From assembly GCF_963675165.1 (NCBI RefSeq), contig NC_087382.1, positions 3,325,963 through 3,389,962 on the forward strand: DNA of 64,000 bases, read 5' to 3'. How positions within the stretch are numbered: position 1 is the first letter of the stretch; every line of letters begins with the position of its first letter. The DNA is from Halichondria panicea (lineage: Eukaryota > Porifera > Demospongiae > Suberitida > Halichondriidae). Below the pieces are notes generated by a model. That model ran no database searches and had not been told where the DNA came from. It saw only the letters and a list, made by a program, of their open reading frames with translations. Made by a program: the position numbers and the translations under genes. Below, piece by piece: positions 1-64,000 of this stretch.

Positions 1-2166
1 TGTACACCTGTCCAACAAACCTCCGTAGATGTCTGCTCCTGACCTGGTAGCTGTGTTGTTAGTCATGAATGTGTTGAAAGAGTTTTGAGACATTTTTTGA
101 TAGTGATCCCCATACAATTTAATTGTTTGAATGAAACAGTCAGCAAAAATGTTTTGAGTTGCATCATCTTCTGTGGCCCCTCGTCTACAGGTATCACTTT
201 GTGTGTCATCTGCCATGAATATTCCACCTCCGTACTGAGCCAAGTTTTTGTTAATCATTAACTTGACATAAAATCCATTTCCACGCTTACTTTCTTTATT
301 TTCTTTAAATAGGTACAGTTTGGAACTTTGTTGTAGATACACTCCACCTCCACTAGCATTAGCTCTGTTTGAGTCAATGTTGACGTGTGATTGAGTAAGT
401 TTAATAGTTGAAGACACTGCATAAATACCTCCACCATTCTCAGCAATGTTGTGAGCAATCCCACTTTGTTTATTTGGAGGAAGTGAATAACCATATGCAC
501 CTACGATCGGCACTGATTGGAACTCAACTCTGCTAGAATATGCATAAATCGCCCCACCATCCTGGTGTGCTGTGTTGTGATAGATCTTTATTGGCTCTTT
601 TACAATGAGTATACTCTCTCTCATAAATATCCCTCCTCCGTAGGTAGCTGTGTTGTTGGTGATGATTATTCCTTCCGTGTTAATATATATTTGACTCTGG
701 TCAGCGCTGATGGCTCCACCAAACACACCACGATTGTTACTGAGTGTTGTAGGTCCATTAAACTCGATTCGACTATTGAAAGCATAAATGGGACGACCAT
801 TGTTACTGACAATATTCATTCCAGTGAATGTTACATTTGATTGTGAAATGTTCAAACTGCCTATGTTATTAGTAATGTCAGTGTTGTTGATGATTAAGGT
901 GGAAGATTGGAAGACATCAATTGCTCCACCCTCTTTAGCAACGTTGTTTGTCAGCGTACTGTTGGAGATGGACACACTACTGCCTGAGTCAAAAATTGTA
1001 ATCGAACTACCTAAGTCAGCTCTGTTGTATGTCAGCTCACTGGATGAGATGGACACACTGCCTGAGACAATATCAATTGCTCCACCAACGTGAGCTCTGT
1101 TATTTGTCAGCTCACTGTTGGAGATGGACATACTACCTGATTCAACATAAATCGCTCCACCATTACCACCATAATAGTCAGCACTGTTGTTTATCAGCTT
1201 ACTATTGGAAATAGACACACTACCTGAGCCCAAAAAAATGGTTCCACCTCTATAGTGAGCACTGTTGTTTGTTAGCTCACTGTTGGAGATGGACACACTG
1301 CCTGAGCCAACAATAATCGCTCCACCACCCCAGTAAGCTCTGTTGTTTGTCAGCTCACTGTTGGAGATGGACACACTGCTTGAGACAACAGCAATGGCTC
1401 CACCAAACTCAGAACCTTTGTTATTTGTGAAGTTACACCAAGTGATCACTACAGTACCAGATACCACTTTTACTGCTCCTCCATTCTCAGCACTGTTGTA
1501 GTTGAACTCTGTGTTGTTGATCAGTGCGTTGTTTGATTTAATGTAAACTGCACCTCCATCATTTCTAGTGAACACACTATTTGTTATGTACACATCATCA
1601 GCCTCAATGTGCAGTGTGTGACCAGTGTTGTTCATAAAGAGAGTGCTCTCAATTGTTGCAGTTTGAGTATTAGCAATCTTAACTATGCTGGTTTCCACCT
1701 GATTGAGTAATACAAAGTCCATAAAGTAGCAGTCCTTGATAGAGACATCGTGGGCACTGTCGATGATGATGACACTTTGATCAAAGTTTTGTGGTCCAAA
1801 ATTTGCTTGAACAAAACCCAAGTTTTCAATACTCAATTCAATAATACTAACAAAAAGTATCGTACTATTGCTATGGAATCCAACTACTGTTATAGATCTA
1901 TTTGTGTTCTGGCCAGTGATTTGCACATGTGAGAAGTTACGAATCAATAATTGCTGGGTTAACACATGATCTCCAGGTAGAAAGCTCAAGGTGAGATTGA
2001 CTCCACAAGATAACAGGTCTGTTTGAACAAGCTGCTCGAGAGTGAAACAAGTTCCATTTCGATAGTCATGACACAAATCGGTTGAATCCACTGGCACAAT
2101 GTGATAGTGCTCACTCCTGGTAACAGTAGCTAGGGACAGTAGCACTAGAATACTTCTAGACAGCAT
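1..2166 (-). CDS. Secreted beta-helix repeat protein, 3' end beyond window
   Basis: One uninterrupted reading frame of 722 codons runs from the ATG at 2166-2164 to the left edge without a stop, so the C-terminus is missing. The N-terminus (MLSRSILVLLSLATVTRS) looks like a signal peptide. After about 80 residues with N-glycosylation sites come many 20-25 residue repeats built on SxSISNSxLTNNxA followed by GGAI or GGGI. This pattern is typical of right-handed parallel beta-helix (pectin-lyase-like, polymorphic outer-membrane-type) repeats, in which Asn and Gly ladders stack on each turn. The product is therefore probably extracellular; ligand and function cannot be read from the sequence. Later turns (residues 500-722) are more divergent and carry a Cys-containing stretch. 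No intron is visible. A membrane anchor may lie in the missing part. Confidence 0.8.
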   Translation of the reverse strand, partial: MLSRSILVLLSLATVTRSEHYHIVPVDSTDLCHDYRNGTCFTLEQLVQTDLLSCGVNLTLSFLPGDHVLTQQLLIRNFSHVQITGQNTNRSITVVGFHSNSTILFVSIIELSIENLGFVQANFGPQNFDQSVIIIDSAHDVSIKDCYFMDFVLLNQVETSIVKIANTQTATIESTLFMNNTGHTLHIEADDVYITNSVFTRNDGGAVYIKSNNALINNTEFNYNSAENGGAVKVVSGTVVITWCNFTNNKGSEFGGAIAVVSSSVSISNSELTNNRAYWGGGAIIVGSGSVSISNSELTNNSAHYRGGTIFLGSGSVSISNSKLINNSADYYGGNGGAIYVESGSMSISNSELTNNRAHVGGAIDIVSGSVSISSSELTYNRADLGSSITIFDSGSSVSISNSTLTNNVAKEGGAIDVFQSSTLIINNTDITNNIGSLNISQSNVTFTGMNIVSNNGRPIYAFNSRIEFNGPTTLSNNRGVFGGAISADQSQIYINTEGIIITNNTATYGGGIFMRESILIVKEPIKIYHNTAHQDGGAIYAYSSRVEFQSVPIVGAYGYSLPPNKQSGIAHNIAENGGGIYAVSSTIKLTQSHVNIDSNRANASGGGVYLQQSSKLYLFKENKESKRGNGFYVKLMINKNLAQYGGGIFMADDTQSDTCRRGATEDDATQNIFADCFIQTIKLYGDHYQKMSQNSFNTFMTNNTATRSGADIYGGLLDRCT
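930..1400 (-). repeat. Coding tandem repeat, about 69-78 bases per unit
   Basis: Six consecutive copies of a unit centred on the plus-strand core gttggagatggacacact occur at roughly 70-base spacing inside the beta-helix gene. Each unit encodes one helix turn. Units are much more alike here than in the rest of the gene, which suggests recent expansion or conversion. Confidence 0.75.
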
Positions 2167-4172
2167 ATCTGAGATTGTATGAGATGATTGTTGGCATGTT
2201 AATTATTCTGCTTCAAGAATGGTTACATCTACCTATACTGTACAATGCATGCATCCATATACACTATAGTAACTGCAACTTACTTGTTTAATGGCTTTAT
2301 TTCTATACTTTTGCTAGTCAAACAAGCTCTTTAAATATTGTGTCTTAGTGATTGCACATCCCATGCACTTAGGGGAGTTTGAAAGCACACATGTTGGCAT
2401 GGTCATTTGTTTTGTATGTTATCTGGCCTATATACGGGTAGACTCGGTACTTCCCATGTGATTCTTTAGGATAAGGGTCCAGCTGTCGGAAATAGCTATC
2501 CTGTTAGAAGCTTAAATGTAAAAGCATATGATACATATCATCGATAATTGTGTTGTACTTTTGGTATTATTTCTTAATAAAGTAATGAATGGCCTGAAGC
2601 TATAATTATTGCCAAACTGGGTGTTTCAAAATACCAAAGTCCATGATATACCGTCTTGTTCTATACCATGTACAAAATGTAGTTTAGTGGGCCATAATTA
2701 ATTGCATTCTTATTCCAATGCAAGTTGCATGTAATAATAATTATGTACATGTAAGATGCCTATAATTATAATTGATATTTCCCTTGCAGCATGCAGTTAG
2801 ATTGTTTTAACCCAACCATGCAGCATGCATCCAAACTTATCAGTAACATATCACATCAAGTCATGGTGGACTCAATCACCATACAAGTATAATTATACAG
2901 ACCTCCCACAGTGGCTGTCTGCATACAATGCAAGGTATAGTAAAACAGCATGTACATGTACACAGGCACAATCAGAAGGTAGAGTGAAGTTGAGTTATTG
3001 TGTCACAATTGCTATATACTGTTTCAATCTCTTTCTTTTTGAGTGGGTTTATATGCTGGGATTATACACGTTGTTGCGATCATTAACATAACTATGCATG
3101 AATGCAGTAACACTCATTACACGAAGAAATATTGTGCAGGAGATTGTGATGAAAATTGTGTGTACAGGAATAACTACTTCCCCAATCCCCACCCACGCAC
3201 AGTGTTCCGATATAGAAAGCAATTTGCACGACAGCTGAGGATGACTACACCCTCGTCACATATGAGGTGAGTGGTCAGCTTCTCCCACTCCCTCAGTGAC
3301 TAGTGCCCCTCCCCCCTACAGGCTGCTTATAAGACCATGCAATGCTCCTGGAAGATAGAATGATGTCATCACTGTGTTTTATAAAGTTGTTTATTTGTGT
3401 GCATTCAATTTTACAAAAATAACATTGAAACCATAAGTGCCATCGTGTGTGTAACAAGTTTTGAGTGTCTTCAATTAATGACTACACACATAATAATATA
3501 GTTCTGAGAATACATAAAGTAGCTCAGTTCTTCTCTTGTGAGGCTGTTTACAGCATCGATTTGTCGTAGTCCGGCTGAACCATGATGGTGTTTTTTAATA
3601 GGCATGCATACATGCATATACATAGATCTGTATTGATTATACCCTCAGATTAACTACCGTATAGCGGGTAATTTTCGTGGGGTAAAATATTCGTTATTTT
3701 CGTGGGCAGGCTGACCTCCACGAAATTTTATCGTAGGCGTGGCTTATCTGAACGTAGGAATGCCGTGTAGCCACGAGAAAACGAAATTTTTACTCACGAA
3801 AACTACCGTTTCTCGAGTTGAACGAATTTTCACCCCACGAAACTTACCCGCTATACGGTAGTTAGAGTACACGAATGGCTGTGCCCCTCAGTTTATTAAG
3901 ATAACGCTCCTGCATGGCAAGATAAAATGACGTACTGTTGTAATCATCACTGCCGTGTTTGTGTGTGCATGTTCATTATTCACACCTTGAACTTTTAAAC
4001 CATGATTATAGTAATTATGTGTGTACAACTACTATACTATACAAGTGCTGAGTGTCAATACACTAAGTAACTGTGCAAATGATCGAGTTATAGTGTCCAG
4101 TTAAATTATTATATAGCGATGGCAGCGCACGCATAAAAAATAGTCACGGTAATTCTTCTCTTGTGAGGCCGC
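2167..4172. other. Intergenic region with degraded fragments
   Basis: I see no convincing gene. Around 3095-3140 there is sequence like the 3' flank of the two glycosyltransferase genes (shared aacactcattacacga). Around 3510-3590 there is sequence like the 3' end of the 7TM gene. An exon-like pair with a short 51-base gap and GT/AG borders lies at about 3215-3366 (+), but no gene could be built around it. A foldback element occupies 3657-3858. Confidence 0.5.
3657..3858. mobile_element. Foldback MITE-like element, CCGTATAGCGGG ends
   Basis: The left end ccgtatagcgggtaattttc is matched in reverse complement by the right end gaaacttacccgctatacgg. The element is about 200 bases, has no ORF and is bordered by TA on both sides. 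Similar elements occur at 35628, 51534 and 56594, and a decayed one at 14204. Confidence 0.75.
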
Positions 4173-5216
4173 TCATACAAGTACAGCTGCATCCGTGGAA
4201 GTCTCCATGGCGGAGTACCTGCCCCATTCCAATGTATGAGCAGATACTAGATCTCTACCATCTTCTTGTATGCCTCGTTTGTCAACTTGTCGAAATCTGA
4301 AACTGTACCACATGTACACAAGCACACAGTAGGGGTAAAGAGTCGCTAAAGTGACTACTATGATCAGGCCAATTCTGACATCTGTCCTAGGTGTCATTCC
4401 ATTACTATTAAAGGCAAAATAAAGAATTTCTAATATCGCAATTAGAAAGTACATGAAGCACATTATCAGTTCCTTAACAAAAAGTACCGCACTTTTTCTT
4501 GAAATTAGTTTCCTTCGAACACAAAACCAAACAAGTAGAATTACATAACCAACCGAGCCTAAAAGCCCAACTGCAGGAATGGCTACAAATAGCATTATTA
4601 TTTCACTAATTCCTACAACTAATACGGTTGCTTTATTCAAACCGTGGCTTAAAATGCCACCCAGTATAAAAGGTATAGGCAGCACTATCGTTACCAGCAC
4701 TAACACCACTTCCAGTATCACCTGTTGTTTGGGTGTACGATTTACACAGCGCAGCTGTCTTCTCATACAACAGCTGCACGTTTGAGCACATAGTTTCCAT
4801 AGCAAGGTGAAGTAAGCTGTATAGCTTAGAACGGTAGCAATCCATGTTATATACACTAATCCAAAAACATGTATTCCAATAAAATAATCACAAGTTTCAG
4901 GTATACTTGTCACCAAGCCTAATCCTACCAGCAATGTTGTAGCCACAGACAAGTAGACAAATAATCTCGTGAAGAAATTGGTCTTCTTTCGACAGACGAA
5001 AACAATGCTTACAACCAGTCCGATAATACTGAATAGAAGTGCCAGAGAGAACAGCACTATCTGTGCTAATATCAACTGTGGAATAGCATCAAGTTTCAAT
5101 GAAAGTGCTGGACACTTATCATACTGTTCATCGATGGATAAGTTATTCTCTGTTGAATGTATAATATTCTCTGAGGGGTTGATTAGGTCATAGTAGTCTG
5201 AGATAATGTTTGACAT
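4173..5216 (-). CDS. Seven-transmembrane receptor-like protein
   Basis: A single-exon gene of 347 residues. The N-terminal 45 residues are polar and acidic with Asn-Xaa-Ser/Thr sites and no obvious signal peptide. Seven hydrophobic segments follow at roughly residues 47-72, 82-103, 112-140, 167-190, 200-232, 247-270 and 280-305. Basic and Cys-rich loops (RKK, CCMRRQ, RRK) lie on the presumed cytoplasmic side, and the tail of about 40 residues is hydrophilic. The layout is that of a G-protein-coupled receptor. I do not see the class A DRY or NPxxY motifs clearly, so it may belong to a lineage-specific or divergent class. A decayed second copy lies at 9236-9890, in the same position relative to the next glycosyltransferase gene, so the two genes were duplicated together. 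Confidence 0.7.
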   Translation of the reverse strand: MSNIISDYYDLINPSENIIHSTENNLSIDEQYDKCPALSLKLDAIPQLILAQIVLFSLALLFSIIGLVVSIVFVCRKKTNFFTRLFVYLSVATTLLVGLGLVTSIPETCDYFIGIHVFGLVYITWIATVLSYTAYFTLLWKLCAQTCSCCMRRQLRCVNRTPKQQVILEVVLVLVTIVLPIPFILGGILSHGLNKATVLVVGISEIIMLFVAIPAVGLLGSVGYVILLVWFCVRRKLISRKSAVLFVKELIMCFMYFLIAILEILYFAFNSNGMTPRTDVRIGLIIVVTLATLYPYCVLVYMWYSFRFRQVDKRGIQEDGRDLVSAHTLEWGRYSAMETSTDAAVLV

Positions 5217-5954
5217 CTTGGCTTATAAATCATGGCTTTAGCTACAATGTTCAGCTGTATAAGAATAAATATGGTTTAGATCTAAAAGTCAACAACACAA
5301 AGCCATATATAGCTGCTCTGTGTGTGTGCATAGTATTGTGCGTGGCAGGTGGTGCCACACAAATATACAGTAATAAAACATCGAAGTAAAACATGTGTAA
5401 TGTGAAATGTTGCTAGGATTAGCCAGGAAAAGCACGAAAAAGTGTAGAAACAAGAAACCCGGCGAGTGCATAACTCCAATCTGCTACAACGTCATTCACA
5501 TGTACGCACAGTTTACTGTTATGGACAATGAATACACTACTGCACCACGACAAACATATAACCTCGCTTCTTTAGGCATAACAATTAACAAGTGTGTCAG
5601 ACAATGCTGAAAGCTTCAAATGGGATTAAAATGTCTTGATGAGTACACTGTGACTGCTGTTTAGTATCTGAGGTGTCAGCCTGAGATCATCCCAGTTAGT
5701 TATCCATCTTGCAATACTGAGAATAGGAGGCCAAAAGTTAGTGAAAAACTCCCCAGGGGGCCTATATCTGATATGATCAAGTATACAATTAAAGATTCCC
5801 TTAAATGTTGTGCATGGGTGAGTGATTTACCCCACAATTCTATATGTTCTTGATAGCTATAGCTATATAGGAAAAAAGTACCATGCATACACGTCAGGCT
5901 AATTAGTCAATGCATGAGAACACTCATTACACGAAAAATTGCAATAATAGTTTT
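5217..5954. other. Intergenic, nothing recognised
   Basis: About 740 bases between the 7TM gene and the 3' end of the first glycosyltransferase gene. Only short overlapping ORFs in conflicting frames are present, with no splice-supported exon or structured repeat. Confidence 0.5.
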
Positions 5955-7683
5955 TTAGTGTGGGTTGTCTCTCAAACAGTCCTCTCTGTTTCTCTTGAGG
6001 AGCTCTTCCTCAGCACAGTCCATCACCACCCGATCTTTCTCCATGAAGAACTTGTTGTGGAAGAACGTCTGGTGATCTTTCTTAGGGTCGTACATATAGT
6101 CCAGTCGATGTAGGTCACCACTGGATACGATACAAATGATATGCACCATCCAACCACTGGGACAGTGCTTCTGGTTGAAATTCCTGTCTTTGAGTCTTAG
6201 CCATATGTAACTTGACACTGTAGGTGTGAATCTTGAGTATTCATAATCTTTCCCACCAGGTACTCCTGTGTGAGTGGAGATTTATAAACTATACACTGTA
6301 GAGCCTATTGTCATTAGTCTTGTGGATTGTAATTGTATTTAAAATAATATTATATATACCATCAGCTATTATAATTATGGGCAAGATTATTATGAAGTTA
6401 CCATGAGGATGACTGTATACATACTCTTTCCTACATATATAATTATATACCTGTTCTGTTGAATAAGGTAGCAACAAAATGCTCATCAGGTATTTTGGTA
6501 TCTTCCATGAATCTCCGAAACTTAACAGCCTCTTTATCATGTAGTAAATAGTTGACAAAACTTTCCGATAGTCCGTAGTATGCCATACTTTTGGCAATTG
6601 TTAGGTTAAATGGTATTGGACCCAGTTTAGAGTTTAACTGTTTTACTCTTTTTCCATTAAGAATATGCTTGTATGTCCACAATTTTTGGTCATTGTTTGT
6701 AGTGGATAATTTTACAGCTGAGGTACCGTTCAGCTTGCTTAAAGTGTGAATCATTTCTCTATTTGTTCTCAGAGGAACTTCTTTCCCACACAGAGTGATT
6801 GTATACTTCCAAGGAAATGTGTGTCGCATCTTGTAGAGATCTTCTATACAATTCATCTGAGCATCAACTATCGTATGCCAGCCCCATATGACATCTTCAA
6901 TCTTGTTGGGTACAATCACATTGGGCAGACAGTCGGCAATGGTGACCATCAGCTTCTGGAATGGTTCGATGGACTTTTTGTCATAGTGAATGCAGTACAA
7001 ATTGTGAGGTCTGTAGATGACTTTGAGAAACCGAAATATTTGATAAGGTGACTGATAAACATTTAGAGCAAATGCTAGTGGAAATTGCCGTTCTTGCTCA
7101 GACACATAGTAACCTGGGTCCAACTCTTTCTTTATCCAGTCACAGTTGCTGGCATAGCGATAAAACTCATTATCTGATGGAATTGGCCATATTTTTTCTA
7201 TCCTTGCATTGTTCACTCGTTTGATTTCATCCGAGTCACCTTTGAACAGAAGTGAACAGTTGGGTGGTAGTATGGTATCCGTGTCTTGTGGGAACCCAGA
7301 GGAAGTAATTCCCTTATCAGTTTTTTTAGGCTTCTTCATGGTAAAATTAAATTGTTTAGGTGCAGGACACAACAATGAAACTATGTTTGCCGCACTTAAG
7401 GGTGGTGTTCCGTAGTCCAATGATATCGGAACTTTAACGTGTTTCGGTGCTGGACTTGAATTTGTTGAGAGCTTCACCTGCAGAATAAGCGATTATAAAA
7501 ACTGCGAATCTGTTAATGATAGTCTTTAGAGCGGTTTTTAGTAAGTGCTAGATAGCCCCTGGCTGTATAGCTATAAAGCTACTATTCCATCTCTACCTTC
7601 ATCAGATACCACATGTAGAAAACAATGAATACTATTAGACAAAATGTAGTTCTTTTGAGTGCTGTTCCTACTAGTATTGTCAT
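5955..7683 (-). CDS. GT14 (core-2/I branching type) glycosyltransferase, copy 1
   Basis: Three exons (7683-7597, 7477-6451, 6265-5955) with GT/AG borders give 474 residues. Exon 1 encodes a short cytosolic tail and one membrane segment (TTFCLIVFIVFYMWYL), the type II anchor expected of a Golgi enzyme. After a Ser/Pro/Lys-rich stem, residues about 130-400 carry GT14 signatures: FPLAFALNVY, PHNLYCIHYDKKS, PNVIVPNKIEDVIWG, DAQMNCIEDL, WKYTITLCGKEVPLRTN, SESFVNYLL and PDEHFVATLF. The last exon supplies the C-terminal Cys-containing region (GGWxVHxICIVSSGDL-type). The family transfers GlcNAc (or xylose in related members) from UDP-sugar to glycans; the acceptor cannot be inferred. The GTG at 7477 is not the start: it is the first base triplet of exon 2 after a ctgcag acceptor. 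A near-identical paralogue lies at 9997-11707. Confidence 0.85.
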
Positions 7684-7891
7684 GCTGTACTGTGTGTAGC
7701 TAGCTAGCTACGGTAGCTAATTATCTCAACCTCTGTTGTGTGTACAGATCCGCCCCCCACATTCACACATGCTATTTTCGAATACAAGCCGCCTGAAAAA
7801 CCTTGTATTCGAGCTAAATCTAGCAATAGAGCCTCGAGCTTCAGGCACGGCCTTATATAGAGGTTGCTAAAAAAATTATTATAGCAAAAAC

Positions 7892-7952
7892 TAGCCTCGA
7901 TCCCAGGCCGCACTTCCCACTTCACTTAGGGAAAGGCCGGTGAAGGAGGCTA
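7892..7952. mobile_element. Short TAGCCTC-ended element with 9-base target duplication
   Basis: The element starts TAGCCTCGATCCCAGGCCG and ends GGAGGCTA. It is flanked by agcaaaaac at 7883-7891 and again at 7953-7961, a perfect 9-base direct repeat. At 61 bases it must be an internally deleted derivative. Confidence 0.75.
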
Positions 7953-7961
7953 AGCAAAAAC

Positions 7962-8148
7962 ATGCACATTTCAGAAATCAGAGTTCTAGCCTTGATCCCA
8001 AGGCCGATCCGTCCCGTCTCCAATTGAACGCTAGGCGGATCAGCCTGGGATCGAGGCTACCAGAGTTCTAGATCTACTAACAAAAGTCTGTCCTAAATCA
8101 CGACATTTGGAGTTCACAATTTTTTCTAACTTCAGAAGTTATTCCGTG
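7962..8148 (-). pseudogene. Bystin 3'-end fragment 1, interrupted by an element
   Basis: 7962-7986 and 8060-8148 match the last roughly 100 bases of the bystin gene (compare 11943-12050), including the stretch encoding SEVRREIVNSKCRDLG and the start of the 3' end. An inserted TAGCCTC element splits the match. The fragment lies upstream of glycosyltransferase copy 1, as the real bystin lies upstream of copy 2, so it marks an old duplication boundary. At 8148 it joins abruptly to a glycosyltransferase fragment. Confidence 0.75.
7987..8059. mobile_element. TAGCCTT/TAGCCTC-ended element in the bystin fragment
   Basis: It starts TAGCCTTGATCCCAAGGCC and ends CCTGGGATCGAGGCTA, with long complementary ends. 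Flanks are tcagagttc (7978-7986) and ccagagttc (8060-8068), eight of nine bases alike. Confidence 0.75.
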
Positions 8149-8850
8149 GTCACATGCAGTTGCTGGCATAGCGATAAAACTCATTATATCTGATGCATGA
8201 AATTGGCCATATTTGTTCTATCCTTGCATCGTTCACTCGTTTGATTTCATCTGAGTCACCTTTGAACAGCAGTGAACAGTTGGATGGTAGATCTATCTAT
8301 ATGTGTTGAGAGGAAGTAATTCCCTTATCAGCTTTTTTAGGCTTCTTCATGGCAACATTAGATGCAAGACACACTGAAACTATGTTTGCCACACTTAAGG
8401 GTGCATGGTGTTCCGTAGTCCAAGTTATTCTGTTTTGTTGATGAATCGAAGTTTTACATATCGTAAAGTTTGGACTTGAATTCACTGAGAGCTTCACCTG
8501 CAGAATAAGGCCGTGTATTAGTTCAATACTGCTATTTAGCTAGCTCAGATCCCCTGCATGGCTGTATAGTATAGGTAGCTATAAAAATAATGACTAATCC
8601 ATCTCTAGTTTGGCTACGTGCTCTTCCGAAAAGGCTGCAATGGCATTCCAAGTAAGCAAAACTAGGTTTCAATAAATACCACATGTGAGAACTACTCTCC
8701 ACAGATCACCTCAGGGCACTAATTACAGCATGAATATTGGATATGAATATCACATGCATCCACTTATGTAGCACGCAGCGCCATTAAAACAGGATGAATA
8801 CTATTAGACAACTGTAGCTCGTTTGAGTGATGTTCCCTCACGGTCATGCT
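8149..8850 (-). pseudogene. Broken GT14 glycosyltransferase fragment
   Basis: 8149-8503 matches the 5' third of exon 2 of the two intact GT14 genes, including the acceptor ctgcag at about 8498-8503 and the MKKPKKxDKGI stem. It has small insertions and deletions, and the reading frame breaks near 8300. About 8785-8847 matches exon 1 (the membrane anchor), again with changes. The catalytic region is absent. This is a third, dead unit. Confidence 0.8.
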
Positions 8851-9009
8851 GTGCTTGTGTAATGCGTAAACAAATCCGCCTACCGTCAAGCATATTGCTT
8901 ACGTTACTTTCGAACACAAGCCGCCATAAAAAAGTATTTTTTCTAGCGGCTTGTTTCCGAGAATAAGAGATAAAACACACACTGCAAATAAAATTATCAC
9001 ACAAGAATC

Positions 9010-9085
9010 ATCACATAAAAGAAAGCAACCTGCATGCACATTTCAGAAACCAAAGCTCTATATAATTATACTAACAAAAGTCTGT
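9010..9085 (-). pseudogene. Bystin 3'-end fragment 2
   Basis: Sequence here (gcaacctgcatgcacattt, then caaagctct and ctaacaaaagtctgt) matches the end of the bystin gene at 11926-11985, with a small insertion. It follows the broken glycosyltransferase in the same order as in the intact unit. Confidence 0.65.
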
Positions 9086-9235
9086 TTTAGTGTTAGTTAC
9101 ACAGTTTAGTGTTGATACAATACATTATATGCACCACAATGAACACGATATATTAACCTCGCTAATTAACATGCATATATACAGTGCTGAGCTTGAGCTG
9201 CATGTATAAAGTAGCTCAGTTCTACTTACAGCCGT

Positions 9236-9890
9236 GTTAGTCAGACTGGACCATTTCGTTAACCATCTTCTTAATTTGTATTCGGTTGAATGTCAACATA
9301 ATCATCGAGTACGTTTAGTACGGAAACTGTAGAACATGTACCCAAGCAAGCACACAGTATATAGGGGTTAAAAGAGCCGATATAGAGTGTGGTTACTATG
9401 ATCTGGCCAACTAATATCTGATTTTGATTATTGGTTAATCTGAACACATAATTGTAAGACAAGATATCACTATATGCATCTCATACATGCATGAACTAGT
9501 TCCTTATAACAAATAAATAGCACTGCACCTACCAATTATATAGTATCCTTTGAACACAAAACTTGTCTCGGCCTAGAGATTAAAGAGAATTAAGAGCCTG
9601 AGGGATATGAAACTATATAGCTATATAGTTATACTGAAGAACACTGCATGCTGTAGGAGAGGCCGTGCACCAGTTCAACCATCCGTAGTATATACCATCT
9701 CCTATAAGCACATTGACAAGCACTATATTATAGCACCAGTTAAATCGTACACTCAGGAACTGTTTGAGTATCACTTGGGTGTACGATTTACACAACACGG
9801 CTGTTTTCTCATACAGCAGCTGCATGCTTGAGCACATAGTTTCCATAGGTGGAGTATAAGCTGAAGAGTAGTAATCGATGATAGACATAA
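9236..9890 (-). pseudogene. Decayed copy of the 7TM receptor gene
   Basis: 9250-9440 matches the last membrane segment and cytosolic tail of the 7TM gene (compare 4255-4385). 9778-9850 matches the part encoding the Cys-rich cytoplasmic loop (compare 4730-4810). Stops, frameshifts and a large internal deletion leave no usable frame. Confidence 0.75.
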
Positions 9891-9996
9891 AGAGTGCTCA
9901 TAATTATGAATGCACTCCTGTTACCATGCATGCAGGCTAAAATAGCTGATTAGTTACTGCATGTGAACACTTATTATACGCAAAAAGTTGCTGTTA

Positions 9997-11707
9997 TTAT
10001 GGGTTGTCTCTCAAACAGTCTTCTCTGTTTCTTCTGAGGAGCTCTTCCTCAGCACAGTCCATCACCGTTCGATCTTTCTCAATGAAGAACTTGTTGTGGA
10101 AGAACGTCTGATGATCTTTCTTAGGGTCGTACATATAGTCCAGTCGATGTAGGTCACCACTGGATACGATACAAATGCTATGCACCATCCAACCACTGAT
10201 GGAACAGTGCTTCTTCTTGAAATTCTTGTCTTTGACTGTTAGCCATATGTAACTTGACACTGTAGGTGTGATTCTCGAGTATTTATCATCTTTCCCACCA
10301 GGTACTCCTGTGTGATAGTTATCAGTCATACAATTACTCAATTAGTGTCAGTATAGAAAGTAAGAGACTATAATAATATTGTCATTCTTGTATATATAAT
10401 TATAGTAAAATCGTATTTTATGCATATTATTATTATGGGCAATATTGGTATGAGGATGACTGTTAGCCTTTCCTAATATAATACCTGTTCTGTTGAATAA
10501 CGTAGCAACAAAATGCTCATCAGGTATTTTGGTATCTTCCATGAATCTCCGAAACTTAACAGCCTCTTTATCGTGTAGTAAATAGTTGACAAAACTTTCC
10601 GATAGTCCGTGGTATGCTGTACTTTTTGCAATTGTGAGATTAAACGGGATCGGGCCAAGTTTAGAGCTTAACTGTTTTACTCTTTTTCCATTAAGTTTAT
10701 GCTTGTATGTCCATCTTAATTGGTCGTTCTTTGTAGAGAATAATTTTATTGCTGAAGTACCGTTTAACTTGCTTAAAGTGTGAACCATTTCTCTATTAGT
10801 TCTCAGAGGAACTTCTTTCCCACACAGAGTGATTGTATACTTCCAAGGAAATGTGTGTCGCATCTTGTAGAGATCTTCTATACAATTCATCTGAGCATCG
10901 ACTATCGTATGCCAGCCCCATATAACATCTTCAATCTTGTTGGGTACAATCACATTGGGCAGACAGTCGGCAATGGTGACCATCAGCTTCTTGAATGGTT
11001 CGCTGGACTTTTTGTCATAGTGAATGCAGTACAAATTGTGAGGTCTATAGATGACTTTGAGAAACCGAAATATCTGATAAGGTGACTGATAAACATTTAG
11101 AGCAAATGCTAGTGGAAATTGTCGTTCTTGCTCAGACACATAATAACCTGAGTCCAACTCTTTCTTTATCCAGTCACAATTACAGGCATAGCGATAAAAC
11201 TCATTATCTGATGGAATTGGCCATATTTTTTCTATCCTTGCATTGTTCACTCGTTTCATTTCATCTGAGTCACCTTTGAACAGAAGTGAACAGTTGGGTG
11301 GTAGTATGGTATCCGTGTGTTGTGGGAACCCAGACGAAGCAATTCCTTTTTTAGGCTTCTTCATGGCAACATTAAATTGCTTAGATGCAGGACACACTGA
11401 AACTATGTTTGCCGCACTTAGGGGTGTTCTGTAATCCAATGTTATCGAATGTTTCGGTGCTGGACTTGAATTTGTTGAGAGCTTCACCTGCAGAATAAGC
11501 AATTATAAACACTGCGAATCTGTTAATGATAGTCTTTAGTAAGTGCTAATTTAGCTAGATAGCCCCGGGCTGTATTTGAGTATAGTATATATAGCTATAA
11601 AGCTACTATTCCATCTCTACCTTCATCAAATACCACATGTAGAGAACAATGAATACTATTAGACAAACTGTAGCTCTTTTGAGTGCTGCTCCTACTAGTA
11701 TTGTCAT
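9997..11707 (-). CDS. GT14 (core-2/I branching type) glycosyltransferase, copy 2
   Basis: Three exons (11707-11621, 11487-10485, 10307-9997) give 466 residues. It shares the type II anchor, stem and all GT14 motifs of copy 1 (FPLAFALNVY, NLYCIHYDKKS, WKYTITLCGKEVPLRTN, PDEHFVATLF), with most differences in the stem and in the segment after GTSA. The stem is eight residues shorter. Exon lengths of 87 and 311 bases are the same as in copy 1. It ends ...DCLRDNP, one residue shorter than copy 1. The high similarity of exons and introns says the duplication is recent, and both copies look functional. Its 5' end is about 230 bases from the 3' end of bystin. Confidence 0.85.
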
Positions 11708-11929
11708 GCTGTAGCTAGCTACCTTTAATATCTCACCTCCTTTTGTGGTGTGTGTTGCGCATGAACGTATCCGCCCCCACCCTTTGCTATTTTCGAATAC
11801 AGGCCTCGAGGGTGGAGTTCAGGCACGGCGTTATATAGAGGGTTGCATAAATCCCTGAAAAAATACAGCGAATAATAATTATAATGACACAAGATTGACA
11901 AAAAATCACATAAAATAAAATAAAGCAAC

Positions 11930-13261
11930 CTAATCAGTATGCATGCACATTTCAGAAACCAGAGTTCTACTAACAAAAGTCTGTCCTAAATCACGACATT
12001 TAGAGTTAACAATTTCTCTTCTAACTTCAGAAGTTATTCCGTGGTGTGTTTTATGTCGAATCAGTTCAACTAGTGCTTCTTTCTGCTCCACTGACATGTC
12101 CTCCTTGTACCTCTGCACAAATGTCAGCAAACACTGATGCCATAAAACGGGTAAGTCTCTTGGGTCACTTGTAAAGCGAACAAAATGGAAAACGATTGCA
12201 TCAATGACGCGATACGGGAGAGCATATTTCTTATCAAGGAGAGTTCGAATAAAGATGCTGTTTGCACCGGTATAATCCATTTCGGCCATTTTCAACAGTG
12301 CAGCACTTGAATGTAGCATGGGCACACTGATCCTCGCCATGACACTGCTGATGATGAGAGCCTCGCGGAGAGTACAGGTCCCAGATTCACACAGCGGAAG
12401 TAGAATCCCTTTGAAGAATGCGGCAGGCTTGTACAACGACTTCTTGAGGGACATGTAAAGGTGAAAATTGAGTCGTTTGTACTCGGAAATATCGTCCCTG
12501 ATTCTGGGTAAGAGTACAAGGTTGAAAAACCGTTGTGCTTTCTTGGCATTCAAATTGGAAGCGAAAATTCGAGTGGCTTGAAACATGGCGGCAGCAGTCC
12601 AGGTATCGGGACACGTTAGGTAGAGGACTTCCTCCCAATTAGACAGAGATGGTATCACTTTGAATGCTGTGGGCAGTTTTCCTGATCGATATTTTGATAA
12701 GATGACGCCTACTCCTCGAAAAACCTCAACCACTTTTGGATCCATACTTGCACTGAGAGATTGGGCATCGGATACTTGCGTGGCTATTTCCGTCTCCTTG
12801 TCTTTCACTTTCTCCCAAATCATGTCTGCCAGGGTTCGTCTGGGTGCAGGGTCAGGGTTCATAAACAGCGCCATAGCTCGCTCGTCTTCTTCTCTCACAA
12901 CCGGAGAAAAATCTAGTTCTTCAGTTTCAGCAAATTCTTGTTCGTCATTTTCAGAGTCTTCATCATCGGAATTGATCATCTTCACTTTGCTTGAAATAGT
13001 TAGTTTCGGGGTTCGGGTGGCACCAGCTGAGGTGCGCTTCTTAGCAGCCGCGGCTCCATAGCTGTACAGTTCTTCAAGTTCCTCTTGCTGAGCTCTAGCT
13101 TGCTCCAGAATCTTGTGCGATAGAGCTCCTTCGACATACTCAGATTCTTCCCTAGACTTCTCATGCTTCACCTTCGTCCTCTGGGCCTGCCTGGGGGCAT
13201 CTCCGTCCAAGATCTGCTGTGCTAGAGACTGATGGCGTTTAGCTTTCTTCTCTTTGCCCAT
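11930..13261 (-). CDS. BYSL: Bystin, 40S ribosome biogenesis factor
   Basis: A single-exon gene of 443 residues, the usual length for bystin/Enp1. The N-terminus is charged and low-complexity, with Lys-rich and acidic stretches (DDEDSENDEQEF). The conserved bystin domain runs from about residue 140 to the end: MNPDPAPRRTLADMIWEKV, VGVILSKYRSGKLPTAFKVIPS, WEEVLYLT, MFQATRIFASN, AQRFFNLVLLPRIRDDI, LNFHLYMSLKKSLYKPAAFFKG and LPVLWHQCLLTFVQRY. Bystin binds pre-40S particles and is needed for 18S rRNA processing in the nucleolus. The ATG follows aaaaa tggGC context just after gene-free upstream DNA and gives the full family N-terminus (MGKEKKAKRHQ). It is divergently placed to the alsin gene. Two fragments of its 3' end were duplicated downstream. 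Confidence 0.97.
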   Translation of the reverse strand: MGKEKKAKRHQSLAQQILDGDAPRQAQRTKVKHEKSREESEYVEGALSHKILEQARAQQEELEELYSYGAAAAKKRTSAGATRTPKLTISSKVKMINSDDEDSENDEQEFAETEELDFSPVVREEDERAMALFMNPDPAPRRTLADMIWEKVKDKETEIATQVSDAQSLSASMDPKVVEVFRGVGVILSKYRSGKLPTAFKVIPSLSNWEEVLYLTCPDTWTAAAMFQATRIFASNLNAKKAQRFFNLVLLPRIRDDISEYKRLNFHLYMSLKKSLYKPAAFFKGILLPLCESGTCTLREALIISSVMARISVPMLHSSAALLKMAEMDYTGANSIFIRTLLDKKYALPYRVIDAIVFHFVRFTSDPRDLPVLWHQCLLTFVQRYKEDMSVEQKEALVELIRHKTHHGITSEVRREIVNSKCRDLGQTFVSRTLVSEMCMHTD

Positions 13262-13900
13262 TTTTTAGCGACCACGTGGCTGTGAAATATCATGTTTTTC
13301 GCTTAATTAGGAAATAAAAGTGAAGGCTAGAAAGTGGGCGTAGCTGATAAATACACACCCACGTGGCCACTTTAGTGTGTACATGACTGTGTAGTTGCAA
13401 AGCTTCTGTTGGTGTGTATTCAACAGCAGGAAAAGCATTTCACAGGCTTTAACTGGTTAATTAGCCCTTTTGTACTCTAGTACTGCAGTTCAACATTGAT
13501 ACAGCTGTCGACCATTCTAGCTAGCTAGCTACAGCTTGTAATCCCTCACTTCATCACTGCACTGGTTGAAGAGTATGTCTGCAGCAGTGTCATTGGCAAG
13601 AGAGCAGTCATCCAGCAGTTCTTCTACTAAGAGGAGGGCTAGGATAGTCTCAAAGTCAGAGGTGCTTGTACTCTGCAGGCCTTGTAGCAGGAGGCATCGA
13701 ACCATCTCAGTTGGAGTTACAGTGGAGAGGGGTTGCATTCAGATGCATTCAGTGCAAAGAAAAATGGCCCTTTTCAAGGTTTATACAGTAGCCTCAGTTT
13801 AATATGATTTTGACTATTTATTAAATATATTTAATATGAGCTGTGTTATAAAGTTGTTGACTGAATATATAACTCCGAGTCTCTTGGGTGATTTCTGCAG
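13262..13900. other. Gap between bystin and the first recognised alsin exon
   Basis: This 640-base gap should hold the bystin promoter. It is too short to contain the missing N-terminal half of an alsin gene, and I found no RCC1-like or DH-like exon. It does hold one open 69-codon minus-strand frame, listed separately. Confidence 0.5.
13529..13738 (-). CDS. Unrecognised short ORF, 69 residues
   Basis: ATG to stop with a leucine- and aspartate-rich, helix-prone composition (ETILALLLVEELLDDCSL). It reads more like protein than the surrounding frames, but I recognise no family. It could be a real small gene, an exon of a lost gene or chance. It lies in the interval where alsin 5' exons would be expected, but on the opposite strand. 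Confidence 0.25.
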   Translation of the reverse strand: MQPLSTVTPTEMVRCLLLQGLQSTSTSDFETILALLLVEELLDDCSLANDTAADILFNQCSDEVRDYKL

Positions 13901-16900
13901 ACAAATATTGATGTTATTCATGACCTGAAAACAGTCTGGGTGAACGACATGATTGACGACGAGACCGGAGATATTAGGTATATAAGTTGATAATAATACA
14001 GCCATTATTTTTTATATAACTAGCCAATGAACAACCACTTGACCTCGTCATTTGACCTCGGTACTGACTGGCATGAATATTTATATTTTGTTCGTATATT
14101 ATAGGAATTGCTTTGCAGTACTGACTCCAGAAAACGAGTACATTTTGCAATCAGCTAACCATCGAACAAAGGTAATGCAACCATATTAATTACGCGTTAC
14201 TTACCGTATAGCATGCAGGCTATTTTCGTATAAGTGGCATAATCCCAACGAAATGTACTATATACATCACCATTCCGAGTTGTATAATTATGAATACGAA
14301 ATATTAAATGCATGGGTAGGGCATACGAAATTTGACCAATGAAAATTCACCCGTAACAAAAACGTACTGATAGCTGCTATATACAGTCCTTATGTAACCT
14401 CTCCACATTATAATTATATACCTGCATATATGCACAGATTGAGTGGATGCAAGCCATTTCTGTTGCAGTCTCACAGTCCCTCAAGTTTCGGGGGAGCTAC
14501 AGACCTAGGTATGTCGATTAAAATACTTTCACTGAAATTCTTCTCTTTAAACTAACACATAATTCACCGGTTCATTAACCTATGAGAGCATGTATGCCCT
14601 TAAGGTACATGTAATGTAGTGGGTAACCACACAGACAGCTGCATATCTGGAGCATGTTTGTGTGGCCTTCTGTATCGACTAATGCTCTGATCCAGAAACA
14701 ATATACCACCTCTCCATTATATTCATATAGACCACACACACTTAGTCGGAAATTGTGTTTTTGTTGTGTCCATTTTTGAAAGGAACATGTGTGGTTAGAC
14801 TCATCATGAGCTAGTTGGACAATCGCACACACGCACTGTCCATTCTTTAAAATGTATTGTATTGATTGATTGCTTAGTAACTGGAGCAAGCTAGACGATC
14901 TACGAAAGTGGCTGTCTGTTAGAGAGGTGGAGTTTCACTACAGGACACACCCACTTTACAAGGGAGCAGTGTACACTGGGAAATGGAACCTTGGAATGCC
15001 CCATATATGGTAATTAAGAAAGAATAGTTGTGGAAACCGTCTTTAACATTTCTAGCTGTAATTATTGATCACACTATAGTGCGTGTGCATGTCTTGATTA
15101 AAATTGAGCGTTCACTGCGATTTTGTATATCTAGAATTCTTAGCCAACTTTACAAATAATTATGCTTGAAATAAGTGTGAAAAAATGCACTTAGTGTATA
15201 AACAGTGCTAGCGTAATTACTTTGTAGTGTCTTTCGCGAAGTCATATTTGGAGTAAAATTGCCTCTGGCATAACTTGTCAGCTAGCTCTGTCATGTGATG
15301 ATGTCAGTGTGCCCCAATTTAGCCTTAGGCAGTAAGTGTAAATTTGGCTGTATTTTTCCAATGTTTACAATCACTCGTAACCACTGGACCATGCTTGCAT
15401 GAATGCGTGCTCAAAACCCCGTGCATAATTTCGTTAGCGCGTTGGCATATTCGTCTGTGCTCTGTATACCTGCTAACCACCCTCACACCACACACCTACA
15501 CACACACACCTACACACACACACCAGCTATAGTACCACACTAGCTTATACTGCTACAACTCTTTTTCACCTCACTCGAAATTCAAACCTTATAAGTCAAC
15601 CACTAGCTTGTACACAGTGGGACCACACTCTTAGAGCATTTTTAAAACTGTCAAGTGAGGTGAAAACGGTTGTATGGTTGTATCACACATCACACTACAT
15701 GCATGCATATACGACACTTGTCACATGTGCATATCTATCATCTATTACAGTGGATCCATGAAGTGGCCTAATGGCGACTGCTACGAAGGAGAATTCTTGT
15801 TTGGGAAATTCCATGGGTGAGGCTATTATTGTTTTGTAAACACATAATCAGCGACTCTTTATTCTTGAAAACAAACAAACTTATGGCCTTAAGAATCTCT
15901 TGAAATGTCGAACTTTATGGTGATTAGAATTTACTAAGTAGTAGTTAAAATGCAATTTTTTTCAGCATACCTTTAGTGCGGTAGTTGTGTTCTTATTTCA
16001 TGTGTATAGCTTCCAACTTGCTGCATGTTTTGTATGGCATTTATTGGTCTAAACGCATGCAAGCATGACCATATTAAGCCTTGCTTGTGCATACAACTAT
16101 TTTCAATATAATTATCACTTGTAATGATTATGTCATCAAATCCAATGCGAGTGTCCGGAAATTTTTGTTTTTCAAATTAATGTGCTATCATTTGCAATAT
16201 CAAGAACTCCACATACACCCCTCACACCTATCACCACTCACATACGCCCACACACACACACACACACAGCACTGGTACGATGCTCTGGCTCTCCCATCAC
16301 AACAGACGTACCTACACTGGCAGTTGGAGAGACGGTAGCATACAAGGCTACGGTGAGATGACATACACAGATCACACCGTGTACACTGGGTGGTGGTCCA
16401 TGGAAAGAAGGTGTGGTCACGGTCGTCTGGATCTACCTGAAGGGGGCGGGGCTTATATCGGAGCCTGGGAAGGAGGGAAGAGAAATGGATATGGCATCTT
16501 TAACAATGTGGCTAAGTAAGTACTTACGTGATATCATATACTTTAGTTAGCATTAACTTTTAGCATTTAATTTCCAGCATTATCATATTTCAGCACATGC
16601 ATGTACCAGCTGCACCATTTGGAATGCAATTAGACCAACATTGTTGATGTGATGGCTATATTCATCCTCTATCTCACCCAAATTGTCCCTATTATGTGGT
16701 AAACTAGCTAGCCTAAGAGGTGGTTATTTTTGTCTAGAGGTGGTTAATACCAACCACCACCATCGACCAGTGTGGGAACATCACTGTATAATAATAGTAC
16801 TCAAGAACTATTATTTATATGACTGTGTTATGTGTTATGATTTCACGCAGCATTTCTCTAGTCTACAGAGAGGGATTAATTTTGTTTATAATTAATGATT

Positions 16901-19900
16901 TTTACTCTAATTACTGTTGCTATGGCTTCAGATCCGAGCGCTATCTGGGCATGTGGAGAAATGATAAACGACACGGACCCGGGATCTTGGCGGCAAACAA
17001 CAAGTTCTACTACTCTGGAAACTATGACAATGGAGAGAAGAAAGTACGTTATAGCGAAGCGTGTACATTAATTATTGTTGCCCTATAGTGAAACTACCAT
17101 TGGTTCTATCCATTTTGACTTGCATGTGTGATTTTTATGTGCGGGGTTGGTGCAAATATTCGTATGAACTGCCTAGTGACGTTGAACCTATTGCAATCGA
17201 TTTTGTAGTTTTAATTTTCAGCTCTACAATAAAAATGTCCACCATACGAAAAAAAACAACGCTTTATACAGTTCTATGTTCGTGATTGCAAAATGGATGC
17301 ACTGCATATTATGTGGTTTAGGATTTAGTTGATTTCCATTCCCGTTCCCTGCTACAGTTGTTTGGTGGACGGAGCTCCGAGTCAGTGAACCAAGACGATA
17401 AGTGGAGTCCCATATTCCAGTCCGCCAGTGCACTCCTCGAACAAATGGTCAGGGATAAATTATTTCAAAGACTTTGTTTAGTAATTATGACAGATGTTGT
17501 TTATACTCTCAATACTACTGAATTGACAGCTGTGCATACCATCACCTTGGAGATTAGTCTGGCGAATAATGTCAACACTGTTTAGTTTCAGCTGGAGTGA
17601 ATGTACACATTAGTTAGGGTATAAAAATTAAAAATGTATTCTAGCTCATCGAATGGGCGCCATAAACAATCAAAAAGCTATTTGGCGCCAAATAGACCTT
17701 TGATTTTTTATAACATTCTCTCTAAGATTTCAGACCAACAGAACAAATTAAGTTGCTTCATTTTGTCATTCTGCATGCATGTGCTAATAGATAATACTCT
17801 TATCTGTATACGAGTGTCTGCATTAATATTCGCTGTGCTGCACTTGTGTGTAGGTGAGCATCAGTCACAGTGATGGTGGTCAAGAGATGCAGCCTCTCAA
17901 GGTAGAGGCAGCTGGTAGTGATACAGACAGTGCCGTGGCCATGGATTTCAGTGATATTGGAGCATCACCTGACATGGACGTGAGCTGTCGGACGTGCCAC
18001 GGTAGTCTCCGAGACGAGGGGGAGTGTGTGGTGTGTAGAGTGGAGGTGAGGCTATGTGTAGAGTGTGGGGGTGGTGAAGGTGTGTGTGGAGTGGGTGTGC
18101 GTGGGTAGAGGTGAGACTGAGTGTGAGGGTGTGTGTGTATGTGTGTGGACGGGTGAGTGGGTAGACGTGAGGTGTGTGTAAAAATAGGAGTAGTTTCAGA
18201 CGATATTTTCCCTGGTATACAAACAGAACATCTAGAGCAACAATAAACCGTTTTCCTAGTGCACACAATTACATCAATTAATTCTCTCACCATGCACGCA
18301 CACCATGCAGGGCTTCAAGTCCAGTGATCATCCCCTGGGGCTACTAGTCAATATCCTCACAAGGTGTTTCAACGAGAGCTACTCGGGCATTGGTTGTCAT
18401 AGTAGCCTCCTCTCCCACGCAGTCGGAGAGTTGTGCTCCATTACCACAAGACTACACCATCTCGTAAAGTAAGAGCTTCTCTTTGGAGCTATGGAAAGCT
18501 AACGTATTATTGACAATGTGTGCATGCGTGTGGCATTTCCAGTATTTAATGTACTAAAAATTCAGTAGCTGGCACACGGTGTTTTTTGCTGTATATTAGG
18601 TTGTAAAAATATGATTTTAATGAAGTTTATCACGTAGTTATAATATAACTACGTGATAAACTTCATTAAAATCATATTTTTCCTTTATTATATCCTTCCT
18701 CCCATTACACCTACAGATTGCACTGCCCCACGCTGATATCAGTAGACGAAGATGACCTCACTGGAAAACCCAAATCACAACTGAGTCTCCTGTTAAAATC
18801 CCGCAAGGGGTTTCGAAGAACCTCACAAAAGAATAGCTTTGGTACAGACCCAAGCTGGCTACACCCGATATTACTACCGTCCATTTTCAAGACTCTCTTT
18901 GCACTGTACAGCGAGCATCATCGCGAGGACAGTAAGAGGCTGAGTGAGAAGATGGCGACGTTGGACACGATGAGTGACGAGAGACTCTGTAGAGCCGTGG
19001 GTATTCCTAGGTGAGGGATGTACATGTAAGCTTAGTGAGAGGCCTTTCAGATAATGCGAACTCATTTTTTCTTCGGCTATATACACTGCACATGTTCTAG
19101 TGTACGTACGTATAAATAATTTTATTGCTATGCCGGTATTTTCCTGAGATCTTAGTATGGCATCCATGTATATAACGTACCGATTAATTAATCGATTGTT
19201 ATGTTTTCTGTTTCCAGTTTATATCAAGACTATCTACAGCGTAACCAAGACAACGACGATTCCCTCCTCACCACACCCCTCTCCGACAGATGCGAGAGCG
19301 CTGCCCTCATACTGCAGAGAATCAAGTAAGATCTACATCTTTAATTTGTACCCGACAGTATATACTAACCACCCCCTATCACACACACCCACACAGTCAG
19401 TTCTCCACACCTCAGAACAAGTTGCTGTGTGTACAAGAAGCCAACGATGAACTTGTGAATGTAAGTGTTTGTGTAGCATTATTTCTGACAGATTCAGTAA
19501 ATTTGACAAGCCAACCAAATTCTTATGGTCTTGTGTTTGGGCTACTCTAGAGTGTCCGTTTCTTAACCTAAGAAGTACATTTTGTACATTTTTGAGAGCG
19601 GTAATCATATTTTACGCTTAAATTATCAATCAGATCCGTGGTGTATATAGTGTGACTTTATAACTTGGTGTAGCTTCTGGATGAGCTGAGGGACGACCAA
19701 TCAACTTATGACTCAAGGGACCCCCCACTCTCCCCACTAGACGATCCCCCACACATTGACCCCCAGCAGGGGGCAGAGTACCCCCCACATAGGCAGTCTG
19801 TGGGAAGAAGGAGGAGTGTTCCCACTGGACTGTTCTCATTGGTCGCTGTGAGATCTAGGTTAGTTGCACGTACATGCTGATAGTGTGTGATACGTGAATA

Positions 19901-22479
19901 TAATTATAGATTGGAGAATCTTTGCTCTGAGATCCAGTTTATTCAAGACTTTGCCGGAACGTACCTCCTGACTGGGAAAAATGGATTCCTGCTCGGCAAG
20001 CTACAGGTGTGCGCATTGTGTACACTTTAATATATCTCATACAGAAAAGAGGTTCATTATAATTATATTATCTCAGCAGCTACCAATAGCTAGTGCTCTA
20101 GTGCAGAGCTAATTACTAAGTAGAATAGCAACTTTCTATTAGCAGTTTTTGCTATGCATGATTTGGAAATGGCCTTCAATGTGAGGTTTTTATGTAGACT
20201 AGCCAGAGCGAAGCTTTAACGTTGCTTGAGGCTTGTAGTAACTATTGGTTGCAAAGTCTTCTTTGTGTTAATATATAGCTTAGCTTGCTTAGCACTATTC
20301 TAATCAGTTATAGGCCTCGTCCAACGGTCTCTATGGGATTATGAGACCCTCAGGCCCTTAGTAGCGCCCTCGCTGCGCTCGGGGGCACTACAGCCTCGGG
20401 CCCTCAGGGTCTCGTAATCCCATAGAGACCTTGGATTCAGTCTATAACTTCGTGTGTCGGCTTTATATACTCTACTACTAGTACCAAAGCTTAAACACAT
20501 GCTATGGGGAGACTTTGAGGCACATTAACCTGGCTGCATTGTAGAGGGTATATACAACACAAGCAACTTAATTAAATTGATCTTGTCACTGATTTAATCT
20601 ATCTATAATTAAAGTTATGGCAGTTAAAAGACACCCCCCCCCCCCCCCCATCTGTTTAATCTGATTTTGGGAATCTTTCAGCTGCCATAACTTGAATTCT
20701 GTGGATCGAAAATCAAATATTTTATGTTTTCTGAAAGGTTAGAAAGAGACCTTTCAAATGGTACCATTAGTGTGACGATAGTGTGACGTTTGTGTACAGT
20801 AGTGTGATGGTAGTGTGGAAACACACCATTTGAAAGGTATTTTTCTACGCTTTCAGAAAATCATAAAATATTTGACATTGGATCAACTTTACTGAAGTTA
20901 TGGCAGTTAAAAGACCCCCCCCCTCCCCATCCGTTTAATCTGATTTTGGGAATCTTTTAGCTGCCATAACTTGAATTCTGTGGATTGAAAATCAAATATT
21001 TTATGTTTTTCTGAAAGCTTAGAAAGAGACCTTTCAAATGGTATATACTATCAGTGTGACGATAGTGTGACGATAGTGTGACGATAGTGTGGCGATAGTG
21101 TGACGATAGTGTGACGTTTGTGTACAGTAGTGTGATGGTAGTGTGGAAACACACTATTTGAAAGGTATTTTTCTAAGCTTTCAGAAAATCATAAAATATT
21201 TGACATTGGATCGACTTTACTGAAGTTATGGCAGTTAAAAGACACCCCCCCCCCCATCCGTTTAATCTGATTTTGGGAATCTTTTAGCTGCCATAACTTG
21301 AATTCTGTGGATCGAAAATCAAATATTTTATGTTTTTCTGAAAGCTTAGAAAGAGACCTTTCAAATGGTATATACCATCAGTGTGACGATAGTGTGACGA
21401 TAGTGTGACGTTTGTGTACAGTATAGTGTGATGGTAGTGTGGAAACACACCATTTGAAAGGTATTTTTCTGAGCTTTCAGAAAATCATAAAATATTTGAC
21501 ATTGGATCAACTTTACTGAAGTTATGGCAGTTAAAAGACACCCCCCCCCCATCCGTTTAATCTGATTTTGGGAATCTTTTAGCTGCCATAACTTGAATTC
21601 TGTGGATCGAAAATCAAATATTTATGTTTTTCTGAAAGCTTAGAAAGAGACCTTTCAAATGGTATATACCATCAGTGTGACGATAGTGTGACGATAGTGT
21701 GACGTTTGTGTACAGTAGTGTGATGGTAGTGTGGAAACACACCATTTGAAAGGTATTTTTCTGAGCTTTCAGAAAATCATAAAATATTTGACATTGGATC
21801 AACTTTACTGTTACCCCCATCCGTTTAATCTGATTTTGGGAATCTTTCAGCTGCCATAACTTGAATTCTGTGGGTCGAAAATCAAATATTTTATGTTTTT
21901 CTGAAAGCTGAGAAAGAGACCTTTCAAATGGTATATACCATCAGTGTGACGATAGTGTGACGATAGTGTGACGTTTGTGTACAGTAGTGTGATGGTAGTG
22001 TGGAAACACACCATTTGAAAGGTATTTTTCTGAGCTTTCAGAAAATCATAAAATATTTGACATTGGATCAACTTTTAATTACTGTTACCCCCATCCGTTT
22101 AATCTGATTTTGGGAATCTTTCAGCTGCCATAACTTGAATTCTGTGGGTCGAAAATCAAATATTTTATGTTTTTCTGAAAGCTGAGAAAGAGACCTTTCA
22201 AATGGTACCATCAGTATGACGATAGTGTGACGATAGTGTGACGATAGTGTGACGTTTGTGTACAGTAGTGTGATGGTAGTGTGGAAACACACCATTTGAA
22301 AGGTATTTTTCTAAGCTTTCAGAAAATCATAAAATATTTGACATTGGATCAACTTTACTGTACTGTTTGTTCCTTGCATGCAGGACTGCCACTTCCAGCT
22401 TCAAGAGCTTCGATTACAAGAATTTGAATCAAGTCAAGAATTGTTGAACAGAAAACGAACAATTACTTATGTCAGATAA
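13901..22479 (+). CDS. ALS2: Alsin-like Rab exchange factor, PH-MORN-VPS9 part (5' end not found)
   Basis: Sixteen exons (13901-13977, 14105-14171, 14438-14508, 14878-15009, 15751-15816, 16270-16515, 16932-17043, 17358-17447, 17854-18045, 18311-18468, 18717-19010, 19218-19325, 19397-19460, 19674-19858, 19910-20006, 22384-22479) sum to 685 codons including the stop. Exons 1-3 encode the C-terminal part of a PH domain (VWVND, then EWMQAIS). Exons 4-7 encode about six MORN repeats (YTGKWNLGMPH, YEGEFLFGKFHGTG, YTGSWRDGSIQGYG, YIGAWEGGKRNGYG, YLGMWRNDKRHGPG). Exons 11-16 encode a VPS9 domain (PQNKLLCVQEA, FSLVAVRSRLENLCSEIQ, FLLGKLQDCHFQL). Alsin activates Rab5 on endosomes. Exon 9 carries a four-cysteine cluster. 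The RCC1-like, DH and early PH parts are absent, so either exons were missed or the gene is truncated. The last intron is 2.4 kb. Confidence 0.85.
14204..14360. mobile_element. Decayed CCGTATAGC foldback element in an alsin intron
   Basis: The left end ccgtatagcatgcaggctat resembles the foldback family at 3657. The interior has the same style (attttcgt, acgaaat runs). The right end is degraded, so its limit is uncertain. Confidence 0.45.
18605..18681. repeat. Perfect 37-base-arm palindrome in an alsin intron
   Basis: 18605-18641 and 18645-18681 are exact reverse complements separated by three bases. The arms begin aaaaatatgattttaatgaa. Such a perfect AT-rich palindrome could extrude a cruciform and is normally unstable, so it is probably young. 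Confidence 0.9.
20335..20430. repeat. Inverted repeat, arms about 33 bases
   Basis: The arm ggtctctatgggattatgag at 20335 is mirrored by ctcgtaatcccatagagacc ending at 20430, with one or two mismatches. The loop is GC-rich (cgctgcgctcggggg), unlike its surroundings. It lies in the last alsin intron. Confidence 0.8.
20611..22360. repeat. Six tandem units of 270-330 bases, each internally palindromic
   Basis: Units begin near 20611, 20896, 21223, 21517, 21810 and 22082. Each has a C-tract, then half-sites repeated later in reverse complement: gttatggcagttaaaaga against tcttttagctgccataac, cctttcaaatggt against accatttgaaagg, and tcaaatattttatg against cataaaatatttga. The centre of each unit carries a variable number of the 11-mer gtgtgacgata. 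The first four units open with the full gttatggcag arm; the last two have lost it. No coding potential is apparent. Confidence 0.9.
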
Positions 22480-23107
22480 AAACATGCAACGAGTATTTAC
22501 GACTATATATACCAGCTGCAACTAATTAACACAAAGCGTACTATAACTAATTTTTATCACACTGTATCAGGAGGCCTAGGAAATTTGCATTTTCTGTCTG
22601 GGTAACTTCTTCCTTATATAGGGTAACACTAACAGATACAGGATTTCAGGTGCTGATGCCTCGGCGGAGATGCCAAAGCTACATAAGGCCATGCAAAGTC
22701 AATTTGTAGTTTCTATATAGGCCTATATCTACAGAAAAATATCGGATAATGAACAGTTGCTCGTTGGTTTTGCCAGTTGCTAGAGGCATGCAAATCTACC
22801 AAATTAATAATCTTCTGTGGACAAAACATTGTTTTTGTGGGCAGCCATTCTGATCTGTTGTTCTGTTGTTGTTATGTGCAGTCGTAATTATGTGTAATGG
22901 AATTCCCCTTACACACAATAGAGGGTGTGTCTGGCATGTCAGTGGTGAGGGTATTCATATCATTCCAAGAATACAAGCTCCTCTGGGTACTACTGTGGTA
23001 CTCCCCCAGAGGAGATACAACACACATGCCTTGTAATTGAGAGCTAGCTGTGCAGTATTGGATCTTTCTTTATACCAGTGATATATAGTAGAGAGAACTT
23101 GATAATT
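22480..23107. other. Intergenic between alsin and ankyrin copy A
   Basis: 22848-22960 (gcagccattct, then tagagggtgtgtctggcatg) recurs upstream of copies B (about 27957), C (about 39590) and D (about 50280). It is probably the shared promoter or 5' UTR of this gene family. I see nothing else. Confidence 0.5.
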
Positions 23108-23919
23108 ATGGAGTGAGTGATATTGCATGGTTACTGTATAATTTCACTATAAATATAATTAAACTTTTACTCTATAGACAACAAGCTGAGGATTGGAGGG
23201 AGCCTGTTAGATGGCAGGGCCGGTAAGTGCATGATGTATGATTACTGCCATTACATGCAGTATATATAATTAAAAATAGGCAACAAGCTGAGAAGTTGCT
23301 TAGTACTGTTAATAATGGTGATGTCAGGAAAGTGAAGTCCCTGTTGGCACGTGGGGCCGACCCCAACCATCCTGATTGTTTTCCGTTACACCGTGCTTGT
23401 TTATTTGGTTACCTGGAGATAGTGAAGGCACTTGTTGAGGCTGGGGCAGACCCTGAGAGGAAGAATAAGGAGGGCTTGTCTCCAGTTCATTATGCAGCCT
23501 CTAACGGTCATAAGGAATTGTTGGTTTACTTGATCAGGGATTGCAAGGCCAGCGCTAGTGAGTAATAATTAGTTCTAATTCATTCAGCTGCTAAATGACT
23601 GTGTTTAAATAACGATGTATATGGGCTAATCACATCGCTATAGTTAGCTGCAGAGTGGGTTATAGTTTAAAAAACGACAAGGTTTTTCGGTTTTGACCTC
23701 TGATGGATCGTTATGTACATAAAATGTTCATTGGGCGCTTTGAGTACCTGGCCTAGAGAGGGCCATTAAAAGATTGCTCTTACATATGAAAATATTAGTG
23801 ACACCCAACATTCATGTATAGATACCAGGGACCAGTTCAACAATACTCCACTCCACTATGCATGCTATGATGGTGACCTAGATATGGTGCAGTACTTGGT
23901 GGAAAAAAAAAACTGTTGA
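23108..23919 (+). pseudogene. Copy A: truncated ankyrin-only member of the Roc-death family
   Basis: Exons 23108-23112 (ATGGA), 23178-23222, 23280-23557 and 23822-23919 read in frame for 141 residues. They encode a helical start, two or three ankyrin repeats (DPNHPDCFPLHRACLFGY, SPVHYAASNGHKELLVYLI) and half of another (NNTPLHYACYDGDLDMVQYL). In the intact copies the last exon continues GTGGAGGAGGCCCACTGTG; here it has become a run of ten A followed by TGA, and a long T run follows. No Roc, Ig or death exon comes after; instead, duplicated alsin exons begin about 24000. It is most likely a dead remnant, though a small ankyrin protein could still be made. Confidence 0.75.
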
Positions 23920-24209
23920 CCTTTTTTTTTATTAACATTTTCTTTTAAACTGCCCCCCCCTTTTCAAAATTCCTGGATCCGCCCCTGAAAAGTGTGTGTT
24001 TAGAGATAATTTCTGACAGGTTAAATTGACCAAGCCAACTACGGCCTTGTGTTTGGTAGCTACTCTGGAGTGTCCGTTTCCCTAAGACGTGCATTTGTAC
24101 ATTTTGAGAGCGCTAATAACGCTTAAATATCAATCTGTAACGGACAATACTGAAAGTGTTTAAATATCCGCTGGTAGAGATAAATTTGTGACTTTATAAC
24201 TTGGTGTAG

Positions 24210-24857
24210 CTTCTGGATGAGCTAAGGGACGACCAATCAACTTATGACTCGAGGGACCCCCCACTCTCCCCACTAGACGACCCCCCACATAGTGGCCCCC
24301 AGCAGGGGACAGAGTACCCCCCACATAGGAAGTCTGAGGGGAGAAGGAGGAGTGTTCCCACTGGACTGTTCTCATTGGTCGCTGTGAGATCTAGGTTAGT
24401 TACACATACATGCTGATAGTGTGATAATTACTCATAATTATAGACTGGAGAATCTTTGCTCTGAGATCCAGTTCATTCAAGGAACGTACCTCCTGACTGG
24501 GAAAAATGGCTTCCTGCTCGGCAAACTACAGGTGTGCGCATTGTGATATATCTCATAGTTACTTCGTGTGTCTTTTGTTTGGCTTTAATTACTCTACGTA
24601 CTATATAGTACCAAGCTTAAACACATGTTGTGGAGACTTTGAGGCCCATGCATTAACCAGGCTGGCTGCATGCAGTGTATAGAGGGTATTTACAACACAA
24701 ACAAGATTATGTCACTGATTTAATCTATCTGTATAAAATACTGTTTGTTCCTTGCATGCAAGACTGCCACTTACAGCTTCAAGAACTTCGATTACAAGAA
24801 TTTGAATCAAATCAAGAATTGTTGAACAGAGAACAAACAATTATTTATGTCAGATAA
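24210..24857 (+). pseudogene. Duplicated last three alsin exons
   Basis: 24210-24394, 24444-24531 and 24762-24857 match alsin exons 14-16 (19674-19858, 19910-20006, 22384-22479), together with intron sequence from about 24050. The middle exon has a 9-base in-frame deletion (the DFA residues). The third exon's acceptor has changed from CAG to CAA, which would shift splicing by one base. The big palindromic array of the parent intron is absent, so the copy predates the array or lost it. Confidence 0.85.
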
Positions 24858-25787
24858 AAACATGCAACGACTCGAGTATATTTATAATTATGACTATTAT
24901 ACCAGCTATAACTATATATATAGTCGCACTGATATCAATGTAATTAACACATAATGTTATATCATGATCTGTCCCATTTTTTATCAAAATTTAACACGTA
25001 TTAAATTTTTCTGAAGTCTGTTCAATCCCGGCCCTTTGACTGTGAAAAATGTCAATTGGAATGTCTATAGCACTTGTTCACTGACTGTGTTAATAAATTC
25101 AGGAGACCTAGCTAATATAGGATTATCTGAGCACTTTTTTTCAGTTAAAGATTTATGCACTTCATTACCGAATCTAAAGTATCGAAGAAGATGTTCGTTC
25201 ACCTCACCCGTCCATTATTTAGCTGGAGTCAACAACAAGTCCACTATACATGTTAGAAATAAAAGATTATATAGGTGTAGCAGGCATTACCGGAAAACTT
25301 GTAAAAAAAGTGTTCGGCCGGCGTCCCGACCTTCTGCGCAAGCTAGAGTCCTAGCCAGTAACTGGAGTCCCAGTTAAGTCGGAGTCCCGACCAAGCCAGT
25401 GCACCAGTTATATTACCGAGAACTTCAGAAACGAAAGAGATATAGATGTGCGCATGCCGGAGTCCCCTTCCACTCCGAAGCCCCAGTAATAGCATGCACA
25501 CGAATGTGGCTGACTGCAACGGAAGTTACATAACTTAAAAAGTTTGTTCAAACTCAACTGACACCATGACTGTTTGGAACTATACAGCTTAATAATATCT
25601 ACAAAGGAATTTGAGTATATATATAGTGTTACACTCATATACGATTATATAATGAAGCTAGATCTACGTACATAATATGCACATGCACAAACTGGTAAAC
25701 ATAATTATACACACACAAAAATTTTTCTGGACTATAAAATTGGCATTAGGCCAAAAATTGAGATATATGCATGTATAGGTGTTCTAA

Positions 25788-25944
25788 TTAAGTGTCCCTC
25801 TTGTACGAGTATACAGCTGCAGGAGGGCGTACTGAGCACAGTCAGTGGAGGTCCAATATCCTGTGTGGGCGGTGAGCGAGTTGATGTAACTATTCTCAGC
25901 AAAACTCTCCTTCAGCATAAAATCCAGTCGCTCACGAAGCCTCT
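25788..25944 (-). pseudogene. Copy of the DDHD gene's last exon, frameshifted
   Basis: It matches the DDHD last exon at 56329-56483, including the acceptor. Two extra bases (gagtatacagc against gagtacagc) shift the frame near the end. It lies downstream of copy A, as the real exon lies downstream of copy D. Confidence 0.85.
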
Positions 25945-26212
25945 CTGTAACAGGGGGAATTAATGTACTGAAATACTTATTATAACTTCACTTTCCTTCT
26001 TTTTGCACAGGAATTTACAATCTAATGCTACCCAGTTTTTGTTTTTGTATGGCATATACATACTTAATATACAGGGGTGGCCTTTGTTGAGGGACCTGTC
26101 ATTGTCATTTGGGACCTGGCCTTTTGTATCACAGTTGGCCTTTCTTCAGGCGTGTTCTACACAGTACAATGTACACTATACTATAATTATACTGTTTGTT
26201 CCTTGCATGCAG

Positions 26213-26308
26213 GACTGCCACTTCCAGCTTCAAGAGCTTCGATTACAAGGATTTGAACCAAGTCAAGAATTGTTGAACAGAGAACGAACAATGTCTTGTG
26301 TCAGATAA
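26213..26308 (+). pseudogene. Third copy of the alsin last exon
   Basis: 96 bases with an intact cag acceptor, encoding DCHFQLQELRLQGFEPSQEL and a stop at the same place as alsin exon 16. No upstream alsin exons accompany it. About 350 bases upstream is DDHD-type sequence, so a DDHD-end to alsin-end junction lies between. Confidence 0.85.
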
Positions 26309-28093
26309 AAACATGCAACGAGTATATTGACAATATACCAGCTGCAACTAAGTCGCACTGATATCAGCGTAATTAACACATTCGTACTATAATTTTATCA
26401 TCATCAAATTTTTTTTTATCACACGTACGTACATGTAATAATTATTTTTCTGAAGCCAGTTCAATCCATTTGTGTTCAATACAACATATTTATTATGTAC
26501 GTTGGAATGTCTAGCACTTTGTTCACTAAATTGTGGATGCCTATTATTAAAAAGGAAATTTATCTGAGCACTTCTTCTTTAAGACTTAATGTGTGAAAGT
26601 TAAATAATTGTTAGCAGATTTAAATACAGAAGATGTCAAAAACTAAGTCTGTTAATTTACTTAAAAAATATAACACACTGTATACTAATTACATTTTTGC
26701 TAGGAAACTATAAGTATTAAGACAGTGTCAGTACAAACTAACGACAGTATAGTGCATGTCAGCATGCATGGCCATATTGCATAATATGCAACTTAGGAAT
26801 GTAAACTAAATAGGACTTGACAATTAATTTTTAAACTTACGGCATATTATATATTACATATTTATCTACAGTTTGGCTGATTCAGTTTCCATGGAAACTC
26901 TTGTAATTACAAACCACGACTATAATTAAAGAAGTAATTGATTTTCAAACTTTCTTGAATAACCGACACTGTATTATGTTTGGTATCATAATATTTGGGG
27001 TATACTGACTTATAGCACATGTACTTACACTTTATAGAGAGATTTTATTAAAAACATGCAGTAAAGATATTTTTACAATTATTAATTAACTTTATGGGTG
27101 CATATTTTGAATTTATATCATGTTCAATAAGAATTATGATATCAACTTCAAACCAGGGTTATTAATTCAATTAACTGCTAATAGACAACACTATAGAGAG
27201 TTTTTATCATTTGTACAAAAGAAATGAAAAAAAAAGTGGGAGTACAAAGATAAAATTACTCGTTGATACTTATGCGTGGTTGATTCGTCATGGGCCTGAC
27301 CAGAAGCAGTGGATCCATCTGTATCTTCAGAGGGATCAGTGTCAGAGAGAGATGCATCAGTTTCAGTTGAAACATTAAGATCAGGAAGTGAGGAATCACC
27401 ATCATCAGATCGTGAACTTTGTGAGAGTTTTGCCTTCTTTGTGAGCTCTGGCTTGCTGCAGGTGCTTGCTTCTCTTGTTTGTACGAGGCATGAATAGCTC
27501 AGAAGATAATGGATTAATGGCAGAAATAGCTAGCTAGCTAGAAATAGCTATTAAATCAGAGCTAGTGAAAACATCTAAAAAGAAAAAATACGTTGCCATG
27601 GCGATGACGTCATATGTCATAATTGCCCACAAATTTTTGCCTTTTTTGGTGGGCTACTCTATATCTCCAGAAATACTTACTCAAATGAAATTTCGAAAAA
27701 ACCATTAAATAGAGCTCTGCAAAAGCTGATGATTGACACTAACTTTACCACAAAAATGTGTTTACTATGTGAATGACACGCAATGCAAATTATGGCCACT
27801 TATGGTGAATTGCACTATATAGAGAGGACAATGAACTATACAGTTCAGCGAACAACTTGCAAACTAATATTGCATTCTACCGAATAGCTATATACTATTG
27901 TATATTGAGTCTTATGTGAACAGAATTAATTGTCCTTTTATTTTATGTGTGCATGCATGGGCAGCCATTCTGTTGTTATGTGCAGTCACATGTGTAACAA
28001 TAGAGGGTGTGTCTGGCATGTCTGGCATGTCTGTGGTGGGGGTTTCATATCATTCCTATATCATGATCAGTGTGCTCATAGCTGCTAGTGGAG

Positions 28094-31000
28094 ATGGAGT
28101 GAGTGATGATTAGTTACTGTTACAATAATGTCACTATATGTCAACTGTTACTCTATATATAGACAACAGGCTGAGGATTTGAGGGAGTCTGTTAGAATGC
28201 AGTCGGGGTAAGTGATGATTACTGCCATTTATACAGTGAAACGACTATTGATCAAATAGGAAGTTGTATAATGCTGCAAAAGATGGTGATGTCAGCGAAG
28301 TGAAGTCCCTGCTGGCACGTGGGGTCGACCCCAACCACCCCAAGTGCTATCCATTACACATTGCTTCTTGCAATGGTCACCTGAAGATAGTGAAGGCACT
28401 TGTTGAGGCTGGAGCAGACACTGAGAGAAGAGATGCTGGGGGCAGGTCTCCAGTTCATTGGGCAGCCTTTTGGGGTCATAAGGAGGTGTTGGTTTACTTG
28501 ATCAGGGATTGCAAGTCCTACTCTAGTAAGTTAATTAGCACTAGCCACTGCTACGTGACTCGACTGCATGTGACTGTGCATGTCTACATGCATAATAGAA
28601 ATCAATATGCATGTGTGTATGTTATACCAGGAATGCGAATCTAAATTATGTAATCAGTATAATTATACTATCATATCACAGTGGATATGCAATCATGGTC
28701 AGACTCACTATAATTATACCAGTAAGAGGCAAGGTTTGGGTTTCAACCTCTACTGTGTTACCAAGGGCGTAAGTTGTGGTCACAAATAAGCCTTATAGGG
28801 TATGGAGTGGGTGGTTGTGGGTGTGTTTTTTTTAGATTTTCACAAAAAGAAACCTGCTTGCATCCATGAAGCATGTAATTAAGTTGGCTTGTCCTTAATT
28901 TAGTGGATAGCCTCAACACAACAAGGTAGTAGTTTTAAATTTGTGTCAAATAAAAGCAAGCAAAATCGAATCAGTATTCTGCACGTTGGCCTAGAACAGG
29001 CGGCTTTGACTCAAGGCACTATAAACCTCAAATAAACGCTGAGAGTTTACACTTCAATGCTCCAGTTGTTTTTGGGTAGAGTTAACCACATACATCAACA
29101 AGTGGAAGAAAAGGACCGATGCTATATATTACCAGAGCTTCTGCTATTGCCAGAAAGTGAGTTTCTAAGCCTAAGATGTTAATAAGAAACTGCTACATCT
29201 ACTTCAGGGAACTCTGGTGATCTAATTTGGATCATTCGCAAAGGTTTTTCCCTTGAAAAGTATTGCCAGCAATACGGTTTTTGGTTATGCATTGTTAAGT
29301 ATAGGATAGACTACACATAAGAGTAAAATATGCATCTATGTAACCTCCGCGGTTGCGGTTAACCCGAGGCACAAACCCGACGGAATCTAACCGTAACCAA
29401 GGTGGTTACTAAGACGCATATTCTACGAGTGGGTGTGGTCTATCTTCATTGCTGATTACGCCCACTTCCTGTCACACGTGACTAGGGAAAATCCCATACT
29501 CAGCCAGGGGAAGGCGCATAATAGACTTGCGTAGAGCTTCCTTTGGCAGTTGATGCATCAGAACAACAGGTACAATCATTGAATCAAATTACAATAGCTA
29601 CAAAACTGATTAATAGCTAGCTGGTAGCTGTAGTAAAGCTTAAACTGAAAGGAGGGATTCGTGGCACCCTGGGATCTCGAGTCCCCCTGGATCCGCCACT
29701 GGGTCACCATGCAAGGTCTAGTGCAGTAGCTACTTGGTGGAGGCCCAGGATTTATTTTAGTGGAATGACATCTTACTAGTACATAGAACTGCTCGTGGAC
29801 TTCTTACAGACAGTAAACAATTCTCATGAATTATTCATGTTTAGCCCTCGTGTTAAAAAGTAAGCCTCGATTAAACCGCAGAGATACATGCATGGTACTT
29901 CGAGGGTACTTCCATTTCCAATCCCTCTCTACTCTATCTATGGTTAATGTGATTAACTCAACCACAACAATTATAAAATCTATCTGAAGCTACTGTAAAT
30001 GTGATTAGAAATGGATACCCTCCGGCCTCTCACAAACTCACATTCTATTAAGGTGTGTGGTCAACAAAAGAGGGCATAGCCAAACATTTTGCGGCGCTCG
30101 TAAATCTTCCCCCCCCCCCCAAGCGTTTTATCCTTGATAAAACCCTGAGTCCCACTGTGACATCAGTCCCCGTATCATACAACATTATGTTTCAGATGTA
30201 CGGAACAATGACAACGATACTCCACTCCACACTGCTTGCTTTCGTGGTCACCAAGATGTGGTGCAGTACTTGGTGGAGGAGGCTCACTGTGACATCAGTA
30301 AGTGCCAGTGTAGCTACATTGAAAGTCGACACTAATCTTAATATAATTATGCCCATTCTTGACAATTGGTACAGATGCACCTGGGAAGTATGGCAAGTCA
30401 CCCCTTGACATTGCTGAAGAGAATGGTTACAAGGACTACAAAACTAGGAGTCGAGCAGTTTCACTCGAACAAAAACGTAAGCACCCTAAATCCTATATAA
30501 TGGTTTTAATTAAGGTAGGACAGCAAAGAAACCTGGAGATAGCTAGTCTTGACCATAGATTAAAGAGGGAAAGGGATTGGAAACGGAAGTTACCTCGAAT
30601 TATATCTGCGTTACGCCGGGGTGTAATCGAGGCTTGAGTAAAATCTAAGTAGATAGTACCTTGCTGTCTGCAGTAGATTCTATACTACATTAACTAAAAC
30701 TTGCTCTTTCAACTGACACATATAATTATGGGACACAGTACACCAATGAGTTGCACAGTCTTAAGCCCCGTTTACACCAGGCCTTTAATCCAGGTTGGAA
30801 TCCTAACCGCGTTCGTGTAAAAGGCCCTTATCCGGGTTCCAATCCGGATTAGCCAACCCACCTCTGGAGGTGGTGCAGAAGCGGTTTAGCTGTGAGTAAA
30901 CAAAGAGCTAATTCTGAGGTGTTGTTCGGTGGGTGTTTCTAGAGTAAACCTGTAGCTTCCTATCAGCCAATGTTTCCGCAAACAAAATTAGTGGTAATTT

Positions 31001-34000
31001 TACTATGCCCACTACTCAGAAAAATCTGACCCGAATTAGTTGTCGTGTAAACGGGGCTTAATTAAGCTATTATAATTAAACATTTTACACATAAAGATCT
31101 ATATAATAGCAGGAGTACATGAATATTCATGTACTCCTGATAATAGCGTGACAAAACAACGTTTTGTACCTCTAGCTATCTTCACAAAAGTCAAAAATGT
31201 ATTTTTTCTTTTCCAACTGATGCTCTATTAGCTAGGGGGCATGAGAATGAAGCTTTAGGGCTGGGGGATCTGAATATCTTTCAGTGATCATAATTCATGA
31301 AACATTGTTTCCCGCGTGTTGCCGTAACATGGATTAACATCAAAGGCTCTCTGGTGCCATGCTGCAAATTCAATGTAAAATATCGCGTTATTTACTTCCG
31401 TTTCCAATCCTTCTCCTTCTTTAATCTATATAAACAAACTAGAGCACTAAAGTGCTAACTCTCGGCTGTTAATGTGAATACATTATAAAAATTAGGGAAG
31501 TACAACAACCTAGAAACTGGTAAAGGATCACTTTAGCTGCAAATATGTAGATCTACCTCGAATAAAGGTCACGTGTAGAGCTAGGCCAAGCTTTTTAGCT
31601 TTTGCTCGCTTTTATATGAGCTTTAACATCGATCTGCCACTAATAACTTGTTGTGTGAAGGCTATCCATGCTGTAAATGCAGTGCTATGGCATCCAGGTA
31701 AGCAAACTCACAAAATATATACAAACAAACAAACCTATACCCGTGGCCGCCCATTTGTGTCTCGGGTAATAAGAACAATTTTATGCACAGGAAAATATGG
31801 TGTTTTGAGTGAACCAGTTGTTCCACTCACACAAGACGAGGCTGATGCTCTGCAGAAGCTTCTCGAGGGAGCACAAGTCACCATTGGTTATCCCATTGTT
31901 GCTGGCACCACCACTCTGAAGGAAGTTCAGCAGCTGCTTACTCAGAGAGGACTGGTGGATATGGCCGCCAACCTCAGGACAGAACTCTATCAGAGTAAGC
32001 ACCCTAAATTAATGGAATAATTATAATTACAGTTTTCGAAGTTCTCACAGTTCAGCAAAAAAACCTGGAGATACTTGATAGTCTTATAAAGTCGACAAAT
32101 TCCATCACTCTTTGTTACCTAAAGCTGTTTCTTGTTGGGCCACCGTTTGTTGGCAAGACGACCACACTCAATCGATTGCTGAAATATTTCAAGAACATCC
32201 ATTTAGAACCTAACAAGGCAAAACTTAGGAGTACTCTTCTTGCTAACTGTTTGCAGGTATTTGCTTTAGTGAGCAACGATGGAACCGAATGGTTGTCTTC
32301 TAAAGATCTGAATGAAGAAGTTGCATTGTTGTTTAGATATTTCTGTGGCAGTGATCTTGAATCTGTAGGAAAAAGTGATCTTGATTTTGTAGGAAAGAGT
32401 GATTCTGAATCTGTAGAAAGTATTGATACTGAATCTGTAGAAAGTATTGATTCTGCAGCTGAAAACTTGAATTCTGAAATCATATACGAATCCACTACAC
32501 CACATACTAGAATTACCAAAGAAATTGTTGAGACAAGAGAAGTAGGAGATACCAAAGACGAACGGCTAGCTCGAGTACGAGACTGTATATCACGATTACA
32601 AAATGTGATCAAAGATAAAGATCAGTCTAAAGAACTGCTTAAACACATAGAGGGTAGCACACTGCTGAACATTAACGATATAGGAGGTCAACCTGCGTTC
32701 TTAGAGATGCTACCAGCCCTGAGCAATGGTCCGGCCATGTATCTAGTATTTGCTGACTTGAGCAAAGAGCTCAATAAGCCGTACAAAATTCCTTTCAGTC
32801 GAGATGACACAACTATCACTCCTTACGACGCCATGCATTCCGTTGAATCCACTGTTTCTCAGATCCTCTCTTCAATTGCTAGCATTCATCGCATCTCTCA
32901 AGAACCAGTTCCGTTTAAACTCGACAGATCAACTGCTTTTGGTCAGGAATTTGAGAAGCTCCAGGAAGTGCGTCCAATGGCAACACTAATAGGCACACAC
33001 AAAGACAAGTTAGAGGAACCGGTAGACCAGAAAATTTCGGAATTTGATTCAGCTCTTACGAAAGTTACTTCTAATTATAAGACAATCATTGCTAACCCTT
33101 CACCAAACCGCACAATTTTTGCAGTTGATAACTTTTCAGGAACAGATACAGAAGATATAGCACCAATCCGAGGTTTTTTGAGTGACATCTTCGAGAAACA
33201 ATTTAAAGATTCTTCTATTCCCATTCAACCAAATTGGCTCTGGTTTAGTCTGATACTGCGACGAGAATACTGCATTGCTCCGATGGATGATTGTGTTATC
33301 ATTGCTAGAGATCTTGGCATCGAAGAAGATGAGCTACAGCTTTGCCTTTGGTATCTTCACCATTGCACTGGAACCATAATGTATTATCCCAATATACCCG
33401 GGAAATACTTCAAAGGACATGTGATCTGCACTCCTCAAGTTGTGTTTGATAGCATTAGTGAATTTATTGTGACTTCTCTGCGCATTCTCCATGGTGATGG
33501 GGTGGTTATCGAATCAGAGCGAGTTGAACTGATTAAGAAGGGACAATTTTCGATCAAATCCATTGAAAAATACTGCAATTGTCCTCAAGTTAAGGAAAAG
33601 CTGAAAGAGAGTAAGCTTCTCCCAGCAAAGCAACTTGTAAAACTCCTTGAATATGTTCACCTTCTATCACCAATAGTCCATACGCAGTCAGACAAGGAAG
33701 AAATTACCTACTTAATGCCGGCTGTTTTGGAGTGTGCTTCACAAGAGGAGCTGGCGAACCCACCTCCACCAGACACCAACAACCCAGAACCACTCCACAT
33801 CACATTCAGCTTTGGTTACGTACCAACAGGAGTCTTCTGTGGGCTCATCACTCGACTAGTTTCCCAAGGCCCTCATGGAATACTCGGATTGACGTGGAAG
33901 TTGGTGGAAGATGGCGTCAAGAGAAACTGCGTTGCTTTCCATGTAGATGGTGTTCACAAGGTGACTCTGCTCTCGCACGAAAAGAGCTATGAAATTCGAG

Positions 34001-35292
34001 TTTCTCGTGAGGATCCAGAATCTTCTCTCCACGACCTTTGCGCTCATGCAATCTCGGTCGTTCTGTATTTCCTCAAAATCTTATATGAGAATTTGGTTCC
34101 ATTAATCGCATTCCAGTGTCCCTGTTCCAATCACAAAGCCGAACGAGACGTCACTAATTTATGTACTATTTCCGATGGTTCAAAAGTTCGATTTCTTTGT
34201 AAAGATTCTATGAAGCTCGTAAAATTAAAACCGGAGCAAAGGATCTGGCTTGGAAAGGTGAGTATCCATTGTACATATTATTATTTTACTTTTCCTACAG
34301 ACCAAGAAGGTTGGTGAGGAAGCTGAACTAGAGGTGCTAAAGTTTGCTGAGGATGGTTTCTCCTTCCACTGGACCAAAGAGGGCTCCAGACGTCAGATCA
34401 AGACAACTGACGATCGGCCCAACACTCTGAGTTTCCCGACTGTGAAAGAGGAGGACTTCGGTCACTACCAGTGTGAGGTGAAGGATGCAGCTGCTGGGAA
34501 AGTGCTCCTCACTCTCTACACAGCTCTCTTCAAAGAAGAGACAAGTCAGTTAGCAATGACGTATGCCGCACTTACGTTCCATCTTTATTTTTCTGCTTTA
34601 GAAGAATTCTCTGCTGAAAGGATTGAAGAGCCAAAAAGCAATGACACTAAATCTATTGTAAAGACACCATCATCAGGTTTGATTGTTTCTACGAACTATA
34701 TATGTATATAACACTGTTGTATAAATAATTATACTGAGCTATGTATATATTATGTAAGCATGGTTATATACATTGTTTGTTAACTTCCCCTCTACAGGAC
34801 CACCTGCTAATCGAGTCGCTCTCCAAGAACTAATGAGGCGATACAAACTGACTGACGAGCAACTCAACCGTGAAATAGTGGACTCCGATACTCCCGTAAT
34901 GGCCTTAAATTTTGATAATGTGGAAATGTATTCAACTGCAATGGGGCTAGCTATTGCTGAACAAGCTGATGTGAAGAAGGTGTACCATTGCGAAGGAACT
35001 CAAGCAGCCATGATGAAGTGTTTGAAAATCTGGAAAGAACGTGATCCTTTTCAAGCAAGTTACAGAGCTCTACTGGATATCGCACTGAGATTGGAGAAAG
35101 GAGAAACAGCTGATAAAATCTGTCAGCAATTGACCCAACGTAAGTACATGTATATGAGTGCCCCTCCCCCTTTACCACCCTCCTCTAGAAAGTACCTGAG
35201 TATAATTACAACTATACACAACAATTTAACTGAAATCACACCAGAGAAGTACAAAATGCACACCATCCTTTACAGATCGTACACTGGACTGA
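28094..35292 (+). CDS. Copy B: ankyrin-Roc-COR-Ig-death signalling protein
   Basis: Eleven exons (28094-28098, 28163-28207, 28260-28525, 30196-30297, 30375-30476, 31791-31994, 32033-34257, 34301-34544, 34602-34676, 34798-35139, 35276-35292) give 1208 residues. Order: ankyrin repeats (about 20-170), a helical linker (about 180-240), a Roc GTPase with P-loop GPPFVGKTT near 275, DIGGQ near 457 and THKD near 562, a COR region (about 620-850, PNWLWFSLILRREYCI), a single Ig-like domain (about 985-1062, ending EDFGHYQCEVKDA), and a death domain (about 1110-1200, MMKCLKIWKERDP, SYRALLDIALRLEKG). No signal peptide or membrane segment is seen, so it should be cytosolic. Roc-COR proteins are GTP-controlled dimers and death domains recruit partners, so a sensor or adaptor role is inferred. 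Confidence 0.88.
30556..31428. mobile_element. Inverted-repeat-flanked insertion in a copy B intron
   Basis: Left end tagattaaagagggaaaggg is mirrored by the right end near 31390-31428, with about 35 bases of imperfect complementarity around ggattggaaacggaagt. It has no ORF of note. A second foldback lies inside at 30761-31061. Just upstream (about 30477-30555) the intron resembles the short intron before the Roc exon and the first 40 bases of that exon. Confidence 0.65.
30761..31061. mobile_element. Foldback element with ttaagccccgtttacac ends
   Basis: ttaagccccgtttacac at 30761 is the reverse complement of gtgtaaacggggctta ending at 31060. It is about 300 bases long, has no coding potential and is nested in the larger insertion. 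Confidence 0.75.
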
Positions 35293-35627
35293 TGAACTGA
35301 TCACACATAATTATGGTGACGAACTGTACTGAACTTTTCTTAGAATTTTATAAATCTTCTGTAATGTATGTTTCTATTTTACCATTTTGGTATATATTAT
35401 GATTTTTCCACTATATAATTATAGTCATTTGTATACAGAACATTCAACATTGATCATGATGTTATTTTACTGAAATAGATGCAACCATAATTATATGCAT
35501 TAGCACCTAGCTTAATTTGGTGAGCAACACCTAGCTAGCTTACTGTGTACATTGAATAACGTGCTGGATTGCATGCATGCATGTGTATACACAATCAACA
35601 GCTATAGACTGCACGTATGCTGTATTA

Positions 35628-35861
35628 CCGTATAGCACGAAATTTTCGAGGCACTTATATTTTGTGGATTGGCCTCTAAAAACCATTTCGTTGCACAATG
35701 TTCGCGGAATGACTGCTTACCGGAAGCCACGCCTTTAAATCTTTGCATGATAGCAGGTAATTCTAATTAAAGAACACTTTTTGTGGACTAAATTTTCGTG
35801 TAGAATTCTAACCCACGAAGTCCGCGAAAATTAAGCCCCTCGAAAATTTCGCGCTATACGG
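35628..35861. mobile_element. CCGTATAGC foldback element
   Basis: Starts ccgtatagcacgaaattttc and ends gaaaatttcgcgctatacgg, with TA at both borders; about 234 bases without coding potential. Confidence 0.75.
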
Positions 35862-35903
35862 TATATTAAATATTAGCTTTATGTTATAGATAGTATGGGC
35901 ATG

Positions 35904-35990
35904 AGGTATCTATGTGTTATAGTGTCCCATATCACGAGGGCTTTGCCCGAGGGATGAGGGACACTATAACCATAGATACCGAATGCACAT
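35904..35990. repeat. Hairpin, arms about 30 bases
   Basis: The arm aggtatctatgtgttatagtg is mirrored by cactataaccatagatacc around a cgagggctttgcccgaggg loop that can itself fold. Confidence 0.75.
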
Positions 35991-36241
35991 GTGCTAACTG
36001 ATTTAGATCCCACTTTTCATTGGCTGCCTCAGGCAAGAAGTGTATCTATAAAAGCAGCAAGCCTTAGCAACAGCTTTATTTTTGAAAATGTCCTGTTTTG
36101 ACAAGCTAGATGATTTCTGCTTTTCTGCTAAAAAACCTTTGCATTGGCCTTGCTTCAACATTTAACTAGTGACTCCACCTTGTGCAGGAATAGCCTCGAT
36201 CCCAGGCCGAGTTTTCGCTTTTATAACGGTTAGGCGAACAC

Positions 36242-37250
36242 TAGCCTCGATTCCAGGTTGATTAAAATACGGCCTGGTACCTATTGCAGGGTGATAGTGC
36301 GCATGCAGTTAGTTTATTCTCCAGAATCTGGGGAATCCCCTTTTTCTTTCTCTCATCTATTTTCTATCTTTGTACATCAGCTTAGCTCTCTATTGCGTTG
36401 TTCCAGAAGGCTTTCACACTAGTCTGAAGCCAGAAGAGGCTCTCATCTACCTCTATGACGGTTGTATGGTCAGGATGTCTTACCTTGGATCTGTACAGGC
36501 TATGGGAAGTGTATGGTGCCTCAAACTGCTACTTGCGAAGACAACCCGGCTATAGGACCATCTTAGACGTAGATGAGAGCCTCTTCTGTCTTAAAACTAG
36601 TGTTCAAGCATTCTAGACCAACACAATAAACGGCATAAGCCACAGCTAGCTTTACAGAACTCAGTCATAGAGATAAAGTATTACGGAACATATTATTAGT
36701 AAACGGACTAATTTCCTCTGTAATTTACTAAAGTTTTACGTTCGTAGTACGATTACCCATATTCTGGGTACCGTATATGCTCGATCAGAAGCCGCTCTTG
36801 TATAAAGGCCGCACTCAAATAGTAGCCTCCCTTGCTAGCAAATGAAACATTTAGTAGCCGCTCTCAAATAGTAGCCTCCCATAAACCTCAGTGAACTTTG
36901 ACTCTAGCATTTCTGCACCTGGCAGCCAAAAAAATTATTACTAGCAGCTAGCTACATGTACGTAGCTATGAGTAGCAGCTTGTTAGTGCTTCACAAAGAC
37001 TTTCTCATGGCAGAGTTCAAGTTTATGCAGGTGAAAACAACTTTTGATGACAAACTAAATTATCTGGAGCTAATAAACGCCGCTCTTGAACAGTGGCCCC
37101 TCTTGAATTGTAGCCTCCTCTTCCAGCAAAATGAAACATTTAGTAGCCGCGGCTCCTGATCAAGCATATACGGTAATTTGAAGCGCATGCGCACTATCAC
37201 CCCTGCAATAGGTACCAGGCCGTATTTTAATCGGCCTTGAATCGAGGCTA
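36242..37250. mobile_element. Inner TAGCCTC-ended element nested in the outer one
   Basis: Starts TAGCCTCGATTCCAGG and ends CCTTGAATCGAGGCTA. Flanking repeats are ggcgaacac (36233-36241) and ggcaaacac (37251-37259), eight of nine alike. Its arms run about 70 bases (through gcctggtacctattgcaggg and ctatcac). Inside are an inverted repeat at about 36410-36600 and a CCGTATA foldback. Confidence 0.8.
36771..37173. mobile_element. Foldback element with CCGTATATGC ends, innermost of three nested layers
   Basis: ccgtatatgctcgatcag at 36771 is mirrored by tgatcaagcatatacgg ending at 37173, with TA at both borders. Its interior has two further complementary blocks around gtagcctcc. Confidence 0.7.
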
Positions 37251-38060
37251 GGCAAACACTAGTTGTTCTCCTAACCGTTATAAAAGCGAAAACTCGGCCT
37301 GGGATCGAGGCTAGTGCAGGAAGCGCTCTGCAACAAATGAGCCCAGCCTCCTCTTTTCTCTGCACTCAAGCCCCACCCCCAGCTCAAGCTTCTCAGTAAA
37401 CTGTTCTGATATGTACGGCTAGCTAGCAAGGAACAGCTTGCAGCAATGCTACAGTGCACTATCGTTCCCAAAAAGACACGTGAGTCTACTGTTTGAAACA
37501 TGGCTGCAGGATAGAAACAGAAGTCAGAAGGACGAAGTTGACAAATGCTACAAGTTGAAGACATGCTTTCATGCTTGTGACAATGGACCCAGAACTGTTA
37601 TAATCATTGGCTCTTAGTGTTCCTCGTAGAGACGAGAAAAGATAGGTGAACCCTAACATCAATCCAGCAAACGCTATAGAAACTGGTAGTGAAAAAACTG
37701 AACAGCCATAGCTAATTATCATGCAGCTACAGCTTTATTATCATTTCTGTGCATTCAAAAAAATTATTCTTGTACTTTATACCCTCAAACTTATAATTCA
37801 CTGGGAAACTATGAGATTATGGCTCATAATTCCCTGCTAAACACACACAAGTGGGATCTAAGTGTCCCTATATGAATTTTTCAAAATTAATCAACTGGAC
37901 AATTATTACAACATATATACATGTACATTGAGTATAGTGTCACACACATACGATTATAAATTATAATGAAGCTACGTATACAAACACACAAATACAAAAA
38001 TTGTTCTGGACTATAAAATTGGCATTAGGCCAATACGCATGTAGTATGATGGTGTTCTAA

Positions 38061-38215
38061 TTAAGTGTTCCTCTTGTATGAGTACAGCTGCAGGAGGACG
38101 TACTGAGCACAGTCAGTGGAGGTCCAATATCCTGTGTGGGCGGTGAGCGAGTTGATGTAACTATTCTCAGCAAAACTCTCCTTCAGCATAAAATCCAGTC
38201 GCTCACAAAGCCTCT
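38061..38215 (-). pseudogene. Copy of the DDHD last exon (open frame)
   Basis: It matches the last exon of the DDHD gene (56329-56483) and stays open with the same stop and acceptor. The penultimate DDHD exon is also present at 38498-38531. No other DDHD exon is near, so it should not be translated as a full protein. Confidence 0.85.
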
Positions 38216-38497
38216 CTGTAACAGGGGGAAATGTATACATATACTTAATTTCCTTTTTTCTGCCACATGAATTAACTAAATTTACAATCTAATGCTATCC
38301 AGTTTTTGTTTTTGTATGGTATAATTATACATGTACATACTTAATATACAGGGGTGGCCTTTCCTGAGGGACCTGTCATTGTCATTTGAGACCTGGCCTT
38401 TTGTATCACAGTTGGCCTTTCTTCAGGCGTGTTCCACACAATACAATGTACACTACTATAGTTGTAGAAAGTAAGTCAGTGTATATTATGTCCTTAC

Positions 38498-38531
38498 CTT
38501 CTGGCTTTAGAGATTTGTCATTGTCTGCCAC
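38498..38531 (-). pseudogene. Copy of the 34-base penultimate DDHD exon
   Basis: Identical in structure to 56939-56972 (encoding VADNDKSLKPE), with the same donor and acceptor. Confidence 0.75.
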
Positions 38532-39077
38532 CTGTGTGAAAAGTGTACAGAGCAACAGGGACAAACTAGGTGATAAGTGCAGATAATTGATTGGTCAAAG
38601 CGTTCTAGAAAACTGTCCCAGAAATGTTTGTAGAGTTGATTCTTGATAGTTGAAATCGAGTGGTTGACTATATCCATTTTTGGTACTGCTAATGCTTTCA
38701 CTATACATTCCATGCAATGAATTTTTTTAAATTAATCAACTGAGCATAATAACTATTATTATTACAACATATACATTGAGTAGTGTCACACGTGCACATA
38801 CGATTATAATAAAGCTACGTATACACACACACAAATACAAAAATTGTTTTGGACTTTTAATGAATAGAAGGTTTGGTTAATTTGTACCTTTCATAATTAT
38901 AATAGAAATTTTATACGTGGCTTAATACGTTTTGTTGTAGAGAGTAAATATTATAATAGTGGTTGGTATTGTAGTGCAGTGTTTGTTTGTCAGAGTGAAC
39001 ATTTTGCCTACTCTTAATTTCATGTTAGTACAACATTAATTCATGATAGCATTCCATTCACTCTCCCCCCCCTACCC

Positions 39078-39175
39078 CACACACACTCACACACACTCAC
39101 ACACACACACTGGCACACAAACACACACACACACACACACACACACTCACCCCCCCCCACACACACTCACACACA

Positions 39176-39230
<55 letters not shown>

Positions 39231-39281
39231 ACACACACACACGCACATGCACGCATGCACACACACACACACACACACACA
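39078..39281. repeat. (CA)n microsatellite
   Basis: About 200 bases of CA/CACT repeats with short C runs, upstream of copy C. Confidence 0.95.
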
Positions 39282-39725
39282 GAATGAGGAGACTATCAAC
39301 CGTCAATGCAACCTAACAAAACATACACAAAACACCTATAATATACTCTATATGCTGCAGATGACATATATCATTGGGCAGTGATTGTGCATTCCTTGTT
39401 GCTAGGAAACTACATGCACATCAAGACAGTGTACAACTGACAACAGTACATAATAATAGTATAATTAATGAATGAACAGTTTAGTGGACAATGCATACAT
39501 GTATCTACCAAATAATAATTATGGAGTCGATCTTCTGTGGATATAGAACATGTAATTGTTTTGTATATCATTTTGCAGTCACATGTGCAATGGAATTCCC
39601 AGGGTGTGAATGGTATGTCAGTGGTGAGGGTATTGATATCAATCCAAAAATACCAGCTAGTGAATATAATCAGTAAACCCATTCTTCTCAGTCTAGCTGC
39701 AGCCAAGGTGCGGATAGTAGAGAAT

Positions 39726-42700
39726 ATGGAGTGAGTGATCATTGCTGCCACAATAATGTCACTATTGAACTGTTTAATACTCTATATAGACAACAGGCTG
39801 AGGATTGGTGGGGTAGTTCGAGGGAGGCTGTTAGATCGCAGTCCAGGTAAGTGATGCTTACTGACATTACAGTAAAACGACTATTATATATGCTGTTTTA
39901 CTCTAATTAAATAGGAAGTTGTATAGTGCTGCTTATAATAGTGATGTCAGCAAAGTGAAGTCTCTACTGTCACAAGGGGTCGACCCCAACCACCCCGAGT
40001 GCTTTCCACTACACATCGCTTGTTCATTTGGTCACCTGGAGATAGTGAAGGCACTTGTTGAGGCTGGAGCAGACACTGAGAAATGGGATGATGACGGCAG
40101 GTGTCCAGTTCATTGTGCAGCCTTGTTTGATCAAAAGAAGGTGTTGGTTTACTTGATCAGGGATTGCAAGTGCAGCGCTGGTAAGTCATTAGTTTATTCA
40201 CTATAGCTACGGCTATATACATGACTATGTCTACATAATACAAATCAACTGTGTGTACATTATATACCAGGGAATGAAACATTATATTATCGATCATCAC
40301 ATCTCACTAAAATTGGTTAGCTGCACAGAGGATTATAGTTTATACAAGGGACATGATCTGTTTTGACTTCTGTATTAATTTTGATGATAGATTATTATGT
40401 ATATACAAATGTTCATTCTGCGCATTGGGTACCTAGCTTATATAGAAATAGTTGTACCATGGATATCAAGGGTGTATTGGATTTGTACTACCAGGGCAGT
40501 TGTATGTATTCCCTGCACAGGTAGCTTGTACTATGAACACGTATATTGCAATTAGAAGCTGTTATCCAACCCATTTTTACAACTGAATAGTTACTGTAGT
40601 AAACACTTTTTGATCCCTGCCGTGCATGCACTGTGCACATTTTGTGTGCATGTGCTTGCACTTGACAAACCACATACAACTTCACACCCAGTTCCAATAT
40701 GGTCCGGTAGTTTTAGTGAATCTGATTGGATACTAAAGAATTGATCTTCACAATGTGATCCTATAGTGTGTCACAGTAGTGATCTATAAAAGAGTAGTTT
40801 CCTTTAAGGGTGGAGGGTGGGCTTTAGGCTGACCACAGCCAATGTACCCTAGGGTACATGAATGTACACCCTAGTAGCAGAGGAGGTATGACAGGCGCGG
40901 TGCAGCTCAGGCAATTAACACAATAATTATCCGCCCACGTCGTATGTTTTTGTTGAGAGTAATCAGAGGCTAATTGCTAGAGTTGCACCGCACCTGTCGG
41001 ACCTCCTCTGCCCTAGTAGGGTACATGGGATTTGTGCCCTGGAGTATCCTGAGAGTTTCAATGGATATTCCTTAGTGTCAGAGCACATCACGGTGCAAGG
41101 CCATTAAGAGGTTAATTCCTTATAATACTATCTAGATGAACACAGTAAGTAAGAGCAATGTTAATACTTAGTGACACCATGAAACATTAATGTGTAGATA
41201 CCACAGACAAGAACAACAAAACTCCACTCCACACTGCATGCTCTGGTGGTCACCTAGATGTGGTGCAGTACTTGGTGGAGGAGGCCCACTGTGACATCAG
41301 TGAGTGTATCATATTTCTTTCCTCGTAATAGACATTATGACTGTAACTTCCAGATGTATGGAACAAGTACAATACTCCACTTCACTATGCATGCTCTGGT
41401 GGTAACCAAGGTGTGGTGCAGTACTTGGTGGAGAAGGCCCACTGTGACATCAGTGAGTGTCTTTAAACCATTGTATAGCTGCATTGACTCATTGAAAGAT
41501 CTCTGACACTATAATCTTACACCCATGCACTCTTGACTATATCGATACAGATGCAACTACTAAGCATGGCAGGACACCACTTAACATAGCTAAAGAGAGT
41601 CAGTACAAGGAAATCGTTGACTACCTCAAGACTCGACAAGAATCATCTCCTAGACAACTAGGCAAGTTATGCACAAACACTTACAGTATCCCATGGCAAC
41701 CTAAACGTGTGTATTTCATCGTAGTACAAGATTCATAATTTCATTTCTTGTCATCAGGAAAAGATGGTGTGACAAGTGTTGGGAGTCAACCAGCTGTTCC
41801 ACTCACACAAGACGAGGCTGATGCTCTGCAGAAGCTTCTCAAGAAAGCATGGGTCAACATTGGTCATCCCATTGTTGCTGGAACCACCACTCTGGAGGAA
41901 GTTCAGCAGCTGCTTACTCAGAGAGGACTGGAGGATATGGCCACCAACCTCAGGACTAAAATCAGTCAAAGTAAGCACCCTAAGTCAATGGATGTTTTTT
42001 GTTGATATAATTATTACAGTTCTTGCAGTTCAGCGAAGAAACCTGGAGATACTTGATAGTCTTATGAAGTCGACAAATTCCATCACTCTTTGTTACCTAA
42101 AGCTCTTTCTTGTTGGGCCACCGTTTGTTGGCAAGACGACCACACTCAATCGGCTGCTGAAACATTTCAAAAACATTCGTTTAGAACCTGATAAGGCAAA
42201 GCTTAGGAGTACTCTTCTTGCTAACTGTTTGCAGGTATTTGCTTTAGTGAGCACCGATGGAACCGAATGGTTGTCTTCTAAGGATCTGAAAGAAGAAGTT
42301 GCACTGTTGTTCAGGTATTTCTGTGCCAGTGATTTTGAATCTGTACAAAGTGGTGATTATGAAAACATCAGATACAAATCCACTACACCACCTAGTCCTC
42401 TTTCCAAAGAAATTGTTGAGATAAGAGAAGTGGGAGATGACACCACAGATGAACGACTAGCTCGAGTACGAGACTGTATATCACGATTACAAAATGTGAT
42501 TAAGGATCAAGATCAGTCTAAAGAACTGCTTAAACGCATAGAGGATAGCACACTGCTGAACATTAACGATATAGGAGGTCAACCTGCATTCCTAGAGATG
42601 CTACCAGCCCTGAGCAATGGTCCGGCCATGTATCTAGTATTTGCTGACTTGAGCAAAGAGCTCAATAAGCCGTACAAAATTCTTTTCAGTCGAGATGACA

Positions 42701-45700
42701 CAACCATCACTCCTTACGACGCCATGCATTCTGTTGAATCCACTGTTTCTCAGATCCTATCCTCAATTGCCAGTATTCATCGCATCTCTCAAGAACCAGC
42801 TCCGTTTAAACTTGACAGATCAACTGCTTTCGGTCAACAATTTGAGAGGCTCCAGGAAGTGCGTCCAATGGCAACACTAATAGGCACACACAAAGACAAG
42901 TTAGAGGAACCGGTGGACCAGAAAATTTCTGAATTTGATTCAGCTCTCACAAAAGTTACTTCTAATTATAAGAAAATCATTGCTAACCCTTCACCAAACC
43001 ACACAATTTTTGCAGTTGATAACTTTTTAGGAACAGATGAGATGGATATAGCACCAATCCGAGGTTTTTTAAGTGACATTTTCAAGAAACAATTTCAAGA
43101 TTCTTCTATTCCTATTCAACCAAATTGGCTCTGGTTTAGTTTGATACTGAGACGAGAATACTGCATTGCTCCGATGGATGATTGTGTTATCATTGCTAAA
43201 GATCTTGGCATCAAAGAAGATGAGCTGGAGCTTTGCCTTTGGTATCTTCACTATTGCACTGGAACCATAATGTATTATCCCAATATACCCGGGAAATACT
43301 TCAAAGGACATGTGATCTGCACTCCTCAAGTTGTGTTTGATAGCATTAGTGAATTTATTGTGGCTTCTCTGCGCACTATCCATGGTGATGGGGCGGTTAT
43401 TGAATCAGAACGAGTTGAACTGATTAAAAAGGGACAATTTTTGATCAAATCCATTGAAAAATACTGCAAATGTCCTCAAGTGAAAGAAAAGCTGGAAGAG
43501 AGAAAGCTTATCCCAGCAAAGCAACTTGTGAAGCTCCTCGAATACGTTCACCTTCTATCACCAATAGTTCATACACAATCAGACAAGGAAGAAATTACTT
43601 ACTTAATGCCAGCTGTTTTAGAGTGTGCTTCACAAGAGGAGCTGGCGAACCCACATCCACCAGACACCAACAACCCAGAACCACTCCACATCACATTCAG
43701 CTTTGGTTACGTACCAACAGGAGTCTTTTGTGGGCTCATCACTCGACTAGTTTCCCAAGGCCACTATGGAATACTCGGATTGACGTGGGAGTTGGTGGAA
43801 GATGGTGTCAAGAGAAACTGCGTCTCTTTTCTGATTGCAAAATCAAATAAGATAACGTTAATATCTCATGAAAGAAGTTACGAAATACGAGTTACTCTAA
43901 ATCACGCTCATCTCTCCCTGCACGACCTTTGCACCTATGTTCTCTCAGTAGTTCTCTACACACTCAAGAGCATGTACGAGCAGCTAGTCCCACAAGTTGC
44001 GTTCCAGTGCCCATGTCCTGGTCACAGCTCAAGCACAGATAGAAATTCCTTGTGTATCCTGACAGAAGATGTATGGATTCAGTTTCTGTGTGGCAGTAAT
44101 CCCATTACCTTGAGGAAGGAGCAGACAGTTTGGCTTGGAAAGGTGTGTGTACAGTTAGCGTACGTACAATTATGTGCATGTGTTCTTACTTGTTTTAATT
44201 TTGTACTGTTTGCAGCTGTGTATCAATCTTAGTCACAATAATTTTTCCCTTCATTTTAACAGACCAAGATGGTTGGTGAACAGGCTAAACTAGAGGTACT
44301 AAAGTTTGCTGATGATGGTTTCTCCTTCCACTGGACCAAAGAGGGCTCCAAACGTCAGATCAAGACTAGTGATTATCAGCCAAACACTGTGAGCTTCCTG
44401 AGTGTGAGAGAGGAGGACTTTGGTCACTACCAGTGTGAGGTGAAGGATGCAGCTGCTGGAAAAGTGCTCCTCACTCTCTACACAGCTCTCTACAAAGAGG
44501 AGACAAGTGAGTTTGCACTGTACAATTGTGTGTGCCATAATGGCAATCTTCCACTTAATTTTTTTCTGCTTCAGGTATATTCTCTACTGAAGAGTCAAGA
44601 CGCAATAGTACCGAGTCCAATAAATCTATTGTGAAGACCTCATCATCAGGTTTGTACAAACTGAAACACTGTGTTCGCTGATCACTCCTATAGATGAGGG
44701 GTCCCTGTCATCAGAAAGGCTCCAATACTCAACAGATCCAGTCCAGAGAGTAGGAACTCCAATATCATCATCAGCAGGTGGTGACAGTCAAGTCCGTAAT
44801 AGAAGAGGTAAAGAATAACCCCACTGCTAAATCATATGTATGTTTATGATGTTGAGATGCCATGTTAAATTTGAAGTAAAAACTGTTGTGGTCGGTATGG
44901 TGTGAAATTGGTCATTTGTCTAGACCATTGTACGTATGTTTCTCATGTGATTTTCTCCTCTTAATAATTATGAAAAGACACTGATTGTCTACATTGTGAG
45001 TTCGTTTCATGGTTGTTCCTACAGAATTGTTGCTGTAACAATGGCCTTGGGGTCTAATCTCTAGAGCTTTATTATTATTATAGTTTGAAGTCCTTCATTT
45101 CTGTGGCAGAATATAAAAATAACATAATTATATAGGTCACATTGGAGAGTCTGTTGTGGAGGTCACTAACAAATCTAAAAAGTTTAGTAATTTTGGAATT
45201 AAGATTTCTGTCCTGGAAAATTCGCTACCTGAAGGTATCGATACGTGTGTCCTACACATATCCTTTGAGTTATCCACTGACTTTGAGATTCCTGCTAACT
45301 CTGAACTAGTCAGTTCAATTTATCATGTGAAATGTGAGCCCAAAGTACAGTTTAAGAAGCCTCTCATCTTGGAAATACAACACTGTGTGAGCTTAAACTC
45401 TGGCCATGAACAAAGGCTTGTCTTTGCTCGAGCAACCGATGAGAGCAAAAAGTTTGAGATCCTGGACGGTGGTCACTTTCCTATTGGTGAACGCTATGGA
45501 TCCATCCAACTCACTCGTTTTAGTTGGTTTAGTACTTTGTGTGAAGCATTAGGTTTTACAACTGAGAGGATGTACAGTGCATTGCTGTTCAGAAAGAACT
45601 TGCCCCATCACAAAATTGACATGAAATGTGTGGTATGCCAGAATCTAGCAACTCATGTAAAGGTAGGTTTCTATTTTTTCCACAGTTAGAATTTGATAGT

Positions 45701-47880
45701 TAAGGAAGCCTATACAATATACGCCTACCAGTGTTACACTGATATTTATGAGCTTTCATTATAATAATTACAGGTAATTAGAGAGGAGTTAGAAAAAGAT
45801 AGATACACAAAAGAAATGGATCTAGATCAAATTCAATTTGAAAATGCAGTAGAGATGGAGCTGCATTCAGAGAATCCCGAGCTTTGGACTGTTACTAGGG
45901 TAACACCCACTGTGAGTTATAATTTATAGTATAGACATGCAGTAATATTAAAACAAAAGCATAGTACACTCTTGGAGGATATTATGCAACAAAACAATGG
46001 ACAGGTGTGACTATTACATATGCTTGCTTAATTGTAGCTGTCCAGGCATCAGATTGATGGATACGCAACAAGAGTATTGGATTCTGATAGACGACCTGCA
46101 GTTATTCCAGCCATCCAATATAGATTTAACCTGAAGGAAAATTTTGTTTCTGAATCAGTAAACTTTCTGCTGACGAAAACCGATTTAGATGAAGAGAGCC
46201 AACACTTGACCCTACATATTTGCTGTAAGCAATTCTACTACTGGTATTACATAGAAAATAAAAATTATTTTCTTGTACATGTATACCATGCACTGTCCTG
46301 ATACTTGCGTGCACAAACCTAACAACTTCTTTTCCTCAGTACCCCACACTCTGGGAAGGAGTGACTCAACGACACAGACACAGAGAGGTCAGTTCATGTG
46401 TATATAATTATAGACCATGCAATGGGTAGCTATTTGTGTACGTTCTTTAAGTGCACCTTGTTGACCCATAAAAACCTGGAAGTGAATACTAGTATGACTT
46501 GTATAATATCAGTGCAGAGTTATAAAGAGAAATATATTTGGGTTCACATCATATTAGTCTGGGGGCCGGGGCCAGACCTTTTCTCGGAGGATGGGAGGGC
46601 TTGATTTTGCCCCTGAGATATTAGATCTGGCACCCAGACTAGCATGCACTAGATATCACAGTGTAATTACACTTTATACACACAACAGACTCAAACGCTT
46701 TCTTGTACTGAGTCCAGAAAGAGTTGTTGTGGTATCCCTGTTAGGCTAGTTGCAGCCATATGTAATTGTTTGCTTTTGGGAAAATCTGTAGCTATAATTA
46801 TACCACACTTATGTCACCACTAATTGGTCAACAGCTGTAGGATACATAGAAAAATTACATACAGCCCCAGTCATGCACCCGTTTTCAAGCCATGCTTGAC
46901 AGTACTAAGATTCAAAGTGACGGCAAAAACATGGAAGCTGCTCTCCAACAAGATGGCTAAGTCTCCATGGGTCCATGGGCGTGGTTAGATACATTTATCT
47001 AAGAAGAGCTTGCAACTCCAGTGAGGGCGTCGAATGGTCAACGCTTGGACCAAGGAAGCTCTTGAGCATCTGTAAGAGTCGAGGTGTTGCTCAACTAGTT
47101 CTTTGACGGCTGTAAAATCCGGCATAGTCTTGTTCTTTTTGCAGTCTGCATCTGCATCGTAGATCGAATTGTTGCTAGGGGAGGTTCCTTTTGTAGAGCT
47201 GCGGTCACGCGTAGTATAAGTCAGCTATGCCACACCTTCTCGGAGAATATACACCCCATATATCCTCCTCTTAGATATACTTATATCTACATCCTAATCT
47301 AGAAAGTTGCCTTCTTGAAGGTATACGGTATTGTTTGGTGGTCTATTTGGTATACTTAAACCTTTTATAGTTAGAGATAAAACAATAGTTTGCTCATGTT
47401 GACAGTGGAGCTGGTCCCACACTGACCTTAAGCAATTATTCGGTATAGTTCATATCATTGCCCATCAATCTATATAATTATGCTCCCACTAATTTACAGC
47501 ATGCATACAAAACTCTAACTGCAGTATAATTATACGTACCAATATATACCTTGCTTGCATCTGTTCTTTTTTGTCTGCATGCATTGCTGTATTCATGGTC
47601 GGTACTGGTTTCTGTTTGCTATCTCTAAATAGGACCTCTCGCTACTCAAGTCACTCTCCAAGAACTAATGAGGTGGTACCAACTGACTGACGAGCAACTC
47701 AGCCGTGAAATAGTGGACTCCCATACTCCCGTAATGGCCTTAAATTTTGATGATGTGGAACTTTATTCAACTGCAATGGGGCTACTTCCTGCTGAACAAG
47801 CCGATGTGAACAGATCATGTAGAACTCAAGCAGCAATGATGATGTGCTTGCAAATCTGGAAACAACATGATCCTTCATGA
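39726..47880 (+). CDS. Copy C: ankyrin-Roc-COR-Ig-ZU5-like protein with a truncated death domain
   Basis: Sixteen exons (39726-39730, 39790-39846, 39915-40180, 41198-41299, 41354-41452, 41551-41661, 41758-41970, 42020-44142, 44263-44506, 44575-44649, 44694-44807, 45136-45662, 45774-45911, 46038-46224, 46340-46387, 47633-47880) give 1518 residues. It shares the ankyrin, Roc (P-loop GPPFVGKTT near 316, DIGGQ, THKD), COR and Ig regions with copy B. The 527-base exon encodes a ZU5-like domain (about 1140-1240, FGIKISVLENSLPEG, then PKVQFKKPLILEIQH). The next two exons look like a UPA-type module, the order seen in UNC5, ankyrin and PIDD proteins. The death exon ends at TGA (47878-47880) where copy D reads CGA, so the death domain lacks its second half. 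The ankyrin-linker intron at 41662 uses a GC donor. Confidence 0.82.
40877..41011. repeat. Inverted repeat in a copy C intron
   Basis: gcagaggaggtatgacaggc at 40877 is mirrored by cctgtcggacctcctctgc ending near 41011, with one or two mismatches; the loop is about 65 bases. Confidence 0.7.
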
Positions 47881-48532
47881 GCAACTTACAGAGCTCTATA
47901 TACTGGATATCGTACTAACATTGGGGAAAGGAGACACAGCTCATCAAATTTGTCGGCAATTGATCCAACGTAAGTACATGTCGTGAGTGTTAGTACTCCT
48001 CCCCCTTTTCCACCCTCTTCTATAGAAAGCAACTGACTATAACATTTAACTGAAATCACGCCAGAGAAGCATTCTACAAAAATTCCTGCCTGCATGCATA
48101 TACCGTATTTACTTGATTAAACGCCCGAGCGTATATTTCCTAGAAACATCTGCATGTAGAGGGGCGTTTAAACGAGATGGGCGCTTATTCGAAAAGGGCA
48201 TTTATTGTTTTGTCTACTTCAAACTCTTGCTCATCAGCAGTTATTATGCTCTTTTTGGCTGCTGCCACAGCTCTCAGCTTAAATCTTAAGTCGTAGGAGT
48301 GGTGTTTCTCCTTCATCATAAACAATCTATGCTGCCATTGTTTCAGCTGGTTCCATGTGCTAATTCAGCTCCGCCCACAGTGCCACGCCCATACATGGGC
48401 GATTATTAAGAGGGGCGTTTATTGACAAAGACAGCTTTTACCATGGGCGTTTAATCAAGTAAATTTGGTATACATAATTATGCCGCCATAATTATTTCTA
48501 CCGTACTGGTTACAGATCGTACACTGGACTGA
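47881..48532 (+). pseudogene. Untranslated remainder of the copy C death domain
   Basis: After the stop, 47881-47970 still matches the rest of the death exon, with a four-base insertion (ctctatatactgg against ctctactgg), and keeps the donor cgtaagtac. The final exon (48516-48532, atcgtacactggactga) is intact with its acceptor. A foldback (48103-48468) sits in the intron. Confidence 0.8.
48103..48468. mobile_element. Foldback element with ccgtatttacttgattaaac ends
   Basis: The left end is mirrored by gtttaatcaagtaaatttgg ending at 48468; the interior has a second inverted block around gggcgttta. TA flanks both sides. It has no coding potential. Confidence 0.75.
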
Positions 48533-49129
48533 TGAACTGATTCACAGTATCAAAATGTTCAGAACACTCATTATAGCTCTATAGATTAACATTATTATGT
48601 AGACTAGTGTATGTTTTATTTTTGTTGACTAGAATAGACATCTATTTTTTGTACTGGATTTCCACTGTATTGTCATTAATTTTTTGTACAGAACATTCGA
48701 TTGTTATGACGTTTATTTTAATTAGTTGACTGTAAAATAGATTTCCAGGAATAACGAGCTGGACATTATCAATTATAGCCTGCAGCTTTATTCAATCAAC
48801 CTCAAGTCTGAAATAATGATCCTTAATTAAAGGTGACAACACAGCAGTAGCTAATGTTATACTGCATTCCATGCATCTTATGTGTTCTGATGAATTAATC
48901 AACAAACAGAATTATTACAACATACATTTGTACGTGTCACACACATACAATTTTATAATGAAGCTATATATACAAACTCGTACACATACAAACATTTTTC
49001 TGGAATAAATTTGAAGTAATAGTTATAAGTTACTTGGCATTAGGTCAAACAATAACTAATGAGATAATGATGCAGTGTAACATGTGGTATAGCTATCTTA
49101 TATACATAGTAATAAAAGTTTACAGCGTA

Positions 49130-49985
49130 TACATAACAAAATAATGTTTCAATGTTCTAAGGGAAAAGGTCGATTTGCGGTGGTGGTGCATGTGGTCTAT
49201 TGTGCTCATTACTGAGGCCCCTTCCCAAGCTGTTCTGCGACTGATAGCCTTAAAGTTTGCAGTAGATAGGAGGACTTCTGATCCCCGGTGACATGCGCAA
49301 TGTGCCCACCTAGTTCTTTGACAAATTTCATAGACTTTGGCCCCAGGAGATCTGTAGGTTCGATGGCTATTGGGGTGAAAGCAAGCGCAGGGAACCAAGG
49401 TTGGTGTATTTTGCCTCCTTAATTCCTCTTTAATTTCTGCTCCTGCAGCTACAAGTCCTGCCTTCGAGGTAGCACTTAGGGTGTAGGATGGGGCAAAGGT
49501 GTCCGATCACGTCGCATCCCACACTTCCAGGGTACCATGATGATGCCATCTGGGCGCTTCCCATCCGACTGCTGTAGGCCTCCTTATGCACGATATCGTT
49601 CCAAGCCGCATGGCGATGGTGACGACTTTCACTACTATACAGCAGCTGAGCCCATGTGTGCCCAAACTGTCCACTCCATGCAGCTCCACAATGATGACAG
49701 GAATGGGGTCTGCATAGAGCCTGAGGGGCACCAAAACGCAGGCCAACAGCGACTCTGATGGTGTTGTCGTTCATGCGTAGGAAATGGGCAGGACATCAAG
49801 CCAGGCACTAGACTCCTTCGCTCTAGAAGCTAGCAAACGAGCATGAGCTCTGGGATCTGGTGCATCTATACCAGAAGCCCTTCTGATGGTGTCCCATGAT
49901 TTCTGTCTGCACTTATCCACACCTTCTGGTGGGGCATTGCTGAATTCAGTGAACACTTGCAAACTAAATGCATATCTACCAAACA
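49130..49985 (-). mobile_element. Decayed 3' end of a retrotransposon reverse-transcriptase ORF
   Basis: Read in several minus-strand frames, the sequence shows a conserved retrotransposon tail in order: KESSAWLDVLPISYA, then NTIRVAVGLRFGAPQALCRP, a Cys-His cluster (CRPHSCHHCGA), GTHGLSC, HHRHAAWNDIVHKEA, WDAT, and GPKSMKFVKELGGHI. This follows the C-terminal region known from RT-encoding elements of cnidarians and sponges. Frame changes and stops show it is inactive, and no RT catalytic motif lies in the window. It interrupts the DDHD-like flank that follows copies B and D. Confidence 0.7.
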
Positions 49986-50448
49986 TATATACTTGGAGTC
50001 AACGTCATTATTATAGTCTCACAAGCCAGCCGTTTCATCCCAGAGGTAACACTACTTTTGGGTCTGGTTCCGCGGCGCGAGACTACGTCATTATGATGTT
50101 AACATAACCTCACAATATATAGGTGTGGCCTGGGGACAGGCCACACCCATCTAAACAGCACAGTTTCTGGCCTGGACTTGTGGTCAATACTAACGTCATA
50201 GCCCAAGACCCCCCCCTAACGTCATAATGACCTAAAAGTAGAGTTGGAAGTGCCCCTTATAATTATCTTATGTTTTTGTGGGCAGCCATTCTATGTTGTC
50301 ACATGTGTAATGGAATTCCCCTTACACACAATAGAGGGTGTGTCTGGCATGTCTGTGGTGAGGGTATTCATATCATTCCAAGAATAACAAGCTAGTGATT
50401 GAGCCCATTTTTCTCTAGCTAGCTGCAGTCAAGGTGCTAGTGGAGAAT

Positions 50449-53400
50449 ATGGAGTGAGTGATGTGATTACTATACCACATTATTATTAAACTGTTACTCT
50501 ATAGACAACACCGTGACGCTGAGCACTTGAAGGAGGATGTTAAATTGCAATCCCAGTAAGTGATGATTATTTCTAATTATGGCTATGTAAACTGTTACTG
50601 TAAGGAAATTGGATAAAGCTGCAAGAAATGGTAATGTCAGCGAAGTGAAGTCCTTGCTGGCACGTGGGGTCAACCCCAACCACCCCGGATGCTCTCCATT
50701 ACACAGTGCTTGTAAGATTGGTCACATGGAGATGGTTAAGGCACTTGTTGAGGCTGGAGCAGACACTGAGTTGGCCATGGACAGGTATCCAGTTCATTGG
50801 GCAGCCTTGAGGGGTCATAAGGAGGTGTTGGTTTACTTGATCAGGGATTGCAAGTGCAACGCTAGTGAGTCATTATATAGTTCATTCACTAGCCACTGCT
50901 ACATGAATATTGTGTCTACATAACATTATTGTTGTACGTTTTACCATGCAGGAATAGGAATCTACATTATTTTTATAGTTATTGATAATTACATCTCCGG
51001 CACTAAAATTAGTTAGCTGCAGGGTGCATGGATTGTATATATACGGGCCAAGGCAGTTTGACCCCTGTATATTTCATGATGGGTTGATATGTACACAAGC
51101 TGTTCATTTGGCGTGCCTTGAGCACGTGGCTTAGGGATGGCCATTTAGAAAGGTTCTTCTTACTCTTATAGATGGACACAGTAAATATAAAGAGCAATGT
51201 TAGTGACACCAACATTCATGTGTAGATACCAGGGACAATGACGATGATACTCTACTCCACATGGCATGCCTTGGTGGTCACCTAGATGTGGTGCAGTACT
51301 TGGTGGAGGAGGCCCACTGTGACATCAGTGAGTATATCATATCTGTCTCCGTATATCATACAATAACTATGATAAACATTATATGACTGTATAACTTTCA
51401 GATGTAAAAAACAAAAACAATTCTTCTCCACTCCACAAAGCATGCATTCGTGGTCACCAAGGTGTGGTACAGTACTTGGTGGGGAAGACCAACTGTGACA
51501 TCAGTGAGTTTGTCATTTTCTGTCCTGGTATTACCGTATAGCGGGCTATTTTCGAGACACAAAATTTTTGCGGATAAAGTATTTTGAGGATTTTATTTTC
51601 GAAGGGAGCGGTTTAAATGACCACACCCCTACAGCAAACCAATTTTTCAAGGCACTAAATTTTCGTGTTTCTGGGTCATCCTCGAAAACCTCGAAAATAA
51701 CCAACTATATACGATATATACAAATGTAACTATGACTGTAACTTTTCAGATGTACGGAACAATAAGAACGATACTCCACTCCACTATGCATGCTCTGGTG
51801 GTCACCAAAATATGGTGCAATACTTGGTGGAGGAGGCCCACTGTGACATCAGTGAGTCATATCTGTCCGTGTATCATGTAAATGTAATTAACATTATGCA
51901 TGGTTGTAACTTTCAGATGTAAGGAACAATGAAAACGATACTCCACTCCACAATGCATGCCTTGGTGGTCATCAAGGAGTGGTGCAGTACTTGGTGGAGA
52001 AGGCCAACTGTGACATCAGTGAGTGTATTTAAAGCAGTGTAACTAAGCCTACATTGATTTGAAAGCCCTTAATAATTCTGCATAATGCAAGGAGCCCTGT
52101 GCCAAATATATACCACACTTGGGGTTTGTATCATATCAACTTAACTACTATAAACTCCACATTCCTCATAAACCTCCCAGGCCCTTGCCTTGAGAACACA
52201 TACTACACAGCCTAGACACTAGTTGGCTAGACGGGGACGAGTTTCAAACGTGCATTGCGTACTAGTTATGAATACCATAACATTAGCCGCGCCTCTAACT
52301 GAAATGCATTACATAAAGCAGTCTGCAATCTAATTGGTGCTTGCGGCAGAATGAATGCTTGATGGTTTGAAACCCGTCCTCCTGTTGGGAGGCGGGCTAC
52401 GCCTATCTACTAGTTGGCAAGGGCAAAACAGATGGGTGGGGCTTGCTAAGCACCAGGAGAAAAGGTGAGGCTCACTGCTTGGACATGGACAAGTTAGTGC
52501 GTATAGAGCTATAGAAGCTTAGCCTTGTTCCCAGGCCTTACTTTTTCTTGCTGTTGTCACTGTTCATCCATAAACATAAGAAAGACATAGTGAGGCAGCA
52601 AAGAAAGAAATGGGCGTACAGTTAAGAAAAAGTAAGGCCTGGTTTGGGAAATCGCGTGATCCACAAGGATTTTTATGAACGTGGGCGATATGTAGCCCAC
52701 AATCGTGACGTAAGGTATTCTCCCACGCATTCGGAGTAAGACTGTACTGTACTGCACTGAGACAACCACCAAGCTGTGCTGCAAGTCAGATCAGAGAACC
52801 AGCGTGGCCAGCTCTGGTGGCAGTAGCTACCTGCTATATGATAATGATGACTAAGCTATTCTACTATAGCATGTAGAAAGACACAAGAAAGGTAATAGTG
52901 ATAGAATCTAAACACACAATCTAGACTAGTAGATCATCTAGCTAAGCCTAAGGTATAGCTAGCTATAGTGCCCCTTCTACCACCCTTCTACCCTCACACG
53001 ACTTCCAACTTTACGTCTATTTCTTTCTTTATTCCTTCAATTAATACCGTATTTTATCTTATTGAACGAATAATACAGTATTTTATCTTATTGAACGATT
53101 GTGATAAAGAACAGTGTGTAGAGGCTAATAGAAGCTTAGCACTGGCTACAAGCTATACCACAAGCTTTTCAATAGTTTTAAACTATGCACTCCCATTGAT
53201 TACAGATGCAACTAATAAGTGTGACGAGACACCCCTTGGCATAGCTGAACTGAGAGATTACAAGTATATTGTTGACTACCTCAAGACTAGACAAGAATCA
53301 TTTCCTGGACAACCAGGCAAGTTATGAGAACATTCCACCAGACAGTATCCCATGGCAACTTAAACGTGTGCATTTCAACTTAGCAAACACTTCATAAGCT

Positions 53401-55958
53401 TTAGACATGTTATATTCATTTCTGGTATAAGATTACATTTATTATTATATTACTTACATTCAGGAAGTTTACTGCCATAAATTCTGATGTAGTGGACACT
53501 GAATATATAGCTTTAACTATTCTACAAACACTGTTGTTAACTGATCACTCCTATAGATGAGGGGTCCCTGTCATCAGAAAGGCTCCAATACTCAGCAGAT
53601 CCAGTCCAGAGATCTACAATATCATCATCAGCAGGTGGAGACAGCCAGGTCCATACTCAAAGAGGTAAAGTAATTAACACTGCTGGATCAGATGCTTAAA
53701 TAATATTGTGTACTATACAGGGAGTACATGCAGGAAGCGTAAAAACACCGAATTTATTGTGAAAACACCATCACCAGGTTTGTTTGCTTGTAACTGTTAC
53801 ACACTGTTTTTAACTGAAAATGCACTGTCTCCTATAGAGGAGTCAAGGAAAAGGCGCAAGTGCACAGCTTCAGCTAGTGACAAAGTCATTACTACTCAAA
53901 GAGGTAAATTACTGCTGAATCAAATAACTAGATGATTTGTATGTATAATTGTTGACGCCACTAATCAATGCTCATTTCCCCTCTACAGTACCACCTGCTA
54001 ATCGAGTCGCTCTCCAAGAACTAATGAGGCGATACAATCTGACTGATGAGCAAGTCAACAGTGAAATAGTGGATTCTGATATTCCTGAAATGGCCTTATG
54101 TTTTGATGATGTGGACATGTATTCAACTGCAATGGGACTAGCTATTGCTGAACAAGCCGATGTGAAAGAATCACGTGGAAATCAAGCAGCAATGATGAAG
54201 TGCTTGAAAATCTGGAAGGGACATAATCCTTCACGAGCAACTTACAGAGCTCTACTGGGTATCGCACTAAGATTGGGGAAAGGAAACACAGCTGATCAAG
54301 TCTGTCAGCAATTGACCCAACGTAAGTACATGTGTATCAGTGCCCCCCCCCATCTAGAAGGCATAATTACGATAATTGGACTGAATTCACACGATACAAA
54401 AGTGCCTCCTGTGTATGTACAGTGCATCCAGCTTAGAGAGTAGATTACCACAAATGTGTGAGTGGCTGTACTTAAACGTTGATACCTTTTGATTGGAACC
54501 TTTTTAAGAAATGGTGCTGATACCATTGTGTAGGTGAATGAATAAGCTACAACATATCCCAAAAATGTCCATGAAAACATGAGGTGGTGGGTTTGGGGGG
54601 ATTAATAAGAACAACAGTAAATTGTTGTAGTGGGTAATCGGTTAGAGTAATAAAACACTAACCTTAAACAGCTAAGGTCTCAGACTTCATAAGATAATTG
54701 TTGAATGGTTTAGGTGTCCTGGCTATCCTTCATGAGTCTTATATATGTTCACAGTGCCTATAATTCATGATTTACTGGTTTTCAGGTGTACTTTTGGTTA
54801 GAGTAATAACTTCTGAAAAATTAATAGCTTAGCTTTCAAATTTCTCTAATAAGTTTACAGATTAAATTGGCTACATTTTGATACCAAGAACATCCTCTAT
54901 GCTTATTCCATTGCTGAGATAACACTGAAAAACTACAAATTTTACTACTTTCTACTGTTTTGATGATATCAACAGCTGCAAACCAATGACGCTCTAATCA
55001 ACCACATAAGTGGGCACACAATAACTGTACGGCATACAATAACTGTACGCCCACTCTTTATTAAGCTTGTGGTTGATTAAAGCGTCATTGGTTTGTGGTT
55101 AGCAGATGTCAAGAGGTTATACCATAGCAAAGGTACTCGAGCAGCCATGTTGAAGTGTTTGAAAATTTGGAAACAACATAATTCTTCACGAGCAACTTAC
55201 CGAGCTCTACTGGATATCTAGCCTCGATTCCAGGCCGCTAAGAGAGGGCCTGGTATCGACTGTTTGCGCATGCGCCACCTATTACCCAGAAAGTGGGTAA
55301 TTCGGATACCATTGTATTTTGCTCAGTAAAACAATGACGTCACAACGAACGGAAGTGGATTGAAGAAAGTGGATAGAAGTGTGATTGTAGCCCGTGTGAT
55401 AGCATTCTAATAGCTACCCTTAGCCTACTATGTTAACAAAGGACTCACAGCCTGCAACAGTGTGGACCTCTGAACGGAGGGGAAGGCTGACAATAGCCTA
55501 CATGTATATGGATAGGCCACGCCCATCTGACACTAACCTTGGTGAAAGTCGACTCTATCAGAAAGAAATTGCTGCTGTAACCAATACAGCTCTGTATCTA
55601 GCTAGCTAGCTATATAGCTCTGTGTCTGACTTTATGAAGTTTGTCTGTATAATTTATGTTATTCAGGATATAATTCGGGTAAAATTCAGTTTAATGGGAA
55701 ACATTACGGGAATATTATCCAATAATTTTGCGCATGCGCAAGCAGTCAGTAGCAGGCCTAATTGTTTAGGCCTTGAGAAGGAGGCTACTGGATATCGTAC
55801 TAAATTTGGGGAAATGAGAAACAGCTGATAAAATCTGTCAGCAATTGGCCCAATGTAAATACATGTGTATCAGTGCCCCTCCCCCTTTTAACAATAATGT
55901 GCCTCCATGTATGTACATACCATCTACTTTTTCTGTTACAGATCGTACACTGGACTGA
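50449..55958 (+). CDS. Copy D: ankyrin-death protein lacking Roc, COR and Ig exons
   Basis: Thirteen exons (50449-50453, 50505-50555, 50605-50864, 51226-51327, 51402-51503, 51750-51851, 51917-52018, 53206-53316, 53557-53664, 53721-53777, 53838-53903, 53989-54321, 55942-55958) give 471 residues. Residues 20-275 carry seven or more ankyrin repeats, more than copies B or C because the 102-base ankyrin exon occurs four times. A Ser-rich linker follows (SSERLQYSADPVQ, ESRKRRKC), then a complete death domain (MMKCLKIWKGHNP, TYRALLGIALRLGKG). The exon at 53557 joins directly to the last ankyrin exon: both junctions are phase 1, so deleting the Roc-COR-Ig exons kept the frame. The donor at 53317 is GC (ggcaagt), as in copy C. 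A basic RKRRK stretch could be a nuclear signal. Probably cytosolic. Confidence 0.82.
51534..51716. mobile_element. CCGTATAGCGGG foldback in a copy D intron
   Basis: Starts ccgtatagcgggctattttc; the right end (aaataaccaactatatacga) is degraded. It lies between two ankyrin exons. Confidence 0.6.
54979..55095. repeat. Inverted repeat in the last copy D intron
   Basis: caaaccaatgacgctctaat at 54979 is mirrored by taaagcgtcattggtttg ending at 55095. The loop contains two direct copies of acaataactgtacg. Confidence 0.8.
55100..55855 (+). pseudogene. Second, broken death-domain exon in the last copy D intron
   Basis: 55105-55218 and 55788-55855 match the second half of the death exon (MLKCLKIWKQHN, RATYRALLDI, then ETADKICQQL) and its donor region, now aatgtaaat instead of acgtaagt. 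A TAGCCTC element splits it. It looks closer to copy B or C than to copy D's own exon, so it came from another family member. Confidence 0.75.
55219..55787. mobile_element. TAGCCTC-ended element splitting the second death exon
   Basis: Starts TAGCCTCGATTCCAGGCC and ends GAAGGAGGCTA. The 9-base target ctggatatc is present at 55210-55218 and 55788-55796, exactly duplicated. The inner part has further inverted blocks (tgcgcatgcgc). Confidence 0.85.
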
Positions 55959-56328
55959 TGAACTGCATGGTACTTGGTTACACTGTGTCGAACTGTACAG
56001 AACACTCATATTACGATATTGACATAATTATGTAATGTGTTGCATTTTAGTTGACTGCATGTAAAATAGATAATTATCCATTTTGGTACGCTAATGCTAT
56101 TCACTACATTCCATGCATCTTATGTGTTCCTATGAATTTTGTCCAATTGAACATAATAGTATAGTGTCACACACATGCGATCATAATAATTATAATGAAG
56201 CTACGTATAAATAATACGCACACAAACTGGTACACACACAAATACAAAAATTTGTTCTGGACTATAAAAATTGGCATTAGGCCAATACTAATGAGATACG
56301 CATGTATATGATGGTGTACATGTTCTAA

Positions 56329-59300
56329 TTAAGTGTCCCTCTTGTACGAGTACAGCTGCAGGAGGACGTACTGAGCACAGTCAGTGGAGGTCCAATATCC
56401 TGTGTGGGCAGTGAGCGAGTTGATGTAACTATTCTCAGCAAAACTCTCCTTCAACATAAAATCCAGTCGCTCACGAAGCCTCTCTGTAACAGGGGAAAAT
56501 GTATAAATACTTAATTTCCTTTTTTCTGCCACAGGAATTAACTATCCAATGCTACACTGTTTTTTGGATAGTATATACATGTACATGTACATACCGTATA
56601 GCGTGTAATTTTCGTGGGGCAAAATATTCGTGGTTTTCGTGGTTGGAGGTCTGACCACGAATATTTTACCCACAAATGAAGCGACCTTGCCTACCTTTAC
56701 CTGTAGTGCAAACTGCAACAATGAAAATATTACCCACGAAATGTCTCAATATTGCTGAACCACGAATATTTTGTCCCCCGAAAATACCCGCTATACGGTA
56801 CTTAATATACAGAGGTGGCCTTTGTTGAGGGACCTGTAACTTTGTATCACAGTTGGCCTATCTTCTGACGTGTTCCACACAATACAATGTACACTACTAT
56901 GGGTTTGTAGAAAGTAAGTCAATGTATTATGTCCTTACCTTCTGGCTTTAGTGATTTGTCATTGTCTGCCACCTGTGTGAAAAGTGTACGGTGGGTGACT
57001 AAGCTTTCAGAAAATCATAAAATCATTGAATTTGGATCATCAGAACTAGGGAACCCTAAAGCGTTAAATGGAACTTAGCTTTAAACGGCCGGTCCTAACG
57101 TTAATGATTCCAGACCAAATGGAAAGAGAAAAACGGGCTGGAATTGAGGCCATCCCCACCCCACCCCCTGATGATATTACCTTGTCAATGGACTTGGCTC
57201 TAGCCGGCTCAGGAGATGATCTCATAGTTTTAGAGGCAGTGTTACTAGCAAACAGAGCGAGAGAACTGAACCACGACTTCCCCTGACTCGTCTGCAGCTG
57301 TGGTTTGGCCCTCGTACCTTCGGCATGGTCTATTGCATCTTTCGAGATCTTACTCCCACTGTCAATACGAACTGGTTTTATTTGAGCATAGATAGGATTA
57401 ATGAGCGGCTCAAGACGATAGGCCTGTATGTGAAGGGGGTGGAGTGTGTGTGTGTGTGTGTGGGGGGGGGGGGTGGGTTATGATAAATACTAATAAATAC
57501 TAATAAATAACACATAAAATATCATAGGAGTTGAAACAGTTTCTTCAATAATTAACTACCCCCACCTCACACACTCTTCACACACGCCCACTCTCACCAC
57601 TGGATCTGAGGGGTGGTGTACGTTGTGGATACGGTTGCACACGCAGGACGGCAACAGACTCTCGGCACTCATGTGGCTTCTCCGGATGAGGTGTTCGTGC
57701 TCTCGCATCATCAGAAACACGGCCAGCGGAGAACCCAGTGCAAAGAAATGGTCAACCTGAGGGGGGGTGGGGTAGGTGGGTGTGGTCAACACTGGTGAAA
57801 CAGAAAACATTATTTTACATAACGTACCAAAAAACAATTTCTTTATTATATCTATAAAAAAAATATGGTCTGCCCCAAGGCAGTCACTAAACATACAGGC
57901 TTCACTGTAATCCCAAAGACTCACATAAAAGTTGAGTCCCTGTGGCCCCTTCCTCTCTCCTAGCCGGGTCTCCAGCTCAGTCACCCGTGACCGCAGCTTC
58001 TCCAGCTCCAGTCTAGCAGCATAGTCGTCACTCACAGAATAGGTGGAGTCTGATTTGGAAAAAACACAATTCATTTATTATGCAACTACATGAATATGGC
58101 TCAGTACCTGGTTCCTCTGTGTATGCTGGGGGTGGTGAGGCCCTGACCTTTGTGAAAGCCACGCCCCCTGATCCACCGACAAGCTTGACATCTGTATTAG
58201 CAGGTCTGTCACGAGAAGCTCCTTTTGAAGGAATTCCCTGCGTTGCATCCGGTACCGAGGGGGTAAATCCCCCTGCTGGCGATGATTGGTAGTGGGGTAT
58301 TCCCCTAGCCTCGCATGTCTCCAACAGGAGGTCATACGATATGACACTTCCGAGGGAGTGGCCTAGGATGGAGACCGTGCCCCCCTCAGCCAGGAACGTG
58401 GGGTGGCGCTTAATGAACTCTGCATACTGCTTGTGGAGAGCAAACCTGAGGCCATCGCGAATCTGTAATTAAATGGGGTCTAGCTGTCATAGATTACACA
58501 TAAAAACAGAATTGAGATTTTTATAAAGGGACAATACTTCAAAGGAGTCTATGCAGATTACTAGTTTGAATGTCTCAAATCATTACTCAATCAGTAAAGC
58601 AAAAAAATGACTATACAAAGTGATGATTTAACTCACTTCTGGACCGAACTTTGGACTCATGTAGTAAAGCACGTCCAACACGGAGTCATTGAACATTGAG
58701 CGCAGCTTCATTACTCCGTGGGGGGTAATGTCGTTAAGAACCCCTACAGGGGGCAATACAATTAAATGGACAATACCATACGTTATGGACTAACTTAGTA
58801 CTGAAAGTTTAAGATCTCCCTTAGAGCTAAAAAAATATACATTTTATTAGCGAAATACGACCTTCCAAACTCAAGTTATGGCCACTCACAGTTAGCTGGC
58901 ACATTTTGAAGGCCAATTAATATTGACCTCTGTACCTTTATCTAGTGATAGCCAGGTCCGCCACTCTACAGGGATGAACTCTGCCCTCCGAGATGTCCAC
59001 TTGTCATCAAACTGTTTCTTGGCAATCTGAGAACACGTCTGACGAAAACTGCAGGAGAGAAGAAAAGCAATTACATTATTATTATGAATACCAGTGATAA
59101 TACGTATTACCCTCGAGGGCATTACGTTGCTCCAATGCCATTGGAATGTTGCACGAGGGCACACGCAATAATCCACACTCCATAATTATGAGGAGAATAT
59201 ATTTTGTGGTAAAGAGAAATTGAGGATTGAAACTGCCACCACTTTGAAAATTCTAGGCACATTTAAATTCGAAAAAATATTTATTTTAAATTTCTCACTC

Positions 59301-61816
59301 CGTGGCACTCTTGTTGATGCAGCTCATGTCCATGCTCTGTCCGATACCATGTACTACAAACACCACGTGGCCGATGGGGGGCAACATGTCGTCGTTTGTA
59401 GCCTCCTCCTTGTACCCTCGTACCAGCTTGGTACACCCGTACTTGCCACCCTTGCCAAGTTTAGTACCTGAGGGAGACGAAGACACCAATTAAATTGATG
59501 TATGTCAGAATGTCCAAGTCTACAACTTAATCTAGACAAGCTATATGTACGTATCTTTGACTATATCCATTATTTTAGTTTGGAGCAACCATTTTCTAAA
59601 CTAAAAGATGCATTCTGTAGCTCAAGGAGAGGTCAATCACATGACATGTTTAGATCGGATCTGAGGCCAGTTAAAATACACCGATTCTGACCAAAACAAA
59701 GCTATAGCCTTACACTTTTTTCTGCACTTCGGGATTATTGACTCACCAACAATATTCCACAGTTGAGTTGATATCTCTTTCTTAAGTTTTCTGATTTCCC
59801 CGGTCCCCATCCACATGACCTCGTACTTATCCAGAGCCAGACGATGGAGCACCTCTATGTGGGTGGGGGGTTGTTAATACGTGTGTGGGGGATGGGGTGG
59901 GGTCGTTAGTACGTGTGTGTGGGTAGGGGTTGTTAGTACGTGTGGGGGGTGGGGGGTCGTTAGTATGTGTATGTGTGGGGGGGATGGGGGTTGTTAGTTA
60001 TGTGTAAGAGAATGTCAAAGTTTCGAGTATTTGAAATGAGTATGTTAGCCAGTGATGATTAAGACAATGCACAGTACTACACGTACCTTCTTCAGGTTGT
60101 TTGGTAGGCTTGGCTGGCCCGTCAGTCTGAGAGGCGGGGCCGACCTTTGAACCCACACTAACAGTTTCCGCCCACTGTACAAGATCCTCAGCAGACTTTA
60201 CCTAACAAGACAAAGAACATACAAAATCACAAACCTGGAGAAAAATATTCCAGTTATTTTACTTCACAATTGCACAAACCCCTCTTTAATTAGAAATGAA
60301 ATATCAAAGTTCTAATTAACTGTTTCACCTTCTCCCTCCACTGTCTGTCCATGTGGGCGTTCTCAATCAGCTGATGCTCTGCCTCGGGCACTGGATACCA
60401 CTTCTTGTCACCACTGACCTCGAACCAGCATCCTCTCAACACTGGCCACTCCTCCATCTCTGTACGAGACAAATAATTATCGGCGATAGATTTAATATGG
60501 CATTAAATACAGTTAGGAGTTCATTTTAAGTCCAACTACGGCAGTTGTATAGTACAATTAAACCACATTACGGCCCTTTTATGAAGTCCTGATATAGTGT
60601 ATCTACGACTACCATTTTTGGGGAGCAGAATAGGCTAAAAAAAAAAAAAAAACCCATCCCAATTTTTCTACCTAAGAAGGTGAGAATTTCAACTTTCAAA
60701 CTACCCATCTATCTGGTGTGAACTCTCCTAAGGTGGAATGTGTATCCATGTGTTATGAGGAGTACAATAATGCCAGCAATCAGGAACATTCCCAACACTT
60801 TTAGTAATAGGTTTTCCAGTGTCATTCTTTTTTAAGAATTTTACAATCAATTTTTGGTGCAGAAAATTAATGAATATACCGTGTGAAAATTTTTGTGTAT
60901 AAACTTCCCAATTAAAAAACCTATTGCAGTAGAGACAATTTTCATATGATGCTCTACAATACGAAAAATACGAAAATAACCCGCGAAACAGATTGTACTC
61001 TGACCTTTGCTCACCTGACCAGTAGATGTGTCGACACATTCTCTCGAGTATATTCACCTCGTATAGATCCCCCATAACCTGCACTAGGCCAGCCCTCTCT
61101 GAGGTTAGATCACCTCCTACACACTTAGAGTAGCTTTGTTCAAGAGATAGAGAATCAGGGCCGGAAAATGGCAGCCAGAACTTGCCAGGCTCTTGATAGA
61201 ACCAGCGGACTTGTTCGAGAGTGAGTGGGAGTGGTGTAGGAACCGTGGCCTGTGAGGGTGTGTGTGTGGGTGGTGTGTGTGTGTGTGTGTGTGTGTGAAG
61301 TGTGGAGGTGTGTATGTAATCATAACTTTTTTAGCTCTCAAAAATGCTTTTACACAAAACACACAAAATGATTATAATCTACAATTTTTTGTTGTAAACT
61401 CACTGATGCAGTTGGACCGGTTTCCTGACTACGCCCAAACTCTTCCCCGCCCCCTCCATCAGTGGGTGTGGCCACGACTCCGGGTATGTCCAGTCTGTCA
61501 TCGTTAAGGACAGCGTCTATTGCTCGAGCTGGTATGAGCTGAGACCTGGGAGGTGGTGGTCTGGGAGGCCTCTTAGGCTTAGGGGACTCGGCTAGAGCTG
61601 TCAATATGTCATCGTCACCCTCTGTGTGTGTGCGTGGGTGGTGGGTGGTGTGTGTGCGTGGGTGGTGTGTGTGTGTGTGTGTACTAGATAATTTAATACG
61701 ATAATCCGAATAGACTCTAGTTTGTGTGTGTGTGTGTATATGTGCTTACCCAGTGTTGATAGGTCAGGGTACAGGGAGCCAGCCTCGGGTCCAGGTTCAT
61801 TAACTTGGTTTGCCAT
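56329..61816 (-). CDS. DDHD-domain phospholipase A1 (PA-PLA1 family)
   Basis: Fifteen exons (61816-61750, 61621-61404, 61249-61015, 60459-60329, 60201-60087, 59854-59747, 59467-59299, 59048-58936, 58743-58637, 58462-58108, 58049-57925, 57756-57598, 57423-57181, 56972-56939, 56483-56329) sum to exactly 778 codons, 777 residues, between human DDHD2 (about 711) and DDHD1 (about 900). A WWE-like N-terminal module (RWFYQEPGKFWLPFSGPDS) comes first, then GHVVFVVHGIGQ and the lipase motif GHSLGS with the expected catalytic serine. The DDHD domain runs from HFFALGSPLAVFLMM through HPSDPVAYRLEPLI to AENSYINSLTAHTGYWTSTD. I see no SAM domain. These enzymes cleave the sn-1 acyl chain of phospholipids and act on secretory and mitochondrial membranes. 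Whether it is closer to DDHD1 or DDHD2 is unsettled. Its last exon was copied at least twice upstream. Confidence 0.95.
56594..56798. mobile_element. CCGTATAGC foldback in the last DDHD intron
   Basis: ccgtatagcgtgtaattttc at the left is mirrored by aaaatacccgctatacgg at 56798, with TA on both sides. It is about 205 bases and closest in size and sequence to the element at 3657. Confidence 0.75.
59859..60005. repeat. G-rich GT minisatellite in a DDHD intron
   Basis: About four to five degenerate units of gtgtgtgggggatggggtgg followed by gttagtac. The plus strand has repeated runs of four or more G; the transcript strand is C-rich. Confidence 0.85.
61256..61310. repeat. GT microsatellite
   Basis: tgtgtgtg runs with short interruptions, in a DDHD intron; a similar tract lies at 61620-61740. 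Confidence 0.85.
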
Positions 61817-62099
61817 CTTTTAACTTTACGGCAGAGCTAGCTAGGATCCTAGGCCTAGGATCTAGGAGCAGCTTTTGTTTTATGACGACTCGACTGGAAC
61901 CAAAATGGTAAAGAGCGTTAATCCCACACACTATAGACACACTCTTCATATTCATCTTCTAAAGTCCACGCTCCTTTCCAAACCTAACACATGTAGAAGA
62001 AATAATTATAATTATAGTTTCAAGATGCAAGCGCTATCAATGCTAGTCGTAAGAAACTAGACAGAATCGATAAGAGAGGTCTTACAGCTGTACAGAGAA
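61817..62099. promoter_or_regulatory. Likely shared divergent promoter, DDHD and SR-rich genes
   Basis: Only 283 bases separate two divergent start codons, so both 5' UTRs and promoters must fit here unless upstream noncoding exons exist. I see no clear TATA box near either end. The DDHD-proximal half carries the palindrome ctaggatcctaggcctagga. Confidence 0.4.
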
Positions 62100-63878
62100 A
62101 TGGGCTCCTCTTCTGACCATCACAAGTCTCACAGCAAGCACTCAAAACACAAGAAGCACAAACACCATCACAAGCACAAACATCGTCACAAGAAATCACA
62201 CAAAAGGGACAAATCACACGACTCCAATCATGAGGTGACCAGTCCCATTATAAATTATATATAAGATATTTATCTGTTGTTTACTCTCTTGTGTACACGT
62301 TTGCAATGCAATGTTACGTACAATTTTCAATTTCCATTTAATACATAGCAAGGATCATGAGGCTTATACGGCACCAGATGTGCACCGGATGTGGAAACGC
62401 CTTAATTTTTGTTACTTTTCCTTTGCTAACCCTAACCCTTCCCTTCCACAATTACATCCGTTGCCGTATATGCCACTTGATCCCGATACTGTACATCACG
62501 TCGATACTGTACTGCTGTTGTTCTATCTTACTACTTCATCAACACACGACTTTCAATCTCATAAATTGTATCTGTTTACGTTTATTATCGGAGCACAGGT
62601 TGACTTGGCCAGCGACATTTTGGGAAAGACGTTGAAAAGTTTGGAGCATAAGGTTCGTCTGTTATATGTGCACGTGTGTGTATGATTGAACTTTGACCCC
62701 CACAGGAGGAGATCAACAGCAGTACGTTAGAGTTGGTGATGACAGAGCACCTCCTCTCACAATTGGAGGCAGCACAAGACGAAAGCGACAACGACTCTGA
62801 AAGTTCGGCCGATGAAAAACCCAAGAAAAGTCCCGTCCCCTCCCAAAAAACTATCGCCATTATTAACGATCCTCAAGTCACTAGTACTAGCAGCATGGAG
62901 CCTAGCAACAAACCTAGCAACGGGGAGCCTAGCAACAAGCCTAGCAACAGAGTAATGACCATTAACATTATCTCTAAAACGCTTCCCTCAATTATTGAAT
63001 CCATGAATAGTAACGACGACGATAAAATGGAGTCAAAGAAATCATCTTCTGTCATAGCCAGTGGCCTGTCTGATGATGTGATTGTTACCTATAGCAACTT
63101 AAGGCCGACTGAAAGCAGCTCAACAAACGGTACCACAACTAATACAGCAGCTGAGGGAAAAGCCTCAAAACAGTCGGAAGGAGACAATAAAGAAAGAAAA
63201 AACCGCAAAAGATCGTCGTCTAGAAGTCCCTCACGTAGCAAAGAAAGTTCTAAAAGAAGAAGGTACATTTTACACACTCGTGACATTTTTTGCTCTCTCA
63301 ATAAAATTTTTACGCTAAAATTTTTACGCTAAAACTTGTTGATCTCTACATGTATTTGTGCATACTCCTCTCTCTTGTTTCTCGTTGCAGAAGGTCAAGG
63401 TCTCATTCCAGATCACGGAGGTCAAGGTCTAGGGATAGAAGAAGATCAAGAGATAAGCGATCGCGTTCCAGAGACAGAGGTTATAAAAGCAAGAGGAGGT
63501 CCCGTTCCAGAGACAGAAGCAAGAGATCACGTTCCAGGGACAGAAGCAAGAGATCGCGTTCCAGGGACAGAAGCAAGAGATCGCGTTCCAGGGACAGAAG
63601 CAAGAGATCGCGTTCTAGAGATAGAAGATCATGTTCCAAGGACAGAAGCAAGAGATCGCGTTCCAGAGACAGAAGCAGAAGGTCCTCATACCGGCATAGA
63701 TCACGCTCTCCTAGAAGAAGTTATTCTCAACGAAAGTAAGAAAAAACGTTCATTGACTTTGAAATTTGTGATGTATGTGTGTAGGAGTCCTCGAAGAAGG
63801 CACAGAAGTTCGTCTAGCAGAAGCAAGTCTCGTTCCAGTTCCAGGCCACCGTCTAGATCCAGTTCCAAAGCAAGGTAG
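62100..63878 (+). CDS. SR-rich nuclear protein, 394 residues
   Basis: Five exons (62100-62234, 62599-62652, 62706-63262, 63391-63735, 63785-63878) give 395 codons including a TAG stop. The N-terminus is an almost unbroken His-Lys tract (KHKKHKHHHKHKHRHKK). Residues 46-75 (VDLASDILGKTLKSLEHKEE) are a likely helix. A Ser/Asp-rich and then Ser/Thr/Asn-rich segment follows, and the last 150 residues are RS and RD dipeptides. RS domains mediate contacts among splicing factors and are phosphorylated by SR kinases; a nuclear-speckle location is expected. No RNA-recognition motif is visible, so it is not a classical SRSF protein, and I cannot assign it to a named family. The terminal GGTAG could also serve as a weak donor, so a further exon beyond the window is possible. 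Confidence 0.8.
63506..63665 (+). repeat. Coding 27-base repeat, RS region
   Basis: About six copies of a 27-base unit (cagaagcaagagatcgcgttc and so on) encode a nine-residue SKRSRSRDR block. Units differ mainly by single bases, so the tract probably varies in length between individuals. Confidence 0.85.
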
Positions 63879-64000
63879 TGTGCTAGCTGTTGTATACCGT
63901 AGCGCTAGAAATTAATGAGTCCGTCGTACTACAACTAATGCTATTATATTCGAGTGGCTATCATTCTGATACTTTTGTACCATACTGGTTAATTTGAAGC

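Follow-up and report, generated by a model that had tools for sequence, protein, structure and literature searches.

Variable predicted ankyrin faces beside nearly unchanged introns suggest a family of intracellular recognition proteins in the sponge Halichondria panicea

A stretch of 64,000 nucleotides from Halichondria panicea (contig NC_087382.1, positions 3,325,963 to 3,389,962; referred to as the window) carries four gene copies, A to D, in which ankyrin repeats are combined with different sets of Roc-COR, Ig, ZU5 and death modules. What might a gene family built in this way do? A first-pass annotation regarded the copies as a cluster of cytosolic sensors, encoding ankyrin only (A), ankyrin-Roc-COR-Ig-death (B), the same with a ZU5-like module (C) and ankyrin-death (D). 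These domain sets were confirmed for B and D as predicted gene models, while A turned out to be a remnant and the death exon of C is broken, though its ZU5 module is present (Table 1). All four copies lie on one strand and, as had been described, share the ankyrin exons, the 5' flank and the first exon ATGGA (4/4 copies); the last exon, also thought to be common to all of them, was found in three of the four. It is absent from A, whose fourth exon ends at a stop, and no later module was found between this stop and B. A was therefore rejected as a working ankyrin-only gene. C was likewise rejected as a complete gene because of the TGA, which is in frame, and the insertion in its death exon, which was seen by eye in comparison with B and D. 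The three-exon ZU5 module of C recurs elsewhere in the genome and adjoins a death exon in L043 (C5). The models of B and D begin with MEQ, directly followed by the ankyrin repeats, and among six open frames upstream of B no kinase was matched at E<=0.1. One GC donor is present among the splice sites of D.

Table 1. Features of the four gene copies, in positions of the window
Feature	Position	Strand	Basis or remark
Copy A, truncated remnant, ankyrin only	23108..23916	+	exon reading
A exons	first 23108-23112; 23178-23222; 23280-23557; fourth from 23822	+	fourth ends at stop
Copy B, ankyrin-linker-Roc-COR-Ig-death	28094..35292	+	11 exons, 1208 aa, GT-AG introns, single clean frame
B ankyrin exon, three repeats	28260..28525	+	Pfam, gene model
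B single-ankyrin exon (30196-30297) and ankyrin-end exon (30375-30476)	30196..30476	+	gene model
B linker exon	31791..31994	+	no Pfam match
B Roc-COR exon	32033..34257	+	GPPFVGKTT, DIGGQ and THKD motifs, COR-A/COR-B region after them
B Ig exon	34301..34544	+	Pfam, gene model
B death exon	34798..35139	+	
B last exon	35276-35292	+	
Copy C	39726..48539	+	14 exons in frame (1420 aa), candidate exon 46340-46387, then broken death exon
C Roc-COR exon	42020..44142	+	
C ZU5 exon (45136-45662), then exons 45774-45911 and 46038-46224	45136..46224	+	
C death exon, broken	47632..47928	+	TGA near 47878, 4-base insertion
C last-exon sequence	48514-48539	+	
Copy D, ankyrin-death, without Roc-COR and Ig	50449..55958	+	13 exons, 471 aa, single clean frame
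D single-ankyrin exons, four	51226..52018	+	102 bases each, all ending in phase 1
D death exon	53989..54321	+	
Degenerate death-exon fragments, two	55101..55888	+	within last intron of D
D last exon	55942-55958	+	

The limits assigned to the cluster (23108..55958) proved too narrow. A genome search revealed that the four genes of the window are one end of a longer tandem array, which continues for ~285 kb beyond the window with the strand unchanged, up to about C6:3.667 Mb; the view that the window holds the whole family was given up. Beyond the window 13 further ankyrin starts were read (16 by intron match), and the array comprises ~20 tandem copies. The full order ankyrin-Roc-COR-death is found in B and in 9 of 11 further copies. 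Genome-wide, a first look yielded 336 Roc-COR candidates (60 of them scored) and 649 death-exon candidates (150 of them scored). The suggested genome-wide search for the ATGGA-exon arrangement was carried out at the DNA level with the 191-base block of 5' flank and first exon of B, and gave four matches, all of them the window copies. A first exon other than ATGGA occurs at nine places in the array stretch analysed, and the ATGGA exon was rejected as a family marker since the DNA search found it in the four window copies only. Birth and death of the cluster, as proposed initially, is supported by the ~20 tandem copies, the remnants, the lost and gained modules and the exon-level mosaics described below.

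Profile searches, which had been suggested as a check on the domain assignments, supported Roc, COR and, weakly, Death at the level of the family, whereas single Roc, COR and Death sequences stayed below the Pfam cut-offs. Ankyrin repeats in the window copies lie far over the cut-off. Ig passes in B (25.0 vs 21.8 bits) and fails in C (19.3), and ZU5 passes in C (26.7 bits vs a cut-off of 21); a single-sequence search of PDB with ZU5 gave nothing, and the two exons after it gave no Pfam match at E<=1. Singly, Roc in B and C reaches 17-18 bits vs 27, COR-A in B 14.2 bits vs 35.3 and COR-B in B 15.9 (also failing), while neither COR-A nor COR-B is among the Pfam matches for C. At the family level 10 of 11 members match Roc at E<=0.01 and three of 11 match COR-A (best E 6.2e-7; at least two of the three are probably divergent copies). 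A profile compared with two proteins over the COR-A cut-off aligned with a probability of 99.9% over 440 columns, starting at DIGGQ; against the genome's own LRRK-like proteins the P-loop alone was aligned (probability 7%). P-loop, DxGGQ and THxD-type motifs, which we take to be the Roc GTPase motifs, were found in both B and C. The P-loop and DIGGQ residues are invariant across 11 aligned copies, and the fourth motif reads G-T-x-x-D. NACHT is not among the Pfam matches of the Roc-COR exons, and nSTAND3 at the P-loop of C stays below threshold (14.6 vs 27.2 bits). Death in B singly scores 15.8-17.5 bits vs 22.6, while 14 of 16 chosen family members match at E<=0.1 (best 5.2e-5). Neither the death exon of D nor the whole D protein matched Death in Pfam at E<=1; its assignment is based on 79% identity to the death exon of B. 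Profile searches of PDB returned no Roc, COR or death match, only a P-loop GTPase from Roc-COR. Structure prediction with window sequences as input gave an all-helical model of the death domain of low confidence (mean pLDDT 58.6), with which a fold search found no match at E<=0.001, and a poor model of Roc-COR (mean pLDDT 32.0).

To characterize the ankyrin repeats, variation was compared between tandem genes of one genome, with the codons of target-binding positions named beforehand as binding codons and the rest as framework. Among 11 copies the base difference was 0.323 at binding codons, 0.057 in the framework and 0.012 in the intron between two ankyrin exons, which is ~99% identical among array copies. 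The intron contrast varies with the intron chosen, as in the same copies differences of 0.09-0.11 are seen for the introns that follow ANK1 and precede ANKend, and of >1 for the one after the linker. Two held-out copies behaved similarly (binding 0.35, framework 0.062-0.065, intron 0.006-0.010). All binding faces are distinct (11/11 copies; 13/13 with the held-out copies added), and the excess falls on the pre-named positions (permutation p 5e-5). The array thus displays the excess of amino-acid change at ligand-facing positions by which hypervariable receptors of the fungal type are recognized. Near-identical tandem copies are hard to assemble, and collapsed or mis-joined repeats or faulty gene models might produce false mosaics and variation. 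However, the variation falls on certain codons next to an intron of 99% identity, with every copy distinct, and no stop was present in 15 Roc-COR matches >300 residues (eight shorter matches left out). Since errors would hit the near-identical intron equally, we regard an artefact as extremely improbable.

The array could also be a recent set of DAPK-like signalling or scaffold genes under birth and death, whose ankyrin repeats diverged under relaxed constraint or by partner switching in ordinary cell functions rather than for non-self recognition. Ankyrin repeats also diversify in non-immune roles, the core order of the array proteins is like the C-terminal order of DAPK1 (ankyrin-Roc-COR-death), and remnants and broken copies are present. 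A lineage-specific ROCO set is moreover described for a placozoan (PMC4104024). Relaxed constraint alone, however, can neither give a change at binding codons ~26-fold over the adjoining intron (0.323 vs 0.012), on which the held-out copies agree, nor place it at positions named in advance. Partner switching under selection may still apply, but the explanation as a whole appears unlikely.

Single-base changes at binding codons are mostly nonsynonymous (N:S 573:58, or 9.9; framework 762:187). Pure selection is not the sole reading, because synonymous change is raised at binding codons too (pS 0.266 vs 0.076, permutation p 3e-4; same-residue pairs, synonymous in 58/543 at binding codons vs 187/5979 in the framework). 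Bootstrap ranges of dN/dS overlap between binding codons (1.02-2.18) and framework (0.69-1.57). The raised synonymous change would be expected if a mutational mechanism, either hypermutation or a donor pool supplying cassettes, were aimed at binding codons while selection filtered the product. Two further observations point the same way: with position 10 counted, 15 of the 21 binding codons vary at 2 or 3 bases, and some residue pairs recur in several copies. The N:S of 9.9 and the lack of a clear bias in consensus bases (variable A 21, G 19, T 18, C 2; invariant A 9, G 6, T 7, C 5) argue against it and fit selection plus long-kept variants, and we consider such a mechanism quite improbable. 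An adenine-targeting diversifier was rejected, as the consensus bases show no such bias.

The modules differ in dN/dS. Median pairwise dN/dS was 1.41 for ANK3, 1.70 for ANK1, 1.30 for ANKend and 0.32 for Roc-COR, with omega values of 1.71, 2.81, 1.81 and 0.37, respectively (p vs omega=1: 0.0012, 0.0028, 0.034 and 1e-65). With eight tests taken into account, only ANK3 and ANK1 among the ankyrin exons stay below 0.05. Roc-COR is constrained as a whole, yet its alignment columns 121-180 have an N:S of 5.4; high values also occur locally in Ig (columns 61-80, 6.0) and at the two ends of the death exon (5.1 and 7.5). Exon modules are swapped between array copies: the Roc-COR of copy G09 is 93.9% identical to that of C and 72.7% to that of G11, while its death exon is 99.7% identical to that of G11 and 71% to that of C.

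In our best reading, which we hold to be fairly probable, the array would provide a germline-encoded set of ROCO-type proteins for recognition in the cytosol, in which variable ankyrin repeats sense, a GTPase switches and a death domain gives the output, so that they act in the manner of NLRs but have no NACHT. The predicted concave face of the ankyrin repeats, which differs in every copy examined, would serve as the sensor. Ligand binding may act on the Roc-COR GTPase as the switch and probable dimeriser, and the death domain at the C-terminus would recruit a death-fold signalling partner, via the ZU5 module in the layout of C. Tandem duplication, loss, and the swapping of exon modules that are mostly of the same end phase would have shaped the array, together with homogenisation of some of the sequence outside the face and diversifying selection on binding codons. 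The sensor idea of the first-pass annotation is thus strengthened by the hypervariable face beside a near-identical intron and by the constrained Roc-COR; a role in immunity, cell death or self/non-self recognition we infer. A bolder version, which seems doubtful, would have the germline keep a library of ankyrin 'paratopes' mounted on ROCO-death proteins. In tandem genes with near-identical surroundings, the face would be renewed by conversion between copies and possibly by mutation aimed at its codons, and the library would recognize microbes or self/non-self independently of NACHT, LRR and immunoglobulin-fold receptors.

The initial statement that no described system has this exact order was too strong in view of DAPK1 and of placozoan, sea-anemone and brown-algal ROCOs. 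The closest precedents are brown-algal LRR-ROCOs, fungal ankyrin NLRs and DAPK1. B shares its order with DAPK1, while the array gene models have no kinase, add Ig and ZU5, and belong to a large array with a variable binding face. PIDD, UNC5 and ankyrin proteins have ZU5 followed by a death domain, as do the plan of C and the locus on C5, but in C the ZU5 is joined to ankyrin-Roc-COR-Ig. DAPK1 is described with Roc and an N-terminal kinase, and at least 17 placozoan ROCO genes have partner domains including CARD and death (PMC4104024). Sea anemones have a kinase-Roc-COR-death-TIR gene (NG3) and NG1 with LRR and TIR, both proposed as immune genes; they resemble the array in being lineage-specific and in joining Roc/COR to death or TIR domains, and differ in that an ankyrin sensor and a hypervariable face are absent from the sections describing them (PMC5094078). 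Brown-algal LRR-ROCOs, proposed immune receptors, share the Roc-COR core, phase-matched repeat exons, module shuffling and diversifying selection on repeats, but use LRR instead of ankyrin, are non-animal and, with LRR-ROC-COR as the sole ROCO structure given there, have no death, Ig or ZU5 (PMC11378527). Fungal NLRs with ANK/TPR/WD repeats, under positive selection on the repeats and with ankyrin polymorphism at the concave face, are alike in combining an NTPase with an effector and in concave-face selection; they have NACHT or NB-ARC where the array has Roc-COR and a death domain, and vary between the repeats of one gene and between strains, whereas the array varies between tandem genes (PMC4986451). 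Sponge NLR expansions are also lineage-specific multigene families with NTPase and death domain, but of the NACHT-LRR type with N-terminal CARD or DEATH, and a Roc-COR family is absent from that partial description (PMC12909245).

Literature searches for Roc-COR in Porifera and for a hypervariable ankyrin gene family under positive selection in invertebrate innate immunity found no paper, and the results suggest a previously unstudied recognition family. If true, an animal would possess a recognition family based on ROCO proteins, whose ankyrin face varies as in designed ankyrin libraries, and the scheme that couples a variable repeat to an NTPase switch and a death-fold output would extend past NACHT/NB-ARC, paralleling brown algae and fungi. 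The family would also offer a concrete place to seek the molecules behind immune or allogeneic recognition in a probably early-branching animal; because binding is assigned to a small, named set of positions, ligand and polymorphism tests would be direct.

In support of our best reading, relatives of the death exon were also observed 3' of NACHT exons, on the same strand and 2.9-4.0 kb away, in 8 of 13 cases on C13.

The window, part of a 131.5-Mb assembly of 39 contigs, was analyzed by self-comparison and three-frame reading, which revealed four gene copies, all on one strand. The presence of Ig, ZU5 and death domains suggests an animal genome, probably that of a sponge. Copy B (ankyrin-Roc-COR-Ig-death) yields 1208 residues in one clean frame from 11 exons with GT-AG introns, and copy D (ankyrin-death) 471 residues from 13 exons with one GC donor; in both, exons end in phase 1 from the third exon onward, the sole exception being the Roc-COR/Ig junction of B (phase 0). 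Copy C follows the B-like plan with a ZU5 exon and two further exons, and its first 14 exons encode 1420 clean residues; its death exon contains an in-frame TGA, and visual comparison with B and D points to an insertion of 4 bases. In the remnant copy A, a stop falls inside the fourth exon. The last exon, which the first-pass annotation assigned to all four copies, occurs three times in the window and belongs to B, C and D. The four tandem copies of that annotation are real, but the account was incomplete, as the array extends further. Shortly 5' of copy A lies a tandem repeat array with units of ~270-330 bases. In addition, a degenerate stretch 3' of the ankyrin-end exon of B resembles, by eye, the linker-exon end and the Roc-exon start, and is perhaps a scar of module rearrangement.

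The adjoining part of the same contig (C6) was searched with the window's modules, and 11 further copies starting with the three-repeat ankyrin exon (ANK3) were obtained, named G03-G13. In 9 of these 11, ANK3 is followed on the plus strand by a single-ankyrin exon (ANK1), an ankyrin-end exon (ANKend) and the linker, Roc-COR, Ig, serine and death exons. In G08 and G13, Ig could not be matched, and a truncated ordinary Roc start precedes a Roc-COR that is very divergent (27% identity); partial copies are interspersed among G03-G13. All 15 Roc-COR matches longer than 300 residues are free of stops; eight further matches are shorter, and the match is split in three array copies, so that some array Roc-COR may be broken. 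The ANK3-ANK1 intron was found 16 times, 15 times at 98-100% identity and once at 82%. Counted from tables, C6:3.35-3.67 Mb holds at least 18 Roc-COR loci and 26 death exons among 150 scored; in this genome-wide first look, 150 of 649 death candidates and 60 of 336 Roc-COR candidates were scored. A copy on another contig (C8) has the same module order at 45-54% identity from linker through death, which argues that the architecture is old. The window copies B, C and D begin with MEQ, whereas an alternative first exon, ATGGGACAGGAACAGTCTGCTGA (MGQEQSAE...), is present at nine places downstream in the array (eight exact, one with one mismatch). This exon matches an N-myristoylation pattern.

Coordinates of the array and of neighboring features (L023, L031 and L041 are loci within the array)
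Feature	Position	Remark
Window	G000:C6:3325963-3389962	
Core-2/I-branching enzyme genes	window 6446-7492, 10351-11502	minus strand, tandem pair
Bystin gene	window 11933-13264	minus strand
Tandem repeat array	window 20612-22360	
Degenerate stretch	window 30470-30560	
Linker exon	window 31791-31994, 41758-41970	
Searched region	C6:3389963-3589962	
G03-G13 starts (near)	C6: 3401962, 3415562, 3436262, 3448462, 3462862, 3475162, 3502062, 3516962, 3540762, 3559262, 3570062	
ANK3-ANK1 introns	C6:3402362-3662500	
Divergent Roc-COR, G08 and G13	L031 1455-3398, L041 3-1955	
Alternative first exon	L023 near 2059	one example

Selection was then compared between modules. When the p values were corrected for eight tests, diversifying selection stayed significant for ANK3 (0.010) and ANK1 (0.022), and constraint for Roc-COR. 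Outside the ankyrin exons, locally high N:S was observed in Roc-COR columns 121-180, Ig 61-80 and at both ends of the death exon.

Selection by module (pairs without usable dS dropped; p against omega=1)
Module	Copies	Pairs kept	Median pairwise dN/dS	Codon-model omega	p
ANK3	14	91	1.41	1.71	0.0012
ANK1	14	75	1.70	2.81	0.0028
ANKend	13	76	1.30	1.81	0.034
Linker	13	50	1.65	2.52	0.0098
Roc-COR	14 (two divergent ones included)	67	0.32	0.37	1e-65
Ig	14	89	0.47	0.71	0.18
Serine	16	115	0.87	0.92	0.76
Death	17 (broken exon of C included)	135	0.66	0.90	0.46

For the predicted binding face of the ankyrin repeats, positions 2, 3, 5, 13, 14 and 33, which are those randomised in designed ankyrin libraries, were set a priori. 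Nonsynonymous difference was 0.384 in this set versus 0.078 in the framework (site permutation p 5e-5). Synonymous difference was also higher (0.266 versus 0.076, p 3e-4) and the bootstrap dN/dS intervals overlap (1.02-2.18 and 0.69-1.57), so that the ratio alone is not decisive; raised synonymous change at binding codons would be expected from long-kept variants, or from mutation aimed there. The ANK3-ANK1 intron is a stronger control. Among 11 copies, the a-priori codons showed a base difference of 0.323 and position 10 one of 0.303, compared with 0.057 for the framework and 0.012 for this intron, with codons numbered on G04, which is one codon short near position 33, so that one or two codons are possibly misplaced. 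Position 10 was added post hoc, after inspection of the alignment, and is included in the 11-copy haplotype and codon counts, the held-out copies, the single-base and same-residue counts and the local N:S. Other flanks of the same copies differed by 0.060 (80 bases 5' of ANK3), 0.09 (after ANK1), 0.11 (before ANKend) and >1 (after the linker); the contrast varies with the intron chosen and homogenisation is therefore local. Two copies outside pattern discovery gave 0.355/0.062/0.006 and 0.350/0.065/0.010 for binding codons, framework and intron, and the binding faces of all 13 copies compared are distinct. Single-base codon differences were 573:58 nonsynonymous to synonymous at binding codons and 762:187 in the framework, and codons differed in 58/543 and 187/5979 same-residue pairs, respectively.

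Modules appear to be transferred between genes of the array. Roc-COR of G09 is 93.9% identical to that of C and 72.7% to that of G11, whereas its death exon is 99.7% identical to that of G11 and 71% to that of C, and its Ig exon is identical to that of G11. Likewise, G05 and G06 share 99.1% identity in Roc-COR and 81% in death; it is these mosaics that argue for movement of modules.

The ankyrin assignment is certain, and Ig in B and ZU5 in C exceed the Pfam cut-offs. The predicted Roc-COR identity rests on GTPase motifs, family matches and a profile match. Among 11 family members (10 of the 15 Roc-COR stretches longer than 300 residues and the C8 copy), Pfam matched Roc in 10 and COR-A in 3; the profile match, 99.9% from the DIGGQ motif on, was to two proteins exceeding the COR-A cut-off, and in a profile comparison with LRRK-like proteins encoded by this genome, alignment was confined to the P-loop. 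Death was matched at E<=0.1 in 14 of 16 chosen members; B alone is under the Pfam cut-off, and because D had no Pfam Death match at E<=1, its death domain was assigned via 79% identity to B. Sixty ZU5 matches were obtained, among which nine full-length relatives (63-83%) of the exon of C, one of which contains a stop, and a tenth, fragmented relative lie outside the array and none within it; at one locus on contig C5 (L043) the ZU5 module precedes a death exon. The linker exon (~70 residues), searched with the B copy, had no Pfam match; it is near-identical in most array copies, yet its omega is 2.5.

Taken together, anatomy and variation make it most likely that the ankyrin repeats would act as sensor, the constrained Roc-COR as GTP switch and the death domain as output. 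In at least 8 of 13 cases on contig C13, a death-exon relative sits 2.9-4.0 kb 3' of a NACHT exon in the same orientation (102 of 265 NACHT candidates were scored, and all 102 exceed the cut-off), suggesting that this death output may also serve NLR-like genes of the genome. The reading of the cluster as sensors comparable to NLRs is partly supported, chiefly by the variable ankyrin face, which the first-pass annotation had not contained.

Published articles describe positive selection and concave-face polymorphism in ankyrin repeats of fungal NLRs (PMC4986451), exon shuffling and diversifying selection in brown-algal LRR-ROCOs, proposed as immune receptors (PMC11378527), at least 17 placozoan ROCO genes with CARD and death among the partner domains (PMC4104024), sea anemone Roc/COR genes bearing TIR or death domains (PMC5094078), sponge NLRs (PMC12909245) and a large sponge family of TRADD-N proteins, often linked to ankyrin repeats (PMC8195603). 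No description of a hypervariable ankyrin-ROCO-death family in animals was found among the matches listed from the open-licence literature. Elsewhere in the window, a Bystin gene is present, and the two Core-2/I-branching enzyme genes share ~91% DNA identity over 1265 bases.
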